44,518 nt of DNA from Lachnospiraceae bacterium (GTDB lineage: Bacteria > Bacillota > Clostridia > Lachnospirales > Lachnospiraceae), in assembly GCA_024698145.1 (NCBI GenBank), contig JAILRO010000011.1, forward strand, positions 1 through 44,518. Reading direction: 5' to 3'. Position numbers and translations under genes: made by a program. How positions within the stretch are numbered: the stretch's first letter is position 1; every line of letters starts with the position of its first letter. Below the pieces are notes generated by a model, which saw only the letters and a program-made list of their open reading frames with translations, was not told the DNA's origin and searched no databases. Positions 1 to 44,518 of this stretch are shown here, one piece after another.

Positions 1-218
1 TGTTCCCGGTTCTGACTGTGAAGGATAAGTTTGATCTGGAAGGGAAGAAACAGCAGGCGAAGGAGTACATAGCATCGCTTATGAAGCCGACAGAAGCAGA
101 AATGGAGTACATGGAAAGGTTTATAGAAAAGGAATATAAACCGGAGTTGCTTTTTGAGGATGCTGAGATCATTGAGCGATTGAGAGAGCATCCGATGGCG
201 TTATGGAAATGTAAATGA
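1..218 (+). CDS. C-terminal end of AbiEii/AbiGii-type nucleotidyltransferase (partial)
   Basis: The reading frame is open from the left edge (first full codon at base 3) and ends at TGA 216-218. About 72 residues are visible: a highly charged helical tail ending in HPMALWKCK. A closing His-Pro-Met-Ala-Leu-Trp is, as I recall, typical of the C-terminus of AbiEii/AbiGii nucleotidyltransferase toxins, which usually follow a small AbiEi-type antitoxin gene. The catalytic domain lies outside the window, so the family call rests only on this tail. The GTG at 18 is an internal valine codon, not a start. If correct, the 5' partner should be just upstream of the window. Alternative: an unrelated protein with a charged tail. 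Confidence 0.55.
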   Translation, partial: FPVLTVKDKFDLEGKKQQAKEYIASLMKPTEAEMEYMERFIEKEYKPELLFEDAEIIERLREHPMALWKCK

Positions 219-228
219 TATGAGGCGT

Positions 229-451
229 TTTTACACAGTTTGAAGAAAAAAACAGGCCCAAATAAGCCAAAATAGACCGAAAAATGAACATGTGTGTTGT
301 TGAGAAAACTAGCTAAAATCGAGGTGTTTAAGCATGATAAAGGTACTGTTCGTCTGCTGGGGCAACATATGTATATAAGCCCCAAAACCGCATAAATAAA
401 GGATTTGTTTCTGACCGAAGAGTGCTTTTACACAGGATTTACACAGTTTGA
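229..451. repeat. Short direct repeats before both phosphatase starts
   Basis: TTTTACACAGTTTGA occurs at 229-243. TTTTACACAG is found again at 426-435, followed at once by ATTTACACAGTTTGA at 437-451. One set precedes the dead phosphatase start at 334 and the other precedes the intact gene at 491. This suggests that the leader and gene start were duplicated together. No other gene is visible in 219-490. Confidence 0.6.
334..378 (+). pseudogene. Remnant 5' end of a low-molecular-weight phosphatase gene
   Basis: After a GAGGTG ribosome site, an ATG at 334 opens a 14-codon frame reading MIKVLFVCWGNICI and then TAA at 376-378. The intact gene at 491 begins MIKILFVCHGNICRS. The two match at 11 of the first 14 residues, including the catalytic-loop Cys, but in the remnant His is replaced by Trp and the frame stops where the essential Arg-Ser should be. 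No further phosphatase similarity is seen downstream. It is most simply a decayed tandem duplicate. A leader peptide that happens to resemble the gene is a less likely alternative. Confidence 0.65.
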
Positions 452-490
452 TTTTAGAAAAATTCAACAACTTATAGGAGAGTTGATTAA

Positions 491-973
491 ATGATAAAAA
501 TATTATTCGTATGCCACGGCAACATATGTCGTTCGCCAATGGCCGAGTTTGTATTAAAAGATATGGTAGAAAAATGTGGACTGTCGGATTTATTTTATAT
601 TGCGTCCGCAGCCACAAGTACAGAGGAAATCTGGGGAGACAGAGGTAATCCTGTCTATCCGCCGGCAAAGAAGGAACTTGCAAAGCACGGACTTTCGTGT
701 GAGGGTAAGTATGCTGTACAACTCAAGCGCGAGGATTATAAGAAGTACGATTATTTGATTGGAATGGATTCTGCAAACATTCGCAATATGGAAAGAATGT
801 GTGGTGGTGATCCGGACAGGAAGATACACAAGCTGATGGCGTTCGCCGGAAGAAACAGAGACGTCGCAGACCCTTGGTACACCGGAGATTTTCGAACTAC
901 ATTTAACGATGTGGTTGAAGGATGTAGCGGATTCCTTGAGTGTGTTATGACCGAGAGGGTAAATGAACTATAA
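491..973 (+). CDS. Low-molecular-weight protein-tyrosine phosphatase
   Basis: This 160-residue cytoplasmic phosphatase hydrolyses phosphotyrosine through a cysteinyl-phosphate intermediate. The N-terminal P-loop CHGNICRS is at residues 8-15, with nucleophile Cys8 and phosphate-binding Arg14. The general-acid Asp lies in DPWY around residues 127-130. Length and domain layout match the family. The ATG follows AGGAGAG. It is the first gene of a same-strand run with the hydrolase (1009), HAD phosphatase (1582) and acylphosphatase (2455); gaps are 15-66 bp, which suggests one operon of small hydrolases. In many Firmicutes such enzymes counter tyrosine kinases of exopolysaccharide control, but no kinase gene is visible here. 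Confidence 0.93.
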   Translation: MIKILFVCHGNICRSPMAEFVLKDMVEKCGLSDLFYIASAATSTEEIWGDRGNPVYPPAKKELAKHGLSCEGKYAVQLKREDYKKYDYLIGMDSANIRNMERMCGGDPDRKIHKLMAFAGRNRDVADPWYTGDFRTTFNDVVEGCSGFLECVMTERVNEL

Positions 974-1008
974 TCAGCTGCTTATCATGTAAGGAGGATG
1001 CGGTTAGA

Positions 1009-1566
1009 ATGTCAAAACTGGCAGTAATATTTCCGGGAATCGGATACCATACGGACAAGCCATTGTTATATTTTTCGAAAAGGCTTGCAAGTAATGCGGG
1101 ATATGAGATAATAAGTGTTGACTATACAGGATTTCCGAAAGGTGTTAAGGGCTCAAAGGAAAAAATGAAGGAGTCTTATCTTATTGCATTAGAGCAGACT
1201 CGGGATATCCTTAAAGATGTCGATTTCACAAGTTATGAGGATGTACTTTTTATATCAAAGAGTGTAGGAACGGTAGTGGCGGCAAGCTATGCAAAAGAAC
1301 GTGGTTTGCAGGTAAGGAACATTTACTATACACCGGTTGAGCAAAGCTTTGATTATATGCAGGAAGGCAGCGGGATTGTGTTTCATGGAACGGCTGACCC
1401 ATGGGTGGAGACGCCGGTAATTGAAGTCGGATGCGAGAAATTGTCGTTGCCGCTTTATATTACACCGAATGCAAGTCACTCTATTGAAACGGGAGATGTG
1501 CAGACAGACCTTAATAATTTTAAGGTAATTATGGAACAGACGCAGAAGTACATAACATTAATTTAG
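1009..1566 (+). CDS. Small alpha/beta hydrolase
   Basis: The 185-residue protein has an alpha/beta-hydrolase pattern: an N-terminal strand followed by FPGIGYH (oxyanion region), a nucleophile elbow SKSVGT with Ser85, an acid in HGTADPW (Asp130) and a late histidine in NASHSIE (His157). There is no signal peptide or membrane segment, so it should be cytoplasmic. The ATG is preceded by AGGAGG. It starts 35 bp after the phosphatase gene and ends 15 bp before the HAD gene. The substrate cannot be read from the sequence; an esterase or acyl hydrolase is a reasonable guess. The fold call is firm, the activity is not. Confidence 0.8.
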   Translation: MSKLAVIFPGIGYHTDKPLLYFSKRLASNAGYEIISVDYTGFPKGVKGSKEKMKESYLIALEQTRDILKDVDFTSYEDVLFISKSVGTVVAASYAKERGLQVRNIYYTPVEQSFDYMQEGSGIVFHGTADPWVETPVIEVGCEKLSLPLYITPNASHSIETGDVQTDLNNFKVIMEQTQKYITLI

Positions 1567-1581
1567 AAAGGCAGAAGATAA

Positions 1582-2388
1582 ATGAAATACCTTATATTAG
1601 ATGTTGACGGAACACTTACTAACAGCAAAAAGGAACTGACGGACAAGACTTACGAAGCGCTTATGAACATACAGGAAAAGGGCCACAAGATAATCATTGC
1701 ATCGGGTCGTCCGACACCAGGTGTTAAATGGATTGTGGACAAGTTAAAACTTCACGAGTATGGCGGATATGTTCTCTGCTTTAACGGCGCGAAGGTCATT
1801 GACCTTAAGAACGACAAGATAATTTACCAGAATATTTTTCCGAGAGAGTGCATAGCTCCGCTTTATGAGTATGCGGTGAAGAATGATATGGGTATGATAA
1901 CTTACGAAGGCGATACGGTAATACACGGAACAAGACCTGACGATTACATGAGATTTGAAGCGCGTCTTAATTTTATGGAGCTTAGACAAGTTGATAATTT
2001 CCCTGATTATATTACTTTTGATGTTAATAAATGTCTCTTTACGGCGTCACCGGAGGTTGCGCCTGAATTAGAGAAAGAAATGGCCGCTATGTATGAGGGC
2101 AAGCTCAGCATTTACCGCTCGGAGGAGTTCTTCATTGAGGCAATGCCGTTAGGCGTTGATAAGGCGGCATCTCTTGACAAGCTCTTTTCCGCTATCGGTG
2201 TAAATGTTGCCGACACGGTAGCTTGTGGCGACGGCTTTAATGATATGTCGATGATAAAATACGCAAATGTCGGAGTTTGTATGAAGAACGGTCAGCAGGT
2301 GGTTAAGGAAGCTGCGGATTATGTTACAGAGAAGACAAATGATGAGGATGGACTTGTTGAAGTGATAGACAAATTTATCCTTGGTTAA
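1582..2388 (+). CDS. Cof-type HAD-IIB family phosphatase
   Basis: This 268-residue member of the haloacid dehalogenase superfamily has motif I DVDGTLTN at the N-terminus (Asp7 nucleophile, Asp9 acid/base), motif II in IIASGRP, and motifs III/IV in the C-terminal GVDKAASL and GDGFNDMSMI. The long cap between motifs II and III is the IIB (Cof) type. Length is normal for Cof/YidA-like enzymes, which usually dephosphorylate sugar phosphates or cofactor phosphates such as pyridoxal 5'-phosphate or FMN. The substrate is not predictable here. The ATG follows AAAGGCAGAAG. It lies 15 bp after the hydrolase gene, probably in the same transcript. Confidence 0.9.
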   Translation: MKYLILDVDGTLTNSKKELTDKTYEALMNIQEKGHKIIIASGRPTPGVKWIVDKLKLHEYGGYVLCFNGAKVIDLKNDKIIYQNIFPRECIAPLYEYAVKNDMGMITYEGDTVIHGTRPDDYMRFEARLNFMELRQVDNFPDYITFDVNKCLFTASPEVAPELEKEMAAMYEGKLSIYRSEEFFIEAMPLGVDKAASLDKLFSAIGVNVADTVACGDGFNDMSMIKYANVGVCMKNGQQVVKEAADYVTEKTNDEDGLVEVIDKFILG

Positions 2389-2454
2389 TTTTTGAAAACG
2401 GTACAGGATTCTTTGGAACACATAATTGATATTGTGATACAGAGGAAAGAAACA

Positions 2455-2730
2455 ATGGGAGTAATAAGAAAACATTATTATGTAAGCGGCAGGGTGCAGG
2501 GCGTTGGTTTTCGCTATCGTGCATACCATACAGCCAACAGCTTGCGACTTACCGGATATGTCAAGAATCTATACGACGGCAGGGTTGAACTAGAGGTTCA
2601 GGGCGAACGTGATATGGTTGAACGTTTTCTGGGAATGGTTGAACAGGGAACGTGGATTCACATAGATGGAATTGAAAGCGAGAACATGGATGTGATTGAG
2701 GATGAGAGAAGTTTCCGCACGGAATACTGA
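2455..2730 (+). CDS. acyP: Acylphosphatase
   Basis: This is a 91-residue cytoplasmic enzyme that hydrolyses carboxyl-phosphate bonds. The signature GRVQGVGFRYRAY contains the substrate-binding Arg, and the second motif GYVKNLYDGRVELEVQG contains the catalytic Asn. The frame is open upstream to a TTG at 2392, but the ATG at 2455 follows a GAGGAAAG ribosome site and gives the usual length of about 90 residues, so the longer start is rejected. It lies 66 bp after the HAD gene and is likely the last gene of that operon. Confidence 0.92.
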   Translation: MGVIRKHYYVSGRVQGVGFRYRAYHTANSLRLTGYVKNLYDGRVELEVQGERDMVERFLGMVEQGTWIHIDGIESENMDVIEDERSFRTEY

Positions 2731-2819
2731 AGGTGATATTTTCCCGTTCTTGCAATATTAGATTTCGCAATATGTTATAATTACTAATATATTTTACATA
2801 GCTGAAGGAGGTATATGAT

Positions 2820-3998
2820 ATGTACGAAGAAGTTACAAAGACAATTTTAAATGTAGGTGTGGACGATCATGATATTGAGTTGTTTGAAAACCAATATGAA
2901 CTTCCGGATGGAATGGCATACAACTCATATCTTATAATTGATGACAAGGTTTGCCTTATGGACAGCGTGGATGCTGATGTTACAGAAGAGTGGGTTGCCA
3001 ACATAGACAAGGCACTTTCGGATGCAGGCAAGACTACGATTGATTATTTTGTGGTTCAGCATATGGAGCCGGACCATTCGGGGTCAATTTTAACTCTGAT
3101 TAAAAAGTTTCCGAACGTTCAGATATATACAAGCATGGCCGCCTCGAATATGATGAAGCAGTTCTTTGATGAAGATTTATCAGATAAGATAACAGCGATA
3201 AAAGAGGGTGACACTTTAGAGCTTGGAAGTCACAAACTTTCATTTATAGCAGCACCGATGGTGCATTGGCCGGAGGTTATGATGACTTATGAAAGCACAG
3301 AGAAAGTATTGTTCTCTGCAGATGGTTTCGGCAAGTTTGGTTACAAGGGTGCAGAGGCTGACGACTGGGCATGCGAAGCAAGAAGATATTATTTTAATAT
3401 TGTTGGAAAGTACGGAGCGCAGGTTGCGGCAGTTCTTAAGAAAGCAGAAGCTTTGGATATAGAGCATATATGCGCACTTCACGGACCGGTTCTTCCGGAG
3501 AACGAGCCTCTTGAGTTCTACATTAACAAGTACAAGACATGGTCTGCTTACGAGCCTGAGGATGATGGCGTTGCACTTATATTTGCTTCAATCCACAACC
3601 GCGGAACCAAGGAAGCAGCAATGAAATTGGCGGAGATTCTTGAGGAAAAGGGCGTCAAGTTTGGCATAACAGACCTTGCTAATGATGACCTTCATGAGGG
3701 TGTTGAAGATGCCTTCCGTTATGACAAAATGATTCTTTGTGCATCATCATATGATGCGGATTTGTTCCCGCCAATGAGTCATTTCCTCAATATATTAAAG
3801 ATTAAATCATATCAAAAGCGCAAGGTTGCTCTTGTAGAGAACGGAAGCTGGGCACCTTCTGCAGCGCGCGTTATGAAATCTTATGTTGAAAACTTCAAGG
3901 ATACAACTCTTGTAGAACCTGTCGTATCAATCAAGTCAACATTAAAGGACGCAGACGTGCCGAAACTTTCTGAACTGGTTGATAACTTACTGGCATAA
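2820..3998 (+). CDS. fprA: Flavodiiron protein (oxygen/NO reductase)
   Basis: This two-domain, 392-residue cytoplasmic flavodiiron protein reduces oxygen to water (or NO to N2O) with electrons from rubredoxin or a similar donor, and protects anaerobes. Residues 1-245 form the beta-lactamase-like diiron domain: His81-x-Glu83-x-Asp85-His86, His149, Asp168 and His221 fit the expected iron ligands. Residues 250-392 are the flavodoxin domain (FASIHNRGTKEAA FMN loop, later GSWAPSAARVM). There is no C-terminal rubredoxin domain, so it is the basic class. A strong ribosome site GAAGGAGG precedes the ATG. The leader has TATAAT at 2776-2781 and a repeated GCAATAT at 2752-2758 and 2767-2773; the exact promoter is uncertain. 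It ends just before the structured repeat at 4001. Confidence 0.95.
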   Translation: MYEEVTKTILNVGVDDHDIELFENQYELPDGMAYNSYLIIDDKVCLMDSVDADVTEEWVANIDKALSDAGKTTIDYFVVQHMEPDHSGSILTLIKKFPNVQIYTSMAASNMMKQFFDEDLSDKITAIKEGDTLELGSHKLSFIAAPMVHWPEVMMTYESTEKVLFSADGFGKFGYKGAEADDWACEARRYYFNIVGKYGAQVAAVLKKAEALDIEHICALHGPVLPENEPLEFYINKYKTWSAYEPEDDGVALIFASIHNRGTKEAAMKLAEILEEKGVKFGITDLANDDLHEGVEDAFRYDKMILCASSYDADLFPPMSHFLNILKIKSYQKRKVALVENGSWAPSAARVMKSYVENFKDTTLVEPVVSIKSTLKDADVPKLSELVDNLLA

Positions 3999-4000
3999 AA

Positions 4001-4379
4001 AATTGCTGTTTAATGCACTTTTATTCCTAAACAAACGCGTATAGATTATCAGATGTATGAATATCCTGTATCCAGGTGAAACGCACTAAGAGGTTGTAGG
4101 TATGCCGACTACACTTTCTTATAATACGCGACCGGCTATGGATTCGACATCCTGTCTCAACATGCCTTGCCTGACATCCGTGTCAGGCATTCGCTTATGT
4201 ACTCACGGCATACCAACAACCTCTAAGTACCTTTCAGATGTCACAGGATATTTCACACACAGATAATCTCACGCTGTTCTTTCATGTAGGAAAGTGCATC
4301 AAATCAGCTGATGCGAGCCGTAGGCGAGTCGCGTGCCGCCCTCTATGTTGTACATGCGAAACTTAACTAAACAGCAATT
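4001..4379. repeat. Structured non-coding repeat element, copy 1 (complete)
   Basis: This 379-bp element lies between convergent fprA and the methyltransferase gene. It begins AATTGCTGTTTA and ends with its exact reverse complement, TAAACAGCAATT (4368-4379). Inside these 12-bp termini the two arms pair imperfectly: 4012-4070 (through GAATATCCTGT at 4060-4070) against about 4243-4300, which starts ACAGGATATT. The right arm carries about 65 extra bases (about 4301-4367), with GCGA and TCGC ends forming a small stem. A second copy begins at 44320. No open frame of note is inside. It resembles a MITE-like palindromic element or a structured RNA and could also end transcription of both neighbours. 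The methyltransferase stop codon lies within its right terminus. No clear target-site duplication is seen. Confidence 0.8.
4089..4224. repeat. Core of repeat copy 1 bounded by 19-bp inverted repeats
   Basis: AGAGGTTGTAGGTATGCCG at 4089-4107 is answered by CGGCATACCAACAACCTCT at 4206-4224 (18 of 19 complementary). The 98 bp between them are not palindromic overall but contain a strong hairpin, TGCCTGACA (4168-4176) with TGTCAGGCA (4181-4189) and a 4-base loop. Relative to the left arm this core runs in the opposite direction from the core of the copy at 44320. Confidence 0.85.
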
Positions 4380-5586
4380 ACCCTCGCACAAGTTCCATAA
4401 GCGTCTGCTTTATATTAAATTGTGCACACAATCGTTCCGCTTCCTCCCACGCTTTTTCACGACGTTCTTTAGAGGAATTGTCATGACGCACTGCTCGTAT
4501 AAGTATATTCTTTGGCGAATGCGCTATATCAATAAACTCAAGAAGTTGCGTATGATATCCGCAGTACTCAAGCACATTTGCTCTTATAGCATCTGTCATA
4601 AGTGCACTTACACGTTCTTTGATGATTCCGTGTCTTGTAAGGATTGCAAAATCATCACTTGCAATCTGTGCATTTATCTCATGCTGACAACACGGAACCG
4701 AAAGTATAATACCTGCTTTCCATGAGATGGCATTATAAAGTGCATAGTCCGTCGCAGTGTCACAAGCATGTAACGTTACAACCATATCTACCGGCTTATC
4801 TGTTTTGTATCCATTAATATCCCCCAGTTCAAAATAAAGATTATCATAATGATATTTCTTCGCGGTCTCATTGCATTTCTTTATTACATCAGTTTTAAGA
4901 TCAAGTCCTGTTATTGTAGCATTTATTCCTTTAAGTTCAACGAGATAATAATACAGAATAAATGTAAGGTAAGATTTACCGCATCCAAAATCTATTATAT
5001 TGAAGGTATCCTTTACCTTGACATTTTTGACAACATCATCTACCAATTCCAGGAAGCGGTTAATCTGTTTGTACTTGTCGTACATAGAATTAACCACCTT
5101 GCCCTCTTTCGTAAAAATTCCAAGATCAACAAGCGGCGGCACAACCGTTCCTTCCGCAAGAATATAATTCTTCTTTCTGTTGTAATTATTATAGGAAGGT
5201 TTACATCCGTCGTTCACGGTTATAAGATTATCTTTTGACGTATCATTTGACTTTCTAATCAGTCTATCGGATGATAGGAGTTTTCCTTTTTTTGTTACTT
5301 TAAAATCCCACTGACGCTCCTTTCCAAAAACATTAAGTTGGCTAAATGATTCCGGGAACATCAAAAAGACCGCCTCGCACATTCCGGCAACATTTACATT
5401 CTCATGAAAGGCCTGCTTGTCCGTGAAACGTTCTATCTGATAGGACACGCCATCACCTTTCTCATACTTTCGTATCACAGCTTTTTTGTATTCATTGTCC
5501 TTAGATGTAGGATTGCTTATAACAATCTTGTCAGGACACTCATTAAGTATATCTTTTATTTTCTTTTGGTCGTTTGAAGTTAACAT
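4378..5586 (-). CDS. SAM-dependent methyltransferase (Methyltransf_32-like)
   Basis: The protein has 402 residues. An N-terminal half of about 180 residues has no familiar motif. It is followed by a Rossmann methyltransferase domain with motif I IIDFGCGKSYLTF (about 197-209), the acidic motif II in ITGLDLKTD, and the downstream LHACDTATDYAL and SVPCCQHE segments. The His-Ala-Cys-Asp and Cys-Cys-Gln-His signatures fit the Methyltransf_32 group, whose members include tRNA/rRNA methyltransferase candidates; the substrate is unknown. There is no membrane segment. It is 23 bp downstream of the DUF2752 gene. The C-terminus runs into the terminal repeat of the element at 4001-4379, so the last codons may have been set by that insertion. 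Confidence 0.85.
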   Translation of the reverse strand: MLTSNDQKKIKDILNECPDKIVISNPTSKDNEYKKAVIRKYEKGDGVSYQIERFTDKQAFHENVNVAGMCEAVFLMFPESFSQLNVFGKERQWDFKVTKKGKLLSSDRLIRKSNDTSKDNLITVNDGCKPSYNNYNRKKNYILAEGTVVPPLVDLGIFTKEGKVVNSMYDKYKQINRFLELVDDVVKNVKVKDTFNIIDFGCGKSYLTFILYYYLVELKGINATITGLDLKTDVIKKCNETAKKYHYDNLYFELGDINGYKTDKPVDMVVTLHACDTATDYALYNAISWKAGIILSVPCCQHEINAQIASDDFAILTRHGIIKERVSALMTDAIRANVLEYCGYHTQLLEFIDIAHSPKNILIRAVRHDNSSKERREKAWEEAERLCAQFNIKQTLMELVRG

Positions 5587-5609
5587 ATAACACCTTTCTA
5601 ATACATCGA

Positions 5610-6032
5610 TTACGCCAGCATATCAATGCCACAAAAAACAAGTAACAGATTCCGTATAATAAAGAAGGAAACAACAATAGCCACATACAAATATACCGGC
5701 CATAGTTTCCGTGTGTAATAACGCCTGCCGTTATTTTTGATAAGCGTTAGCACAATACCTATTTCATAGTGCAAAATAAGCAATGCACCAAAAACCACAG
5801 CAGGGTTAAACTTTATCGAATCTATGATTCTTCCGGAAAGCAATGCAAAGGTTGCTCTCGTTCCGCCGCACCCCGGACAGTACAAATGCGTTATTGCATG
5901 AAACGTACAGTCAGGGTTAGGTATTATGTCGTACCTTGCAAGAAGCATACCAACAAAAACAATGCCCGCACCAAGCACTCCGGATATATTGACTATAAGG
6001 AAATCTCTAAACAATATCTTTCGGTCTGTCAT
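5610..6032 (-). CDS. DUF2752 family membrane protein
   Basis: This 140-residue membrane protein carries the DUF2752 signature HLYCPGCGGTRATFALLSG, with the Cys-Pro-Gly-Cys-Gly-Gly-Thr-Arg core, followed by FNPAVV. About three hydrophobic segments are visible: N-terminal, middle (AVVFGALLILHYEIGIVLTLI) and C-terminal (VYLYVAIVVSFFIIRNLLLVF). The frame is open to 6140, but the ATG at 6032 has a GGAG site 5 bp upstream, and the longer form would overlap the divergent gene at 6124. The function of DUF2752 is unknown. In other genomes it often accompanies small DUF4190/TM2-type membrane proteins, as here. Confidence 0.88.
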   Translation of the reverse strand: MTDRKILFRDFLIVNISGVLGAGIVFVGMLLARYDIIPNPDCTFHAITHLYCPGCGGTRATFALLSGRIIDSIKFNPAVVFGALLILHYEIGIVLTLIKNNGRRYYTRKLWPVYLYVAIVVSFFIIRNLLLVFCGIDMLA

Positions 6033-6123
6033 AATATCTCCATAAAAAACTTTACACAATAGTGTAATAAATGTTATTATAATGCTACTATAATATAATA
6101 ACTTAGGAGGAGAAACAATACCT

Positions 6124-6690
6124 ATGGATGAAAATAACAATAAAAGTCCTTTAAGCTACGACGCTCCAACATCGGGCGAATACAGCAAACCGGAAGAAAC
6201 AAAAGTTGAAGAAACAAAAGTTGAAGAAACAAAAGTTGAAGAAACTGTAACAGAGGCTGCCAAAGTCGAAGAGCCTACGGCAACTGTCCCTTCAGCTTTT
6301 GAGGCACATGTTTCAAACCCTGTTGATACTTCATCACATCAGGAAGTATTCGGTGGACAGGTAGAAGGAAATGCAACTGCCAATTATGCATCTAACAACT
6401 ATGGTGCTCCTGAAGAGTTTTCAAAAGGTTTCGCAATTGCTTCTCTTGTAATGGGTATACTTAGTCTTCTTTCTTGCTGCTGTACATTTTTATCAATTAT
6501 ATTCGGTATACTCGGTATAATCTTTTCATGTGTACAGAAGAAGGATGCCGAAGGCAACAAGCCGGGAATGGCTATAGTTGGTCTCATCCTTTCTATATTA
6601 GGATTGGTTATCTCGGTAGGAAGTATCATATATGTACTTTGTCTCGGCGGAGCAGCATCATACCAGGATATCTTAAACAGCATGCAGTAA
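6124..6690 (+). CDS. DUF4190 domain membrane protein with acidic repeat N-terminus
   Basis: The protein has 188 residues. Residues 1-95 are a hydrophilic, Glu/Thr/Val-rich, probably disordered tail with tandem EETKV repeats. Residues 100-175 hold two hydrophobic hairpin segments in the DUF4190 pattern, AIASLVMGILSLLSCCCTFLSIIFGILGII, a short polar turn QKKDAEGNKPGMA, then IVGLILSILGLVISVGSIIYVL. The ATG follows AGGAGGAG. It diverges from the DUF2752 gene with only 91 bp between them, rich in TATAAT-like boxes (for example near 6075 and 6091). Function is unknown; such proteins are generally considered envelope or scaffold proteins. A terminator follows at 6707. Confidence 0.85.
   Translation: MDENNNKSPLSYDAPTSGEYSKPEETKVEETKVEETKVEETVTEAAKVEEPTATVPSAFEAHVSNPVDTSSHQEVFGGQVEGNATANYASNNYGAPEEFSKGFAIASLVMGILSLLSCCCTFLSIIFGILGIIFSCVQKKDAEGNKPGMAIVGLILSILGLVISVGSIIYVLCLGGAASYQDILNSMQ
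6193..6245 (+). repeat. 15-bp tandem repeat inside the DUF4190 gene
   Basis: The unit GAAGAAACAAAAGTT begins at 6193, 6208 and 6223, with a partial fourth unit at 6238. It encodes repeated Glu-Glu-Thr-Lys-Val. The repeats are identical at the DNA level, so copy number could change by slippage without a frameshift. Confidence 0.9.
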
Positions 6691-6706
6691 TCAATTAAAA
6701 TAACAA

Positions 6707-6740
6707 TGGCAATCCTTTCTAGGATTGCCATATTTTTTCT
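6707..6740 (+). terminator. Rho-independent terminator between convergent genes
   Basis: TGGCAATCC (6707-6715) pairs with GGATTGCCA (6722-6730) across a 6-base loop and is followed by TATTTTTTCT. It ends the DUF4190 transcript. It overlaps the last codons of the opposing parvulin gene and may also stop that transcript, although the T-run on that side is weaker. Confidence 0.88.
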
Positions 6741-7741
6741 GCAAGTTTTCTGTTTATCTGCTTGTCAAAATCAAAACTCGGGTCATAGTCTTTAACCCAA
6801 GTATCAAACATACCGCTGAAGTATTCTTTCTGCTTTGAACGAACAATGTTTGCTTTATTCTCTTTTGTCAGTTCTTCATCATTAGACTTAAGCATCTTAA
6901 ATATATGATAACCATATTGTGTTTCCACAACCACACTGACCTCGCCGTCAGCAAGTTCAAGAATCTTAGAAGCAACACTCTCGCCATATTCTTCCGTAAT
7001 CTGACTTTTTGACATTGTATAAGATGAAGCATACTGCAGATTGTATTTGTCAACGAGTTTTTCATAAGTAGTGTCCTCATCCTCTGCAAGAGAAGTAAGC
7101 GCTTCATTGGCCTTATCAAGCTGTTTTTGTTTTTCCTCTTCGGAATATTCCTTTATCGAACCATCCTTCTCAACCTTGTAACATTCAAAGACCATGTCAT
7201 AGAATGAAATCATTCTTGCTTCCTCATCAGAAATCTCAAAATCATAATCTTCAAGCACATGCTCATACACCTTGTTTGCAACAAGGTTTTCTTTAATAAC
7301 CGCCTTTACAAGCTGGTTACTGATTCCAGATTCTTTGATATCTTCCTCGGTAAGACCTTTGTAGAACTTGTCTGCTATTTCTTCTATCTCTGAAATCTCA
7401 CTGTCCGTAAGCGAAATGTTAAGCTCTGCGGAATGAGCATTCAACACCTTGACACGATTAATATCCGATACGATATCCTTAATTGTGATATCCTTAACCG
7501 AACTGTTTCCATCATCTGTATTAAGTTCAAGTTCCCAAACACCATTACCGTATACCTTGCAATAATCTTCTTCTATTGTCTTGGCATAAATATAATACTC
7601 CGCATAAGTAATATCATCGCCACCAAAGTTATATACAACCAAATTATTTTCGTCCACCTGTTTCTTGTTACATCCTGTAATAACAGTTGAAAAGGAAAGG
7701 AGTATTGCCATAATAAAACAAGCCAAATATTTTTTCTTCAT
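6719..7741 (-). CDS. Parvulin-type peptidyl-prolyl isomerase lipoprotein (PrsA-like)
   Basis: This 340-residue secreted lipoprotein has a lysine-rich start, a hydrophobic stretch and the lipobox VITGC, with lipidated Cys24. Residues about 30-190 form the SurA/PrsA-like N-terminal helical domain. Residues about 195-305 match the PpiC rotamase fold (IADELADGEVSVV-like segment and QYGYHIFKML). Such proteins help exported proteins fold at the outer face of the membrane. It starts 14 bp downstream of mfd on the same strand, an order common in Clostridia. The ribosome site AAGGAGGTG precedes the ATG. Confidence 0.9.
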   Translation of the reverse strand: MKKKYLACFIMAILLSFSTVITGCNKKQVDENNLVVYNFGGDDITYAEYYIYAKTIEEDYCKVYGNGVWELELNTDDGNSSVKDITIKDIVSDINRVKVLNAHSAELNISLTDSEISEIEEIADKFYKGLTEEDIKESGISNQLVKAVIKENLVANKVYEHVLEDYDFEISDEEARMISFYDMVFECYKVEKDGSIKEYSEEEKQKQLDKANEALTSLAEDEDTTYEKLVDKYNLQYASSYTMSKSQITEEYGESVASKILELADGEVSVVVETQYGYHIFKMLKSNDEELTKENKANIVRSKQKEYFSGMFDTWVKDYDPSFDFDKQINRKLAEKIWQS

Positions 7742-7755
7742 ATATATGCACCTCC

Positions 7756-10700
7756 TTATTTATTATTAACCATTTTTGAAATAGAGTCAACAATCTCATT
7801 TAATGTTCCTACAAAGCTCTTAATACTCTTCTTCTCAACATCAATTTGAAATCCGGATTTTTCTCCCGAAACAACTTTGATATGATTCTTATATTTCTCA
7901 AGAAAAGCATTAAGTCCCTCCATATCAATATTGACACCTTCAACCATCTCTATAAGGACTTTGTTCATCTTGTACGAAACAGAAGTTATACAGGTTTCAT
8001 GTGCTTTTGCCTTAATAAGAGAAATGGTAAGAAGATTCTCAACGGGTGACGGCAGCTTTCCGAAACGGTCAATCAATTCTTCTTTCATATCATCGTAATC
8101 TTCATTACTGCATATACCCGATATCCTCTTATAAAGTTCAAGCTTCATCATTTCATTCTTAACATAAGAAGAAGGAATGAACGCATCTATCGGAAGTTCA
8201 ATCGAAGTCTCGAAATCTTCACGTTTCGTCTCGCCTTTCTGCTCAAGTATAGCGTCATTTAACATCTTACAATATAAGTCATAACCTACTGCTTCCATAT
8301 GACCGGACTGATCCATACCAAGAAGATTACCGGCACCTCGGATTTCCAAGTCACGCATTGATATCTTGTATCCCGAACCTAAATCCGTAAACTCTCTTAT
8401 TGCTTTAAGTCGCTTCTCAGCTGTTTCTCTCAAAAGTTTGTCGCGCTTATACATCAAGAAAGCATATGCTGTTCTGTCCGAACGTCCCACACGACCACGC
8501 AACTGATAAAGTTGCGCCAATCCAAAATTATCGGCATCATGGATTATCATCGTATTAACATTGGAAATATCAAGTCCGGTTTCAATAATTGTCGTTGTAA
8601 CCAATACATCTATTTCCTTATTGATAAATGCATACATTACATCTTCAAGTTCACGTTCCTTCATCTGACCGTGAGCATAAGAAACCCTCACGTCCGGCAT
8701 CATTCTCGAAAGTTCTGACGCAATATCGGAAATCGTATTGACACGGTTATACACATAGTACACCTGACCGCCTCTGGCTAGTTCTCTCTTAATGGCCTCT
8801 TTAACCATCTCCTGATTATACTCTAGAACATAAGTCTGTATCGCTTTTCTGTCAACCGGTGGTTCCTCTAAAAGACTCATATCACGTATTCCGATAAGAC
8901 TCATGTGAAGAGTACGCGGAATAGGTGTCGCGGTCAATGTAAGTACATCAACATTCTTCTTCATCTGTTTGATTTTCTCTTTGTGAGAGACACCAAAGCG
9001 TTGTTCCTCATCTATAATAAGGAGTCCCAAATTACGATAATCTATCTCTTTAGAAAGAAGCTTATGGGTACCGATTACTATATCAACCTGTCCCTTTTTC
9101 ATATTCTGGATTATTGTCCGTTGCTCTTTTGCCGAAAGAAATCTAGACATCATCGCTATCTTAATAGGATAATTCTCCATACGTTCACAAAACGTGTTGT
9201 AATGTTGCTGCGCAAGAATTGTCGTAGGAACAAGATATGCCACCTGCTTACCATCCTGCACAGCTTTAAATGCTGCCCTTATTGCAATCTCGGTTTTGCC
9301 GTATCCAACATCACCGCAAATCAAACGATCCATGATTTTATTACTTTCCATATCATGTTTCGTATCTTCTATCGCCTTTAACTGATCTTCCGTCTCTTCA
9401 TACGGGAACATTTCCTCAAACTCCCGCTGCCATACAGTATCATCCGAAAAAGCAAATCCCTCTGTCGCCTGTCTCACAGCATAAAGTTCGACAAGTTCTT
9501 TCGCAACAGTTGAAACTCTTTCTCTGACTCTCGACTTTGTTTTTTCCCATTCAGTTCCTCCAAGCTTATTAAGTCTTGGACGTCTTCCTTCTTTCGAGGA
9601 ATATTTCTGAATCATGTCCAACTGCGATACGAGTATATATAATTTCGAGCCACCGCTGTACTCTATACAAATATAGTCTTTGGTAACCTTATCAACTTCT
9701 ATCTTTTCTATTCCACGATATATTCCAAGCCCATGTCTTTCATGGACAATATAATCCCCGATATTAAGGTCATCGAAACTTTTGATTTTCTCTCCGGAAT
9801 ATAACTGTCTTCTTTTTAACTTAAGTCGCTGCTTACGTTGACCGAATATATCTCCCTCCGTAAGTACGACAAGCTTGATGGACGAAACCGTAAAACCATT
9901 TTTGAGTCTTCCGTCTGTAATCATCATTTCTCCTGCAGACAAAACCCTGTCCTTGTTGTCTGTAAAGAAGCATGTTACTTCCCTGTCATTAAGCTCATCC
10001 GCAAGTCTTTTTCCTCTCGTTGCCGAGGGTGAAAAAAGAATAATTCCATAGCCTTCTTTTTTCCAATTGTGTATATCCTTGATAAGCATATCCACACTGT
10101 GATGATATGCCGGAATAGATCGTGTCTCTATCTCCTTTTTGATTTTGGGTACAAATACATCACAACGTTCTCCGAGAAGACTGAACATTATCATGTCTCT
10201 TTTCATCAACTCGTGTCCGATTTTTTCGTAATCGAAAACAACCTCCGCCTGCCCCGGAAGCATATATCCTCCTTCGAGTCTGTCACGCATGCTCTCGGTA
10301 AATTCCATACGGCACACTTTCCCGCGCGCGCATATCTTTGATGGATCATCAAGAAGTATGATTGTATCCTCCGGCAAATAAGAAAGAAAACTTACAGGCT
10401 CGTCATAGAACATACCAATATATCCATCAATACCCATAGCACTGTTAAAGTTTTCAAGTTCCTCTTTAAGAGCTGCTATTTCTCTATTGATTCTTGCATA
10501 CTCTTCAGTTTTAAATGATTCCTTTAACTTCTTGGCGTACGCCTTGTGCTCTTTGTCAATCTTTTTAAGGCCTTTTTTGATTCTATCGTCATCAAGCACC
10601 ATTTCCGATGCAGGGAATATCTTTAGCAAATCAACCGTCTCTATACTTCTCTGACTTTCAACATCAAAACTTCTTATGCTGTCAATCTCATCACCCCAGA

Positions 10701-11274
10701 ACTCTATACGATAGGGACAATCACTACACATAGGGAAGATATCCAAGATACCTCCCCTTATAGAAAACTGACCAACTCCATCAACCTCATAGTTTCTCTC
10801 ATATCCTTCTGATATAAGACGTTCTTTCAACTCTTCAAGGCTTACTTCATCACCCTTATTCAATTGCATTACGTATTTTTCAATTTCAGAAACAGGTACA
10901 ACCTTATTAAGCAACGCATCTATTGATAAAACTATTGTTGTTGCGGTTTTATCAATCAATGCACGAATGACCTCCATTCGTTGCATAAGAATTGTGTGTC
11001 CGTGAATATCCGCACTGTAAAACAATACGTCCTTCGATGGATAATATAGTATGTTTCTGTCAAAGAATCGATAAGCCTCACTTATTTCTTTCGCCTTATC
11101 CTCACTGTAGGTTACAATCAACTTAAGTTGCTGTCCTGCCAAACAGTCCATGACATAGTATCTTCCATAACCATCCGTACCTGATATTTCAATAGGAAGA
11201 TTGTGATTCTTTTTTGCTTTGGTGTATATATCACCGATCGTTGAGTTTTGAAACGGTGCTACCAAACTGTTCAT
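7756..11274 (-). CDS. mfd: Transcription-repair coupling factor Mfd
   Basis: This 1172-residue DNA translocase removes stalled RNA polymerase and recruits UvrA. In order it has an N-terminal UvrB-like module (to about 300), the RNA-polymerase-interacting CarD-like domain (about 500-570, FDDLNIGDYIVHERHGLGIY), a helicase core with Walker A GDVGYGKTE (about 654-662) and DEEQ box (about 755-758), LTATPIPRT, the second RecA lobe with QLRGRVGRSDR, and a C-terminal TRCF domain. Length is normal. A GTG at 11289 is in frame, but the ATG at 11274 has GGGGAG six bases upstream and is preferred. It begins 11 bp after the yhaM stop in a long operon. Confidence 0.97.
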   Translation of the reverse strand: MNSLVAPFQNSTIGDIYTKAKKNHNLPIEISGTDGYGRYYVMDCLAGQQLKLIVTYSEDKAKEISEAYRFFDRNILYYPSKDVLFYSADIHGHTILMQRMEVIRALIDKTATTIVLSIDALLNKVVPVSEIEKYVMQLNKGDEVSLEELKERLISEGYERNYEVDGVGQFSIRGGILDIFPMCSDCPYRIEFWGDEIDSIRSFDVESQRSIETVDLLKIFPASEMVLDDDRIKKGLKKIDKEHKAYAKKLKESFKTEEYARINREIAALKEELENFNSAMGIDGYIGMFYDEPVSFLSYLPEDTIILLDDPSKICARGKVCRMEFTESMRDRLEGGYMLPGQAEVVFDYEKIGHELMKRDMIMFSLLGERCDVFVPKIKKEIETRSIPAYHHSVDMLIKDIHNWKKEGYGIILFSPSATRGKRLADELNDREVTCFFTDNKDRVLSAGEMMITDGRLKNGFTVSSIKLVVLTEGDIFGQRKQRLKLKRRQLYSGEKIKSFDDLNIGDYIVHERHGLGIYRGIEKIEVDKVTKDYICIEYSGGSKLYILVSQLDMIQKYSSKEGRRPRLNKLGGTEWEKTKSRVRERVSTVAKELVELYAVRQATEGFAFSDDTVWQREFEEMFPYEETEDQLKAIEDTKHDMESNKIMDRLICGDVGYGKTEIAIRAAFKAVQDGKQVAYLVPTTILAQQHYNTFCERMENYPIKIAMMSRFLSAKEQRTIIQNMKKGQVDIVIGTHKLLSKEIDYRNLGLLIIDEEQRFGVSHKEKIKQMKKNVDVLTLTATPIPRTLHMSLIGIRDMSLLEEPPVDRKAIQTYVLEYNQEMVKEAIKRELARGGQVYYVYNRVNTISDIASELSRMMPDVRVSYAHGQMKERELEDVMYAFINKEIDVLVTTTIIETGLDISNVNTMIIHDADNFGLAQLYQLRGRVGRSDRTAYAFLMYKRDKLLRETAEKRLKAIREFTDLGSGYKISMRDLEIRGAGNLLGMDQSGHMEAVGYDLYCKMLNDAILEQKGETKREDFETSIELPIDAFIPSSYVKNEMMKLELYKRISGICSNEDYDDMKEELIDRFGKLPSPVENLLTISLIKAKAHETCITSVSYKMNKVLIEMVEGVNIDMEGLNAFLEKYKNHIKVVSGEKSGFQIDVEKKSIKSFVGTLNEIVDSISKMVNNK

Positions 11275-11285
11275 ATATACTCCCC

Positions 11286-12233
11286 TCACATTCCGGAAGT
11301 TCCTCTGATATTGGAATCAAACATTTTGTTATATCCAATCCATTCTCCCGGCTTATTACCATTATTATTGAGAAGTTCCGCAAAGCCTTCTAATTTGGCA
11401 TCCGTATTATCAGCAAACGCCAATGCGACAGCTTCAACTAATGCCGGTTTCTTCGGTGAACCATATTCTAACTCACCATGATGAGCTAATATACAATGTT
11501 TAAGTTCATTTGCTGTAACTTCCGGAAATCCTTCTATATTTCTGATTCTCTCTTCAATTATAATTACACCTTTTACAATGTGACCAATAAGCTGACCTTC
11601 ATCGGTATAGTCATTCTCCGGAAACTGCGATATCTCATCAATCTTGCCAATATCATGACACAAGGCTGCAGTAATCAATAAATCTCTTTTTAATATCGGA
11701 TAATTAGTTGTGTAGTAGTCGCACATCTTTGCAACCGAAAGACTGTGTTCCAACAAACCACCCACAAAATTGTGGTGCATTGTCTTTGCCGCAGAATGCA
11801 TACGAAAACGTTTTGCAAAATCCTTATCCTCAACAAACAAAGAATTGAGCAACTTGTTCAAATGCACATCCTTAACAGAGTCGATAAGGCCAACCATTTC
11901 CTTATACATTTCATCTATATTCTTGGTTGTATACGGCATGTAATCCGCAGGATCATATTCACCTTCAGAAGCTTTTCTTACTCTTCTGACATTTAACTGC
12001 AAAGCGCCCTGATAACTTATAACTTGAGCATCCACCTGGATATAATCCATAGAATCAAAGTGTTCAATTCCATTATTGATATCCCATATTTTAGCATCTA
12101 CCGATCCCGTTTTATCATTTAACGACATAGAATAGTAAGTCTTTCCTGCCTTAGTCTGAAGATTTCTCTTATTCTTGCACAAGTAAATTGAAGATATATT
12201 ATCTCCCTCTCTGATGTCCGCAATGAAACGCAT
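11286..12233 (-). CDS. yhaM: 3'-5' exoribonuclease YhaM-type (OB-fold plus HD domain)
   Basis: This 315-residue cytoplasmic nuclease has an N-terminal OB-fold (about 12-95, including TYYSMSLNDKTGSVDAKIWD) and a metal-binding HD domain (about 150-280) with HHNFVGGLLEHSLSV, ALCHDIGKI, LIGHIVKG and ILAHHGELEYGSP. This is the YhaM/CBF1 arrangement, and the length matches B. subtilis YhaM. Known members trim RNA 3' ends and also cut single-stranded DNA. It lies between the histidine kinase (20-bp gap) and mfd (11-bp gap) and is probably cotranscribed with both. Confidence 0.92.
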   Translation of the reverse strand: MRFIADIREGDNISSIYLCKNKRNLQTKAGKTYYSMSLNDKTGSVDAKIWDINNGIEHFDSMDYIQVDAQVISYQGALQLNVRRVRKASEGEYDPADYMPYTTKNIDEMYKEMVGLIDSVKDVHLNKLLNSLFVEDKDFAKRFRMHSAAKTMHHNFVGGLLEHSLSVAKMCDYYTTNYPILKRDLLITAALCHDIGKIDEISQFPENDYTDEGQLIGHIVKGVIIIEERIRNIEGFPEVTANELKHCILAHHGELEYGSPKKPALVEAVALAFADNTDAKLEGFAELLNNNGNKPGEWIGYNKMFDSNIRGTSGM

Positions 12234-12253
12234 ATATATACTCCTTCCATTAA

Positions 12254-13684
12254 TTACACGTCATTTGTTATTTCCTTGGCAAACGGCAATGAGAATATAA
12301 ACTCGCATCCATTTCCTTCCGAGCTTATAAGATCAATGTATTCGCCATGAGCCTTGATTATTTCTTTTGTTATCGCAAGTCCCAAACCGGTACCCTGTTT
12401 GTCCTTACCTCTGGATGCATCGGTTTTGTAGAAACGATCCCATATCTTGTTCTGGTTTTCTTTTTCAATACCGGGACCCTGATCTTTGATGGAAATGATA
12501 ACCTTGTCATTCTTATTGGTAATCGTAGCAACAAGTTTTCCGTTTTCCGGACTGAACTTAATTGCATTGTCAACGAGATTAAATATAACCTGACCTATTT
12601 TCATTTTGTCTGCATACACTTCCGTATATTCAGCAGGACAATTAATTCTAAAATCAATATTCTTCTTTTCACATTGAACTTCCACAGTACTTCTTGTAAG
12701 ACGTATAACATCTACCACATCAAAGTTTGAACATGAAAGTACAGGACCATATGTATCGAAGTTGTTAAGTTCAAGCAGACCTTCTGTAAGTTTGGTCAAA
12801 CGTTTTGATTCATTTAATACAACCAACAGATATCTGCCGTACTTCTCCGGTGGAATCGTACCGTCTATCATTGCCTGGATATAACCCTTAATAGATGTAA
12901 GTGGCGAACGGAAATCATGCGAAATATTAGCTATGAAGTTTTTTCTGTACTCATCGAGCTTACTTAACTCATCCGCCATATACTCCAAAGACTCTGCAAG
13001 TTCTCCTATCTCATCATCTCTCGAAACTCCTGTCTTGGCATCAAAGTTTCCCTTTGCATATTCTCTCGCAACATTATTAAGTTTCTTAATCGGTCGAAGA
13101 ACGCTTCCTGAGAGATAGAATAATACAAGTCCAATAAACAGAAGAATTACAACGAATGGCATGTACATAATTCCCAGCATCTCTTTTCTAATATCGTCCA
13201 TTTCAGATACCGAAGTATGCAATACAAGAAAACCAACGACCTTACTGTATTTTTTTATTGGCACACCGACACTGATCATCGTGCTGTCAAAGACACCATA
13301 AAAATTACCGGACATAGTAAAGCCCTGGTCAGCCGTCAGCGCCACATCAAGTTTTCTAAGATTCTTTGGAATCTTTTCCACATGGTCTTTACCGGAAGCT
13401 GCAATCAGCTTGCCATCACGATCATAATACCATACATTACACTTAAGCGCTTCCTCAAACTCATTGAGTCTGATTTGCAGTTCCTCTTCTGATGTTACAC
13501 CCTCAATGTACGGTGCAATTGTTTGTTCCGAGAGCAGCAAAGATTCATTACCAAGTGTAAGTTGCTTTTCCTTTACGAGAGCATGTTGCGTTTCATAAGT
13601 TGTATATCCCGCCAATGAAACAAACACTATAAGCAAAACTATTACTATAATAACTATTACCCTGTCAAAAAAGGTACGTTTCAT
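12254..13684 (-). CDS. Membrane sensor histidine kinase
   Basis: This 476-residue kinase has a first membrane segment at about 8-28, an extracytoplasmic sensor region (about 30-170, PAS/Cache-like, with CNVWYYDRDGKLIAAS), a second membrane segment at about 172-193, a HAMP linker (about 195-245), a HisKA domain with ISHDFRSPL (phospho-acceptor His256), and an ATPase domain with N-box FNLVDNAIKFS (Asn369/Asn373), G1 DQGPG and G2 GTGLGL. It lies 3 bp downstream of the response regulator gene, so the two form a classical pair. The signal is unknown; the VanW-like cell-wall gene in the same operon hints at envelope sensing, but only by context. Confidence 0.95.
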   Translation of the reverse strand: MKRTFFDRVIVIIVIVLLIVFVSLAGYTTYETQHALVKEKQLTLGNESLLLSEQTIAPYIEGVTSEEELQIRLNEFEEALKCNVWYYDRDGKLIAASGKDHVEKIPKNLRKLDVALTADQGFTMSGNFYGVFDSTMISVGVPIKKYSKVVGFLVLHTSVSEMDDIRKEMLGIMYMPFVVILLFIGLVLFYLSGSVLRPIKKLNNVAREYAKGNFDAKTGVSRDDEIGELAESLEYMADELSKLDEYRKNFIANISHDFRSPLTSIKGYIQAMIDGTIPPEKYGRYLLVVLNESKRLTKLTEGLLELNNFDTYGPVLSCSNFDVVDVIRLTRSTVEVQCEKKNIDFRINCPAEYTEVYADKMKIGQVIFNLVDNAIKFSPENGKLVATITNKNDKVIISIKDQGPGIEKENQNKIWDRFYKTDASRGKDKQGTGLGLAITKEIIKAHGEYIDLISSEGNGCEFIFSLPFAKEITNDV

Positions 13685-13687
13685 CTA

Positions 13688-14389
13688 TTACTTCACCTCA
13701 AACTTGTAACCTATTCCCCAAACTGTAGCAATTGACCAGTTGTTCTCATCCTTTATCTTTTCCCTGATTCGTTTAACATGAACATCAACTGTTCGCGTAT
13801 CACCTATGTAATCGTAACCCCATATTTTGTCAAGCAATTGTTCTCTTGTAAAAACCTGATTGGGTCTGCTTGCCATAAAATGCAAAAGTTCCAATTCTTT
13901 AGGCGGCATTTCCACCTGCTTGCCATTGTAAACAACAGAATAACTTGTGATATTAACAGACAAACCTTCGTACTCAACCACTTCTTCACCTTCAGGGACA
14001 GCTGCATTAACATCTTCCTTGTCTCCAACGCGACGAAGTATCGCCTGAACTCTGGCAACCAATTCGTTAGAATCAAAAGGCTTGATAATATAATCATCTG
14101 CGCCAATCTTAAGGCCTAATACCTTATCAAAAACCTCGCCCTTAGCAGAAAGCATAATAATCGGCACACTGCTTATCTTACGAATCTCTCTGCAGACATC
14201 ATAGCCATCCATTCCGGGAAGCATTATATCAAGAAGAATAATATCCGGATGATAGATTTTAAACATCTCTATCGCTTTTTCGCCATTATGTGCAACCTCT
14301 GTATCAAAGCACTCCTTTATTAAATATAAAGAAATCAACTCAGCAATATTCTCGTCATCATCGACAATGAGCACTTTCTTCTTATCCAT
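13688..14389 (-). CDS. OmpR/PhoB-family response regulator
   Basis: The 233-residue regulator has a receiver domain at about 1-120 with the acidic cluster VDDDEN, phospho-acceptor Asp54 (LLDIMLPGMDG), and the conserved Lys in IKPF. The C-terminal winged helix is at about 140-231 (PPKELELLHFMASRPNQVFTR, DTRTVDVHVKRIREKI). It belongs with the kinase immediately downstream (3-bp gap) and lies 13 bp after mutS2. The ATG follows AGGAGG. Target promoters cannot be deduced. Confidence 0.96.
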   Translation of the reverse strand: MDKKKVLIVDDDENIAELISLYLIKECFDTEVAHNGEKAIEMFKIYHPDIILLDIMLPGMDGYDVCREIRKISSVPIIMLSAKGEVFDKVLGLKIGADDYIIKPFDSNELVARVQAILRRVGDKEDVNAAVPEGEEVVEYEGLSVNITSYSVVYNGKQVEMPPKELELLHFMASRPNQVFTREQLLDKIWGYDYIGDTRTVDVHVKRIREKIKDENNWSIATVWGIGYKFEVK

Positions 14390-14402
14390 TCCTGCCTCCT
14401 TA

Positions 14403-16805
14403 CTATAACTCTACTATTGTTACTCCTGCATCACCTTCGCCAAATTCTCCCAGACGGTATGATTTGACGTAGGACTGTTTCTTCAGATAATTGTGAATAC
14501 CATTTCTTAACGCACCGGTTCCCTTTCCGTGAACAACCCTGACTTTGTCAAGATGTGCCAAGCACGCGTCATCTAAATATTTATCAAGTTCCATTATGGC
14601 ATCATCAACAGTAAGTCCCAAAAGATTAATCTCCGGTTTGATGTTTCTCGACTTTCCTGTCGAACCACCATATGTATTAACTCTGTATTTCTTATTATCA
14701 TTCTTCTTGTTGGACGTAGTCTCTTTGACAATCTCAACATCACTAATCTTAACCGTACTTTGCAAAATACCCATCTGCACGGTAAGTTCTCCCTTATGAT
14801 TAGGAAGCGAGCGTACAATACCATCTGCATTCATGCTAATAACATGCACAGAATCTCCGAGATGAAAATCCGAAGCCTTGGCATTTGATTTCCTATTAGG
14901 TTTCTTGTCCTCAAGAGAGCCACGCACGGAATTAAGTTTTTTCCTTATTGCGTCTCTTTCCTGCTCCATCTCCTTGTTGGAAGCCTTGCCCGACTTATCC
15001 CAATTATTATACTTCCTTATGGACTCATCTGCAAATGTTTTCGCCTCTTGAATTATTTCCTCGGCCTGCATTCTGGCATTTCTTAAAACATCCTGTTTTC
15101 TCTGTTCTATATGCTCATTCTTCGATGCAAGACGACTCTTTAATTGTTCAATCTCTGCCTTATATGCAGTAATCTCTTCCTGCTCATTTATTATCGTCTG
15201 CTTTGCCTTATGAATATCAGCAAGCAGAGTCTCCATATCAACTGTAGAAGAATCAATCTGATTCCTTGCCGCATCAATTACACTATCATCCATCCCAAGC
15301 TTCTTGGCAATTGCAAACGCATTCGACTTTCCCGGAATTCCAATAAGTAAATGATACGTTGGTGACAATGTTTCCACATCAAACTCACAGCTGGCATTCT
15401 CAATACCTTCCGTTGTCATTGCAAAAGTTTTAAGTTCGCTGTAATGTGTCGTTGCCATACATCTGACATCTCTGTTATGAAGACTATTAAGTATTGAAAT
15501 TGCAAGTGCAGATCCTTCCACAGGGTCAGTTCCACCTCCAAGTTCATCAAAGAGCACAAGCGTATTGCTTGTTGCATGCTTCATAATATAAACAATATTT
15601 GTCATATGAGATGAAAATGTGCTTAAACTTTGTTCTATACTCTGCTCATCACCGATATCTGCAAATACATCATCAAATACCGAAAGCACCGAGCCCTGGA
15701 ATGCAGGTATGTGTAGTCCTGACTGTCCCATAAGTGTAAACAGACCAAGTGTCTTTAACGACACCGTCTTACCACCGGTGTTCGGTCCGGTAATAATAAG
15801 CATTGTAAAGTCATCTCCTAGCCTTATATCAACTGGAACAACTTTATCCTTTTCAAGTAATGGATGTCTTCCCTTCTTGATTTCTATTTTCCTGTCATCA
15901 TTAAACTCCGGCATAGTTCCGTCGTAAGACTTTGCATAAGAAGCTTTTGCGAAAATGAAATCCAACTTTGTCAAAAGTTCAAAATCTGAAATCAGAGTGT
16001 CTCTGCATAGAGCAACCTGCTCACTGAGTGCAGCAAGAATTCTCTCTATTTCTATTGCTTCATTTATCTCAAGTTCTTTTAACTCATTATTAAGATTAAC
16101 TACTGCCATAGGTTCTATGAAAAATGTAGAACCACTTCCCGACTGGTCGTGAACCATTCCCGGAAAATGACCTTTGTACTCCGACTTAACCGGAATACAA
16201 TAACGACCGTTTCTCATTGTTACTATGGCATCCTGAAGCATTGTTTGGTTATCCTGTGTAGCAACAATCTTACTTAAAATATCATGTACCTTGCCGTTAA
16301 CCTGCTTCATTTCTCTTCTTATTGACTTAAGACTTGGCGATGCATCATCAGCTATCTCGTCTTCCGAAATAATACATCTGTTAATCTCTTTTGCAAGGTG
16401 TTCAAGAGGAATAAGGCTGTCAAAATATCCGGTAAGGGAATCATTTCTTGTTACGACACCCTCCTCGTCTTTGTTCTGCGCCTTTTCACCATACTGTTTG
16501 GCATGCTCACAGACTTTAAGCAGTTTGGCAACATCCAAAAGCTCTCTGACGGAAAGTTGCGCACCAACCTCCGCTCTTTTCATAGCTTCATTTATCGGAT
16601 AGACACCGGAAAAAGACACACCTCCCTGCTGATATACTCTGGCAAGTGCATCTGCTGTTTCCTCCTGTTGCTTCGTTATCTCTATTATGTCGGTGGACGG
16701 CTTTAGCTTTTCACACATTCTCTTGCCCGACGGCGTAGTTGCAAACGAAGTCAACTGTTCTATTATTTTGTAATACTCAAGTACCCTTAGGGTTCTTTTA
16801 TTCAT
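14403..16805 (-). CDS. mutS2: MutS2 ATPase/endonuclease
   Basis: This 800-residue MutS2 has the core and clamp regions at about 1-300, an ATPase domain with Walker A GPNTGGKT (340-347) and Walker B LVLFDELGGGTDP (417-429), a long coiled coil (about 510-640), and a C-terminal Smr nuclease domain (about 726-800) with HGKGTGALR. MutS2 acts on branched DNA to limit recombination and, in B. subtilis, also rescues collided ribosomes; it lacks the mismatch-reading domain of MutS. Its ATG overlaps the aminotransferase stop in ATGA, indicating translational coupling. Length is normal. Confidence 0.97.
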   Translation of the reverse strand: MNKRTLRVLEYYKIIEQLTSFATTPSGKRMCEKLKPSTDIIEITKQQEETADALARVYQQGGVSFSGVYPINEAMKRAEVGAQLSVRELLDVAKLLKVCEHAKQYGEKAQNKDEEGVVTRNDSLTGYFDSLIPLEHLAKEINRCIISEDEIADDASPSLKSIRREMKQVNGKVHDILSKIVATQDNQTMLQDAIVTMRNGRYCIPVKSEYKGHFPGMVHDQSGSGSTFFIEPMAVVNLNNELKELEINEAIEIERILAALSEQVALCRDTLISDFELLTKLDFIFAKASYAKSYDGTMPEFNDDRKIEIKKGRHPLLEKDKVVPVDIRLGDDFTMLIITGPNTGGKTVSLKTLGLFTLMGQSGLHIPAFQGSVLSVFDDVFADIGDEQSIEQSLSTFSSHMTNIVYIMKHATSNTLVLFDELGGGTDPVEGSALAISILNSLHNRDVRCMATTHYSELKTFAMTTEGIENASCEFDVETLSPTYHLLIGIPGKSNAFAIAKKLGMDDSVIDAARNQIDSSTVDMETLLADIHKAKQTIINEQEEITAYKAEIEQLKSRLASKNEHIEQRKQDVLRNARMQAEEIIQEAKTFADESIRKYNNWDKSGKASNKEMEQERDAIRKKLNSVRGSLEDKKPNRKSNAKASDFHLGDSVHVISMNADGIVRSLPNHKGELTVQMGILQSTVKISDVEIVKETTSNKKNDNKKYRVNTYGGSTGKSRNIKPEINLLGLTVDDAIMELDKYLDDACLAHLDKVRVVHGKGTGALRNGIHNYLKKQSYVKSYRLGEFGEGDAGVTIVEL

Positions 16806-17956
16806 TCCTTAATAAACTCCTTAATTCTACCAATTGCTTCCTTAAGTTCATCAAGACTGTATGCATAGGAAATTCGAAGGAAGCCCTCTCCGCATTGTCC
16901 GAACGCATCACCCGGAACAACAGCAAGTTTCTTGCTCTTTAGAAGTTTTGTTGCAAACTCCTCTGAGCTCATTCCAAACTTTTTGATACATGGGAACATG
17001 TAAAATGCCCCCTTTGGTTCAAAACACGGCATATCCATCTCTTTAAACTCATTAAGCAAATATCTTCTTCTCTGGTCATAAGACTGTCTCATCTGTTCAA
17101 CATCTTTGTCGCAATCCCTAAGTGCTACAACGGCAGCATACTGGCTTGTTGTCGGAGCACACATAATCGCGAACTGATGAATCTTTGTCATTTGCTCTAT
17201 AATCATGGCAGGTCCTAATGCATATCCAAGTCTCCATCCTGTCATCGCAAACGCTTTGGAAAAACCATTGATTACTATCGTTCGTTCTTTCATTTTAGGG
17301 AGTGACGCGATACTTACATGCTTTCCGCTATATGTAAGTTCAGCATATATTTCATCAGAAATTACAATAAGGTCATGGCGCAAAACCACTTCTGCTATCG
17401 CCTCAAGATCCTCTTTCTCCATAATTGCTCCTGTTGGATTATTCGGGAACGACAGGCAGAGAATCTTTGTCTTATCTGTAATTGCATCTTCCAACTCCTG
17501 TGCAGTCAGTCGAAATTCATTCTCATTTTTTAAAGAAATGGTAACCGGAACTCCACCTGCAAGTTCCACGCAAGGCACGTAAGAAACATAGCAAGGTTCC
17601 GGAATAATAACCTCATCACCCGGGTTAAGCATAGCCCTCAGTGCCATATCAATTCCCTCGCTGCCTCCAACAGTAACAATCGTCTCTGTCTTAGGATCAT
17701 ACGTCATACCAAAACGTCTTTCCGTATAATTACATATCTCTGTACGAAGTTCCATAAGTCCTGCATTGGAAGTATAGAAAGTACGTCCTCTTTCAAGAGA
17801 ATAAATACCCTCTTCGCGAATATTCCATGGCGTGTCAAAATCCGGTTCGCCAACACCTAACGATATTGCATCCGGCATCTCACTTACAACATCAAAGAAC
17901 TTTCTAATGCCCGATGGTTTCATCTTAATTACTGTATCTGATAATGGATTTCTCAT
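16802..17956 (-). CDS. PLP-dependent aminotransferase, class I/II
   Basis: This 384-residue fold-type I aminotransferase (aspartate/aromatic group) shows SFPNNPTG (Asn172 region), Asp201 and Tyr204 in SDEIYAELTY, the PLP lysine Lys234 in GFSKAFAMTGWRLGYA, and a C-terminal FLRISYA with the substrate-carboxylate Arg. It moves an amino group between an amino acid and a 2-oxo acid; exact substrates are not predictable. It overlaps the Lrp-family regulator gene by 4 bp upstream and mutS2 by 4 bp downstream, so the regulator may act on this amino-acid step. Confidence 0.93.
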   Translation of the reverse strand: MRNPLSDTVIKMKPSGIRKFFDVVSEMPDAISLGVGEPDFDTPWNIREEGIYSLERGRTFYTSNAGLMELRTEICNYTERRFGMTYDPKTETIVTVGGSEGIDMALRAMLNPGDEVIIPEPCYVSYVPCVELAGGVPVTISLKNENEFRLTAQELEDAITDKTKILCLSFPNNPTGAIMEKEDLEAIAEVVLRHDLIVISDEIYAELTYSGKHVSIASLPKMKERTIVINGFSKAFAMTGWRLGYALGPAMIIEQMTKIHQFAIMCAPTTSQYAAVVALRDCDKDVEQMRQSYDQRRRYLLNEFKEMDMPCFEPKGAFYMFPCIKKFGMSSEEFATKLLKSKKLAVVPGDAFGQCGEGFLRISYAYSLDELKEAIGRIKEFIKE

Positions 17957-18444
17957 GCCGTAACCACCTGTCTTTCATCCTTCTTACGCTGCTCAACTTT
18001 GGTTCCGGCTTCCTTGTATTTCTTAAGAACAAAGTGCGTTGAGGTAGATAATACACCGTCCATCGGTGACAACTTTCTCGCAACAAACTGTGCAACCTCT
18101 TTCATTGTCTTTCCCTCAATGAACACTGTCATATCAAAACCGCCTGACATAAGGTAAAGAGAGGTTACCTCCTCGTAGTTATATATACGTTCTGCAATCC
18201 TGTCAAAGCCCTCACCTCGCTGAGGCTGAACCTTAACCTCAATAAGAGCAGTTACTCTTTCATCATCGGTTTTGTCCCAGTTAATTACAGTATTGTAACC
18301 GCAAATAATCTGCTCGTCTTCCATTTCTTTTATGAGGGTATTTACTTCTTCCTCTTCACTGCCAAGCATTACCGCGATATCCTTAACTGTAAGTTTTGCG
18401 TTATTTCTAATCATTCTAAGTATTTCTGTTTTCTTGCTCTGCAT
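17953..18444 (-). CDS. Lrp/AsnC-family transcriptional regulator
   Basis: The 163-residue regulator has an N-terminal winged helix (about 5-60, ILRMIRNNAKLTVKDIAVMLGSEEEEVNTLIKEM in overlapping pieces) and a C-terminal RAM/AsnC ligand-binding domain (about 70-145, LIEVKVQPQRGEGFDRIAERI, then LMSGGFDMTVFIEG). Such proteins sense amino acids and bind DNA as dimers or octamers. It overlaps the aminotransferase by 4 bp and starts 18 bp after the AIR-synthase-like gene, so it probably reads amino-acid status for this operon. Confidence 0.93.
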   Translation of the reverse strand: MQSKKTEILRMIRNNAKLTVKDIAVMLGSEEEEVNTLIKEMEDEQIICGYNTVINWDKTDDERVTALIEVKVQPQRGEGFDRIAERIYNYEEVTSLYLMSGGFDMTVFIEGKTMKEVAQFVARKLSPMDGVLSTSTHFVLKKYKEAGTKVEQRKKDERQVVTA

Positions 18445-18462
18445 AATGTCACTCCTCCTTAA

Positions 18463-19464
18463 TTATACCGGCACTTTCTGTCCGTAAATAACTTCACTCA
18501 ACATATCACCTTTCGGCGCGACCAAAAAGCGCTCCTCCTCGCCAACCTTAACAGTTCTTTTATTCCCGTCACAGGTTTTTCCGATTACAGAAGCATGTAC
18601 ATTCTCCTCGTCAAATGCTTCCACTAACGCTTCACCATTGTCTGTTATTAACAACAAGCTTCCCTGGCCGTTTAACATATATGGATTTATTTCAAAAAAC
18701 TCACTAACTTCTATTATCTCCTGTTTGACAGGAATAGACGAAACCTCTATTTCTCCGCCCTTATTACTTGCCGATAACATCTGCCAAAGTGCCCCGAACA
18801 CACCTCCGTTTGAAACATCATGAGCTGCGTATATTGTTATATCTTCTCTTTCACTTATTTTCTTCAAAACTGAAAGCTCCGGCATCAAAGACGTGTCACT
18901 CATATACCCCGCTGCAGTTTCTATATAACTTTTCGGATATCTCGTCGTAAGTTCTTCTTTTTTCAAATTAGCAAGAATTGCACCACCATAAAGTCCTGCC
19001 CATTTTGTCATAACGACATCCATGCCGGCAGCAACTTCCTTATGTCTGTTCGCAAACATAACCTTACCATAAGCCGTCACAACTACCGTAGGGTTATTAA
19101 CCGTCGGAACAAGTTCTGTATGCCCTGCAAACACATCCAGTTCGTACCGCGCCGCCCTCTCGGCGACAGAACTCATTATTCTTCTAAGTACTGCCTCCTC
19201 GGAATGCTCCGGCAAAAGCACGGTAACCGAAAGACCATACGGAACACCACCCGATGCTATTACATTGTTAACCGCATTATCTACGGCATACATTTCATTT
19301 CCTTCATAATAAAAGGCAGTGGTGGCCATAGCTGTTACCATATCGCCAAACACTGCCCCATCATGTCCAACCGCTGTCCGATAGGCAGTATTCCTATTCC
19401 TGTATCGGATCGTATTGATTACGGAACGCTTAAATGTATGCTCCGGCAATCTGCCCGTTCTCAT
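18463..19464 (-). CDS. AIR synthase-related protein (HypE/PurM-like fold)
   Basis: This 333-residue protein fits the PurM/HypE/ThiL ATP-binding superfamily: an N-terminal domain with AVGHDGAVFGDM, a central segment MYAVDNAVNNVIASGGVPYGLSV split over two strands, GHTELVPTVNNPTVVVTAYG, then a C-terminal AIRS_C domain with HDVSNGGVFGALWQML. HypE members normally end in a conserved cysteine; this one ends in QKVPV, so classical [NiFe]-hydrogenase cyanide-ligand synthesis is unlikely. The reaction is unknown. The chosen ATG has GGAGGAG seven bases upstream; another ATG two codons-lengths earlier is out of frame. It is 47 bp after the VanW gene and 18 bp before the Lrp gene. Confidence 0.8.
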   Translation of the reverse strand: MRTGRLPEHTFKRSVINTIRYRNRNTAYRTAVGHDGAVFGDMVTAMATTAFYYEGNEMYAVDNAVNNVIASGGVPYGLSVTVLLPEHSEEAVLRRIMSSVAERAARYELDVFAGHTELVPTVNNPTVVVTAYGKVMFANRHKEVAAGMDVVMTKWAGLYGGAILANLKKEELTTRYPKSYIETAAGYMSDTSLMPELSVLKKISEREDITIYAAHDVSNGGVFGALWQMLSASNKGGEIEVSSIPVKQEIIEVSEFFEINPYMLNGQGSLLLITDNGEALVEAFDEENVHASVIGKTCDGNKRTVKVGEEERFLVAPKGDMLSEVIYGQKVPV

Positions 19465-19511
19465 ACATTGTCTCCTCCATATTAACCTTGCTTAAAAGAA
19501 CAGGAATAAAA

Positions 19512-21014
19512 TTACTCACCTGGCGCAGGGGTCTCCGCCGGTGCATCCGATGCAGGCTCTGCCGGAGTCGTCTCCTCGCTAGTGGTTTCCTCATCCTTAT
19601 TCTTTTTCTTATCATCGCCATCTTCTTCATCGTCATCCTTTTTCTTTACCTTTTTGGTGCCGACTTTGATTGTGGCTCTAGCCGCATTGTATTTGCTTCG
19701 TCCGTGAGAAACCAATGTACACTCTGTCTCCTCGCCATCAACATATACATGCTTATATAACTCAACGTAATAACCTGTGTGCGCCGGAGTCTCTGTAACT
19801 TCCTTACCTTCTTCAAGGGTGTCATCCTCTATCTTCTCCGGTTCATCAGGTTCGTATGTTTCTACGGTTTTTGACTCAAATGATATTGTTCTGTTTGACG
19901 GTCTCGTCTCGTGACCATATATAGAAAATGATATATATCCGCCACCCGCGTATCCATCTATGTATATAGGATATTCTGTATTATTGGTGAACTTAAAATC
20001 CATGTAATCACCGGCAATCGCCGCGTCCTGACCAAGCGGTACATATGATACCGTAAGCGAATGAGGATATCTTTCATCAACCTGTAACTCCGCCTGTAAC
20101 ACTGCACCAAAAAGTGTAGTGCTAACCTGACAGATTCCTCCGCCAAGACCATCTACAAGTTCATCGTTAACATACTGTCCGGCATTAGCATAACCATTCT
20201 CCTCTGTGAACGGTGAAACCGTATCAAACACAGAAAACTGTTCACCCGGCATGAGAACCGTTCCGCTTATCTTACTTGCACCTGTTGCAAGATTCTGTGC
20301 TCTGCTTGAATAACTTGAATTATATTCTGTCTGTTTTGTACCGAGAATCGAATCTATCTTCTCAAAATCCTCTGCGGTGTATTCCGGTTCAGTCTGCTCA
20401 ACAACCGCTGCAATTCTGACATCTCTCTGCTTCCAAACTTCCTTAAGCAAATCATTAACCGCCTCAACAGTCTCATCTGTCTTAACAGTTGTTCCCACAA
20501 CACCATCAACTACTATGAATTCGCCATTCTCACGACTAATACTTGCATTCTTAGGTTCTGTAACGATATCTGCTGACTTCTCCTCGATAAGGGCGGCAAG
20601 CTTCTTCTCATCAATGGTTTTCTCCGGAATAAGAATAGCATTATCCTTCTCAAGAGACTTAATCTCCTTGTATCTGCAAAGAATATTACCTCTTCTTCCG
20701 TAGTTGTAAGCTTCATCAACAGCGTTCTTGGCTGAAATAGATATTCCTATATCGCCAAATGTTGTAGAAAACGAAGCAACACTTGTTGTAAATGTAATCT
20801 TAAGGTTCTCTACTCCCTTAATGTATGCCTCATACTCTTCAATCGCCTGAGCTTGGGTAAGACCACCTACATAAACATCATCCAGATATACACCTGAATA
20901 TATTATTCCGTTATCGTCCTCTTTTTTCTCCTTAGCCTGCACGGTGTATAACGTGGCACAAGCAGTACCAACCAACAAAAGTGCGGCTGTTAACAGTGCA
21001 ATATACTTCTTCAT
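19512..21014 (-). CDS. VanW-family exported cell-wall protein
   Basis: This 500-residue exported protein has an N-terminal signal or membrane anchor (about 5-25), a peptidoglycan-binding/YoaR-like region (about 45-225), and a VanW domain (about 235-375) with EQFSVFDTVSPFTEENGYANAG split by the usual GGGICQVSTTLF motif. A YabE/G5-like strand region follows, then a low-complexity tail (about 455-500) rich in Lys/Asp and ending in Thr/Pro/Glu/Ala. VanW proteins occur with glycopeptide resistance clusters and widely in Clostridia; their activity is unproven. It is probably the second gene of the long operon that includes mutS2 and mfd, after the 36-residue peptide at 21089. Confidence 0.9.
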   Translation of the reverse strand: MKKYIALLTAALLLVGTACATLYTVQAKEKKEDDNGIIYSGVYLDDVYVGGLTQAQAIEEYEAYIKGVENLKITFTTSVASFSTTFGDIGISISAKNAVDEAYNYGRRGNILCRYKEIKSLEKDNAILIPEKTIDEKKLAALIEEKSADIVTEPKNASISRENGEFIVVDGVVGTTVKTDETVEAVNDLLKEVWKQRDVRIAAVVEQTEPEYTAEDFEKIDSILGTKQTEYNSSYSSRAQNLATGASKISGTVLMPGEQFSVFDTVSPFTEENGYANAGQYVNDELVDGLGGGICQVSTTLFGAVLQAELQVDERYPHSLTVSYVPLGQDAAIAGDYMDFKFTNNTEYPIYIDGYAGGGYISFSIYGHETRPSNRTISFESKTVETYEPDEPEKIEDDTLEEGKEVTETPAHTGYYVELYKHVYVDGEETECTLVSHGRSKYNAARATIKVGTKKVKKKDDDEEDGDDKKKNKDEETTSEETTPAEPASDAPAETPAPGE

Positions 21015-21033
21015 AATATCAATTCCTTCTTAT

Positions 21034-21062
21034 TTGACAAGACGCATGTCATTATGTATCAT
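21034..21062 (+). promoter_or_regulatory. Candidate promoter running antisense to the small peptide gene
   Basis: A perfect TTGACA (21034-21039), a 17-bp spacer and TATCAT (21057-21062) point right, towards the gene at 21232. Its transcript would have a leader of about 160 bases that is antisense to the 36-residue peptide gene. The -10 box is imperfect, so this may be chance. Confidence 0.4.
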
Positions 21063-21088
21063 TCTAATAGTAATATAACACACGTATT

Positions 21089-21199
21089 CTAGACTCCAAC
21101 AGTTGTGACAATCATGCTTATAACCATAGCAAGCACCAATACGATTGCTATTACTGCGGATATAATACGTTGTTTCTTCTTATTACTGAAATTGAACAC
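21089..21199 (-). CDS. Small single-pass membrane peptide, 36 residues
   Basis: A GTG at 21197-21199 with AGAGGTG six bases upstream opens a 36-codon frame: a basic N-terminus (FNFSNKKKQR) followed by a hydrophobic helix of about 22 residues (IISAVIAIVLVLAMVISMIV) and TTVGV. The stop is TAG at 21089. Positive-inside charge predicts an N-terminus in the cytoplasm. It lies 74 bp before the VanW gene on the same strand and could open that operon. I do not recognise a named family. A good ribosome site plus typical membrane-peptide composition support it; GTG start and short length are the main doubts. Confidence 0.6.
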   Translation of the reverse strand: MFNFSNKKKQRIISAVIAIVLVLAMVISMIVTTVGV

Positions 21200-21231
21200 A
21201 ATAAACACCTCTTTTCTGAAAGGATAACCAA

Positions 21232-21861
21232 ATGCAATATTTAATACTCCCGGTTGCGATCACCATACTTGTATGGGTTCTCAATCATAACATAAGAAAA
21301 GCCAACAAGAAAAATGAAAAGAAAACCATAGAGTCATTTTTAAAAAGGGAAGATAACGCAAACCTGGTAAGACGTAAAGATATATCAAACCTTCCCTATA
21401 TACATGTTCCACTTGAACATCTACCACTAGATATTACATTAAAAGACGAGAAAAAGCAATCAAAGATTGAAAATTATCACAAACAAATCACATATTTATC
21501 AGAAAAACAAATGCTTAATCTTATCGGAATATCGAACACGGAATTAAAAGAGCGTTACGGTGTGGCCAATCTTGAAAAGCTGTCAACATATGACGGCAAT
21601 TACGGAAGAATGCTCTCTAACTTGCAAAACTATGCAGCCACCATTTATGACGAATACCCCGATGAGGCAGTTACAATACTGGAATATATGATAAACGAAG
21701 GTACGGATATATCTTCTACTTTTGAACTATTAGGAAGCTATTATATCCAAAACGGTAATCCTGATGCATGCAAAAAATTGTATGACCGTATTCCCGACAA
21801 AAACTCAGTAAGCGGGAAAATGATACAGGAAAAACTTGATCGTATACTCGAAGAATCTTGA
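21232..21861 (+). CDS. Membrane-anchored protein of unknown function
   Basis: This 209-residue protein is not recognised. Residues 2-17 are a hydrophobic N-terminal anchor (YLILPVAITILVWVL), followed by a basic, Lys/Asn-rich stretch (20-45). The rest is soluble and mainly helical; residues about 125-205 (NYAATIYDEYPDEAVTILEYM, FELLGSYYIQNGNPDACKKLYDRI in overlapping parts) resemble a TPR-like helical repeat pair. The basic residues after the anchor suggest the body faces the cytoplasm. AAAGGA precedes the ATG. It diverges from the small peptide/VanW operon and is followed by its own terminator, so it is probably transcribed alone. Confidence 0.8.
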   Translation: MQYLILPVAITILVWVLNHNIRKANKKNEKKTIESFLKREDNANLVRRKDISNLPYIHVPLEHLPLDITLKDEKKQSKIENYHKQITYLSEKQMLNLIGISNTELKERYGVANLEKLSTYDGNYGRMLSNLQNYAATIYDEYPDEAVTILEYMINEGTDISSTFELLGSYYIQNGNPDACKKLYDRIPDKNSVSGKMIQEKLDRILEES

Positions 21862-21868
21862 TTATTAC

Positions 21869-21921
21869 TACCGCCCTGTGCAACTTATCGTTTCGCAGGA
21901 CGGTATATTTTATATTTTTTT
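21869..21921 (+). terminator. Rho-independent terminator
   Basis: TACCGCCCTGTG (21869-21880) pairs with CGCAGGACGGTA (21894-21905), with two weak positions, across a 13-base loop; T-rich sequence TATTTTATATTTTTTT follows. It ends the transcript of the gene at 21232 and separates it from the sigma factor gene. Confidence 0.8.
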
Positions 21922-21992
21922 AAATTTAATGCAACACTTTTATAAAATCCGAACACTACTATAACATAAAGCTTAAAAAGGAGGTGGAAATA

Positions 21993-22514
21993 GTGAACAA
22001 AGAAGAACAAACCGCTTATGTGCTGCTTGCCAAGAACGGCGATTCGGCAGCATTTTGCAAACTATATGAATTGTATTACAAAGACATGTATCATTATGCT
22101 TACTATATGTTAAACGGCAGTGATGATGTCGAAGATATTATAAGCGATACAGTACTCGACGCATTCACTGGAATCAAAAATCTCAAGAATCCTGAAAAGT
22201 TTAAGGCATGGATATTTCGTATTCTGCAGACGAAGTGTAAACAACAGATTGCCACGTACATATCTAACAGAACACATCAGGCAGAAGAGGTTGATGATAA
22301 TGAATTGAAGGTCAAGGATCAGCCACATGAAACAAGAATCGATATCCAACGTGCCATGGCAAAACTTAACGATCTTGAACGCAATGTCATATCACTTATG
22401 GTTTTTGGTGGCTACAACAGCAAAGAAGTCGCCAAACTTTTAAAAAGCCGGGAAGGAACTATTCGATCCATCAAGAGCCGTGCTTTTGACAAAATGTCGC
22501 AATATTTGACTTAA
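21993..22514 (+). CDS. ECF-type sigma-70 family RNA polymerase sigma factor
   Basis: The 173-residue sigma factor has region 2 at about 10-80 (LYELYYKDMYHYAYYMLNG split with DDVEDIISDTVLDAF, then KAWIFRILQTKC) and region 4 at about 115-170 (LNDLERNVISLMVFGGYNSKEVA in overlapping parts, then REGTIRSIKSRAF). Regions 1 and 3 are missing, as in ECF factors. GTG at 21984 is possible, but GTG at 21993 has AGGAGG eight bases upstream. The membrane beta-propeller gene follows after 39 bp and is the natural candidate for its anti-sigma factor. Self-regulation of the pair is common in this class; I could not define the promoter. Confidence 0.9.
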   Translation: MNKEEQTAYVLLAKNGDSAAFCKLYELYYKDMYHYAYYMLNGSDDVEDIISDTVLDAFTGIKNLKNPEKFKAWIFRILQTKCKQQIATYISNRTHQAEEVDDNELKVKDQPHETRIDIQRAMAKLNDLERNVISLMVFGGYNSKEVAKLLKSREGTIRSIKSRAFDKMSQYLT

Positions 22515-22553
22515 TCGTTGATACATAATATTTCAAGAAAGGAGAACGTTACC

Positions 22554-24911
22554 ATGAACGAAGAAGATATTATGAAAAAAATAAAAGAAGAATGTAATAA
22601 CCTTCCCGTTCCCGAAAGCTTGTCGCCGGAAAACATGGAAAAAATGTTAAACGAGCACATAGAAAAATCCGGAAATCTAGAAGATAATAATACAAAAAAA
22701 TATAAATTCTCAAATGCAAAGAAGTTCGGCCTTGCCATTGCCGCCTGCTTCGGAGTCATTATTATAGGTTCAGGAGCTTACGAAATAATTAACCGCAATC
22801 AAAATTACGATGCAACTGCACCGACCGACAAAGCCGCTATAGAAAGCGTTGAAGAAAATAACTACGACGAGGATTATGCAAAGGAACAAAGTGACGAAGC
22901 AGTCGAAAATACTGCAGTTGGAAGTAACACTGACGAAGACGAAAATGCAGCAATTGAAAAAGACCTTGTCGCATCAGGAACTCTCAACAAACCATCCAGC
23001 TACGAAGATTATTACAATACAATATACGATGCTTCTCAAGATGAAATCAAGAGATATAAAGGCATGCAAAAAGCAACCCCTACTGAGGCTTCCGACAACC
23101 ATGCAATTATGGAAGATTCTGTAGAATATGTAGAAGAGGCTTCAGACAATGAAGCAAGCTACGAAACCAATGATGCTGCATCATCAGGGGCTGAAGTCAG
23201 TCGATCACTTGACGCATCTTCATCTTCAACAAAAACCGACGGTGCAAAAAACTTTTCTCAAACAAACACACAGGAGATGACTGTTGATGAGGGAGACGTT
23301 GTCAAAACTGACGGGAATTATATCTATTCAATTAACTTGCACGGATACTACTGGTATGCTTACGACAGCCAAGCCCCTGTGATATCAATAACAAAAGCAA
23401 ACAATGGAAAGTTAAGCAAAATGTCAAGCATAGAATTGACAGCAGAGGATAAATCAGACGACACAGAATACTATTTTAAAGAGTTTTACATTTACAAGAA
23501 TTATCTTGTTGTTATGTCCGAAAAATCATCGATTAAAAAGAGTCAAAGAAGCAGAGGACTTGGAAAGATTTTCGACTCAGACAGTTATTATCCTTACACA
23601 GTTAAGCAAACCTGCATTGACATATACGACATTTCCAACAAGTCAAAACCAAAGAAGTATAAAACGTTATATCAAAGCGGAAGCTACAACAGCTCAAGAG
23701 TAAGTGACGGCTTCCTGTACACTATCAGCTATTTCACTTCTGAAGTAAGCACATTTTATGATAGAAAAAAAGGCATCGACGATTACGAGGGATACATACC
23801 ATATATAAATGACGATGCTATTTCCTGCGAGGATATATACTACAGCCGACACCTTGATTCAATGGGAACTTACGTCATTACCAGTGTCAATTTAAACTCA
23901 CCAAAAAGTTTTTCAGACAGCAAAGCCGTATCTAACTCAAACGGCACAGTATACGTAAGCGACAGCGCTATATACATGTACTCTACAATATATGACCGAA
24001 TAGAAAAAACCGAGATAATGAAAGTTGCATATGATAAAGGTTCTCTTTACATCGGAAACCGCGCAGTCATTGCCGGATACTTATACGGAACTTTTGCACT
24101 TTCAGAATATGACAACTATTTACGAATCGTTTCAACGATACCTCAAAACGATTTCTCCTGGTATGACAATCAGGTATGGTCGGACGATATCGCAAAAAAT
24201 TATTCTCAAAGAATTGCCGAAGACATAAATGCTGTATATGTATTAGATGACAATATGAAACTTACCGGCAGAATTACCGGTCTTGCTCCAGGCGAACAGA
24301 TATATTCCGCAAGATTTTTCGGTAATATAGGTTACTTCGTCACATACAGAAATACCGATCCGCTATTCTCGGTAGATTTTTCAAATCCAAAAGAGCCTAA
24401 GATTTTGGGTGCACTTAAAATCCCCGGCTTCTCTAATTACCTGCACTTCTACGGTAATGACACATTACTTGGAATAGGTGAAGAAACCGACCCATATACG
24501 CAAGAGTTTTTGGGACTAAAGCTTTCTATGTTTGATATAAGCGATCCTTCAAATGTTACCGAAAGCGACAAGTTCGTCATTAAAGATACCTATTACAGCA
24601 GTGCTCAATATAATCATAAATCAATTATGATTGACCCTGCAAAGAATGTATTTGGATTTTGTTACGAATGTAACGAGGTTGACGGGTATGACGGCTACTA
24701 CTACAACTATTATTACTCGACATACACTTATGACAAAGAAAAGGGATTCGTAGAAACCGCACGATACAAAATCCTTTACGATTACATGTATAACATTGAA
24801 GATGTACGTGGTATCTACATCGGCAACATATTCTATCTTGTAACACCTGATAATATACAAAGTTATCGATTGGGTGATCAAAAACAAATAGACAATATAT
24901 TCTTAGAGTAA
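22554..24911 (+). CDS. Membrane-anchored beta-propeller protein, probable anti-sigma partner
   Basis: This 785-residue protein has a cytoplasmic N-terminus of about 55 residues (acidic/helical, possible sigma-binding region), one membrane helix (about 60-80, FGLAIAACFGVIIIGSGAY), a long Glu/Asp/Ser/Ala linker (about 85-245), and a C-terminal extracellular beta-propeller (about 255-785; starts near QEMTVDEGDVVKTDGNYIYS in overlapping parts). This matches the beta-propeller family PF09826. ATG 22554 has AAAGGAG upstream; an upstream in-frame start at 22518 is rejected. The linker is very rich in acidic residues. It follows the ECF sigma gene, so it may sense an extracellular cue and release the sigma factor; this role is inferred. 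A strong terminator follows. Confidence 0.85.
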   Translation: MNEEDIMKKIKEECNNLPVPESLSPENMEKMLNEHIEKSGNLEDNNTKKYKFSNAKKFGLAIAACFGVIIIGSGAYEIINRNQNYDATAPTDKAAIESVEENNYDEDYAKEQSDEAVENTAVGSNTDEDENAAIEKDLVASGTLNKPSSYEDYYNTIYDASQDEIKRYKGMQKATPTEASDNHAIMEDSVEYVEEASDNEASYETNDAASSGAEVSRSLDASSSSTKTDGAKNFSQTNTQEMTVDEGDVVKTDGNYIYSINLHGYYWYAYDSQAPVISITKANNGKLSKMSSIELTAEDKSDDTEYYFKEFYIYKNYLVVMSEKSSIKKSQRSRGLGKIFDSDSYYPYTVKQTCIDIYDISNKSKPKKYKTLYQSGSYNSSRVSDGFLYTISYFTSEVSTFYDRKKGIDDYEGYIPYINDDAISCEDIYYSRHLDSMGTYVITSVNLNSPKSFSDSKAVSNSNGTVYVSDSAIYMYSTIYDRIEKTEIMKVAYDKGSLYIGNRAVIAGYLYGTFALSEYDNYLRIVSTIPQNDFSWYDNQVWSDDIAKNYSQRIAEDINAVYVLDDNMKLTGRITGLAPGEQIYSARFFGNIGYFVTYRNTDPLFSVDFSNPKEPKILGALKIPGFSNYLHFYGNDTLLGIGEETDPYTQEFLGLKLSMFDISDPSNVTESDKFVIKDTYYSSAQYNHKSIMIDPAKNVFGFCYECNEVDGYDGYYYNYYYSTYTYDKEKGFVETARYKILYDYMYNIEDVRGIYIGNIFYLVTPDNIQSYRLGDQKQIDNIFLE

Positions 24912-24914
24912 GCC

Positions 24915-24947
24915 AAAGGGCAGGTTAAAAACCTGCCCTTTTTATTT
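24915..24947 (+). terminator. Rho-independent terminator
   Basis: AAAGGGCAGGT (24915-24925) pairs with ACCTGCCCTTT (24931-24941) across a short A/T loop and runs into TTTATTT. It starts four bases after the beta-propeller stop codon and lies between this gene and convergent pth; it may serve both. Confidence 0.93.
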
Positions 24948-24951
24948 GATA

Positions 24952-25515
24952 TTATTTACCGTTATAATCATTCATTGCACGTTCAAGTTCATCACAAACC
25001 ATAAGCGCAACTGCCTCTGATGCTCTTTCATAGCCCTCTTGCATAAGCTTTTTTTCCTCATCAGAGAAATGAGAAAGAACATAATCAGCAAGATCCATTT
25101 TCGGTGGCTTCTTACCTATTCCTACCCGAACTCTCGGAAAATCCTCCGTATGCAAATGTGCAATGATATTCTTGATACCGTTATGACCTCCTGCGCTTCC
25201 CTTTCCGCGAATACGAAGTCTTCCCACATCCAGATTGATATCATCATAAACAACTATTGTATCTTCCGGCAAAATCTTGTAATAAGCCGCCACCTGCGCC
25301 ACACTCTCTCCGCTTAAATTCATATACGTCATCGGCTTAAGAAGAATAACTGTTTGTCCTTCTATTTTTCCCTTACCGTACACACCTTTGTGCTTAACTG
25401 TATCAAGACCTATTCCAAACTTGTCTGCCATCAGATCAATCACATCAAATCCGACATTATGCCGGGTTCCGTCATAACGTCCCTCCGGATTACCGAGACC
25501 TACAATAAGTTTCAT
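24952..25515 (-). CDS. pth: Peptidyl-tRNA hydrolase
   Basis: This 187-residue essential cytoplasmic enzyme frees tRNA from prematurely released peptidyl-tRNA. The N-terminus MKLIVGLGNPEGRYDGTRHN shows catalytic His20 and the family GLGNP motif; KPMTYMNLSGE, VYDDINLDVGRLRIRGKGSAGGHNG (in overlapping parts) and FPRVRVGIG follow. The frame extends upstream to 25551, but the Met at 25515 gives the canonical family start; its ribosome site (GGTGA) is modest. It is 35 bp after the glmU-like gene, consistent with the conserved glmU-(prs-ctc)-pth order; prs and ctc are absent here. Confidence 0.96.
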   Translation of the reverse strand: MKLIVGLGNPEGRYDGTRHNVGFDVIDLMADKFGIGLDTVKHKGVYGKGKIEGQTVILLKPMTYMNLSGESVAQVAAYYKILPEDTIVVYDDINLDVGRLRIRGKGSAGGHNGIKNIIAHLHTEDFPRVRVGIGKKPPKMDLADYVLSHFSDEEKKLMQEGYERASEAVALMVCDELERAMNDYNGK

Positions 25516-25550
25516 TATTCTGTCACCATTCTTTCGCTTAAACCACAACA

Positions 25551-26285
25551 TTACTTTCTTGCCTTCAATAACTCTTCTGCCTCTGCAAGTTGTTCTTTCG
25601 AGTTAACACCCTTAATCTCATTAACATCGTTAACTGTCATTGTCGCAACAACTCCCATATTGTTAGACTTAACAATCTCGATTGTATCGGTAAGATAGTA
25701 CTCGCCTTGTGCATTGTCATTACTTATTAAATTAAGAGTTTTACTAAGTACAGCGGAATCGAATATATACATTCCCGAATTAATTTCATCTACGCGTTGC
25801 TCTTCTAATGTTGCGTCTTTCTGCTCAACAATCTTAACAAACTTGCCCCAGTTATCCTTGATTATTCTACCATAACCTGTCGGATCATCTACAACGGCAG
25901 TAAGTACAGTAATTGCATTTTTCTCAGAAATATGCGTGTCAACAAGCTTCTTAAGTGTCTCTGCTGTAATAAGAGGTGTATCACCACAAAGCACCATCGT
26001 AATACCATCATTCCCTATAAAGTCATTTGCACATTTTACGGCATGACCTGTTCCTAACTGTTCCTCCTGAAGAACATAACTAACCTTATCTCCAACTGTC
26101 TCCTTGACAAGTTCTGCTTTGTGTCCCACAACAAGACAAATTTCATCAGCACCTGCACCGCGAGCTGCTTCAATAGAGTACTCAACCATAGGCTTACCAC
26201 AAGCTTCGTGCAAAACCTTTGGAAGCTCTGACTTCATTCTTGTTCCTTTTCCTGCAGCTAATATTACCGCTTTAATCTTTGCCAT
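25551..26285 (-). CDS. GlmU-like nucleotidyltransferase, single domain
   Basis: This 244-residue protein matches only the N-terminal uridylyltransferase half of GlmU. It has the nucleotide-binding loop LAAGKGTRMKSELPKVLH, VLQEEQLGTGHAV, CGDTPLI, and a late EINSGMYIF and GEYYLTDTIE. It should convert GlcNAc-1-phosphate and UTP to UDP-GlcNAc for peptidoglycan. The left-handed beta-helix acetyltransferase domain (about 200 residues in full-length GlmU of about 455) is absent; the next frame downstream is pth, not a split-off half. ATG 26291 is only three bases from AGGAG, so ATG 26285 is preferred. Position between spoVG and pth is the classical glmU locus. Confidence 0.88.
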   Translation of the reverse strand: MAKIKAVILAAGKGTRMKSELPKVLHEACGKPMVEYSIEAARGAGADEICLVVGHKAELVKETVGDKVSYVLQEEQLGTGHAVKCANDFIGNDGITMVLCGDTPLITAETLKKLVDTHISEKNAITVLTAVVDDPTGYGRIIKDNWGKFVKIVEQKDATLEEQRVDEINSGMYIFDSAVLSKTLNLISNDNAQGEYYLTDTIEIVKSNNMGVVATMTVNDVNEIKGVNSKEQLAEAEELLKARK

Positions 26286-26342
26286 AATCATACTCTCCTT
26301 ACATATTCATTCGTAAAACGCATAACACTATATCACAAGACT

Positions 26343-26381
26343 TCTCATAAAACAAGCCGGAGATTATATAACCTCCGGCTT
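26343..26381 (-). terminator. Terminator downstream of spoVG
   Basis: On the minus strand, AAGCCGGAG (26381-26373) pairs with CTCCGGCTT (26362-26354) across a 10-base loop and is followed by GTTTTATGAG. The T-run is modest, so it may only attenuate between spoVG and the glmU-like gene. Confidence 0.7.
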
Positions 26382-26391
26382 CCCCCATACA

Positions 26392-26664
26392 TTATACTGT
26401 TTCTTCTTCCTGCAATGCCTTCTCGTACTCTGCAAGAATCAGCGACTGTATTCTCGTTCTGGCGTCCTGATTAATCGGATGTGCAATGTCTCTGTAATCT
26501 CCGTCTGTCGCCTTGCGACTTGGCATTGCGATGAATAATCCTTTCTCGCCCTCAATTACCTTGATGTCATGAACAACAAACTCATTGTCCAATGTAATTG
26601 ATACAACCGCTTTCATTTTTCCTTCTTTGTTAACTTTCTTAAGTCTGATATCTGTAATATCCAT
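26392..26664 (-). CDS. spoVG: SpoVG, RNA/DNA-binding regulator
   Basis: This 90-residue protein shows the whole SpoVG pattern: [32 protein letters not shown] (overlapping parts), [10 protein letters not shown], and [15 protein letters not shown] near the C-terminus. SpoVG is a conserved nucleic-acid-binding regulator with roles in sporulation septation and gene control. A GGGGGG site lies 7 bp upstream of the ATG, and TATAAT on the minus strand lies about 30 bp upstream. It precedes the glmU-like gene as in Bacillus. Confidence 0.97.
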
Positions 26665-26713
26665 AAATGTTGCCCCCCTTGTGCACTTCTCATTATAATT
26701 TCTCCAAAAAAGT

Positions 26714-27838
26714 TTACAGTCCGTATCTAAAGTTCTTCTCTACTACGACTTTGATTTGTCCAGGATCCGCTGTGTGTATTGTGTTAGCTCGTAAAGTATC
26801 ACGGCTTTCTACGATACAATTCTCAATAACTGAATTATCCCCAATATGCACATCATTAAGAATTATCGAATTACGAATTACACAATTATTACCTACATAT
26901 ACTTTCTTAAACAAAACTGAATTCTCAACAGTACCGTTAACGATACATCCACTTGCTATTAAACTGTTGTTAACAACAGCATCCCCATTATATTTAGCAG
27001 GCGGAAGATCATCTACTTTGGAATATACATCCGGATACTGACGGAAGAAATAATCTCTTATATCCTTCTTCAAGAAATCCATATTGGTCTTAAAGTAAGA
27101 ATCTATTGTACCGATATTTCTCCAATAAGAATCCATCTTATAAGCATATATCTTCTTAACACTCTTATAACGAATAAGAATATCTTTAACGAAGTCTGTT
27201 CTTCCTTCTTTTGCACACGCTTCAAGAAATTCGATAAGCTGTCTTCTTCTTATTACATAAACACCGATTGAAGCTGTCTGCGTCTGTGCAACAAGAGGTT
27301 TCTCTTCAAAATCAACAACCTGCATATCTTCGTTACACTTAACAACACCGAAACGGCTTACATCGTCATCTTCAGGATTGATATCCTTGGTGACTATTGT
27401 GATGTCGGCACCTTTCTCAATATGATGCTCTAACACCTTGCTGTAATCGAGCTTATATACACCGTCACCACTTGCAATTATAACATACGGCTCATGACTT
27501 TCCTTAAGGAAGTTGATATTCTGATAAAGCGCATCTGCTGTACCCTGATACCAATAGCTGTTTGTTGTTGTAATGGTCGGTGTGAATACGTAAAGACCAC
27601 CTTGTTTTCTACCGAAATCCCACCATTTTGAAGAGTTCAAATGTTCATTCAGTGAGCGTGAATTGTACTGTGTAAATACCGCTACTTTCTGAATGTGGGA
27701 ATTAGTCATGTTACTAAGTGAGAAGTCTATCGCACGATAACTTCCCGTAACAGGCATTGCTGCAACCGCACGTTTTGCGGAAAGCTCACCCATTCTACTG
27801 CTGTTACCACCTGCCAAAATGATTCCTATTGCTCTCAT
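26714..27838 (-). CDS. glgD: Glucose-1-phosphate adenylyltransferase regulatory subunit GlgD
   Basis: This 374-residue GlgD-type subunit has an N-terminal nucleotidyltransferase-like domain with [20 protein letters not shown], where the residues of the catalytic GGxGxRL loop of GlgC are altered (Asn-Ser-Ser), FEEKPL, and a C-terminal left-handed beta-helix (about 290-374). In Firmicutes GlgD pairs with catalytic GlgC to make ADP-glucose for glycogen. The start overlaps the GlgC stop by 4 bp (ATGA), so the two should be made in equal amounts. Confidence 0.95.
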
Positions 27839-29109
27839 GCCTCATCACCTACCTTTATCAAACTAGATCCACTCTTTAACAAGCCGTCAGGATATTCTGA
27901 CTTATCGGTAGGTCCGAATATAGCTGTATTCTTACCAATCTTAACTCCTTCAGGAATCGTTGAATTCTCTCCAATTGTAACAAGTCCGAAGGAATAAATA
28001 TTAGGTTTCTTCTCATTAGGAACATCTTCACCGACACCAAGCTCACAATTCGCTCCGACATCTACATTCTCAGCTATTATTGCCTTATCAACAACGCAAC
28101 CTTCGCCAATAACAGTTCCGTTCATGATAATGGAATCCTTAACAACCGCACCCTTGCCAATTGTTACACCCGAACCGATTACACAATGGCTAACCTTACC
28201 ATAAACTTCTGTTCCTTCACCAACAATACTCTCTGTAACCTCTCCTGCCTCATCTATATACTGAGGTGGAAGTATGTCACTCTTTGTATATATTCTCCAG
28301 AACTCTTCATATAGATTAAACTCCGGAATAATATCAACAAGCTCCATATTAGCTTCCCAATATGATCCAAGTGTTCCAACGTCCTTCCAATATCCCTTGA
28401 AGTCGTATGAAACAACCTTTGATCCATTCTCATGACAATGTGGAATGATATGTTTTCCAAAGTCACATGAAGGTACATCCTTAAGTTCTTCAAGTGCACT
28501 CTTAAGAACACTCCACTTAAATATATAGATGCCCATCGAAGCTTTGTTACTTCTAGGCTTCTCAGGTTTCTCCTCAAACTCTTGAATAACTCCCTCATCA
28601 TCAGTGATAACAACACCGAAACGACTTGCTTCCTCCATCGGCACTTCATATGTCGCAAGAGTAATATCTGCGTTCATTGCCTTATGGTGATCAAGCATTA
28701 CCTCGTAATCCATCTTATATATGTGGTCTCCGGAAAGGATAAGAACATATTCAGGATTGTAATAGTTAATGTACTCAATGTTCTGGTAAATTGCATTCGC
28801 TGTTCCCGTATACCATTGACTGTTCTCACTTTTCTCGTAAGGCGGAAGTACTGTTACACCACCGATACTACGATCCAAATCCCAAGGAATACCTATTCCT
28901 ATATGCTGATTGAGTCGAAGTGGTCTGTACTGTGTAAGCACGCCTACTGTATCAATTCCCGAGTTAATACAGTTAGAAAGTGGAAAATCAATAATCTTAT
29001 ACTTTCCACCAAACGCCACTGCCGGCTTAGCAAGTTTTGAAGTAAGTACTCCAAGGCGGCTGCCTTGTCCACCTGCCAACAGCATGGCAATCATTTCCTT
29101 CTTAATCAT
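27835..29109 (-). CDS. glgC: Glucose-1-phosphate adenylyltransferase catalytic subunit GlgC
   Basis: This 424-residue enzyme makes ADP-glucose from ATP and glucose-1-phosphate, the committed step of glycogen synthesis. It has the catalytic loop [32 protein letters not shown], the Asp of [21 protein letters not shown], and a C-terminal beta-helix domain. Length is normal. The ATG follows AAAGGGGTG. It has an extended -10 promoter at 29143-29151. No glycogen synthase or phosphorylase gene is in the window. Confidence 0.97.
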
Positions 29110-29142
29110 ACTGTCACCCCTTTATGCAAGAATATACTGTAC

Positions 29143-29151
29143 ATTATACCA
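29143..29151 (-). promoter_or_regulatory. Extended -10 promoter of glgCD
   Basis: The minus strand reads TGGTATAAT, a consensus -10 with an upstream TG, 34 bp before the glgC start. A poor -35 (CTTTCA, 18-bp spacer) is compatible with extended -10 use. Confidence 0.75.
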
Positions 29152-29188
29152 TTAAAAAAGCAATAATGAAAGATTTTTTATGCAATTT

Positions 29189-29219
29189 TACCCAAAAATA
29201 TGAATATTTGGGTATTTTT
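29189..29219 (+). other. AT-rich hairpin upstream of the glgC promoter
   Basis: TACCCAAA (29189-29196) pairs with TTTGGGTA (29207-29214) and is followed by TTTTT on the plus strand. No plus-strand gene ends here. It could be a binding site or a stop for antisense transcription; its role is unclear. Confidence 0.45.
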
Positions 29220-29284
29220 CTCATATAACGCTCATTTTTTTGCCTGTTTTAATGTTTTTTTCGCATCTTTTTGTACACATTCGA

Positions 29285-29321
29285 CAAAAAACAGAGCGTG
29301 TTATTTAGTAAACACGCTCTG
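29285..29321 (-). terminator. Rho-independent terminator after the thioesterase gene
   Basis: On the minus strand CAGAGCGTGTT (29321-29311) pairs perfectly with AACACGCTCTG (29302-29292), followed by TTTTTTG. It lies 11 bp after the thioesterase stop and ends the operon 31123-29332. Confidence 0.95.
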
Positions 29322-29331
29322 AAATCCCATC

Positions 29332-29769
29332 TTATTCAATATCTAAAAGGTCCTGACCTACAATACTTTCGAACTTTTCGCAGAGTTCCGGGTACTCCTT
29401 CTTAATCCTCACCGGCTTGAAATCCATACCCACAAAACAATGAGAACTGGTTGCATCATTGTGAAGAACCGTAAAATCCTCCGAATATATCTTGTAACTC
29501 ATCTCGAACTTAACACCATGAAACCTTGTAACCTTTGGAACAATGCATATTGTATCTCCATACCTCACTGCCATCCTGTAATTACAACTTACCGAAAGCA
29601 CCGGTATCATCAGTCCTGATTGCTCAAGCATATCATAAGATATTCCTAGCTGATCAAGAAAATCCATACGACACTCCTCTAAAAATCTAATGTAATTAGA
29701 GTGGTGAACAACCTGCATTTTGTCTGTCTCATAATAATTAATTCGTCTCTTGAATACTTTATATTCCAT
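29332..29769 (-). CDS. Acyl-CoA thioesterase, 4HBT/YbgC-FadM family
   Basis: This 145-residue hot-dog-fold thioesterase has the N-terminal catalytic motif YYETDKMQVVHHSNYIRFLE, with catalytic Asp16, and the strand pattern of the 4-hydroxybenzoyl-CoA thioesterase family. It hydrolyses acyl-CoA or acyl-ACP thioesters; the chain length preference is unknown. It starts one base after the stop of the coiled-coil gene, so it is cotranscribed. It is followed by a strong terminator. Confidence 0.9.
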   Translation of the reverse strand: MEYKVFKRRINYYETDKMQVVHHSNYIRFLEECRMDFLDQLGISYDMLEQSGLMIPVLSVSCNYRMAVRYGDTICIVPKVTRFHGVKFEMSYKIYSEDFTVLHNDATSSHCFVGMDFKPVRIKKEYPELCEKFESIVGQDLLDIE

Positions 29770-29770
29770 T

Positions 29771-31123
29771 CTAGAACTCCGTTATGTCAAATTCTTCAAA
29801 GTCCTCAGACTTTTCTTCCTTCTTAACTTCTTTTGTTTTAACCGGCTCGTCCTTTTCTTTTACAGCTCGGCTTATAAGTCCGCTATACTTCTTGTCGGTT
29901 GTAATCTTGTTAGCCATTCTTACAACCTTCTCTGAAGGAACTGTAGCAATCTTCTCTGACTTGGTGAAATGAGGTATCATCGGAACACTTCCAAGCTCCT
30001 CGTCCTTGATGCTGTTCTTCTCAACATACTCAACAGCATCATCAGCTTCCGCTTCCTCGTACTCATCATCGTCAACATACTCTACTTCGTATTCTTCGCC
30101 TTCTTCAAGTTCATCTTCGTCAACATATACTACTTCATATTCTTCTTCATCTTCTGTAGCAGCAGCCTCATCGAAAACCGCTGTTTCTTTATCAGGAACG
30201 TATTTGCTTAACTTCTTTCTTCTTTGAGCCTCTGCCTCTCTGTCAGCCTCAAGTTTCCTTAAGTTTTCCTGTTTGATTTCTTTCTCGGCTTCTGTTTTTT
30301 GAGTAGCAGCTTCTACAATCTTTTCCTGCTGAAGCTTGGCAATCTCTTCCATAAGAGCATCTCTTTGTGCAGTCATTCTTTCAAGCTCTGCCTCTGCGTG
30401 TCTTGCAACTTCTTCAGCCTCTAATGCTCTCATCTCATGCTCGGTCTTTAAGTCAAACGACAGCTGCACGCTACCGTCATCATACATCTCAGGACTTTTA
30501 CGCTTATTCAATCTCGCGTTATAAAGTTCTGCTGAAAGAAGCTGACCTATCTCCATAATCTGCTGGCTTCTGTCCTTGCCATCCATCTCGGAAAGACCTG
30601 CCATAAGTTCATTGCGGTTGCTTTCTAATGTCTTAAGCTTCTCCTCCATAACCTGAAGTATAATATCATAATCATTCTTAAGATTATCAAATGTATCCTT
30701 TATAAGATTAGAAACTTCCGTAAGCATCTCATCTGTATATATCAATGAAGCTCCGTATATCTCATTCGCACTATCAAGTGCATCAAGTTCTTCCTGCTCC
30801 ATCATTTCAAAATTAACAGGATCAACATTCGTTGTACGACGATTCACACGCATACGACTTGCGGAATGTTCTGCCTGATAAATGATTCTTTCCGCTTCGC
30901 GTTTAGCTTCGTTTAAAATCTTACCCTTCTTATCATTAACCTCATGATAAGTCTTGATTTCCATATTAATCTGAGTTGTAAGCTCAGTTAATAGAGACTG
31001 TACTTCGTCCTTATATATCATTACCTTGCCTGACGCAAGCGGCACCGGGGAAGCCGCATCCATTATTCCCTGTAATCTGTCTATTATTTCTTTTGTTCTG
31101 CTCTTTTCCGCAATCGTCTCCAT
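29771..31123 (-). CDS. Acidic coiled-coil protein of unknown function
   Basis: This 450-residue soluble protein is not assigned to a known family. Residues about 40-110 are helical with a V-ATPase/DivIVA-like look (ILNEAKREAERIIYQAEHSA). Residues about 215-305 form a long coiled coil rich in Glu/Ala/Arg (MRALEAEEVARHAEAELERM). About 315-365 is a very acidic tract with a repeated Glu-Tyr-Glu-Val-x-Tyr-Val-Asp unit (EEEYEVVYVDEDELEEGEEY). A basic/acidic tail follows. The frame opens at 31141, but ATG 31123 has GAGGAG six bases upstream and is chosen. Context with the thioesterase (1 bp downstream) does not explain it. A role in cell-pole or cell-wall scaffolding is only a guess. Confidence 0.8.
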   Translation of the reverse strand: METIAEKSRTKEIIDRLQGIMDAASPVPLASGKVMIYKDEVQSLLTELTTQINMEIKTYHEVNDKKGKILNEAKREAERIIYQAEHSASRMRVNRRTTNVDPVNFEMMEQEELDALDSANEIYGASLIYTDEMLTEVSNLIKDTFDNLKNDYDIILQVMEEKLKTLESNRNELMAGLSEMDGKDRSQQIMEIGQLLSAELYNARLNKRKSPEMYDDGSVQLSFDLKTEHEMRALEAEEVARHAEAELERMTAQRDALMEEIAKLQQEKIVEAATQKTEAEKEIKQENLRKLEADREAEAQRRKKLSKYVPDKETAVFDEAAATEDEEEYEVVYVDEDELEEGEEYEVEYVDDDEYEEAEADDAVEYVEKNSIKDEELGSVPMIPHFTKSEKIATVPSEKVVRMANKITTDKKYSGLISRAVKEKDEPVKTKEVKKEEKSEDFEEFDITEF

Positions 31124-31147
31124 CTGTATCTCCTCCCTCATTTGTGT

Positions 31148-31162
31148 GGCACAAAATGTGCC
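31148..31162 (-). other. Leader hairpin before the coiled-coil gene
   Basis: GGCACA (31148-31153) and TGTGCC (31157-31162) form a perfect 6-bp stem with a 3-base loop, 24 bp upstream of the chosen start of the coiled-coil gene. No T-run follows, so it is not a terminator. It may affect ribosome access. Confidence 0.5.
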
Positions 31163-31253
31163 CGACCGCCGAGAAAAATCTCACAAGGGCGCGTTCTTAC
31201 ATTTTATCAGACTTCGGTTCAACAAGCAAACCTTTTTTAATATGAAATTAACG

Positions 31254-32459
31254 TTAACATAACGGCTGGATGCTTCTATCAAGTATCCCATTCATCTTGG
31301 CAATCGCAATACCGTAATTTGTAAATGCTACCCCGCCGCCAAGTGTTGTTCTCATGCGGTAGCGCATAGTGCGCTCATTAAGCATACATCCGCCACAGTG
31401 AATTACAAGACGATAATCTGTCAAATCTTCCGGATAATCATTACCTGAAGTGAAATCAAACTGCGGATTCTTGCCGGTATATTTTCTAATAAGGTTCGGA
31501 AGCTTCACCGTTCCGATATCGCCGCATTGTCTATGATGTGTGCATCCTTCAGAAATCAATATTTTATCATTATCCTCTATCTCATCAAGAAGTGCCGCGC
31601 CGTCAACTGCTGCATCGAGAAATCCTTTCCACCTTGCCATTAGTATAGAAAATGATGTCAGCCTTACACTCTCCGGAACAATCTCTGCCACCTTACCAAA
31701 CACCTGACTATCCGTAATTACAAGAGCAGGATTATCAGCAAGTTTTTCAAGAGTTTCTTTAAGTTCCGTATCTTTAACAACAACCGAGATTGCACCCGCA
31801 TCCAAAACGTCCCGTATCACTTGCTGTTGCGGAAGAATGAGCCTGTTCTTTGGTGCGGATTCATCTATAGGTACAACAAGCACAACAATGTCGAGCGGAT
31901 TAATAATATCCGCCACTATCGGTTTATCTGCTTCTTTTCCCTTGTAAATGTCTGCTATTATATTCTTTAAATCATCTATACCATATCCGGTTACAGTACT
32001 TGTGTTTACTGATATCTCGTAAGGCCCGGTGCCGGTCTTCATTTCTTTAGGATCTACATCTGATGCAACATCACACTTGTTATATACAACAATATAAGGT
32101 ATCTCCATATCATTTATACGCTTTATCAAATCCTTCTCATAGGAACAGATACCTTCCTTCGCATCTACTACGACAACCGCAATATCAGTTTTATTAAGCA
32201 CCTGCACCGTTTTCTCTATCCTAAGCGTTCCAAGTTCTCCATCATCATCAAGTCCTGCGGTATCGATAATCACAACAGGGCCAAGCGGAAGAATCTCCAT
32301 GCTTTTATATACAGGGTCTGTAGTTGTTCCTTTTTTCTCGGAAACAATAGCCATATTCTGTCCGGTTATTGCGTTAACCAGACTGGATTTGCCGGCATTG
32401 GTCCGTCCGAAAAAGCCGATGTGAACTCTGTTAGCCGATGGTGTATCATTTAAACTCAT
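31254..32459 (-). CDS. hydF: [FeFe]-hydrogenase maturation GTPase HydF
   Basis: This 401-residue GTPase scaffold assembles and delivers the diiron subcluster of [FeFe]-hydrogenase. The G domain has GFFGRTNAGKSSLVNAI (P-loop), DTAGLDD and NKCD; a dimerisation domain follows; the C-terminal cluster-binding domain has CTHHRQCGD and, about 50 residues on, HCGGC. These Cys/His residues fit the family's CxH...HCxxC. The frame is open to 32483, but ATG 32459 has AGGAGTG eight bases upstream. HydE and HydG are not in the window, so the maturation genes are scattered here. Confidence 0.96.
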   Translation of the reverse strand: MSLNDTPSANRVHIGFFGRTNAGKSSLVNAITGQNMAIVSEKKGTTTDPVYKSMEILPLGPVVIIDTAGLDDDGELGTLRIEKTVQVLNKTDIAVVVVDAKEGICSYEKDLIKRINDMEIPYIVVYNKCDVASDVDPKEMKTGTGPYEISVNTSTVTGYGIDDLKNIIADIYKGKEADKPIVADIINPLDIVVLVVPIDESAPKNRLILPQQQVIRDVLDAGAISVVVKDTELKETLEKLADNPALVITDSQVFGKVAEIVPESVRLTSFSILMARWKGFLDAAVDGAALLDEIEDNDKILISEGCTHHRQCGDIGTVKLPNLIRKYTGKNPQFDFTSGNDYPEDLTDYRLVIHCGGCMLNERTMRYRMRTTLGGGVAFTNYGIAIAKMNGILDRSIQPLC

Positions 32460-32596
32460 GCTTTTCACTCCTAAAATACACAAAATACTTCATATAATCT
32501 TAACATTTTTCTATTATTTTTACTATGTTTTTTTTGCTATAGCCGTGATATACTAAACACTGTTAAAAACTATACTAACGAACAGGTGGGATAATA

Positions 32597-34171
32597 ATGG
32601 ACGGATATGATGATAACATTACAGGACAGCCTTATGTAGCACCATCTAACAATGTACCATACGATAACGACGGTTATGGACAAGGCTACGAAGGTTTTGG
32701 CTATACAGATAATAATGGCAGTTATGAAGGCTTCGAAGAAGTATATCAGGGTTCTGAATATAACGCAGGCTACAGCCAGGGATACGATAACGAAGCTTCT
32801 GGATATGATGCCAATTACGGATATGACAATCAGGGTTACAACACTCAGGGTTATACCGACGCAAACTACGGCTACGACAATCAAGACTACACCACCGGCT
32901 ATGATAATTACTCGGATTCGATTAATCTCATTTCCAACATGCCGGTAAATGATATTCCTGACAACTTTGAGGAAAGTAGCGACGAGTCATTAAGTGCTAT
33001 TAAGAGCGAGCCTACAGAAGCAGAGCTTGAGGATATGAAACGTGAACGTGCCGCTAAGAAGAGAAAACGTGCACTCCGCGAAAAGAGACGTCGCGAAAGA
33101 AGACGCCAGGCAATTATAAGATGTAGTATTCTTGTCGCCGCAGCTATTCTTGTTATTTTCCTTTTGGTTAAACTTTTCGCAGGCATTGGCGGACTCATCC
33201 AGAAGAATGCCAAGAAACATAAAACAACAGAGATTCCAACAACAGAGGTTCCGACAACAGAAGAACCTATTGCTAATATAGATGAAGCGATTGTTGCCAA
33301 AGATCTTCCTGCTACAAGAGAAGCGGCTCTCGAAATATTAAAATCGCAGGCAGAGACAGACTTTGACATCAAGAATATTATTGAAAATGAAGCCGTTTAT
33401 CCTGATATAGTTCTTAAGCACCTTGCGGTTAATACGGAACTTATAGACTTTGTACTTCATTATCCGGCACAGATTAACATCGCATTTGACGGTGATTTCA
33501 ACGTTGAGACAACGACATCAGAGATACCTACACTCCTTCAATACGATGCACAGTGGGGATATGCAGATTACGGTCAGACAGTTCTCGGTCTTAACGGTGC
33601 CGCACCGACATGTCTTTCAATAGCATGTATATATTTAAATCATGACATGAGCAAGAATCCGATAATTGTCGGCGACTATGCAATGAGCAAGAATTATCTT
33701 GATGAGAACGGCATTACAGATCCTAAGCTTATGACCGAAGGTGCAACCGAATTAGGACTTGAGTCAACAGAACTTCAAATGAGCAAAGAAAACATTATAA
33801 GTGCGATTGAAGATGGCAGCGTTGTAATATGTGCTGTTAACCCGGGTGATTTCACAAGAGAAAAGAGTTACATTATAATCAAAGGATTTAGAAACGGTTT
33901 ATTCTATATCGTAGATCCTAGTAGTCAGGCAAGAAGCCAGGTAGGCTGGGATTACAAGAGATTAAGTTCTCAAATATCAGGCATCTGGGCTCTTAAAAAA
34001 GGAAGCGGTGTAGCGTCTACTACCGAAGCAACTGGCGGCGACCAGACAGGCGATGGTACAGAAGGCGAAGGCACCGGCGATGGTACATCAACCGAAGCAA
34101 CCAGCGAAACGTCTACAGATAATAATAGTGCCGGAGATACCTCCGGCACAAGCAATCAACTTCCCGAATAA
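32597..34171 (+). CDS. Membrane protein with degenerate C39-like peptidase domain
   Basis: The protein has 524 residues. Residues 1-110 are a Tyr/Gly/Asn/Asp-rich low-complexity tail; 145-172 are strongly basic; 173-200 form one membrane helix. The basic side should be inside, placing the rest outside the cell. Residues about 310-465 resemble the C39_2 peptidase fold (QYDAQWGYADYG, then GAAPTCLSIA, IIIKGF, VDPSSQ), but where active enzymes have Gly-Cys-Gly-Pro the protein has GAAP (334-337), and the catalytic His position is Ser424; Asp440 is kept. A Thr/Gly/Ser/Glu-rich tail closes it. It is likely a binding or structural module rather than a protease. The ribosome site is GGTGGGA. Confidence 0.78.
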   Translation: MDGYDDNITGQPYVAPSNNVPYDNDGYGQGYEGFGYTDNNGSYEGFEEVYQGSEYNAGYSQGYDNEASGYDANYGYDNQGYNTQGYTDANYGYDNQDYTTGYDNYSDSINLISNMPVNDIPDNFEESSDESLSAIKSEPTEAELEDMKRERAAKKRKRALREKRRRERRRQAIIRCSILVAAAILVIFLLVKLFAGIGGLIQKNAKKHKTTEIPTTEVPTTEEPIANIDEAIVAKDLPATREAALEILKSQAETDFDIKNIIENEAVYPDIVLKHLAVNTELIDFVLHYPAQINIAFDGDFNVETTTSEIPTLLQYDAQWGYADYGQTVLGLNGAAPTCLSIACIYLNHDMSKNPIIVGDYAMSKNYLDENGITDPKLMTEGATELGLESTELQMSKENIISAIEDGSVVICAVNPGDFTREKSYIIIKGFRNGLFYIVDPSSQARSQVGWDYKRLSSQISGIWALKKGSGVASTTEATGGDQTGDGTEGEGTGDGTSTEATSETSTDNNSAGDTSGTSNQLPE

Positions 34172-34188
34172 TTTCGGGAAGTTTTTTT
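34158..34188 (+). terminator. Terminator overlapping the stop codon of the C39-like gene
   Basis: AACTTCCCGAA (34158-34168) pairs with TTCGGGAAGTT (34173-34183), followed by a T-run. The TAA stop (34169-34171) sits in the loop. The sequence CTTCCCGAATAATTT[C/G]GGGAAG is repeated at 35521 with one change. Confidence 0.92.
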
Positions 34189-34202
34189 ACACAATATATT
34201 TA

Positions 34203-34787
34203 TTATTTATCATTAATTGCTCCTGTATCACTACAAGTTATTTTCATATTACCTGTACTACATAACACAGGATTTTTTGTATTATACAGATTGTAATCAA
34301 CTTTTCCATACGCCTTTCCCAACATTACATATCCATTAGATTTAGATGTATTTAGACTTGCTGTTGTTTTTTTCTTATTTATTAGTGTTGCTGACGAAGA
34401 AACAGAACTACATTGAACATATGCCGCATACTTATTTGTATACCAATCAAAAGTAGCTGTCAAAAATACCGTCCCCCAATTCTTCACTTCTTTCGAGCGC
34501 GAAACTGTGTCATTTCCTTTCTTTGATGTCAGCACAGCCCTATTATGTGTAATTGTATCAGTTATATATGTACCATCATTCTGACGATATTTTATTACCT
34601 CTCTCGATCCATTACTACATACACTTTTCTGCCTGCTCACCTGAACAGCGCCTTTAGGTATGTCGATTCCGATACCATAAAAAATGCCACTTGGTTGTTT
34701 TTCATCCGCACCTTGTGCAAATACCGGTTTCACATTAACAACAGTTAATAAAGTTAGAATCAGTACAAATTTAATAATTTTATTCAT
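34203..34787 (-). CDS. Secreted protein of unknown function
   Basis: This 194-residue protein has a classic signal peptide (basic start, hydrophobic IIKFVLILTLLTVVNV, probable cleavage after PVFA). The mature region of about 170 residues is rich in Ser/Thr/Lys/Asn and beta-prone, with four cysteines (about positions 58, 127, 176 and 186 in the mature order visible as SVCSNGS, YVQCSSVSSS, VLCSTG, ITCSDTG). I do not recognise a family; small secreted Ser/Cys beta proteins of this look are common in Lachnospiraceae, and a bacteriocin-like role cannot be excluded. ATG 34787 follows GGGGAGG and is preferred over in-frame starts to 34859. It overlaps the upstream membrane protein by 8 bp and lies in an AT-rich island. 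Confidence 0.75.
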   Translation of the reverse strand: MNKIIKFVLILTLLTVVNVKPVFAQGADEKQPSGIFYGIGIDIPKGAVQVSRQKSVCSNGSREVIKYRQNDGTYITDTITHNRAVLTSKKGNDTVSRSKEVKNWGTVFLTATFDWYTNKYAAYVQCSSVSSSATLINKKKTTASLNTSKSNGYVMLGKAYGKVDYNLYNTKNPVLCSTGNMKITCSDTGAINDK

Positions 34788-35388
34788 TAATAAAATGCCT
34801 CCCCATATATAAATGTAAAAATAAAATACAACACCAAGAAAATAAATTAGATACAACAACTGCTGTTAAAAAAGTCAGCAAGTTTAAATCATATAGGCGC
34901 AATTGATATCTAACAAAAAAAACCATCATCTCAACTAGATACAGCAATATTATTATTATTGAAGAATACTTGTATCTATCAACAATGAAACATACACCTA
35001 CAATTATTAAATAAAGAAAATAATAGAATAAAAGACAAAACTTATTAAAATAAACACCCTTAAAAAAACTATGCGTAAAAGAGAGACTCTTAAAATCAAT
35101 TATAAATAGTAACGAAATCATAAAAAAGAAATATAAAAATAAAACACCTAGAGACATCATTTTATGAAAATTTCGAACAATACACGGTTCCCCTCTAACT
35201 GAACATAAAATTATAGAAATATGAGCTACATTAAGCAACAAATAAATCGCCAAAAAACTTATACTGAAATTATTTTCAAGGATTTTCCTTTCTATAAAAC
35301 AGCGAAAAATCAATATAAATACATTTATTAATAATAGACGTCGCGAAGAAAGTTCCCAAAATATATTATTTTTTATCCGTAATGACAC
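34780..35388 (-). CDS. Polytopic membrane protein of unknown function
   Basis: This protein of about 202 residues has about six hydrophobic helices (for example LLLINVFILIFRCF, ISFLAIYLLLNVAHISIIL, GVLFLYFFFMISLLFI, LLFYYFLYLIIVGVCFIV, SSIIIILLYLVEMMVFFV, LTAVVVSNLFSWCCILFLHL). No motif is recognised. The composition is extremely rich in Phe, Ile, Leu and Lys with A/T-ending codons, clearly more AT-rich than neighbours. GTG 35397 is in frame, but GTG 35388 has AGGGGG eight bases upstream. It is translationally coupled to the secreted protein gene, suggesting a two-gene unit such as a secreted factor with its membrane partner or immunity protein; this is inference. Confidence 0.72.
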   Translation of the reverse strand: MSLRIKNNIFWELSSRRLLLINVFILIFRCFIERKILENNFSISFLAIYLLLNVAHISIILCSVRGEPCIVRNFHKMMSLGVLFLYFFFMISLLFIIDFKSLSFTHSFFKGVYFNKFCLLFYYFLYLIIVGVCFIVDRYKYSSIIIILLYLVEMMVFFVRYQLRLYDLNLLTFLTAVVVSNLFSWCCILFLHLYMGRHFINE

Positions 35389-35514
35389 AATTACCACCCC
35401 CTACATTTCGCATCACCTAGTAATTATGTTTTTAGTGTAATTTATCAAATTACATTTGTCAATAATCTCTCAAATATATACATCATATACTTCACATAAC
35501 CAAGAATGTATAGC

Positions 35515-35548
35515 AAAAAGCTTCCCGAATAATTTGGGGAAGCTTTTT
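35515..35548 (-). terminator. Bidirectional terminator, near-duplicate of the one at 34158
   Basis: AAAAAGCTTCCC (35515-35526) pairs perfectly with GGGAAGCTTTTT (35537-35548). It has T-runs on both strands and ends mntP, whose stop codon overlaps it. The central 22 bp (35521-35542) match 34160-34181 at 21 positions. Confidence 0.92.
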
Positions 35549-36140
35549 ATTTAATAAATTGTTCTACTATGATTTTGATTCCTAACAGTACAAGTATCAC
35601 ACCACCGGCAAGTTCAGCCTTATTCTTATATTTCGTTCCGAATACCGCGCCAATCTTTACACCGATATATGATAATATAAATGTTGTACACGCAATCATC
35701 AAACAAGATGCTGCTGTGTTTCCGATAGCGGAAATACCTGTAGCTATTTTTACAGGTACAAGTGCAAATGTAATACCTACGGCAAGAGCATCAATACTTG
35801 TCGCCACCGCAAGTATGAACATCTCTTTAACATGCAATGTATCGGTCTCTTCCATCTCCTCATCAGAAAGGGATTCTTTGATCATATCCCCACCTATATA
35901 TGCAAGCAGAGCAAAAGCAATCCATGGTGCAAACGTCTGGACATAAGTCTCAAACTGAATTCCCAATATGTATCCGATAAAGGGCATCAACCCCTGAAAT
36001 CCACCAAACCACAAACCTACAGTAATACACTTCTTAATATCTGCGTTGCTCATGGCTAGTCCTTTACACACAGACACCGCAAACGCATCCGCAGACAAAC
36101 CAACGGCAAGTAACAATAATGTTATTATTCCCATGTTCAT
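35547..36140 (-). CDS. mntP: Manganese efflux pump MntP
   Basis: This 197-residue integral membrane exporter of Mn2+ has six hydrophobic segments arranged as two repeats, each with the conserved acidic motif: LSADAFAVSVCKGL at about 15-28 and ATSIDALAVGITFAL at about 112-126. Length matches E. coli MntP. A consensus promoter lies at 36178-36206. I looked for a yybP-ykoY manganese riboswitch in the 40-base leader and found none; the leader is too short. Confidence 0.95.
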   Translation of the reverse strand: MNMGIITLLLLAVGLSADAFAVSVCKGLAMSNADIKKCITVGLWFGGFQGLMPFIGYILGIQFETYVQTFAPWIAFALLAYIGGDMIKESLSDEEMEETDTLHVKEMFILAVATSIDALAVGITFALVPVKIATGISAIGNTAASCLMIACTTFILSYIGVKIGAVFGTKYKNKAELAGGVILVLLGIKIIVEQFIK

Positions 36141-36177
36141 ATCCTTTGTAAAAGTTAGTAATCTATGGTTTTACCAA

Positions 36178-36206
36178 AGATAATATTATTCTATCACTCT
36201 TGTCAA
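36178..36206 (-). promoter_or_regulatory. Promoter of mntP
   Basis: On the minus strand, a perfect TTGACA (36206-36201), a 17-bp spacer and TTATCT (36183-36178) lie about 38 bp before the mntP start. The -10 is imperfect but spacing is ideal. ATGGTTTTACCAAAG just downstream (minus-strand CTTTGGTAAAACCAT) forms a small stem in the leader. Confidence 0.65.
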
Positions 36207-36345
36207 GTTCATTGATAATTCTTTTTGGGATATGATTCATGCTATCGATTTCCTGTATAATTACTTTATTGTAACACTTACTATATACTCAACGTTTTCA
36301 GGAACATTTATTTCAGGATCTTCAACCATAACATCAACCTGCTTA

Positions 36346-36753
36346 CTACTTGTATTGCTTAACAAATTCAACTGCCGCCTTAATATCATCTGCATTCGGT
36401 CTTCCTCTGTGAATTCCTTTAAACTCACCTTTACAATGGAACTCCTTATCATCCATAGGAATACCGACTTTGTCAGCTTCTACCTTAACTTTCTTGTAAG
36501 TAGAATTAAGCATCGCAGCCGAACCGAAATTAACAATCTTTCCAACTTTACTCCTATCAAGCGAACCTACAAAAGCCTTAACCTCCGGATCAATATTGAA
36601 TGCATAATATGAATTACCAAGAAAAAGTATATCAACCTGCTCTGTTACAGGCACGCTTATCGGCAACGGTTCTACACCAAGTTCCTTTGCAATTGCCTCT
36701 GCAAGTCTCATAGTATTTCCTGTCTTCGTGTAATAACGTACTGCATATTTCAT
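36346..36753 (-). CDS. Flavodoxin-like protein
   Basis: This 135-residue cytoplasmic flavodoxin has the N-terminal FMN-phosphate loop YYTKTGNTMRLAEAIA (about 7-22), a central FLGNSYYAFNIDP and a later NFGSAAMLNSTYKKV. It is slightly shorter than classical flavodoxins (about 145). It can carry electrons to redox enzymes, possibly to the flavodiiron protein, though the genes are far apart. AAGGAGG precedes the ATG. Its promoter region carries a perfect 7-bp palindrome at 36790-36806, resembling one in the glutathione peroxidase promoter. Confidence 0.88.
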   Translation of the reverse strand: MKYAVRYYTKTGNTMRLAEAIAKELGVEPLPISVPVTEQVDILFLGNSYYAFNIDPEVKAFVGSLDRSKVGKIVNFGSAAMLNSTYKKVKVEADKVGIPMDDKEFHCKGEFKGIHRGRPNADDIKAAVEFVKQYK

Positions 36754-36789
36754 ATTTGTTTCCTCCTTATATGATTCATTTTATATTTT

Positions 36790-36806
36790 ATCATATTATA
36801 TATGAT
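36790..36806. promoter_or_regulatory. Candidate operator upstream of the flavodoxin gene
   Basis: ATCATAT and ATATGAT form a perfect 7-bp inverted repeat with a 3-bp centre, 37-53 bp before the flavodoxin start, in the likely promoter (TTGCAT on the minus strand nearby). Next to it is TTATATTTTATCA (36781-36793), which also occurs in the glutathione peroxidase promoter (40395-40407). Confidence 0.5.
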
Positions 36807-36859
36807 GCAATGTATTTACTTAACAAAACTTTTTTACCGATTATATTTTAGAACTTACA

Positions 36860-37243
36860 TTACACAGTAAGTTCTATCTGATTTCCTTCTATAGCAACAA
36901 TACAGCTTTCATAATAGCCGTCCCCGGTTGTTCTCGGACCACTTGCAACCTCATATCCATCATTTTTCAATATTGATGTCAACTCATCAACTTTTTCTTT
37001 GCTACCGACAGAAAACGCAAGATGTACGTAACCCGTGCGATTAAGTGTCTTCTCCTCATCCTGCATCTGTGGTTTATTCATAATCTCAAGTCTGGCACCA
37101 TCATCGAAAGAAATAAAATACGAACGAAAATCCGTCGTCTTATTATGATATACATCATTAGAGACGCCACCCAAATACTTCACGAAGAAATCTCTTGCGG
37201 CTTCAAGCTCATTTACATACATAGCTACATGTTCGATTCTCAT
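36860..37243 (-). CDS. VOC-superfamily (glyoxalase-like) protein
   Basis: This 127-residue protein has the paired beta-alpha-beta-beta-beta modules of the vicinal oxygen chelate fold: MRIEHVAMYVNELEAARDFF, then HLAFSVGSKEKVDELTSIL (overlapping parts), and a final ESCIVAIEGNQIELTV. Putative metal ligands are His5, Glu at about 56, His at about 74 and Glu at about 123. The substrate is unknown; relatives include lactoylglutathione lyase and fosfomycin-resistance enzymes. Its ATG overlaps the MFS transporter stop by 4 bp, so the two act together, possibly in detoxification. Confidence 0.88.
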   Translation of the reverse strand: MRIEHVAMYVNELEAARDFFVKYLGGVSNDVYHNKTTDFRSYFISFDDGARLEIMNKPQMQDEEKTLNRTGYVHLAFSVGSKEKVDELTSILKNDGYEVASGPRTTGDGYYESCIVAIEGNQIELTV

Positions 37244-38418
37244 AAATCTTCACTCACTTTCTTATCCACCACACGATAGGCAATCTCAAGCATTCCTATA
37301 TTAATTATTGCAAAAAACATCAAGTAAAACGGCATTATCCTGATACCTATATACTGCTGCATTATTCCGAATAACATTGGCATAAATGTGCTTCCAACGT
37401 ATGCAGAAGCCATCTGAAGTCCTATAACCGCTGCGGAATATCTCTTACCAAAATTAGTTGGTGCCATGTGTTGAATAGCCGGATATACCGGGCCCATTCC
37501 CGTTCCAACTATTACAAATCCTATTGCAGATATGACATAATTATGTGTCGATAACAAAATCAATATTATTCCAAATGCCTCAAGTGTTATACCTAAACGT
37601 ATCAAAAGTCTGTCACCCAATCGGTTGGAAATAAAACCCGATATAAGGCGTCCAAGCATGAGACCGAAAAACACAAGCGAACCAAATGACGCAATAAGTT
37701 CATCACTAAGTCCTTTCATTGTTCCGGCAAAATAACTTGGTGTCCACAAAAACCCTGTCGCCTCGCCTGCGCAATACGCATAGAATCCAACAAGCGTTAG
37801 TATTACTCCGGGAACCTTAAGAGTCTCTCTTATACCTGCACTGTCCTTAATCTGTTCCTCATCTGAACCTTCTTCATTTTTCTTCCAAAGCGGCATTGAG
37901 ATAATGCAAACGAGTAAAATCAACGCCTGAACATATGCCGTCCATCGATAGCCCTCATTCCATCTCGCTCTTTTTAATGCAAGCGCCATAATATAAGGAC
38001 TAATAACAGCACCGACTCCGTAAAAGCAATGCAGGAAATTCATTACCGATGAAGAGTAATGATTAGCTACATAATGATTAACCGATGCATCTATTGAACC
38101 GGCACCAAGCCCGTATGGGACTGCAAAAAGAAAAAGAAGTGCGTATGTACCCGAAACCGAAAAACCAATAAGACCAAAAATAGTCAACATTATCGAGAAT
38201 ACAACTATCCACTTTGTATGAAAACGTCTTATCATACGCGGACTTAAAAGAGCTGATATTATTGTCATAAATGATATAGTCATGGAAACATATCCTGCAT
38301 ATGATGAAGGCACATCAAATGCCACTTGCATCTTAGGCCATGCCGATCCCAAAAGTGAATCCGGTAATCCAAGACTTATAAATATTAAATATATAACCGC
38401 CAATAATAACGAACCCAT
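37240..38418 (-). CDS. MFS transporter
   Basis: This 392-residue member of the major facilitator superfamily has about 12 hydrophobic helices, the inter-helix 2-3 loop MIRRFHTKW in place of the classical basic motif, a central hydrophilic loop (about 185-205, KKNEEGSDEEQIKDS), and a second-half GRLISGFISNRLGDR motif. The start MGSLLLAVIYLIFISLGLPDSLLGSAWP (overlapping pieces) resembles the fucose-permease-like/YbjJ branch of sugar or drug transporters. The substrate is unknown. It is coupled to the VOC gene by a 4-bp overlap and follows DUF3737 after 38 bp. Confidence 0.9.
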   Translation of the reverse strand: MGSLLLAVIYLIFISLGLPDSLLGSAWPKMQVAFDVPSSYAGYVSMTISFMTIISALLSPRMIRRFHTKWIVVFSIMLTIFGLIGFSVSGTYALLFLFAVPYGLGAGSIDASVNHYVANHYSSSVMNFLHCFYGVGAVISPYIMALALKRARWNEGYRWTAYVQALILLVCIISMPLWKKNEEGSDEEQIKDSAGIRETLKVPGVILTLVGFYAYCAGEATGFLWTPSYFAGTMKGLSDELIASFGSLVFFGLMLGRLISGFISNRLGDRLLIRLGITLEAFGIILILLSTHNYVISAIGFVIVGTGMGPVYPAIQHMAPTNFGKRYSAAVIGLQMASAYVGSTFMPMLFGIMQQYIGIRIMPFYLMFFAIINIGMLEIAYRVVDKKVSEDL

Positions 38419-38456
38419 ATTAATCCCCCCTATTGTATAAAACTCATCACATCATA

Positions 38457-39302
38457 TTACGTTTCTTCTCTCGTGACTATCGCAGCATTACAGTCCATGA
38501 CAGAATCCTCGTTTATGATTTCTCCAATACTGTCCGCCTTAATGACACCGGACACAGGATTTTTTACCGAATCTATATGTCCTTTCACATCTGCTTCAAC
38601 ATCAGAATATTCAAAGGATAAATCACAATACTCCATCTCACAGTTAACAAGTTTGAGATTCTTGCAATAACATAATGGTTGCGTTCCGATTATCTTGCAG
38701 TTAATCAAAGTTAAATCTTCAGAAAACCATCCCAGATACTCGCCCTTGACTACACAGTCACGAACAGTAACATTTTTCGAATGCCAAAATGCGTCCTTAG
38801 TATCAAGCACCGAATCGTTAATCACAAGATTATCAACATATTGAAAAGAGTACTTTCCTTGAAAATCCACTTGTTCAAGTTGTATATTCTTTGCGTCCAG
38901 GAAAATGTATTCCGACGTAATTCTGCTATCTCTAATATGTGTGTGATTAGTCTTCCATCCAAACTCCGGCGAATCTATATCACAATTAACTATGTCCGTG
39001 TTAATACATTCACGCAACGCTTTCACACCGGTTATCTTTGTATTTTCAATATAACCGTCATCACAATACCATAGCGCAGCACGTGTTTTCTCATCCATAA
39101 ACGAATTAATTAATTTGTATTTCTTCGCATGCCATATCGGGTATCTTAAGGAAAAAGAACAGTTGTCTACAACTATATCTCTTGTTTCTTTTAAAACAGA
39201 TTCTCCGTCTGCAGGCCCTGCAAATGTGCAGCCCTTCACGCAAGTTTCCTTGATATTATAAAGAGCTCTTTCCATATCGTATGTTTTGTTTTCAATAATC
39301 AT
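38457..39302 (-). CDS. DUF3737 family protein (repeated beta-helix)
   Basis: This 281-residue protein carries the DUF3737 pattern: short repeated strands with Asn/Cys/Asp turns (CTFAGPADGESVLKETRDIV, LRYPIWHAKKYKLINS, CDDGYIENTKITGVKALREC, FWHSKNVTVRDCVVKGEYLGW), which predict a right-handed beta-helix. Function is unknown. There is no signal peptide. It is 27 bp after the OhrR-like regulator gene and 38 bp before the MFS gene, so it may be part of that regulon. Confidence 0.88.
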   Translation of the reverse strand: MIIENKTYDMERALYNIKETCVKGCTFAGPADGESVLKETRDIVVDNCSFSLRYPIWHAKKYKLINSFMDEKTRAALWYCDDGYIENTKITGVKALRECINTDIVNCDIDSPEFGWKTNHTHIRDSRITSEYIFLDAKNIQLEQVDFQGKYSFQYVDNLVINDSVLDTKDAFWHSKNVTVRDCVVKGEYLGWFSEDLTLINCKIIGTQPLCYCKNLKLVNCEMEYCDLSFEYSDVEADVKGHIDSVKNPVSGVIKADSIGEIINEDSVMDCNAAIVTREET

Positions 39303-39329
39303 AATGCAATCGCTCCTGTTATTCAGACC

Positions 39330-39761
39330 TTAATTTTCAAGAAACTTATATAATAAATGATAAAGTTGCTTTGACTCTTCCTCCGACAAAGAGGTGCTGC
39401 TTTGTGCAAGTTTAAGCGGAATATCTTTGCATTTTTCTTTAAGATCCATTCCCTTTTCTGTAATGCTTACTATAGTTATACGCTCATCTTCTTTGGAACG
39501 TTCTCTTGTAACGTATCCTTCTTTTTCAAGCTTCTTAAGAAGTGGTGTAAGTGTACCTGCATCAAGATGAAGGATACTTCCAAGTTGTCCAACATTAACA
39601 CTTTCCTGCTCCCATAACACCATAAACACAACATACTGTGTATAAGTTAAACCAAGTGGTTTTAGGTACGGAGTATAACTGCTCACTATCTTACGCGAAC
39701 ACGCATATAACGGAAAACACAATTGATTCTTCAATAAAAGCTGTTCATATTTCTTTGCCAA
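39330..39761 (-). CDS. MarR-family regulator, OhrR-like
   Basis: This 143-residue redox regulator has a winged helix at about 30-110. The N-terminal NQLCFPLYACSRK places a cysteine at position 15, the sensor position of B. subtilis OhrR, if TTG 39761 is the start; that TTG has GAGGG about seven bases upstream, while ATG 39782 has no ribosome site. OhrR regulators release DNA when the cysteine is oxidised by organic peroxide. It lies between glutathione peroxidase (54 bp upstream) and DUF3737 (27 bp downstream), fitting a peroxide-response operon. A second cysteine (21) may allow disulfide switching. Confidence 0.88.
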   Translation of the reverse strand: MAKKYEQLLLKNQLCFPLYACSRKIVSSYTPYLKPLGLTYTQYVVFMVLWEQESVNVGQLGSILHLDAGTLTPLLKKLEKEGYVTRERSKEDERITIVSITEKGMDLKEKCKDIPLKLAQSSTSLSEEESKQLYHLLYKFLEN

Positions 39762-39815
39762 AACGTCACCCTCTGTCCTCATTTTTAATTACATATTATC
39801 ACACTCACGTAAAAA

Positions 39816-40358
39816 TCACAAAAGCTCTTCCACGCATTTATCAACCTCTGACATCTTTGCAGTAGGCTCAAATCTTGCTACGACGTTACCTTTTCTATCT
39901 ACAACAAATTTTGTGAAGTTCCATTTGATATCAGGATTGTTTTTGTAATTCTTGTCGATTTTTGAAAGCATCGCACCCATTGCAAGTGCCTTAGGTCCCT
40001 TGCCAAATCCTTCAAACCCCTTCTGCTCTTTTAAGTATGTAAAAAGAGGAAGCGCATTATCACCGTTAACATCAGATTTCTTCATCTGAGGAAATTGAGT
40101 ATTATACTTGAGTGTGCAAAACTCGTGTATCTCGTCATCATCTCCCGGGGTCTGGCCTGCGAACTGATTGCACGGTACATCAATAACCTCAAAACCCTTG
40201 TCATGATATTTCTCATACATAGCTTCTATGTCCTTATAGTGAGGTGTAAAGCCACAACCTGTTGCTGTATTCACAACCAATACAACCTTGCCCTCATAAT
40301 CCTTCATTGAAACCTCTTCACCATTAGGTGTGCTTACGCTGTAATCATAAAATCCCAT
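39816..40358 (-). CDS. Glutathione peroxidase family protein (thiol peroxidase)
   Basis: This 180-residue enzyme has NTATGCGFTPHY, with peroxidatic Cys35 in place of selenocysteine, PCNQFAGQTPG, HEFCTLKYNTQFPQM, whose Cys is the usual resolving residue in thioredoxin-dependent members, and DIKWNFTKFVV with the conserved Trp and Asn. Bacterial members of this type reduce peroxides with thioredoxin rather than glutathione. A near-consensus promoter with an internal palindrome lies at 40394-40422, and an OhrR-like regulator gene follows, so peroxide induction is likely. AAGGAGG precedes the ATG. Confidence 0.95.
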   Translation of the reverse strand: MGFYDYSVSTPNGEEVSMKDYEGKVVLVVNTATGCGFTPHYKDIEAMYEKYHDKGFEVIDVPCNQFAGQTPGDDDEIHEFCTLKYNTQFPQMKKSDVNGDNALPLFTYLKEQKGFEGFGKGPKALAMGAMLSKIDKNYKNNPDIKWNFTKFVVDRKGNVVARFEPTAKMSEVDKCVEELL

Positions 40359-40393
40359 ATTAATTTCCTCCTTTTAATTTTATATTTGACTAT

Positions 40394-40422
40394 ATTATAT
40401 TTTATCAGATATAATTTGTCAA
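40394..40422 (-). promoter_or_regulatory. Consensus promoter with embedded palindrome for the peroxidase operon
   Basis: On the minus strand a perfect TTGACA (40422-40417), 17-bp spacer and perfect TATAAT (40399-40394) lie about 35 bp before the peroxidase start. ATTATAT (40394-40400) and ATATAAT (40409-40415) form a perfect inverted repeat covering the -10 and spacer, where a repressor would block polymerase. The OhrR-like protein encoded downstream is the obvious candidate. Confidence 0.85.
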
Positions 40423-40483
40423 CAACTTTTTTTCATAAAAAGCATTACCATATTCTAATATAACAATACTCACTCGAATTACG

Positions 40484-40522
40484 TAAAAAAACGCACCTTA
40501 TACATTCATGCATAAAGTGCGT
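40484..40522 (-). terminator. Terminator of the NarL-type two-component operon
   Basis: On the minus strand ACGCACTTTATGCATG pairs with the complementary run ending AAGGTGCGT (40522-40491, with one or two weak pairs), followed by TTTTTTT (40490-40484). It starts 12 bp after the response regulator stop. Confidence 0.9.
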
Positions 40523-40533
40523 CTCTTTCATTT

Positions 40534-41178
40534 CTACATATCTAGTCCATGCTTAACCGCATATACCGCAAGTTGAGTACGGTCCTTCAACGAAAGTTTA
40601 TCAAGAAGTTTCGACACTTGATTCCTCACCGTGCCCTCCGCAAGAAAAAGTTCTGCAGCAATTTCCTTGTTGTCATAGCCCTCTGCAACAAGTCTTAATA
40701 CATCTCGTTCCCTTTCAGTAAATGAATATTCCGAAGTAACATCATCCTCTTTATTTTCATCCTTGCTCACTCTTCCGAGAATTGACTTATACACGCCATC
40801 TCCGAATACGCTTATTCCACCATACACACTCTTAACGGAAGTAATGACCTTCTCATCTTCCATTTCCTTTAGAATGTATCCGTCAGCACCACTTAATACC
40901 GCTTTGTGAACAGTCTCGTCATCATCAAAGGTTGTAAGAACAAGCACCTTAACCTCTGGAAGTTCTTCCTTAATTGCTTGTATTCCAAAGGCTCCGTCGT
41001 AGTCAGGCATTCTCATATCCATAAGTACCACATCCGGTTTATATACTTTTGATTTTTCAAATGCTTCCTTACCATTTTCAGCAAGTGCAACTACCTCAAT
41101 CTCTCCATCTTGTTCAAGAACTGCTTTCAATCCCTGACGTAATATCATAATATCGTCTGCTATCAAAACCTTAATCAT
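40534..41178 (-). CDS. NarL/FixJ-family response regulator
   Basis: The 214-residue regulator has a receiver at about 1-120 with acidic Asp8/Asp9, phospho-acceptor Asp54 (VVLMDMRMPDYDG) and Lys in YILKEM. The C-terminal LuxR helix-turn-helix is at about 150-210 (FTERERDVLRLVAEGYDNKE, GTVRNQVSKLLDKL). It is the partner of the kinase 73 bp upstream. A terminator ends the operon. Confidence 0.96.
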   Translation of the reverse strand: MIKVLIADDIMILRQGLKAVLEQDGEIEVVALAENGKEAFEKSKVYKPDVVLMDMRMPDYDGAFGIQAIKEELPEVKVLVLTTFDDDETVHKAVLSGADGYILKEMEDEKVITSVKSVYGGISVFGDGVYKSILGRVSKDENKEDDVTSEYSFTERERDVLRLVAEGYDNKEIAAELFLAEGTVRNQVSKLLDKLSLKDRTQLAVYAVKHGLDM

Positions 41179-41251
41179 ATCGTTACTCCCTTATTTATGG
41201 CATCTTGCTACTTACACTCAATGCTACTCGTATATACTCCTTAATTATTGT

Positions 41252-42559
41252 TTACACCTTAAGATGTATTCTTGTAAGAAACCCTTCATCTTTTCCGCTT
41301 ATAAAACGAACCGTTCCGCCTGCATCACTGACACGTTTTCTAATTCCCGCAAGTCCGTTATTATCCTTAATATTTTCACATCCACAACCATCGTCGCTTA
41401 TCGTTAGATCTATCGCATCAGTTTTGAAACGGACAACAATATCCATCTTGGTTGCATTGGCATATTTTAAGGTATTGGTTATGGATTCTCTCGTACTGTC
41501 ATATAAGACTTTCGATAAATGAGAGTATCGCTTGCCATCTTCGCCCTGAACTGTCACTTCTACAGGGATCTCCTTTACCTGTCCTGCTAATTGCATAATA
41601 CCCTGTGTCACAAGTTCATAGGTTGCCTCCTGCTTCATTTCATTGATTGCCTCACGAAGCTCTTTTATTCCCTGACTTGTAAGCGTTCGCGCTTCCTCAA
41701 GATAAGTTCCTGTCTCCTTGTTGTCTCCCTTGTCGTTGGAAAACTGCGCAAGTTTCATATAAGACTGTATCATCGTAAGTGTATGGCCTGCCGTATCATG
41801 TACCTGCTGTGCAATACGATTCCTCTCCTTCTCAAGAAGAAGTTTCTCATTGGTTATCGCAAGTTCCTTCTCAAAGTCCATAAAATGATACTTCATCGTT
41901 GCAAACATAACAAGTATTACCGATATTCCAAAGCCAAGCGGCGTTATGTCAAAGGCTGCATTTACAAGCCCCGACAAATATACGGCATTGAGAAATAGTG
42001 GTATAAGCACCGATGCAATTATAAGAAGTTGTCCTCTTGTCACATTCTTATTCTCGTCAGTTGACTTCTCCTTATCGACAGATGCACCCTCAACATTTAA
42101 AAACAATATAACCGCGCCATTAATAACAAAAAGATACGTCGTGGCAACGTTGGTGTAAAAGAATATTCCATGTTCGACATGGTTTAGATCAAAGATTCTG
42201 TAATACATATGATGAAGTGGATTGCTGATCACCATTAGATAATGAAATACAGCCGCGCATAACGGCAGAAAATGAAACATAGAACGCTTCTTCCCGGTAT
42301 ATTCACACGCAAAATAAAACCACGCCGCACCAATCATACATATACCGAAATTACCGATTGCATATGATACCACGACCTCATTAATCGACGAAGCAATAAG
42401 CACAAAAATCTGGGACGCACACCAGACTGCAACAGTAGCCTGAAATCCCAGATACATTTTCTTATATCGTTTATCGGGGCCCAACAGGTACAGTGCCGCC
42501 ATACTGACGAGCACTGCACCTGTAACCACCATATAAAATACTCCTAATAAATATTCCAT
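41252..42559 (-). CDS. Sensor histidine kinase, 7TM N-terminus and HisKA_3
   Basis: This 435-residue kinase has an N-terminal half (about 1-225) with seven to eight membrane helices like the 7TM histidine-kinase region, a short cytoplasmic coiled coil, a HisKA_3 dimerisation domain with IAQQVHDTAGHTLTMI (His254), and an ATPase domain with N-box DSTRESITNTLKYANA and DDGCGCENI. This arrangement belongs to the NarL-linked family. The signal is unknown. TATAAT on the minus strand (42608-42603) is a plausible -10 with a weak -35. The gene for the large membrane protein lies just upstream, 60 bp away. Confidence 0.94.
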   Translation of the reverse strand: MEYLLGVFYMVVTGAVLVSMAALYLLGPDKRYKKMYLGFQATVAVWCASQIFVLIASSINEVVVSYAIGNFGICMIGAAWFYFACEYTGKKRSMFHFLPLCAAVFHYLMVISNPLHHMYYRIFDLNHVEHGIFFYTNVATTYLFVINGAVILFLNVEGASVDKEKSTDENKNVTRGQLLIIASVLIPLFLNAVYLSGLVNAAFDITPLGFGISVILVMFATMKYHFMDFEKELAITNEKLLLEKERNRIAQQVHDTAGHTLTMIQSYMKLAQFSNDKGDNKETGTYLEEARTLTSQGIKELREAINEMKQEATYELVTQGIMQLAGQVKEIPVEVTVQGEDGKRYSHLSKVLYDSTRESITNTLKYANATKMDIVVRFKTDAIDLTISDDGCGCENIKDNNGLAGIRKRVSDAGGTVRFISGKDEGFLTRIHLKV

Positions 42560-42619
42560 ATTATTTCTCCGTTTAGGTTTTTAGGATTTTATAAGTGTAT
42601 TTATTATAACACACTTTTT

Positions 42620-44152
42620 CTATTTTGCCTCCTTCTCTTTTTTAATTGCGATACCTACAAGTACTACACCTGCTGCGAAGAGATATACCCACCATGCAAT
42701 TGAAAGCCAGAACTCTCTTGTAAGGTAGAGTGCAAGAAGTGAAAGTGTTACCGATGATGCTATAACATATTCCTTATGGTTCATCATTGCTGCTACGATA
42801 AGCATTACAATTCCTACGATTCCAAGGAACATGAGGCAGGAAAGTTCCTGAACATGAATGTTATGGAAAAGAAGTGTTGCAAGTGTTAAGCAAGTAAGTA
42901 CGAACTGTGCTGTTCTTACACTTTTAATCTTTTCATACCAGATCATTCCGAGTGCATATATTCCTACTCCAACAAACATGCTCATCACTTCTGCATTAAA
43001 ATCATCAAAATCAATTGTTACTACAAGGAATAAAGCTGCAAGTTCAACCAATGCGAGTGTAATTGTTCTGATAATACATTTTGCAGTATTGTTAGAAACT
43101 ACACAATCAACTATCTCTGAAACAAATGCAAGCATGATAAGTACAACCATTACTGCAAACGGAATCATATCCCAGCCAAGTCCATCAAACCATTCTGTCT
43201 TTGCCACTACATATAATACAAGTTCATAACCGGCCATAATACCGTGAAGTACTGAAAGTTTCTTGTATTCCTCATCTTTTCCTCTGTACCACATTGCAAA
43301 GAATGCTACTGCAGTTGCAAGGGCAAATGGAATTATATCGTATGAGTGAAACTCTGTAGTATCCCATGATGATAATCCATCACAAATCTGTGCCAATGTC
43401 AAAAACCAATTTGCTACAATTGCTATACATATAAGCTCTTTGCGTTCAAGTATTACCATCAATACAAGATCAACTAAAAGGCCTGCAAAGAACAACCATT
43501 TTTCAAATGCAACTGTGTTTTCCAATTCTTCCTCAATCATCTGATAAAGCTCAATATTGAGAAAATGATTAATAGCTACGATACCTATACTCTGTGCGAT
43601 TCTATAAAATGTATGTCCTGACTCCATATACTGATATGTTGCTAAAAGAACAAGTCCTGTAAGTGGAATGATTCCTGCAATATCTGCAACATTTGCTGCA
43701 AAAACAAGGAAAAACATGTTAACGAAGATGAATGCAAGTATTCCAAAATCCCAAGGTTTTCTTTCCTTAAAGAATCTGTAAGATACTGCCATAGCTGTTG
43801 CAAACAATCCCCACATTGCCTTATCTGCATTGTTAAAAGTATCAAGCATGTAGTTATTAAGATAACCGTTTATTGTTGTCCAACCACCCAAAAAAGATAC
43901 TGTAAGGAATCCTGAACCTGCTGCTGCCAAGTAATATAACGCATGTTCAGTCTTTGCAAGAATTCCCTGCTCTCTAAGTCTCCATGAAACTACATAAAGA
44001 CCTGCAACTATTCCTGCTAACACAAGTCTTTTTACAAACTCCGGTAAATGCTGCCATGCCGTTGTCACAAAAATGCTTCCTGCAATCATTATGAATATGG
44101 CACCTACAATAAGTAACACTGTTGAAATCTGATTCTTATTCTTTCCTTCCAT
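42620..44152 (-). CDS. Large polytopic membrane protein, DUF2157-like
   Basis: This 510-residue protein has about 14-16 hydrophobic helices, starting LLIVGAIFIMIAGSIFV after a short polar N-terminus, a pattern like DUF2157/large conserved membrane proteins of Clostridia. No catalytic motif is recognised. Related proteins can have an added zinc-ribbon N-terminus, absent here. The frame opens at GTG 44161, but ATG 44152 has AGAGGTG six bases upstream. A candidate promoter overlaps three TGACATC repeats at 44243-44285, and the structured repeat copy 2 begins 168 bp upstream. The two-component pair downstream may act on it; this is only context. Confidence 0.8.
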   Translation of the reverse strand: MEGKNKNQISTVLLIVGAIFIMIAGSIFVTTAWQHLPEFVKRLVLAGIVAGLYVVSWRLREQGILAKTEHALYYLAAAGSGFLTVSFLGGWTTINGYLNNYMLDTFNNADKAMWGLFATAMAVSYRFFKERKPWDFGILAFIFVNMFFLVFAANVADIAGIIPLTGLVLLATYQYMESGHTFYRIAQSIGIVAINHFLNIELYQMIEEELENTVAFEKWLFFAGLLVDLVLMVILERKELICIAIVANWFLTLAQICDGLSSWDTTEFHSYDIIPFALATAVAFFAMWYRGKDEEYKKLSVLHGIMAGYELVLYVVAKTEWFDGLGWDMIPFAVMVVLIMLAFVSEIVDCVVSNNTAKCIIRTITLALVELAALFLVVTIDFDDFNAEVMSMFVGVGIYALGMIWYEKIKSVRTAQFVLTCLTLATLLFHNIHVQELSCLMFLGIVGIVMLIVAAMMNHKEYVIASSVTLSLLALYLTREFWLSIAWWVYLFAAGVVLVGIAIKKEKEAK

Positions 44153-44242
44153 AATCAACACCTCTTTCTTATACTCTACAGATTGATATTTTCCATTTGC
44201 CTATCGGCTTTGTTTTCTTTTATTCTCATCTGCTATACTTGG

Positions 44243-44272
44243 AGTATATCAGAGGTTTCTTTATGATGTCAG
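44243..44272 (-). promoter_or_regulatory. Candidate promoter of the polytopic membrane protein gene
   Basis: On the minus strand CTGACA (44272-44267), an 18-bp spacer and TATACT (44248-44243) lie about 91 bp upstream of the start. The -35 lies inside the heptad repeats at 44265-44285. Confidence 0.55.
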
Positions 44273-44285
44273 ATGTCAGATGTCA
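44265..44285. repeat. Three tandem GATGTCA heptads overlapping the -35 region
   Basis: GATGTCA occurs three times head to tail at 44265, 44272 and 44279. Such phased short repeats at a -35 box are typical of binding sites for response regulators. A matching palindrome, GTGACA-TT-TGTCAC, lies at 44306-44319, and TGACATC words also occur inside the repeat element. Confidence 0.7.
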
Positions 44286-44319
44286 CAACCGTATTCCTCA
44301 CCGCAGTGACATTTGTCAC

Positions 44320-44518
44320 AATTGCTGTTTAATGCACTTTTATTCCTAACAAACGCGTATAGATTATCAGATGTATGAATATCCTGTGACATCTGAAAGG
44401 TACTTAGAGGTTGTTGGTATGCCGTGAGTACATAAGCGAATGCCTGACATGGATGTCAGGCAAGGCATGCTGAGACAGGATGTCGAATCCATAGCCGGTC
44501 GCGTATTATAAGAAAGTG
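44320..44518. repeat. Structured non-coding repeat element, copy 2 (cut by window edge)
   Basis: From AATTGCTGTTTA at 44320 to about 44387 the sequence matches the left arm of copy 1 (4001-4070) with a single-base gap. From about 44388 to 44518 it matches the reverse complement of 4110-4243 of copy 1 with two changes. The hairpin TGCCTGACA (44441-44449)/TGTCAGGCA (44454-44462) is kept while its loop differs. The right arm and terminus lie outside the window. The element is upstream of the polytopic membrane gene. Confidence 0.85.

Follow-up and report, generated by a model that had tools for sequence, protein, structure and literature searches.

BOX elements of Streptococcus pneumoniae are, like the repeat described here, dispersed, non-coding repeats of modular build, in which the ends are structured and the middle modules can be exchanged, as outlined in PMC3049150. 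REPINs, the RAYT-mobilized REP pairs presented in PMC3116915, likewise carry two palindromic units in inverted arrangement within each mobile unit, are extragenic, and form hairpins. At the level of single mutations, spacer inversion together with arm homogenization is a published signature of template switching, and the account in PMC8604942 reports spacer inversions only with arms longer than 9 bp. A fourth system, the TwoAYGGAY motif, is catalogued among structured RNAs with no known function (PMC2864571), and a CsrA-binding sRNA has been proposed for it (PMC4333381). This RNA has stood unexplained since 2010, and the portions of the motif literature consulted here hold no description of a mobile paired-hairpin repeat that includes TwoAYGGAY.

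The window, a stretch of 44,518 nucleotides that makes up the whole of contig C66 in a Lachnospiraceae draft genome (G000), contains two copies of a hairpin repeat, dozens of which are dispersed in the genome. The repeat consists of a pair of long hairpins with a short hairpin connecting them, with ends TTGCTGTTTA...TAAACAGCAA, and 26 complete elements across this genome and that of a sister species (G201) measured 375 to 829 bp. With at most one mismatch allowed, we found 64 terminal inverted repeat ends in G000 and 62 in G201; a reversed control pattern gave 0. Both copies in the window are members of a dispersed, apparently non-autonomous mobile element, which is MITE-like in being short and without a transposase gene, in having terminal inverted repeats and many dispersed copies, and in occurring at filled and empty sites. 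At one filled site, an element lies between the same two genes on contig C49 of G000 and contig C18 of G201; both genes are also present at loci L136, L138, L139, and L147, where the displayed intergenic stretch contains no end sequence. At five places in G201, an L flank and an R flank of G000 meet with no element between them, and no target-site duplication is evident at these places, where the junction-adjacent bases have diverged. Two complete elements that we examined contained no open reading frame longer than 85 amino acids, and a longer, autonomous element with the same ends was not found in G000 or G201, both of which are drafts that break at copies. Copy 1 had no match in phage and plasmid collections. 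In viral contigs, the end pattern occurred in 18 and the core pattern in 2, and none of these 20 had element homology by BLAST, so we dismissed them as chance occurrences. Two weak Rfam matches of the full element to microRNA families, far under the cut-offs, were likewise attributed to a long hairpin matching by chance.

Copy 1 sits between convergent open reading frames at 2820-3998 (+) and 4378-5586 (-) and has the following features.

4001-4379, + strand: copy 1, a two-hairpin repeat element with most of the second hairpin deleted
4003-4012, + strand: left terminal inverted repeat TTGCTGTTTA, an L-type end, followed by ATGCACTTTT
4060-4069, + strand: AATATCCTGT, the left switch point of the event proposed below, with its inverted partner at 4243-4252
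4075-4238, - strand: TwoAYGGAY (RF01731) in standard orientation, facing outward toward the L end; score, 84.4 bits
4089-4107, + strand: 19-bp stem repeat, left side, AGAGGTTGTAGGTATGCCG
4206-4224, - strand: right side of the 19-bp stem repeat, CGGCATACCAACAACCTCT, whose first 9 bases form the second proposed switch point
4243-4379, + strand: right arm, shortened internally by about 190 bp when compared with full copies
4368-4377, - strand: right terminal inverted repeat, an R-type end (TAAACAGCAA on the + strand)

The approximately 190 bp missing from the right arm are present in the copies on contigs C12 and C49, and copy 1 is therefore not a full element. Copy 2 runs up to the contig end and has these features.

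44320-44518, + strand: copy 2, an element truncated to its left part by the contig end and probably continued on contig C1 (locus L190, 1-498)
44322-44331, + strand: terminal inverted repeat TTGCTGTTTA, an L-type end
44378-44424, + strand: 47-bp stem arm of the right-side type, matched perfectly by an inverted partner that starts at position 133 of C1
44392-44518, + strand: TwoAYGGAY in reversed (inward) orientation, with its 3' end cut off; score, 50.4 bits

An earlier note on this DNA had described a left arm shared by the two copies and a core of copy 2 inverted relative to that arm, and our analysis bears out both observations. The arms (4001-4069 and 44320-44387) are a single inserted base apart, and along 132 bases the copy 2 core is 98.5% identical to the opposite strand of the copy 1 core, with two differences. 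The last 128 bases of the window are identical to the first 128 of contig C1, and beyond this overlap C1 continues into the divergent right arm and not into a second left arm. Judged from the overlap, C1 is probably the rightward continuation of copy 2, with the end of C66 and C1 forming one copy, and the divergent right arm found there indicates that the core is truly inverted, as the earlier note had supposed. The junction of C66 and C1 is a 128-bp overlap inside a repeat and not a continuous contig; if the two belong to separate copies, there are two reversed cores, not one. Gene order lends the junction no support, and we rejected it as proof of their adjacency: scpA follows spoIVA in three outgroups, and in the sister genome the flanks on the C66 side and the C1 side apparently abut different elements. 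The orthologous junction of copy 2's L-type end in that genome has an R-type end. Many contigs of the draft assembly terminate within repeat copies, and the draft could lack short middle contigs bearing the reciprocal junction.

The inverted loop of copy 2 is 98 bp long and has right-side stem sequence on both flanks. Across C66 and C1, the stem pairs at 47 of 47 positions, a perfect 47-bp inverted repeat, compared with 31 to 33 of 47 in seven standard copies, which are those fitting our search pattern (six in G000 and one in G201). Identity of the C1 loop to the loops of these seven copies is 93 to 99% as the reverse complement and 38 to 40% as it stands. The switch points coincide with the outer repeat AATATCCTGT (10 bp) and with CGGCATACC inside the 19-bp repeat (9 bp). 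The left junction is unique to C66: among the ATATCCTGTNACATC matches readable in the examined loci (out of 23 in G000, with C10:55119, a match with T, left out), all follow a right-type arm except C66:44379. The core was reversed in just 1 of the 81 hairpins whose core could be read.

We propose, with a probability of roughly two in three, that a template switch inside hairpin 1 of copy 2 or its ancestor inverted the loop and homogenized the stem. Replication would have switched templates within this hairpin, the growing strand departing the left arm at AATATCCTGT, copying in reverse along the complementary strand across the right-side stem and loop, and making a return switch at CGGCATACC. 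A switch out and back at these two points would leave the loop inverted and the left stem as the exact complement of the right stem. Copy 2 shows the features of a template-switch mutation, namely an inverted spacer, homogenized arms, and short inverted identity, and a full copy folds strongly (z of -11.2 as DNA and -12.4 as RNA). Against this reading, besides the overlap joining C66 and C1, the gene order, and the short contigs that the draft could lack, a single event was seen, the 98-bp inverted spacer is much longer than the 2- to 5-bp changes in the cited yeast cases, and a 100-bp exact identity with C58 and C69 makes an ectopic donor conceivable.

Homologous recombination or gene conversion between oppositely directed copies might instead have brought in the reversed core with both right-type stems. 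Copies are numerous in the genome, the 100-bp loop stretch of copy 2 is shared exactly with C58 and C69, and flanks have been exchanged among elements between species, all of which agree with such an event. However, the shared sequence amounts to only 10 bp at one junction and 9 bp at the other, which is very short for RecA-dependent exchange. This explanation is also at odds with the absence of any further reversed core among the 81 readable ones, and we consider it unlikely. We infer template switching rather than gene conversion as the event.

The earlier note had offered two origins for the inversion, recombination within a palindrome or an active invertible cassette. An origin within the palindrome fits best, but the cassette found no support, with 1 of 81 cores reversed and no open reading frame above 85 amino acids in the two complete elements. 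For a site-specific recombinase to have inverted the core between ACAGGATATT ends or between the 19-bp repeats is highly improbable, even though inverted repeats lie on both sides of the core and one flipped copy is present, since neither predicted structure was found in the assembly. A flip between the ACAGGATATT ends alone predicts a left-side stem beside the right arm, whereas all 21 CTGGATACAGGATATT occurrences in the assembly continue into the left arm, with no reciprocal simple-flip junction among them. A flip between the 19-bp repeats alone would retain a left-side stem at the left, an arrangement seen in neither C66 nor C1. Furthermore, the copying of one arm of the stem onto its partner disfavors simple recombinase inversion because conservative inversion does not symmetrize a stem. 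Least probable is an assembly or library chimera within the palindromic repeat: although both junction-bearing contigs terminate in the repeat, as many contigs of the draft do, the two novel junctions on two contigs are consistent with one event, and the overlaps able to mislead an assembler are just 9 to 10 bp.

By covariance-model score, the core of hairpin 1 is Rfam TwoAYGGAY (RF01731; gathering score, 43 bits). G000 contains 21 matches, 18 above the cut-off (the copy 1 core and 17 other hairpins) and three just under it; the copy 2 motif scored 40.1 bits in the whole-genome search, under the cut-off, and 50.4 bits in the window search, over it. Close motif pairs faced outward in 16 of 16 cases in five Lachnospiraceae genomes, and one tandem pair was seen elsewhere. 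A mechanical orientation rule placed 42 matches outward and 2 inward among the 44 that had an end no more than 420 bp away; a further 2 matches had no end within that distance. One of the inward assignments, at C37, is an artifact of the contig end. The flipped core itself, C1:2-165, counted as outward solely because the L end belonging to it lies off the contig.

We also compared 47 element ends at orthologous junctions between G000 and G201, and 28 of these had the other end type (3 of 127 ends were near-ambiguous when end-type assignment was checked). Both ends could be matched in 11 G201 elements, with 4 having switched both ends, 3 neither, and 4 one only. Element sites are conserved between the species, and their contents and direction appear to be reshuffled. 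The invertible family suggested by the earlier note thereby gained unexpected support one level up, yet both ends were switched in only 4 of 11 elements; given this distribution, exchange between elements also fits the pattern, beside whole-element inversion. As a tentative model, which we regard as possible without favoring it, a putative trans-acting recombinase or transposase would recognize TTGCTGTTTA ends and repeatedly turn over, invert, and exchange two-hairpin elements at fixed sites, such that sites are inherited while what they contain, and in which orientation, is reshuffled and gene neighborhoods are rearranged, with TwoAYGGAY as the outward-facing arm. The repeat family has inherited sites and end types close to randomized between sister species, making the in-place exchange of such elements a directly testable question.

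Relative to the known systems, the present element is several times larger than the REPINs presented in PMC3116915. The Y1 (HUH) tyrosine transposase family of the IS200/REPIN type (PF01797) had 0 occurrences in G000 and G201, and 6 of 17 genomes with the motif carried it versus 8 of 13 others (12 found to lack the motif, plus G222), so that it does not go with the motif. We rejected REPIN/RAYT membership on the basis of this absence and lack of association. The layout also differs from that of BOX elements as outlined in PMC3049150, in whose main text the word "inversion" has 0 occurrences: the modules of the present repeat are long hairpins, and its end type varies between species at the same site. 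For TwoAYGGAY, the hairpin core scores as RF01731 and the mobile two-hairpin setting is the difference, providing an orphan RNA family with a physical context as the arm of a mobile two-hairpin repeat in these genomes. Finally, copy 2 shares with the template-switch (quasipalindrome) mutations described in PMC8604942 and PMC8794818 an inverted spacer, homogenized arms, and two switch points with short inverted identity, but its spacer is much longer, at 98 bp, and lies inside a mobile repeat. Copy 2 is a natural case in a bacterium that resembles template switching with a 98-bp spacer inversion.

Read against copy 1 (4001-4379), copy 2 (44320-44518) carries a reversed core behind a left arm in the same orientation. 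As the earlier note had claimed, the left arms are alike, with a one-base difference between 4001-4069 and 44320-44387, and copy 2 then matches the opposite strand of copy 1's core over 132 bases with two differences. The window is all of contig C66, one of 71 contigs in the 2.89-Mb draft, and copy 2 is therefore truncated. The first bases of contig C1 are identical to the last bases of the window over 128 positions, and C66 and C1 are probably joined as one copy. The note had proposed reading the sequence to the right; C1, its probable continuation, goes on with the divergent right arm and closes with a complete right end. The features compared are as follows.

4075-4238, minus strand: match to the TwoAYGGAY motif (RF01731), 84.4 bits, in copy 1
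44392-44518, plus strand: match to RF01731, 50.4 bits, in copy 2
C12:14337-14903: full copy, 567-568 bp between ends TTGCTGTTTA and TAAACAGCAA
C49:26073-26640: full copy, 567-568 bp between ends TTGCTGTTTA and TAAACAGCAA

RF01731 had 21 matches in this genome, 18 of them above the cut-off, was present in 35 of 200 drawn Lachnospiraceae genomes under stricter filters, and was found in none of 14 named control genomes. Motif neighbors at most 1.5 kb apart faced outward in 16 of 16 cases (five genomes, 90 matches), as did, among the matches listed beyond those genomes, pairs at G037:C123, L108, and L113. The only non-outward close pair among the matches listed was at locus L109 (G166:C36), where two motifs, 1501-1665 and 1805-1969, lie in tandem with 140 bp between them. 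CsrA binding has been proposed for TwoAYGGAY (PMC4333381), and a mobile-element context was not described in the main-text portions seen of the literature naming the motif.

Copy 1 as query gave 50 matches in the draft, with 40 of the 72 first-look candidates being scored. A full copy is predicted to fold into two long hairpins with a short GC-rich hairpin between them (z of -11.2 as DNA and -12.4 as RNA; equaled by 0 of 100 shuffles), and copy 1 is a deletion derivative missing ~190 bp of the second hairpin. The hairpins are modular, with cores of TwoAYGGAY type A, a diverged TwoAYGGAY (type B), or a third type (C), or with cores shortened or deleted. No ORF over 85 amino acids was present in two complete elements examined. 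From 126 ends plus three weaker ends added by hand, pairing gave 26 complete elements, 375-829 bp in length, in the draft and the sister-species genome (G201). All except three of the remaining 77 ends are outermost on their own contig and point off it, those that were checkable being no more than about 550 bp from where the contig stops; no longer element with the same ends was found among the ends of the two genomes.

Because many ends lie 0-2 bp past a stop codon (24 of 65 in the draft and 19 of 62 in G201, as raw counts under a mechanical ORF rule), the element often appears to take up the intergenic space. At L280 (G201:C17:56738-56794), one of five element-free places, convergent genes are separated by what looks like a conventional terminator, a hairpin with a T run. 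The two corresponding draft flanks lack that hairpin and pass directly from stop codon to element end, which means that the element itself may act as a terminator. In another genome of the genus, a different palindromic repeat occupies the intergenic stretch upstream of an orthologous gene (L133). Housekeeping genes with Pfam domains like those of transcription-repair coupling factor and MutS2 lie at 7756-11289 and 14403-16805 of the window.

Mobility and REARRANGEMENT are suggested, at the level of sequence comparison, by element-free flank pairs and changed flank partners in G201. At the C49 site, the same gene pair flanks an element in both genomes and the cores differ; at four further loci (L136, L138, L139, and L147) both genes are present, and the intergenic stretches shown contain no end sequence. 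Sixteen of the 18 draft flanks without a G201 partner were located in G201, ten of them as five adjacent pairs, each L plus R, with the element absent and no target-site duplication evident among the junction-adjacent bases, which have diverged. In three pairs, each draft flank ends a contig, and the two may be opposite sides of one element; in the other two, one of which includes the left flank of copy 1, they stem from different elements, which implicates rearrangement. The site of copy 1 is rearranged. Its left flank is separated in G201 by 27 bp from the flank of another draft element, and a different element borders its right flank there. In three outgroups, spoIVA is adjacent to scpA with no element, and in the draft each flank abuts a different element (by profile, a spore_IV_A fragment at 283 bits and ScpA at 227 bits, both below curated cut-offs, and ScpB at 145 bits, above its cut-off). 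In a third species (L221 of G206), a diverged end, TAACTAAACAGAAA, occupies the corresponding site upstream of scpA, on the reverse strand. Two draft flanks also face each other ~600 bp apart at G201:C17:253659-254389, possibly a diverged element, with no end detected. A search of both genomes for the Y1 transposase family PF01797 gave no match.

We extracted ends with flanks from the draft (65) and G201 (62, being 65 minus three internal look-alikes). Flank comparison was sharply bimodal, with 47 pairs scoring 125-300, the next 61, and shuffled controls at most 31. The end type was the same at 19 of these orthologous junctions (8 L and 11 R) and opposite at 28 (binomial p of 0.24 against one half); one further BLAST pair outside the 47 (L239/L182) was likewise opposite. 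Gap-free alignment of the 40 junction-adjacent bases gave at least 28 identities at 31 of 47 junctions, 20 of them switched. The copy-2 locus is among the switched sites: the end abutting its left flank is of L type in the draft and, at the identical base position, of R type in G201. Both ends of 11 G201 elements were matched by hand.

Switching of end types in G201 elements
Both ends switched (4/11): C15:30798, C9:164391, C23:160489, C24:36874
Neither end switched (3/11): C18, C6, C7:40224
One end switched (4/11): C16, C17:93647, C7:98729, C7:205851

The last three have R ends on both sides in G201. Given this mixture, in-place inversion and end exchange between elements are needed or possible. 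Since ordinary internal recombination leaves a flank with its end, the event behind a switch would have to fall in the outer 10 bp. It could be the work of a recombinase or transposase active at the ends, or of template switching at the same positions.

Cores read inward from the ends have the standard direction in 47 of 48 cases in the draft and 33 of 33 in G201, copy 2 being the single exception; no motif could be read at 15 draft ends and 29 ends of G201, two "reversed" draft calls (L001 and L032) were excluded as the motif there is part of the other hairpin in a copy with a deletion, and the C1 core was left out as its own end is absent from the contig. Compared with seven standard loops, the 98-bp loop of C1 has 38-40% identity as it stands and 93-99% once they are reverse-complemented. 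The stem flanking it, with C66 and C1 combined, is of right-side type on both sides and pairs at 47 of 47 positions; in the standard copies, all seven of them, 31-33 of the 47 pair. C1 by itself contains the reversed loop and 34 of 47 left-side stem bases, already of right-side type, and C66 supplies the junction of the flipped core with the left arm. The simple flip at the outer repeats that had been suggested needs a right arm after CTGGATACAGGATATT, whereas 21 of 21 matches run into left arms, in a draft from which short middle contigs were possibly lost. The assemblies are interrupted at element copies, and the species is represented by one strain. At the two novel junctions, identity with the templates amounts to just AATATCCTGT (10 bp) and CGGCATACC (9 bp). 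Core-deleted copies on C71, C58, and C17 resemble what replication errors across a hairpin would leave. The event we propose for the inverted core of copy 2 is template switching, and spacer inversion with arm homogenization is a described outcome of its intermolecular form (PMC8604942; PMC8794818).
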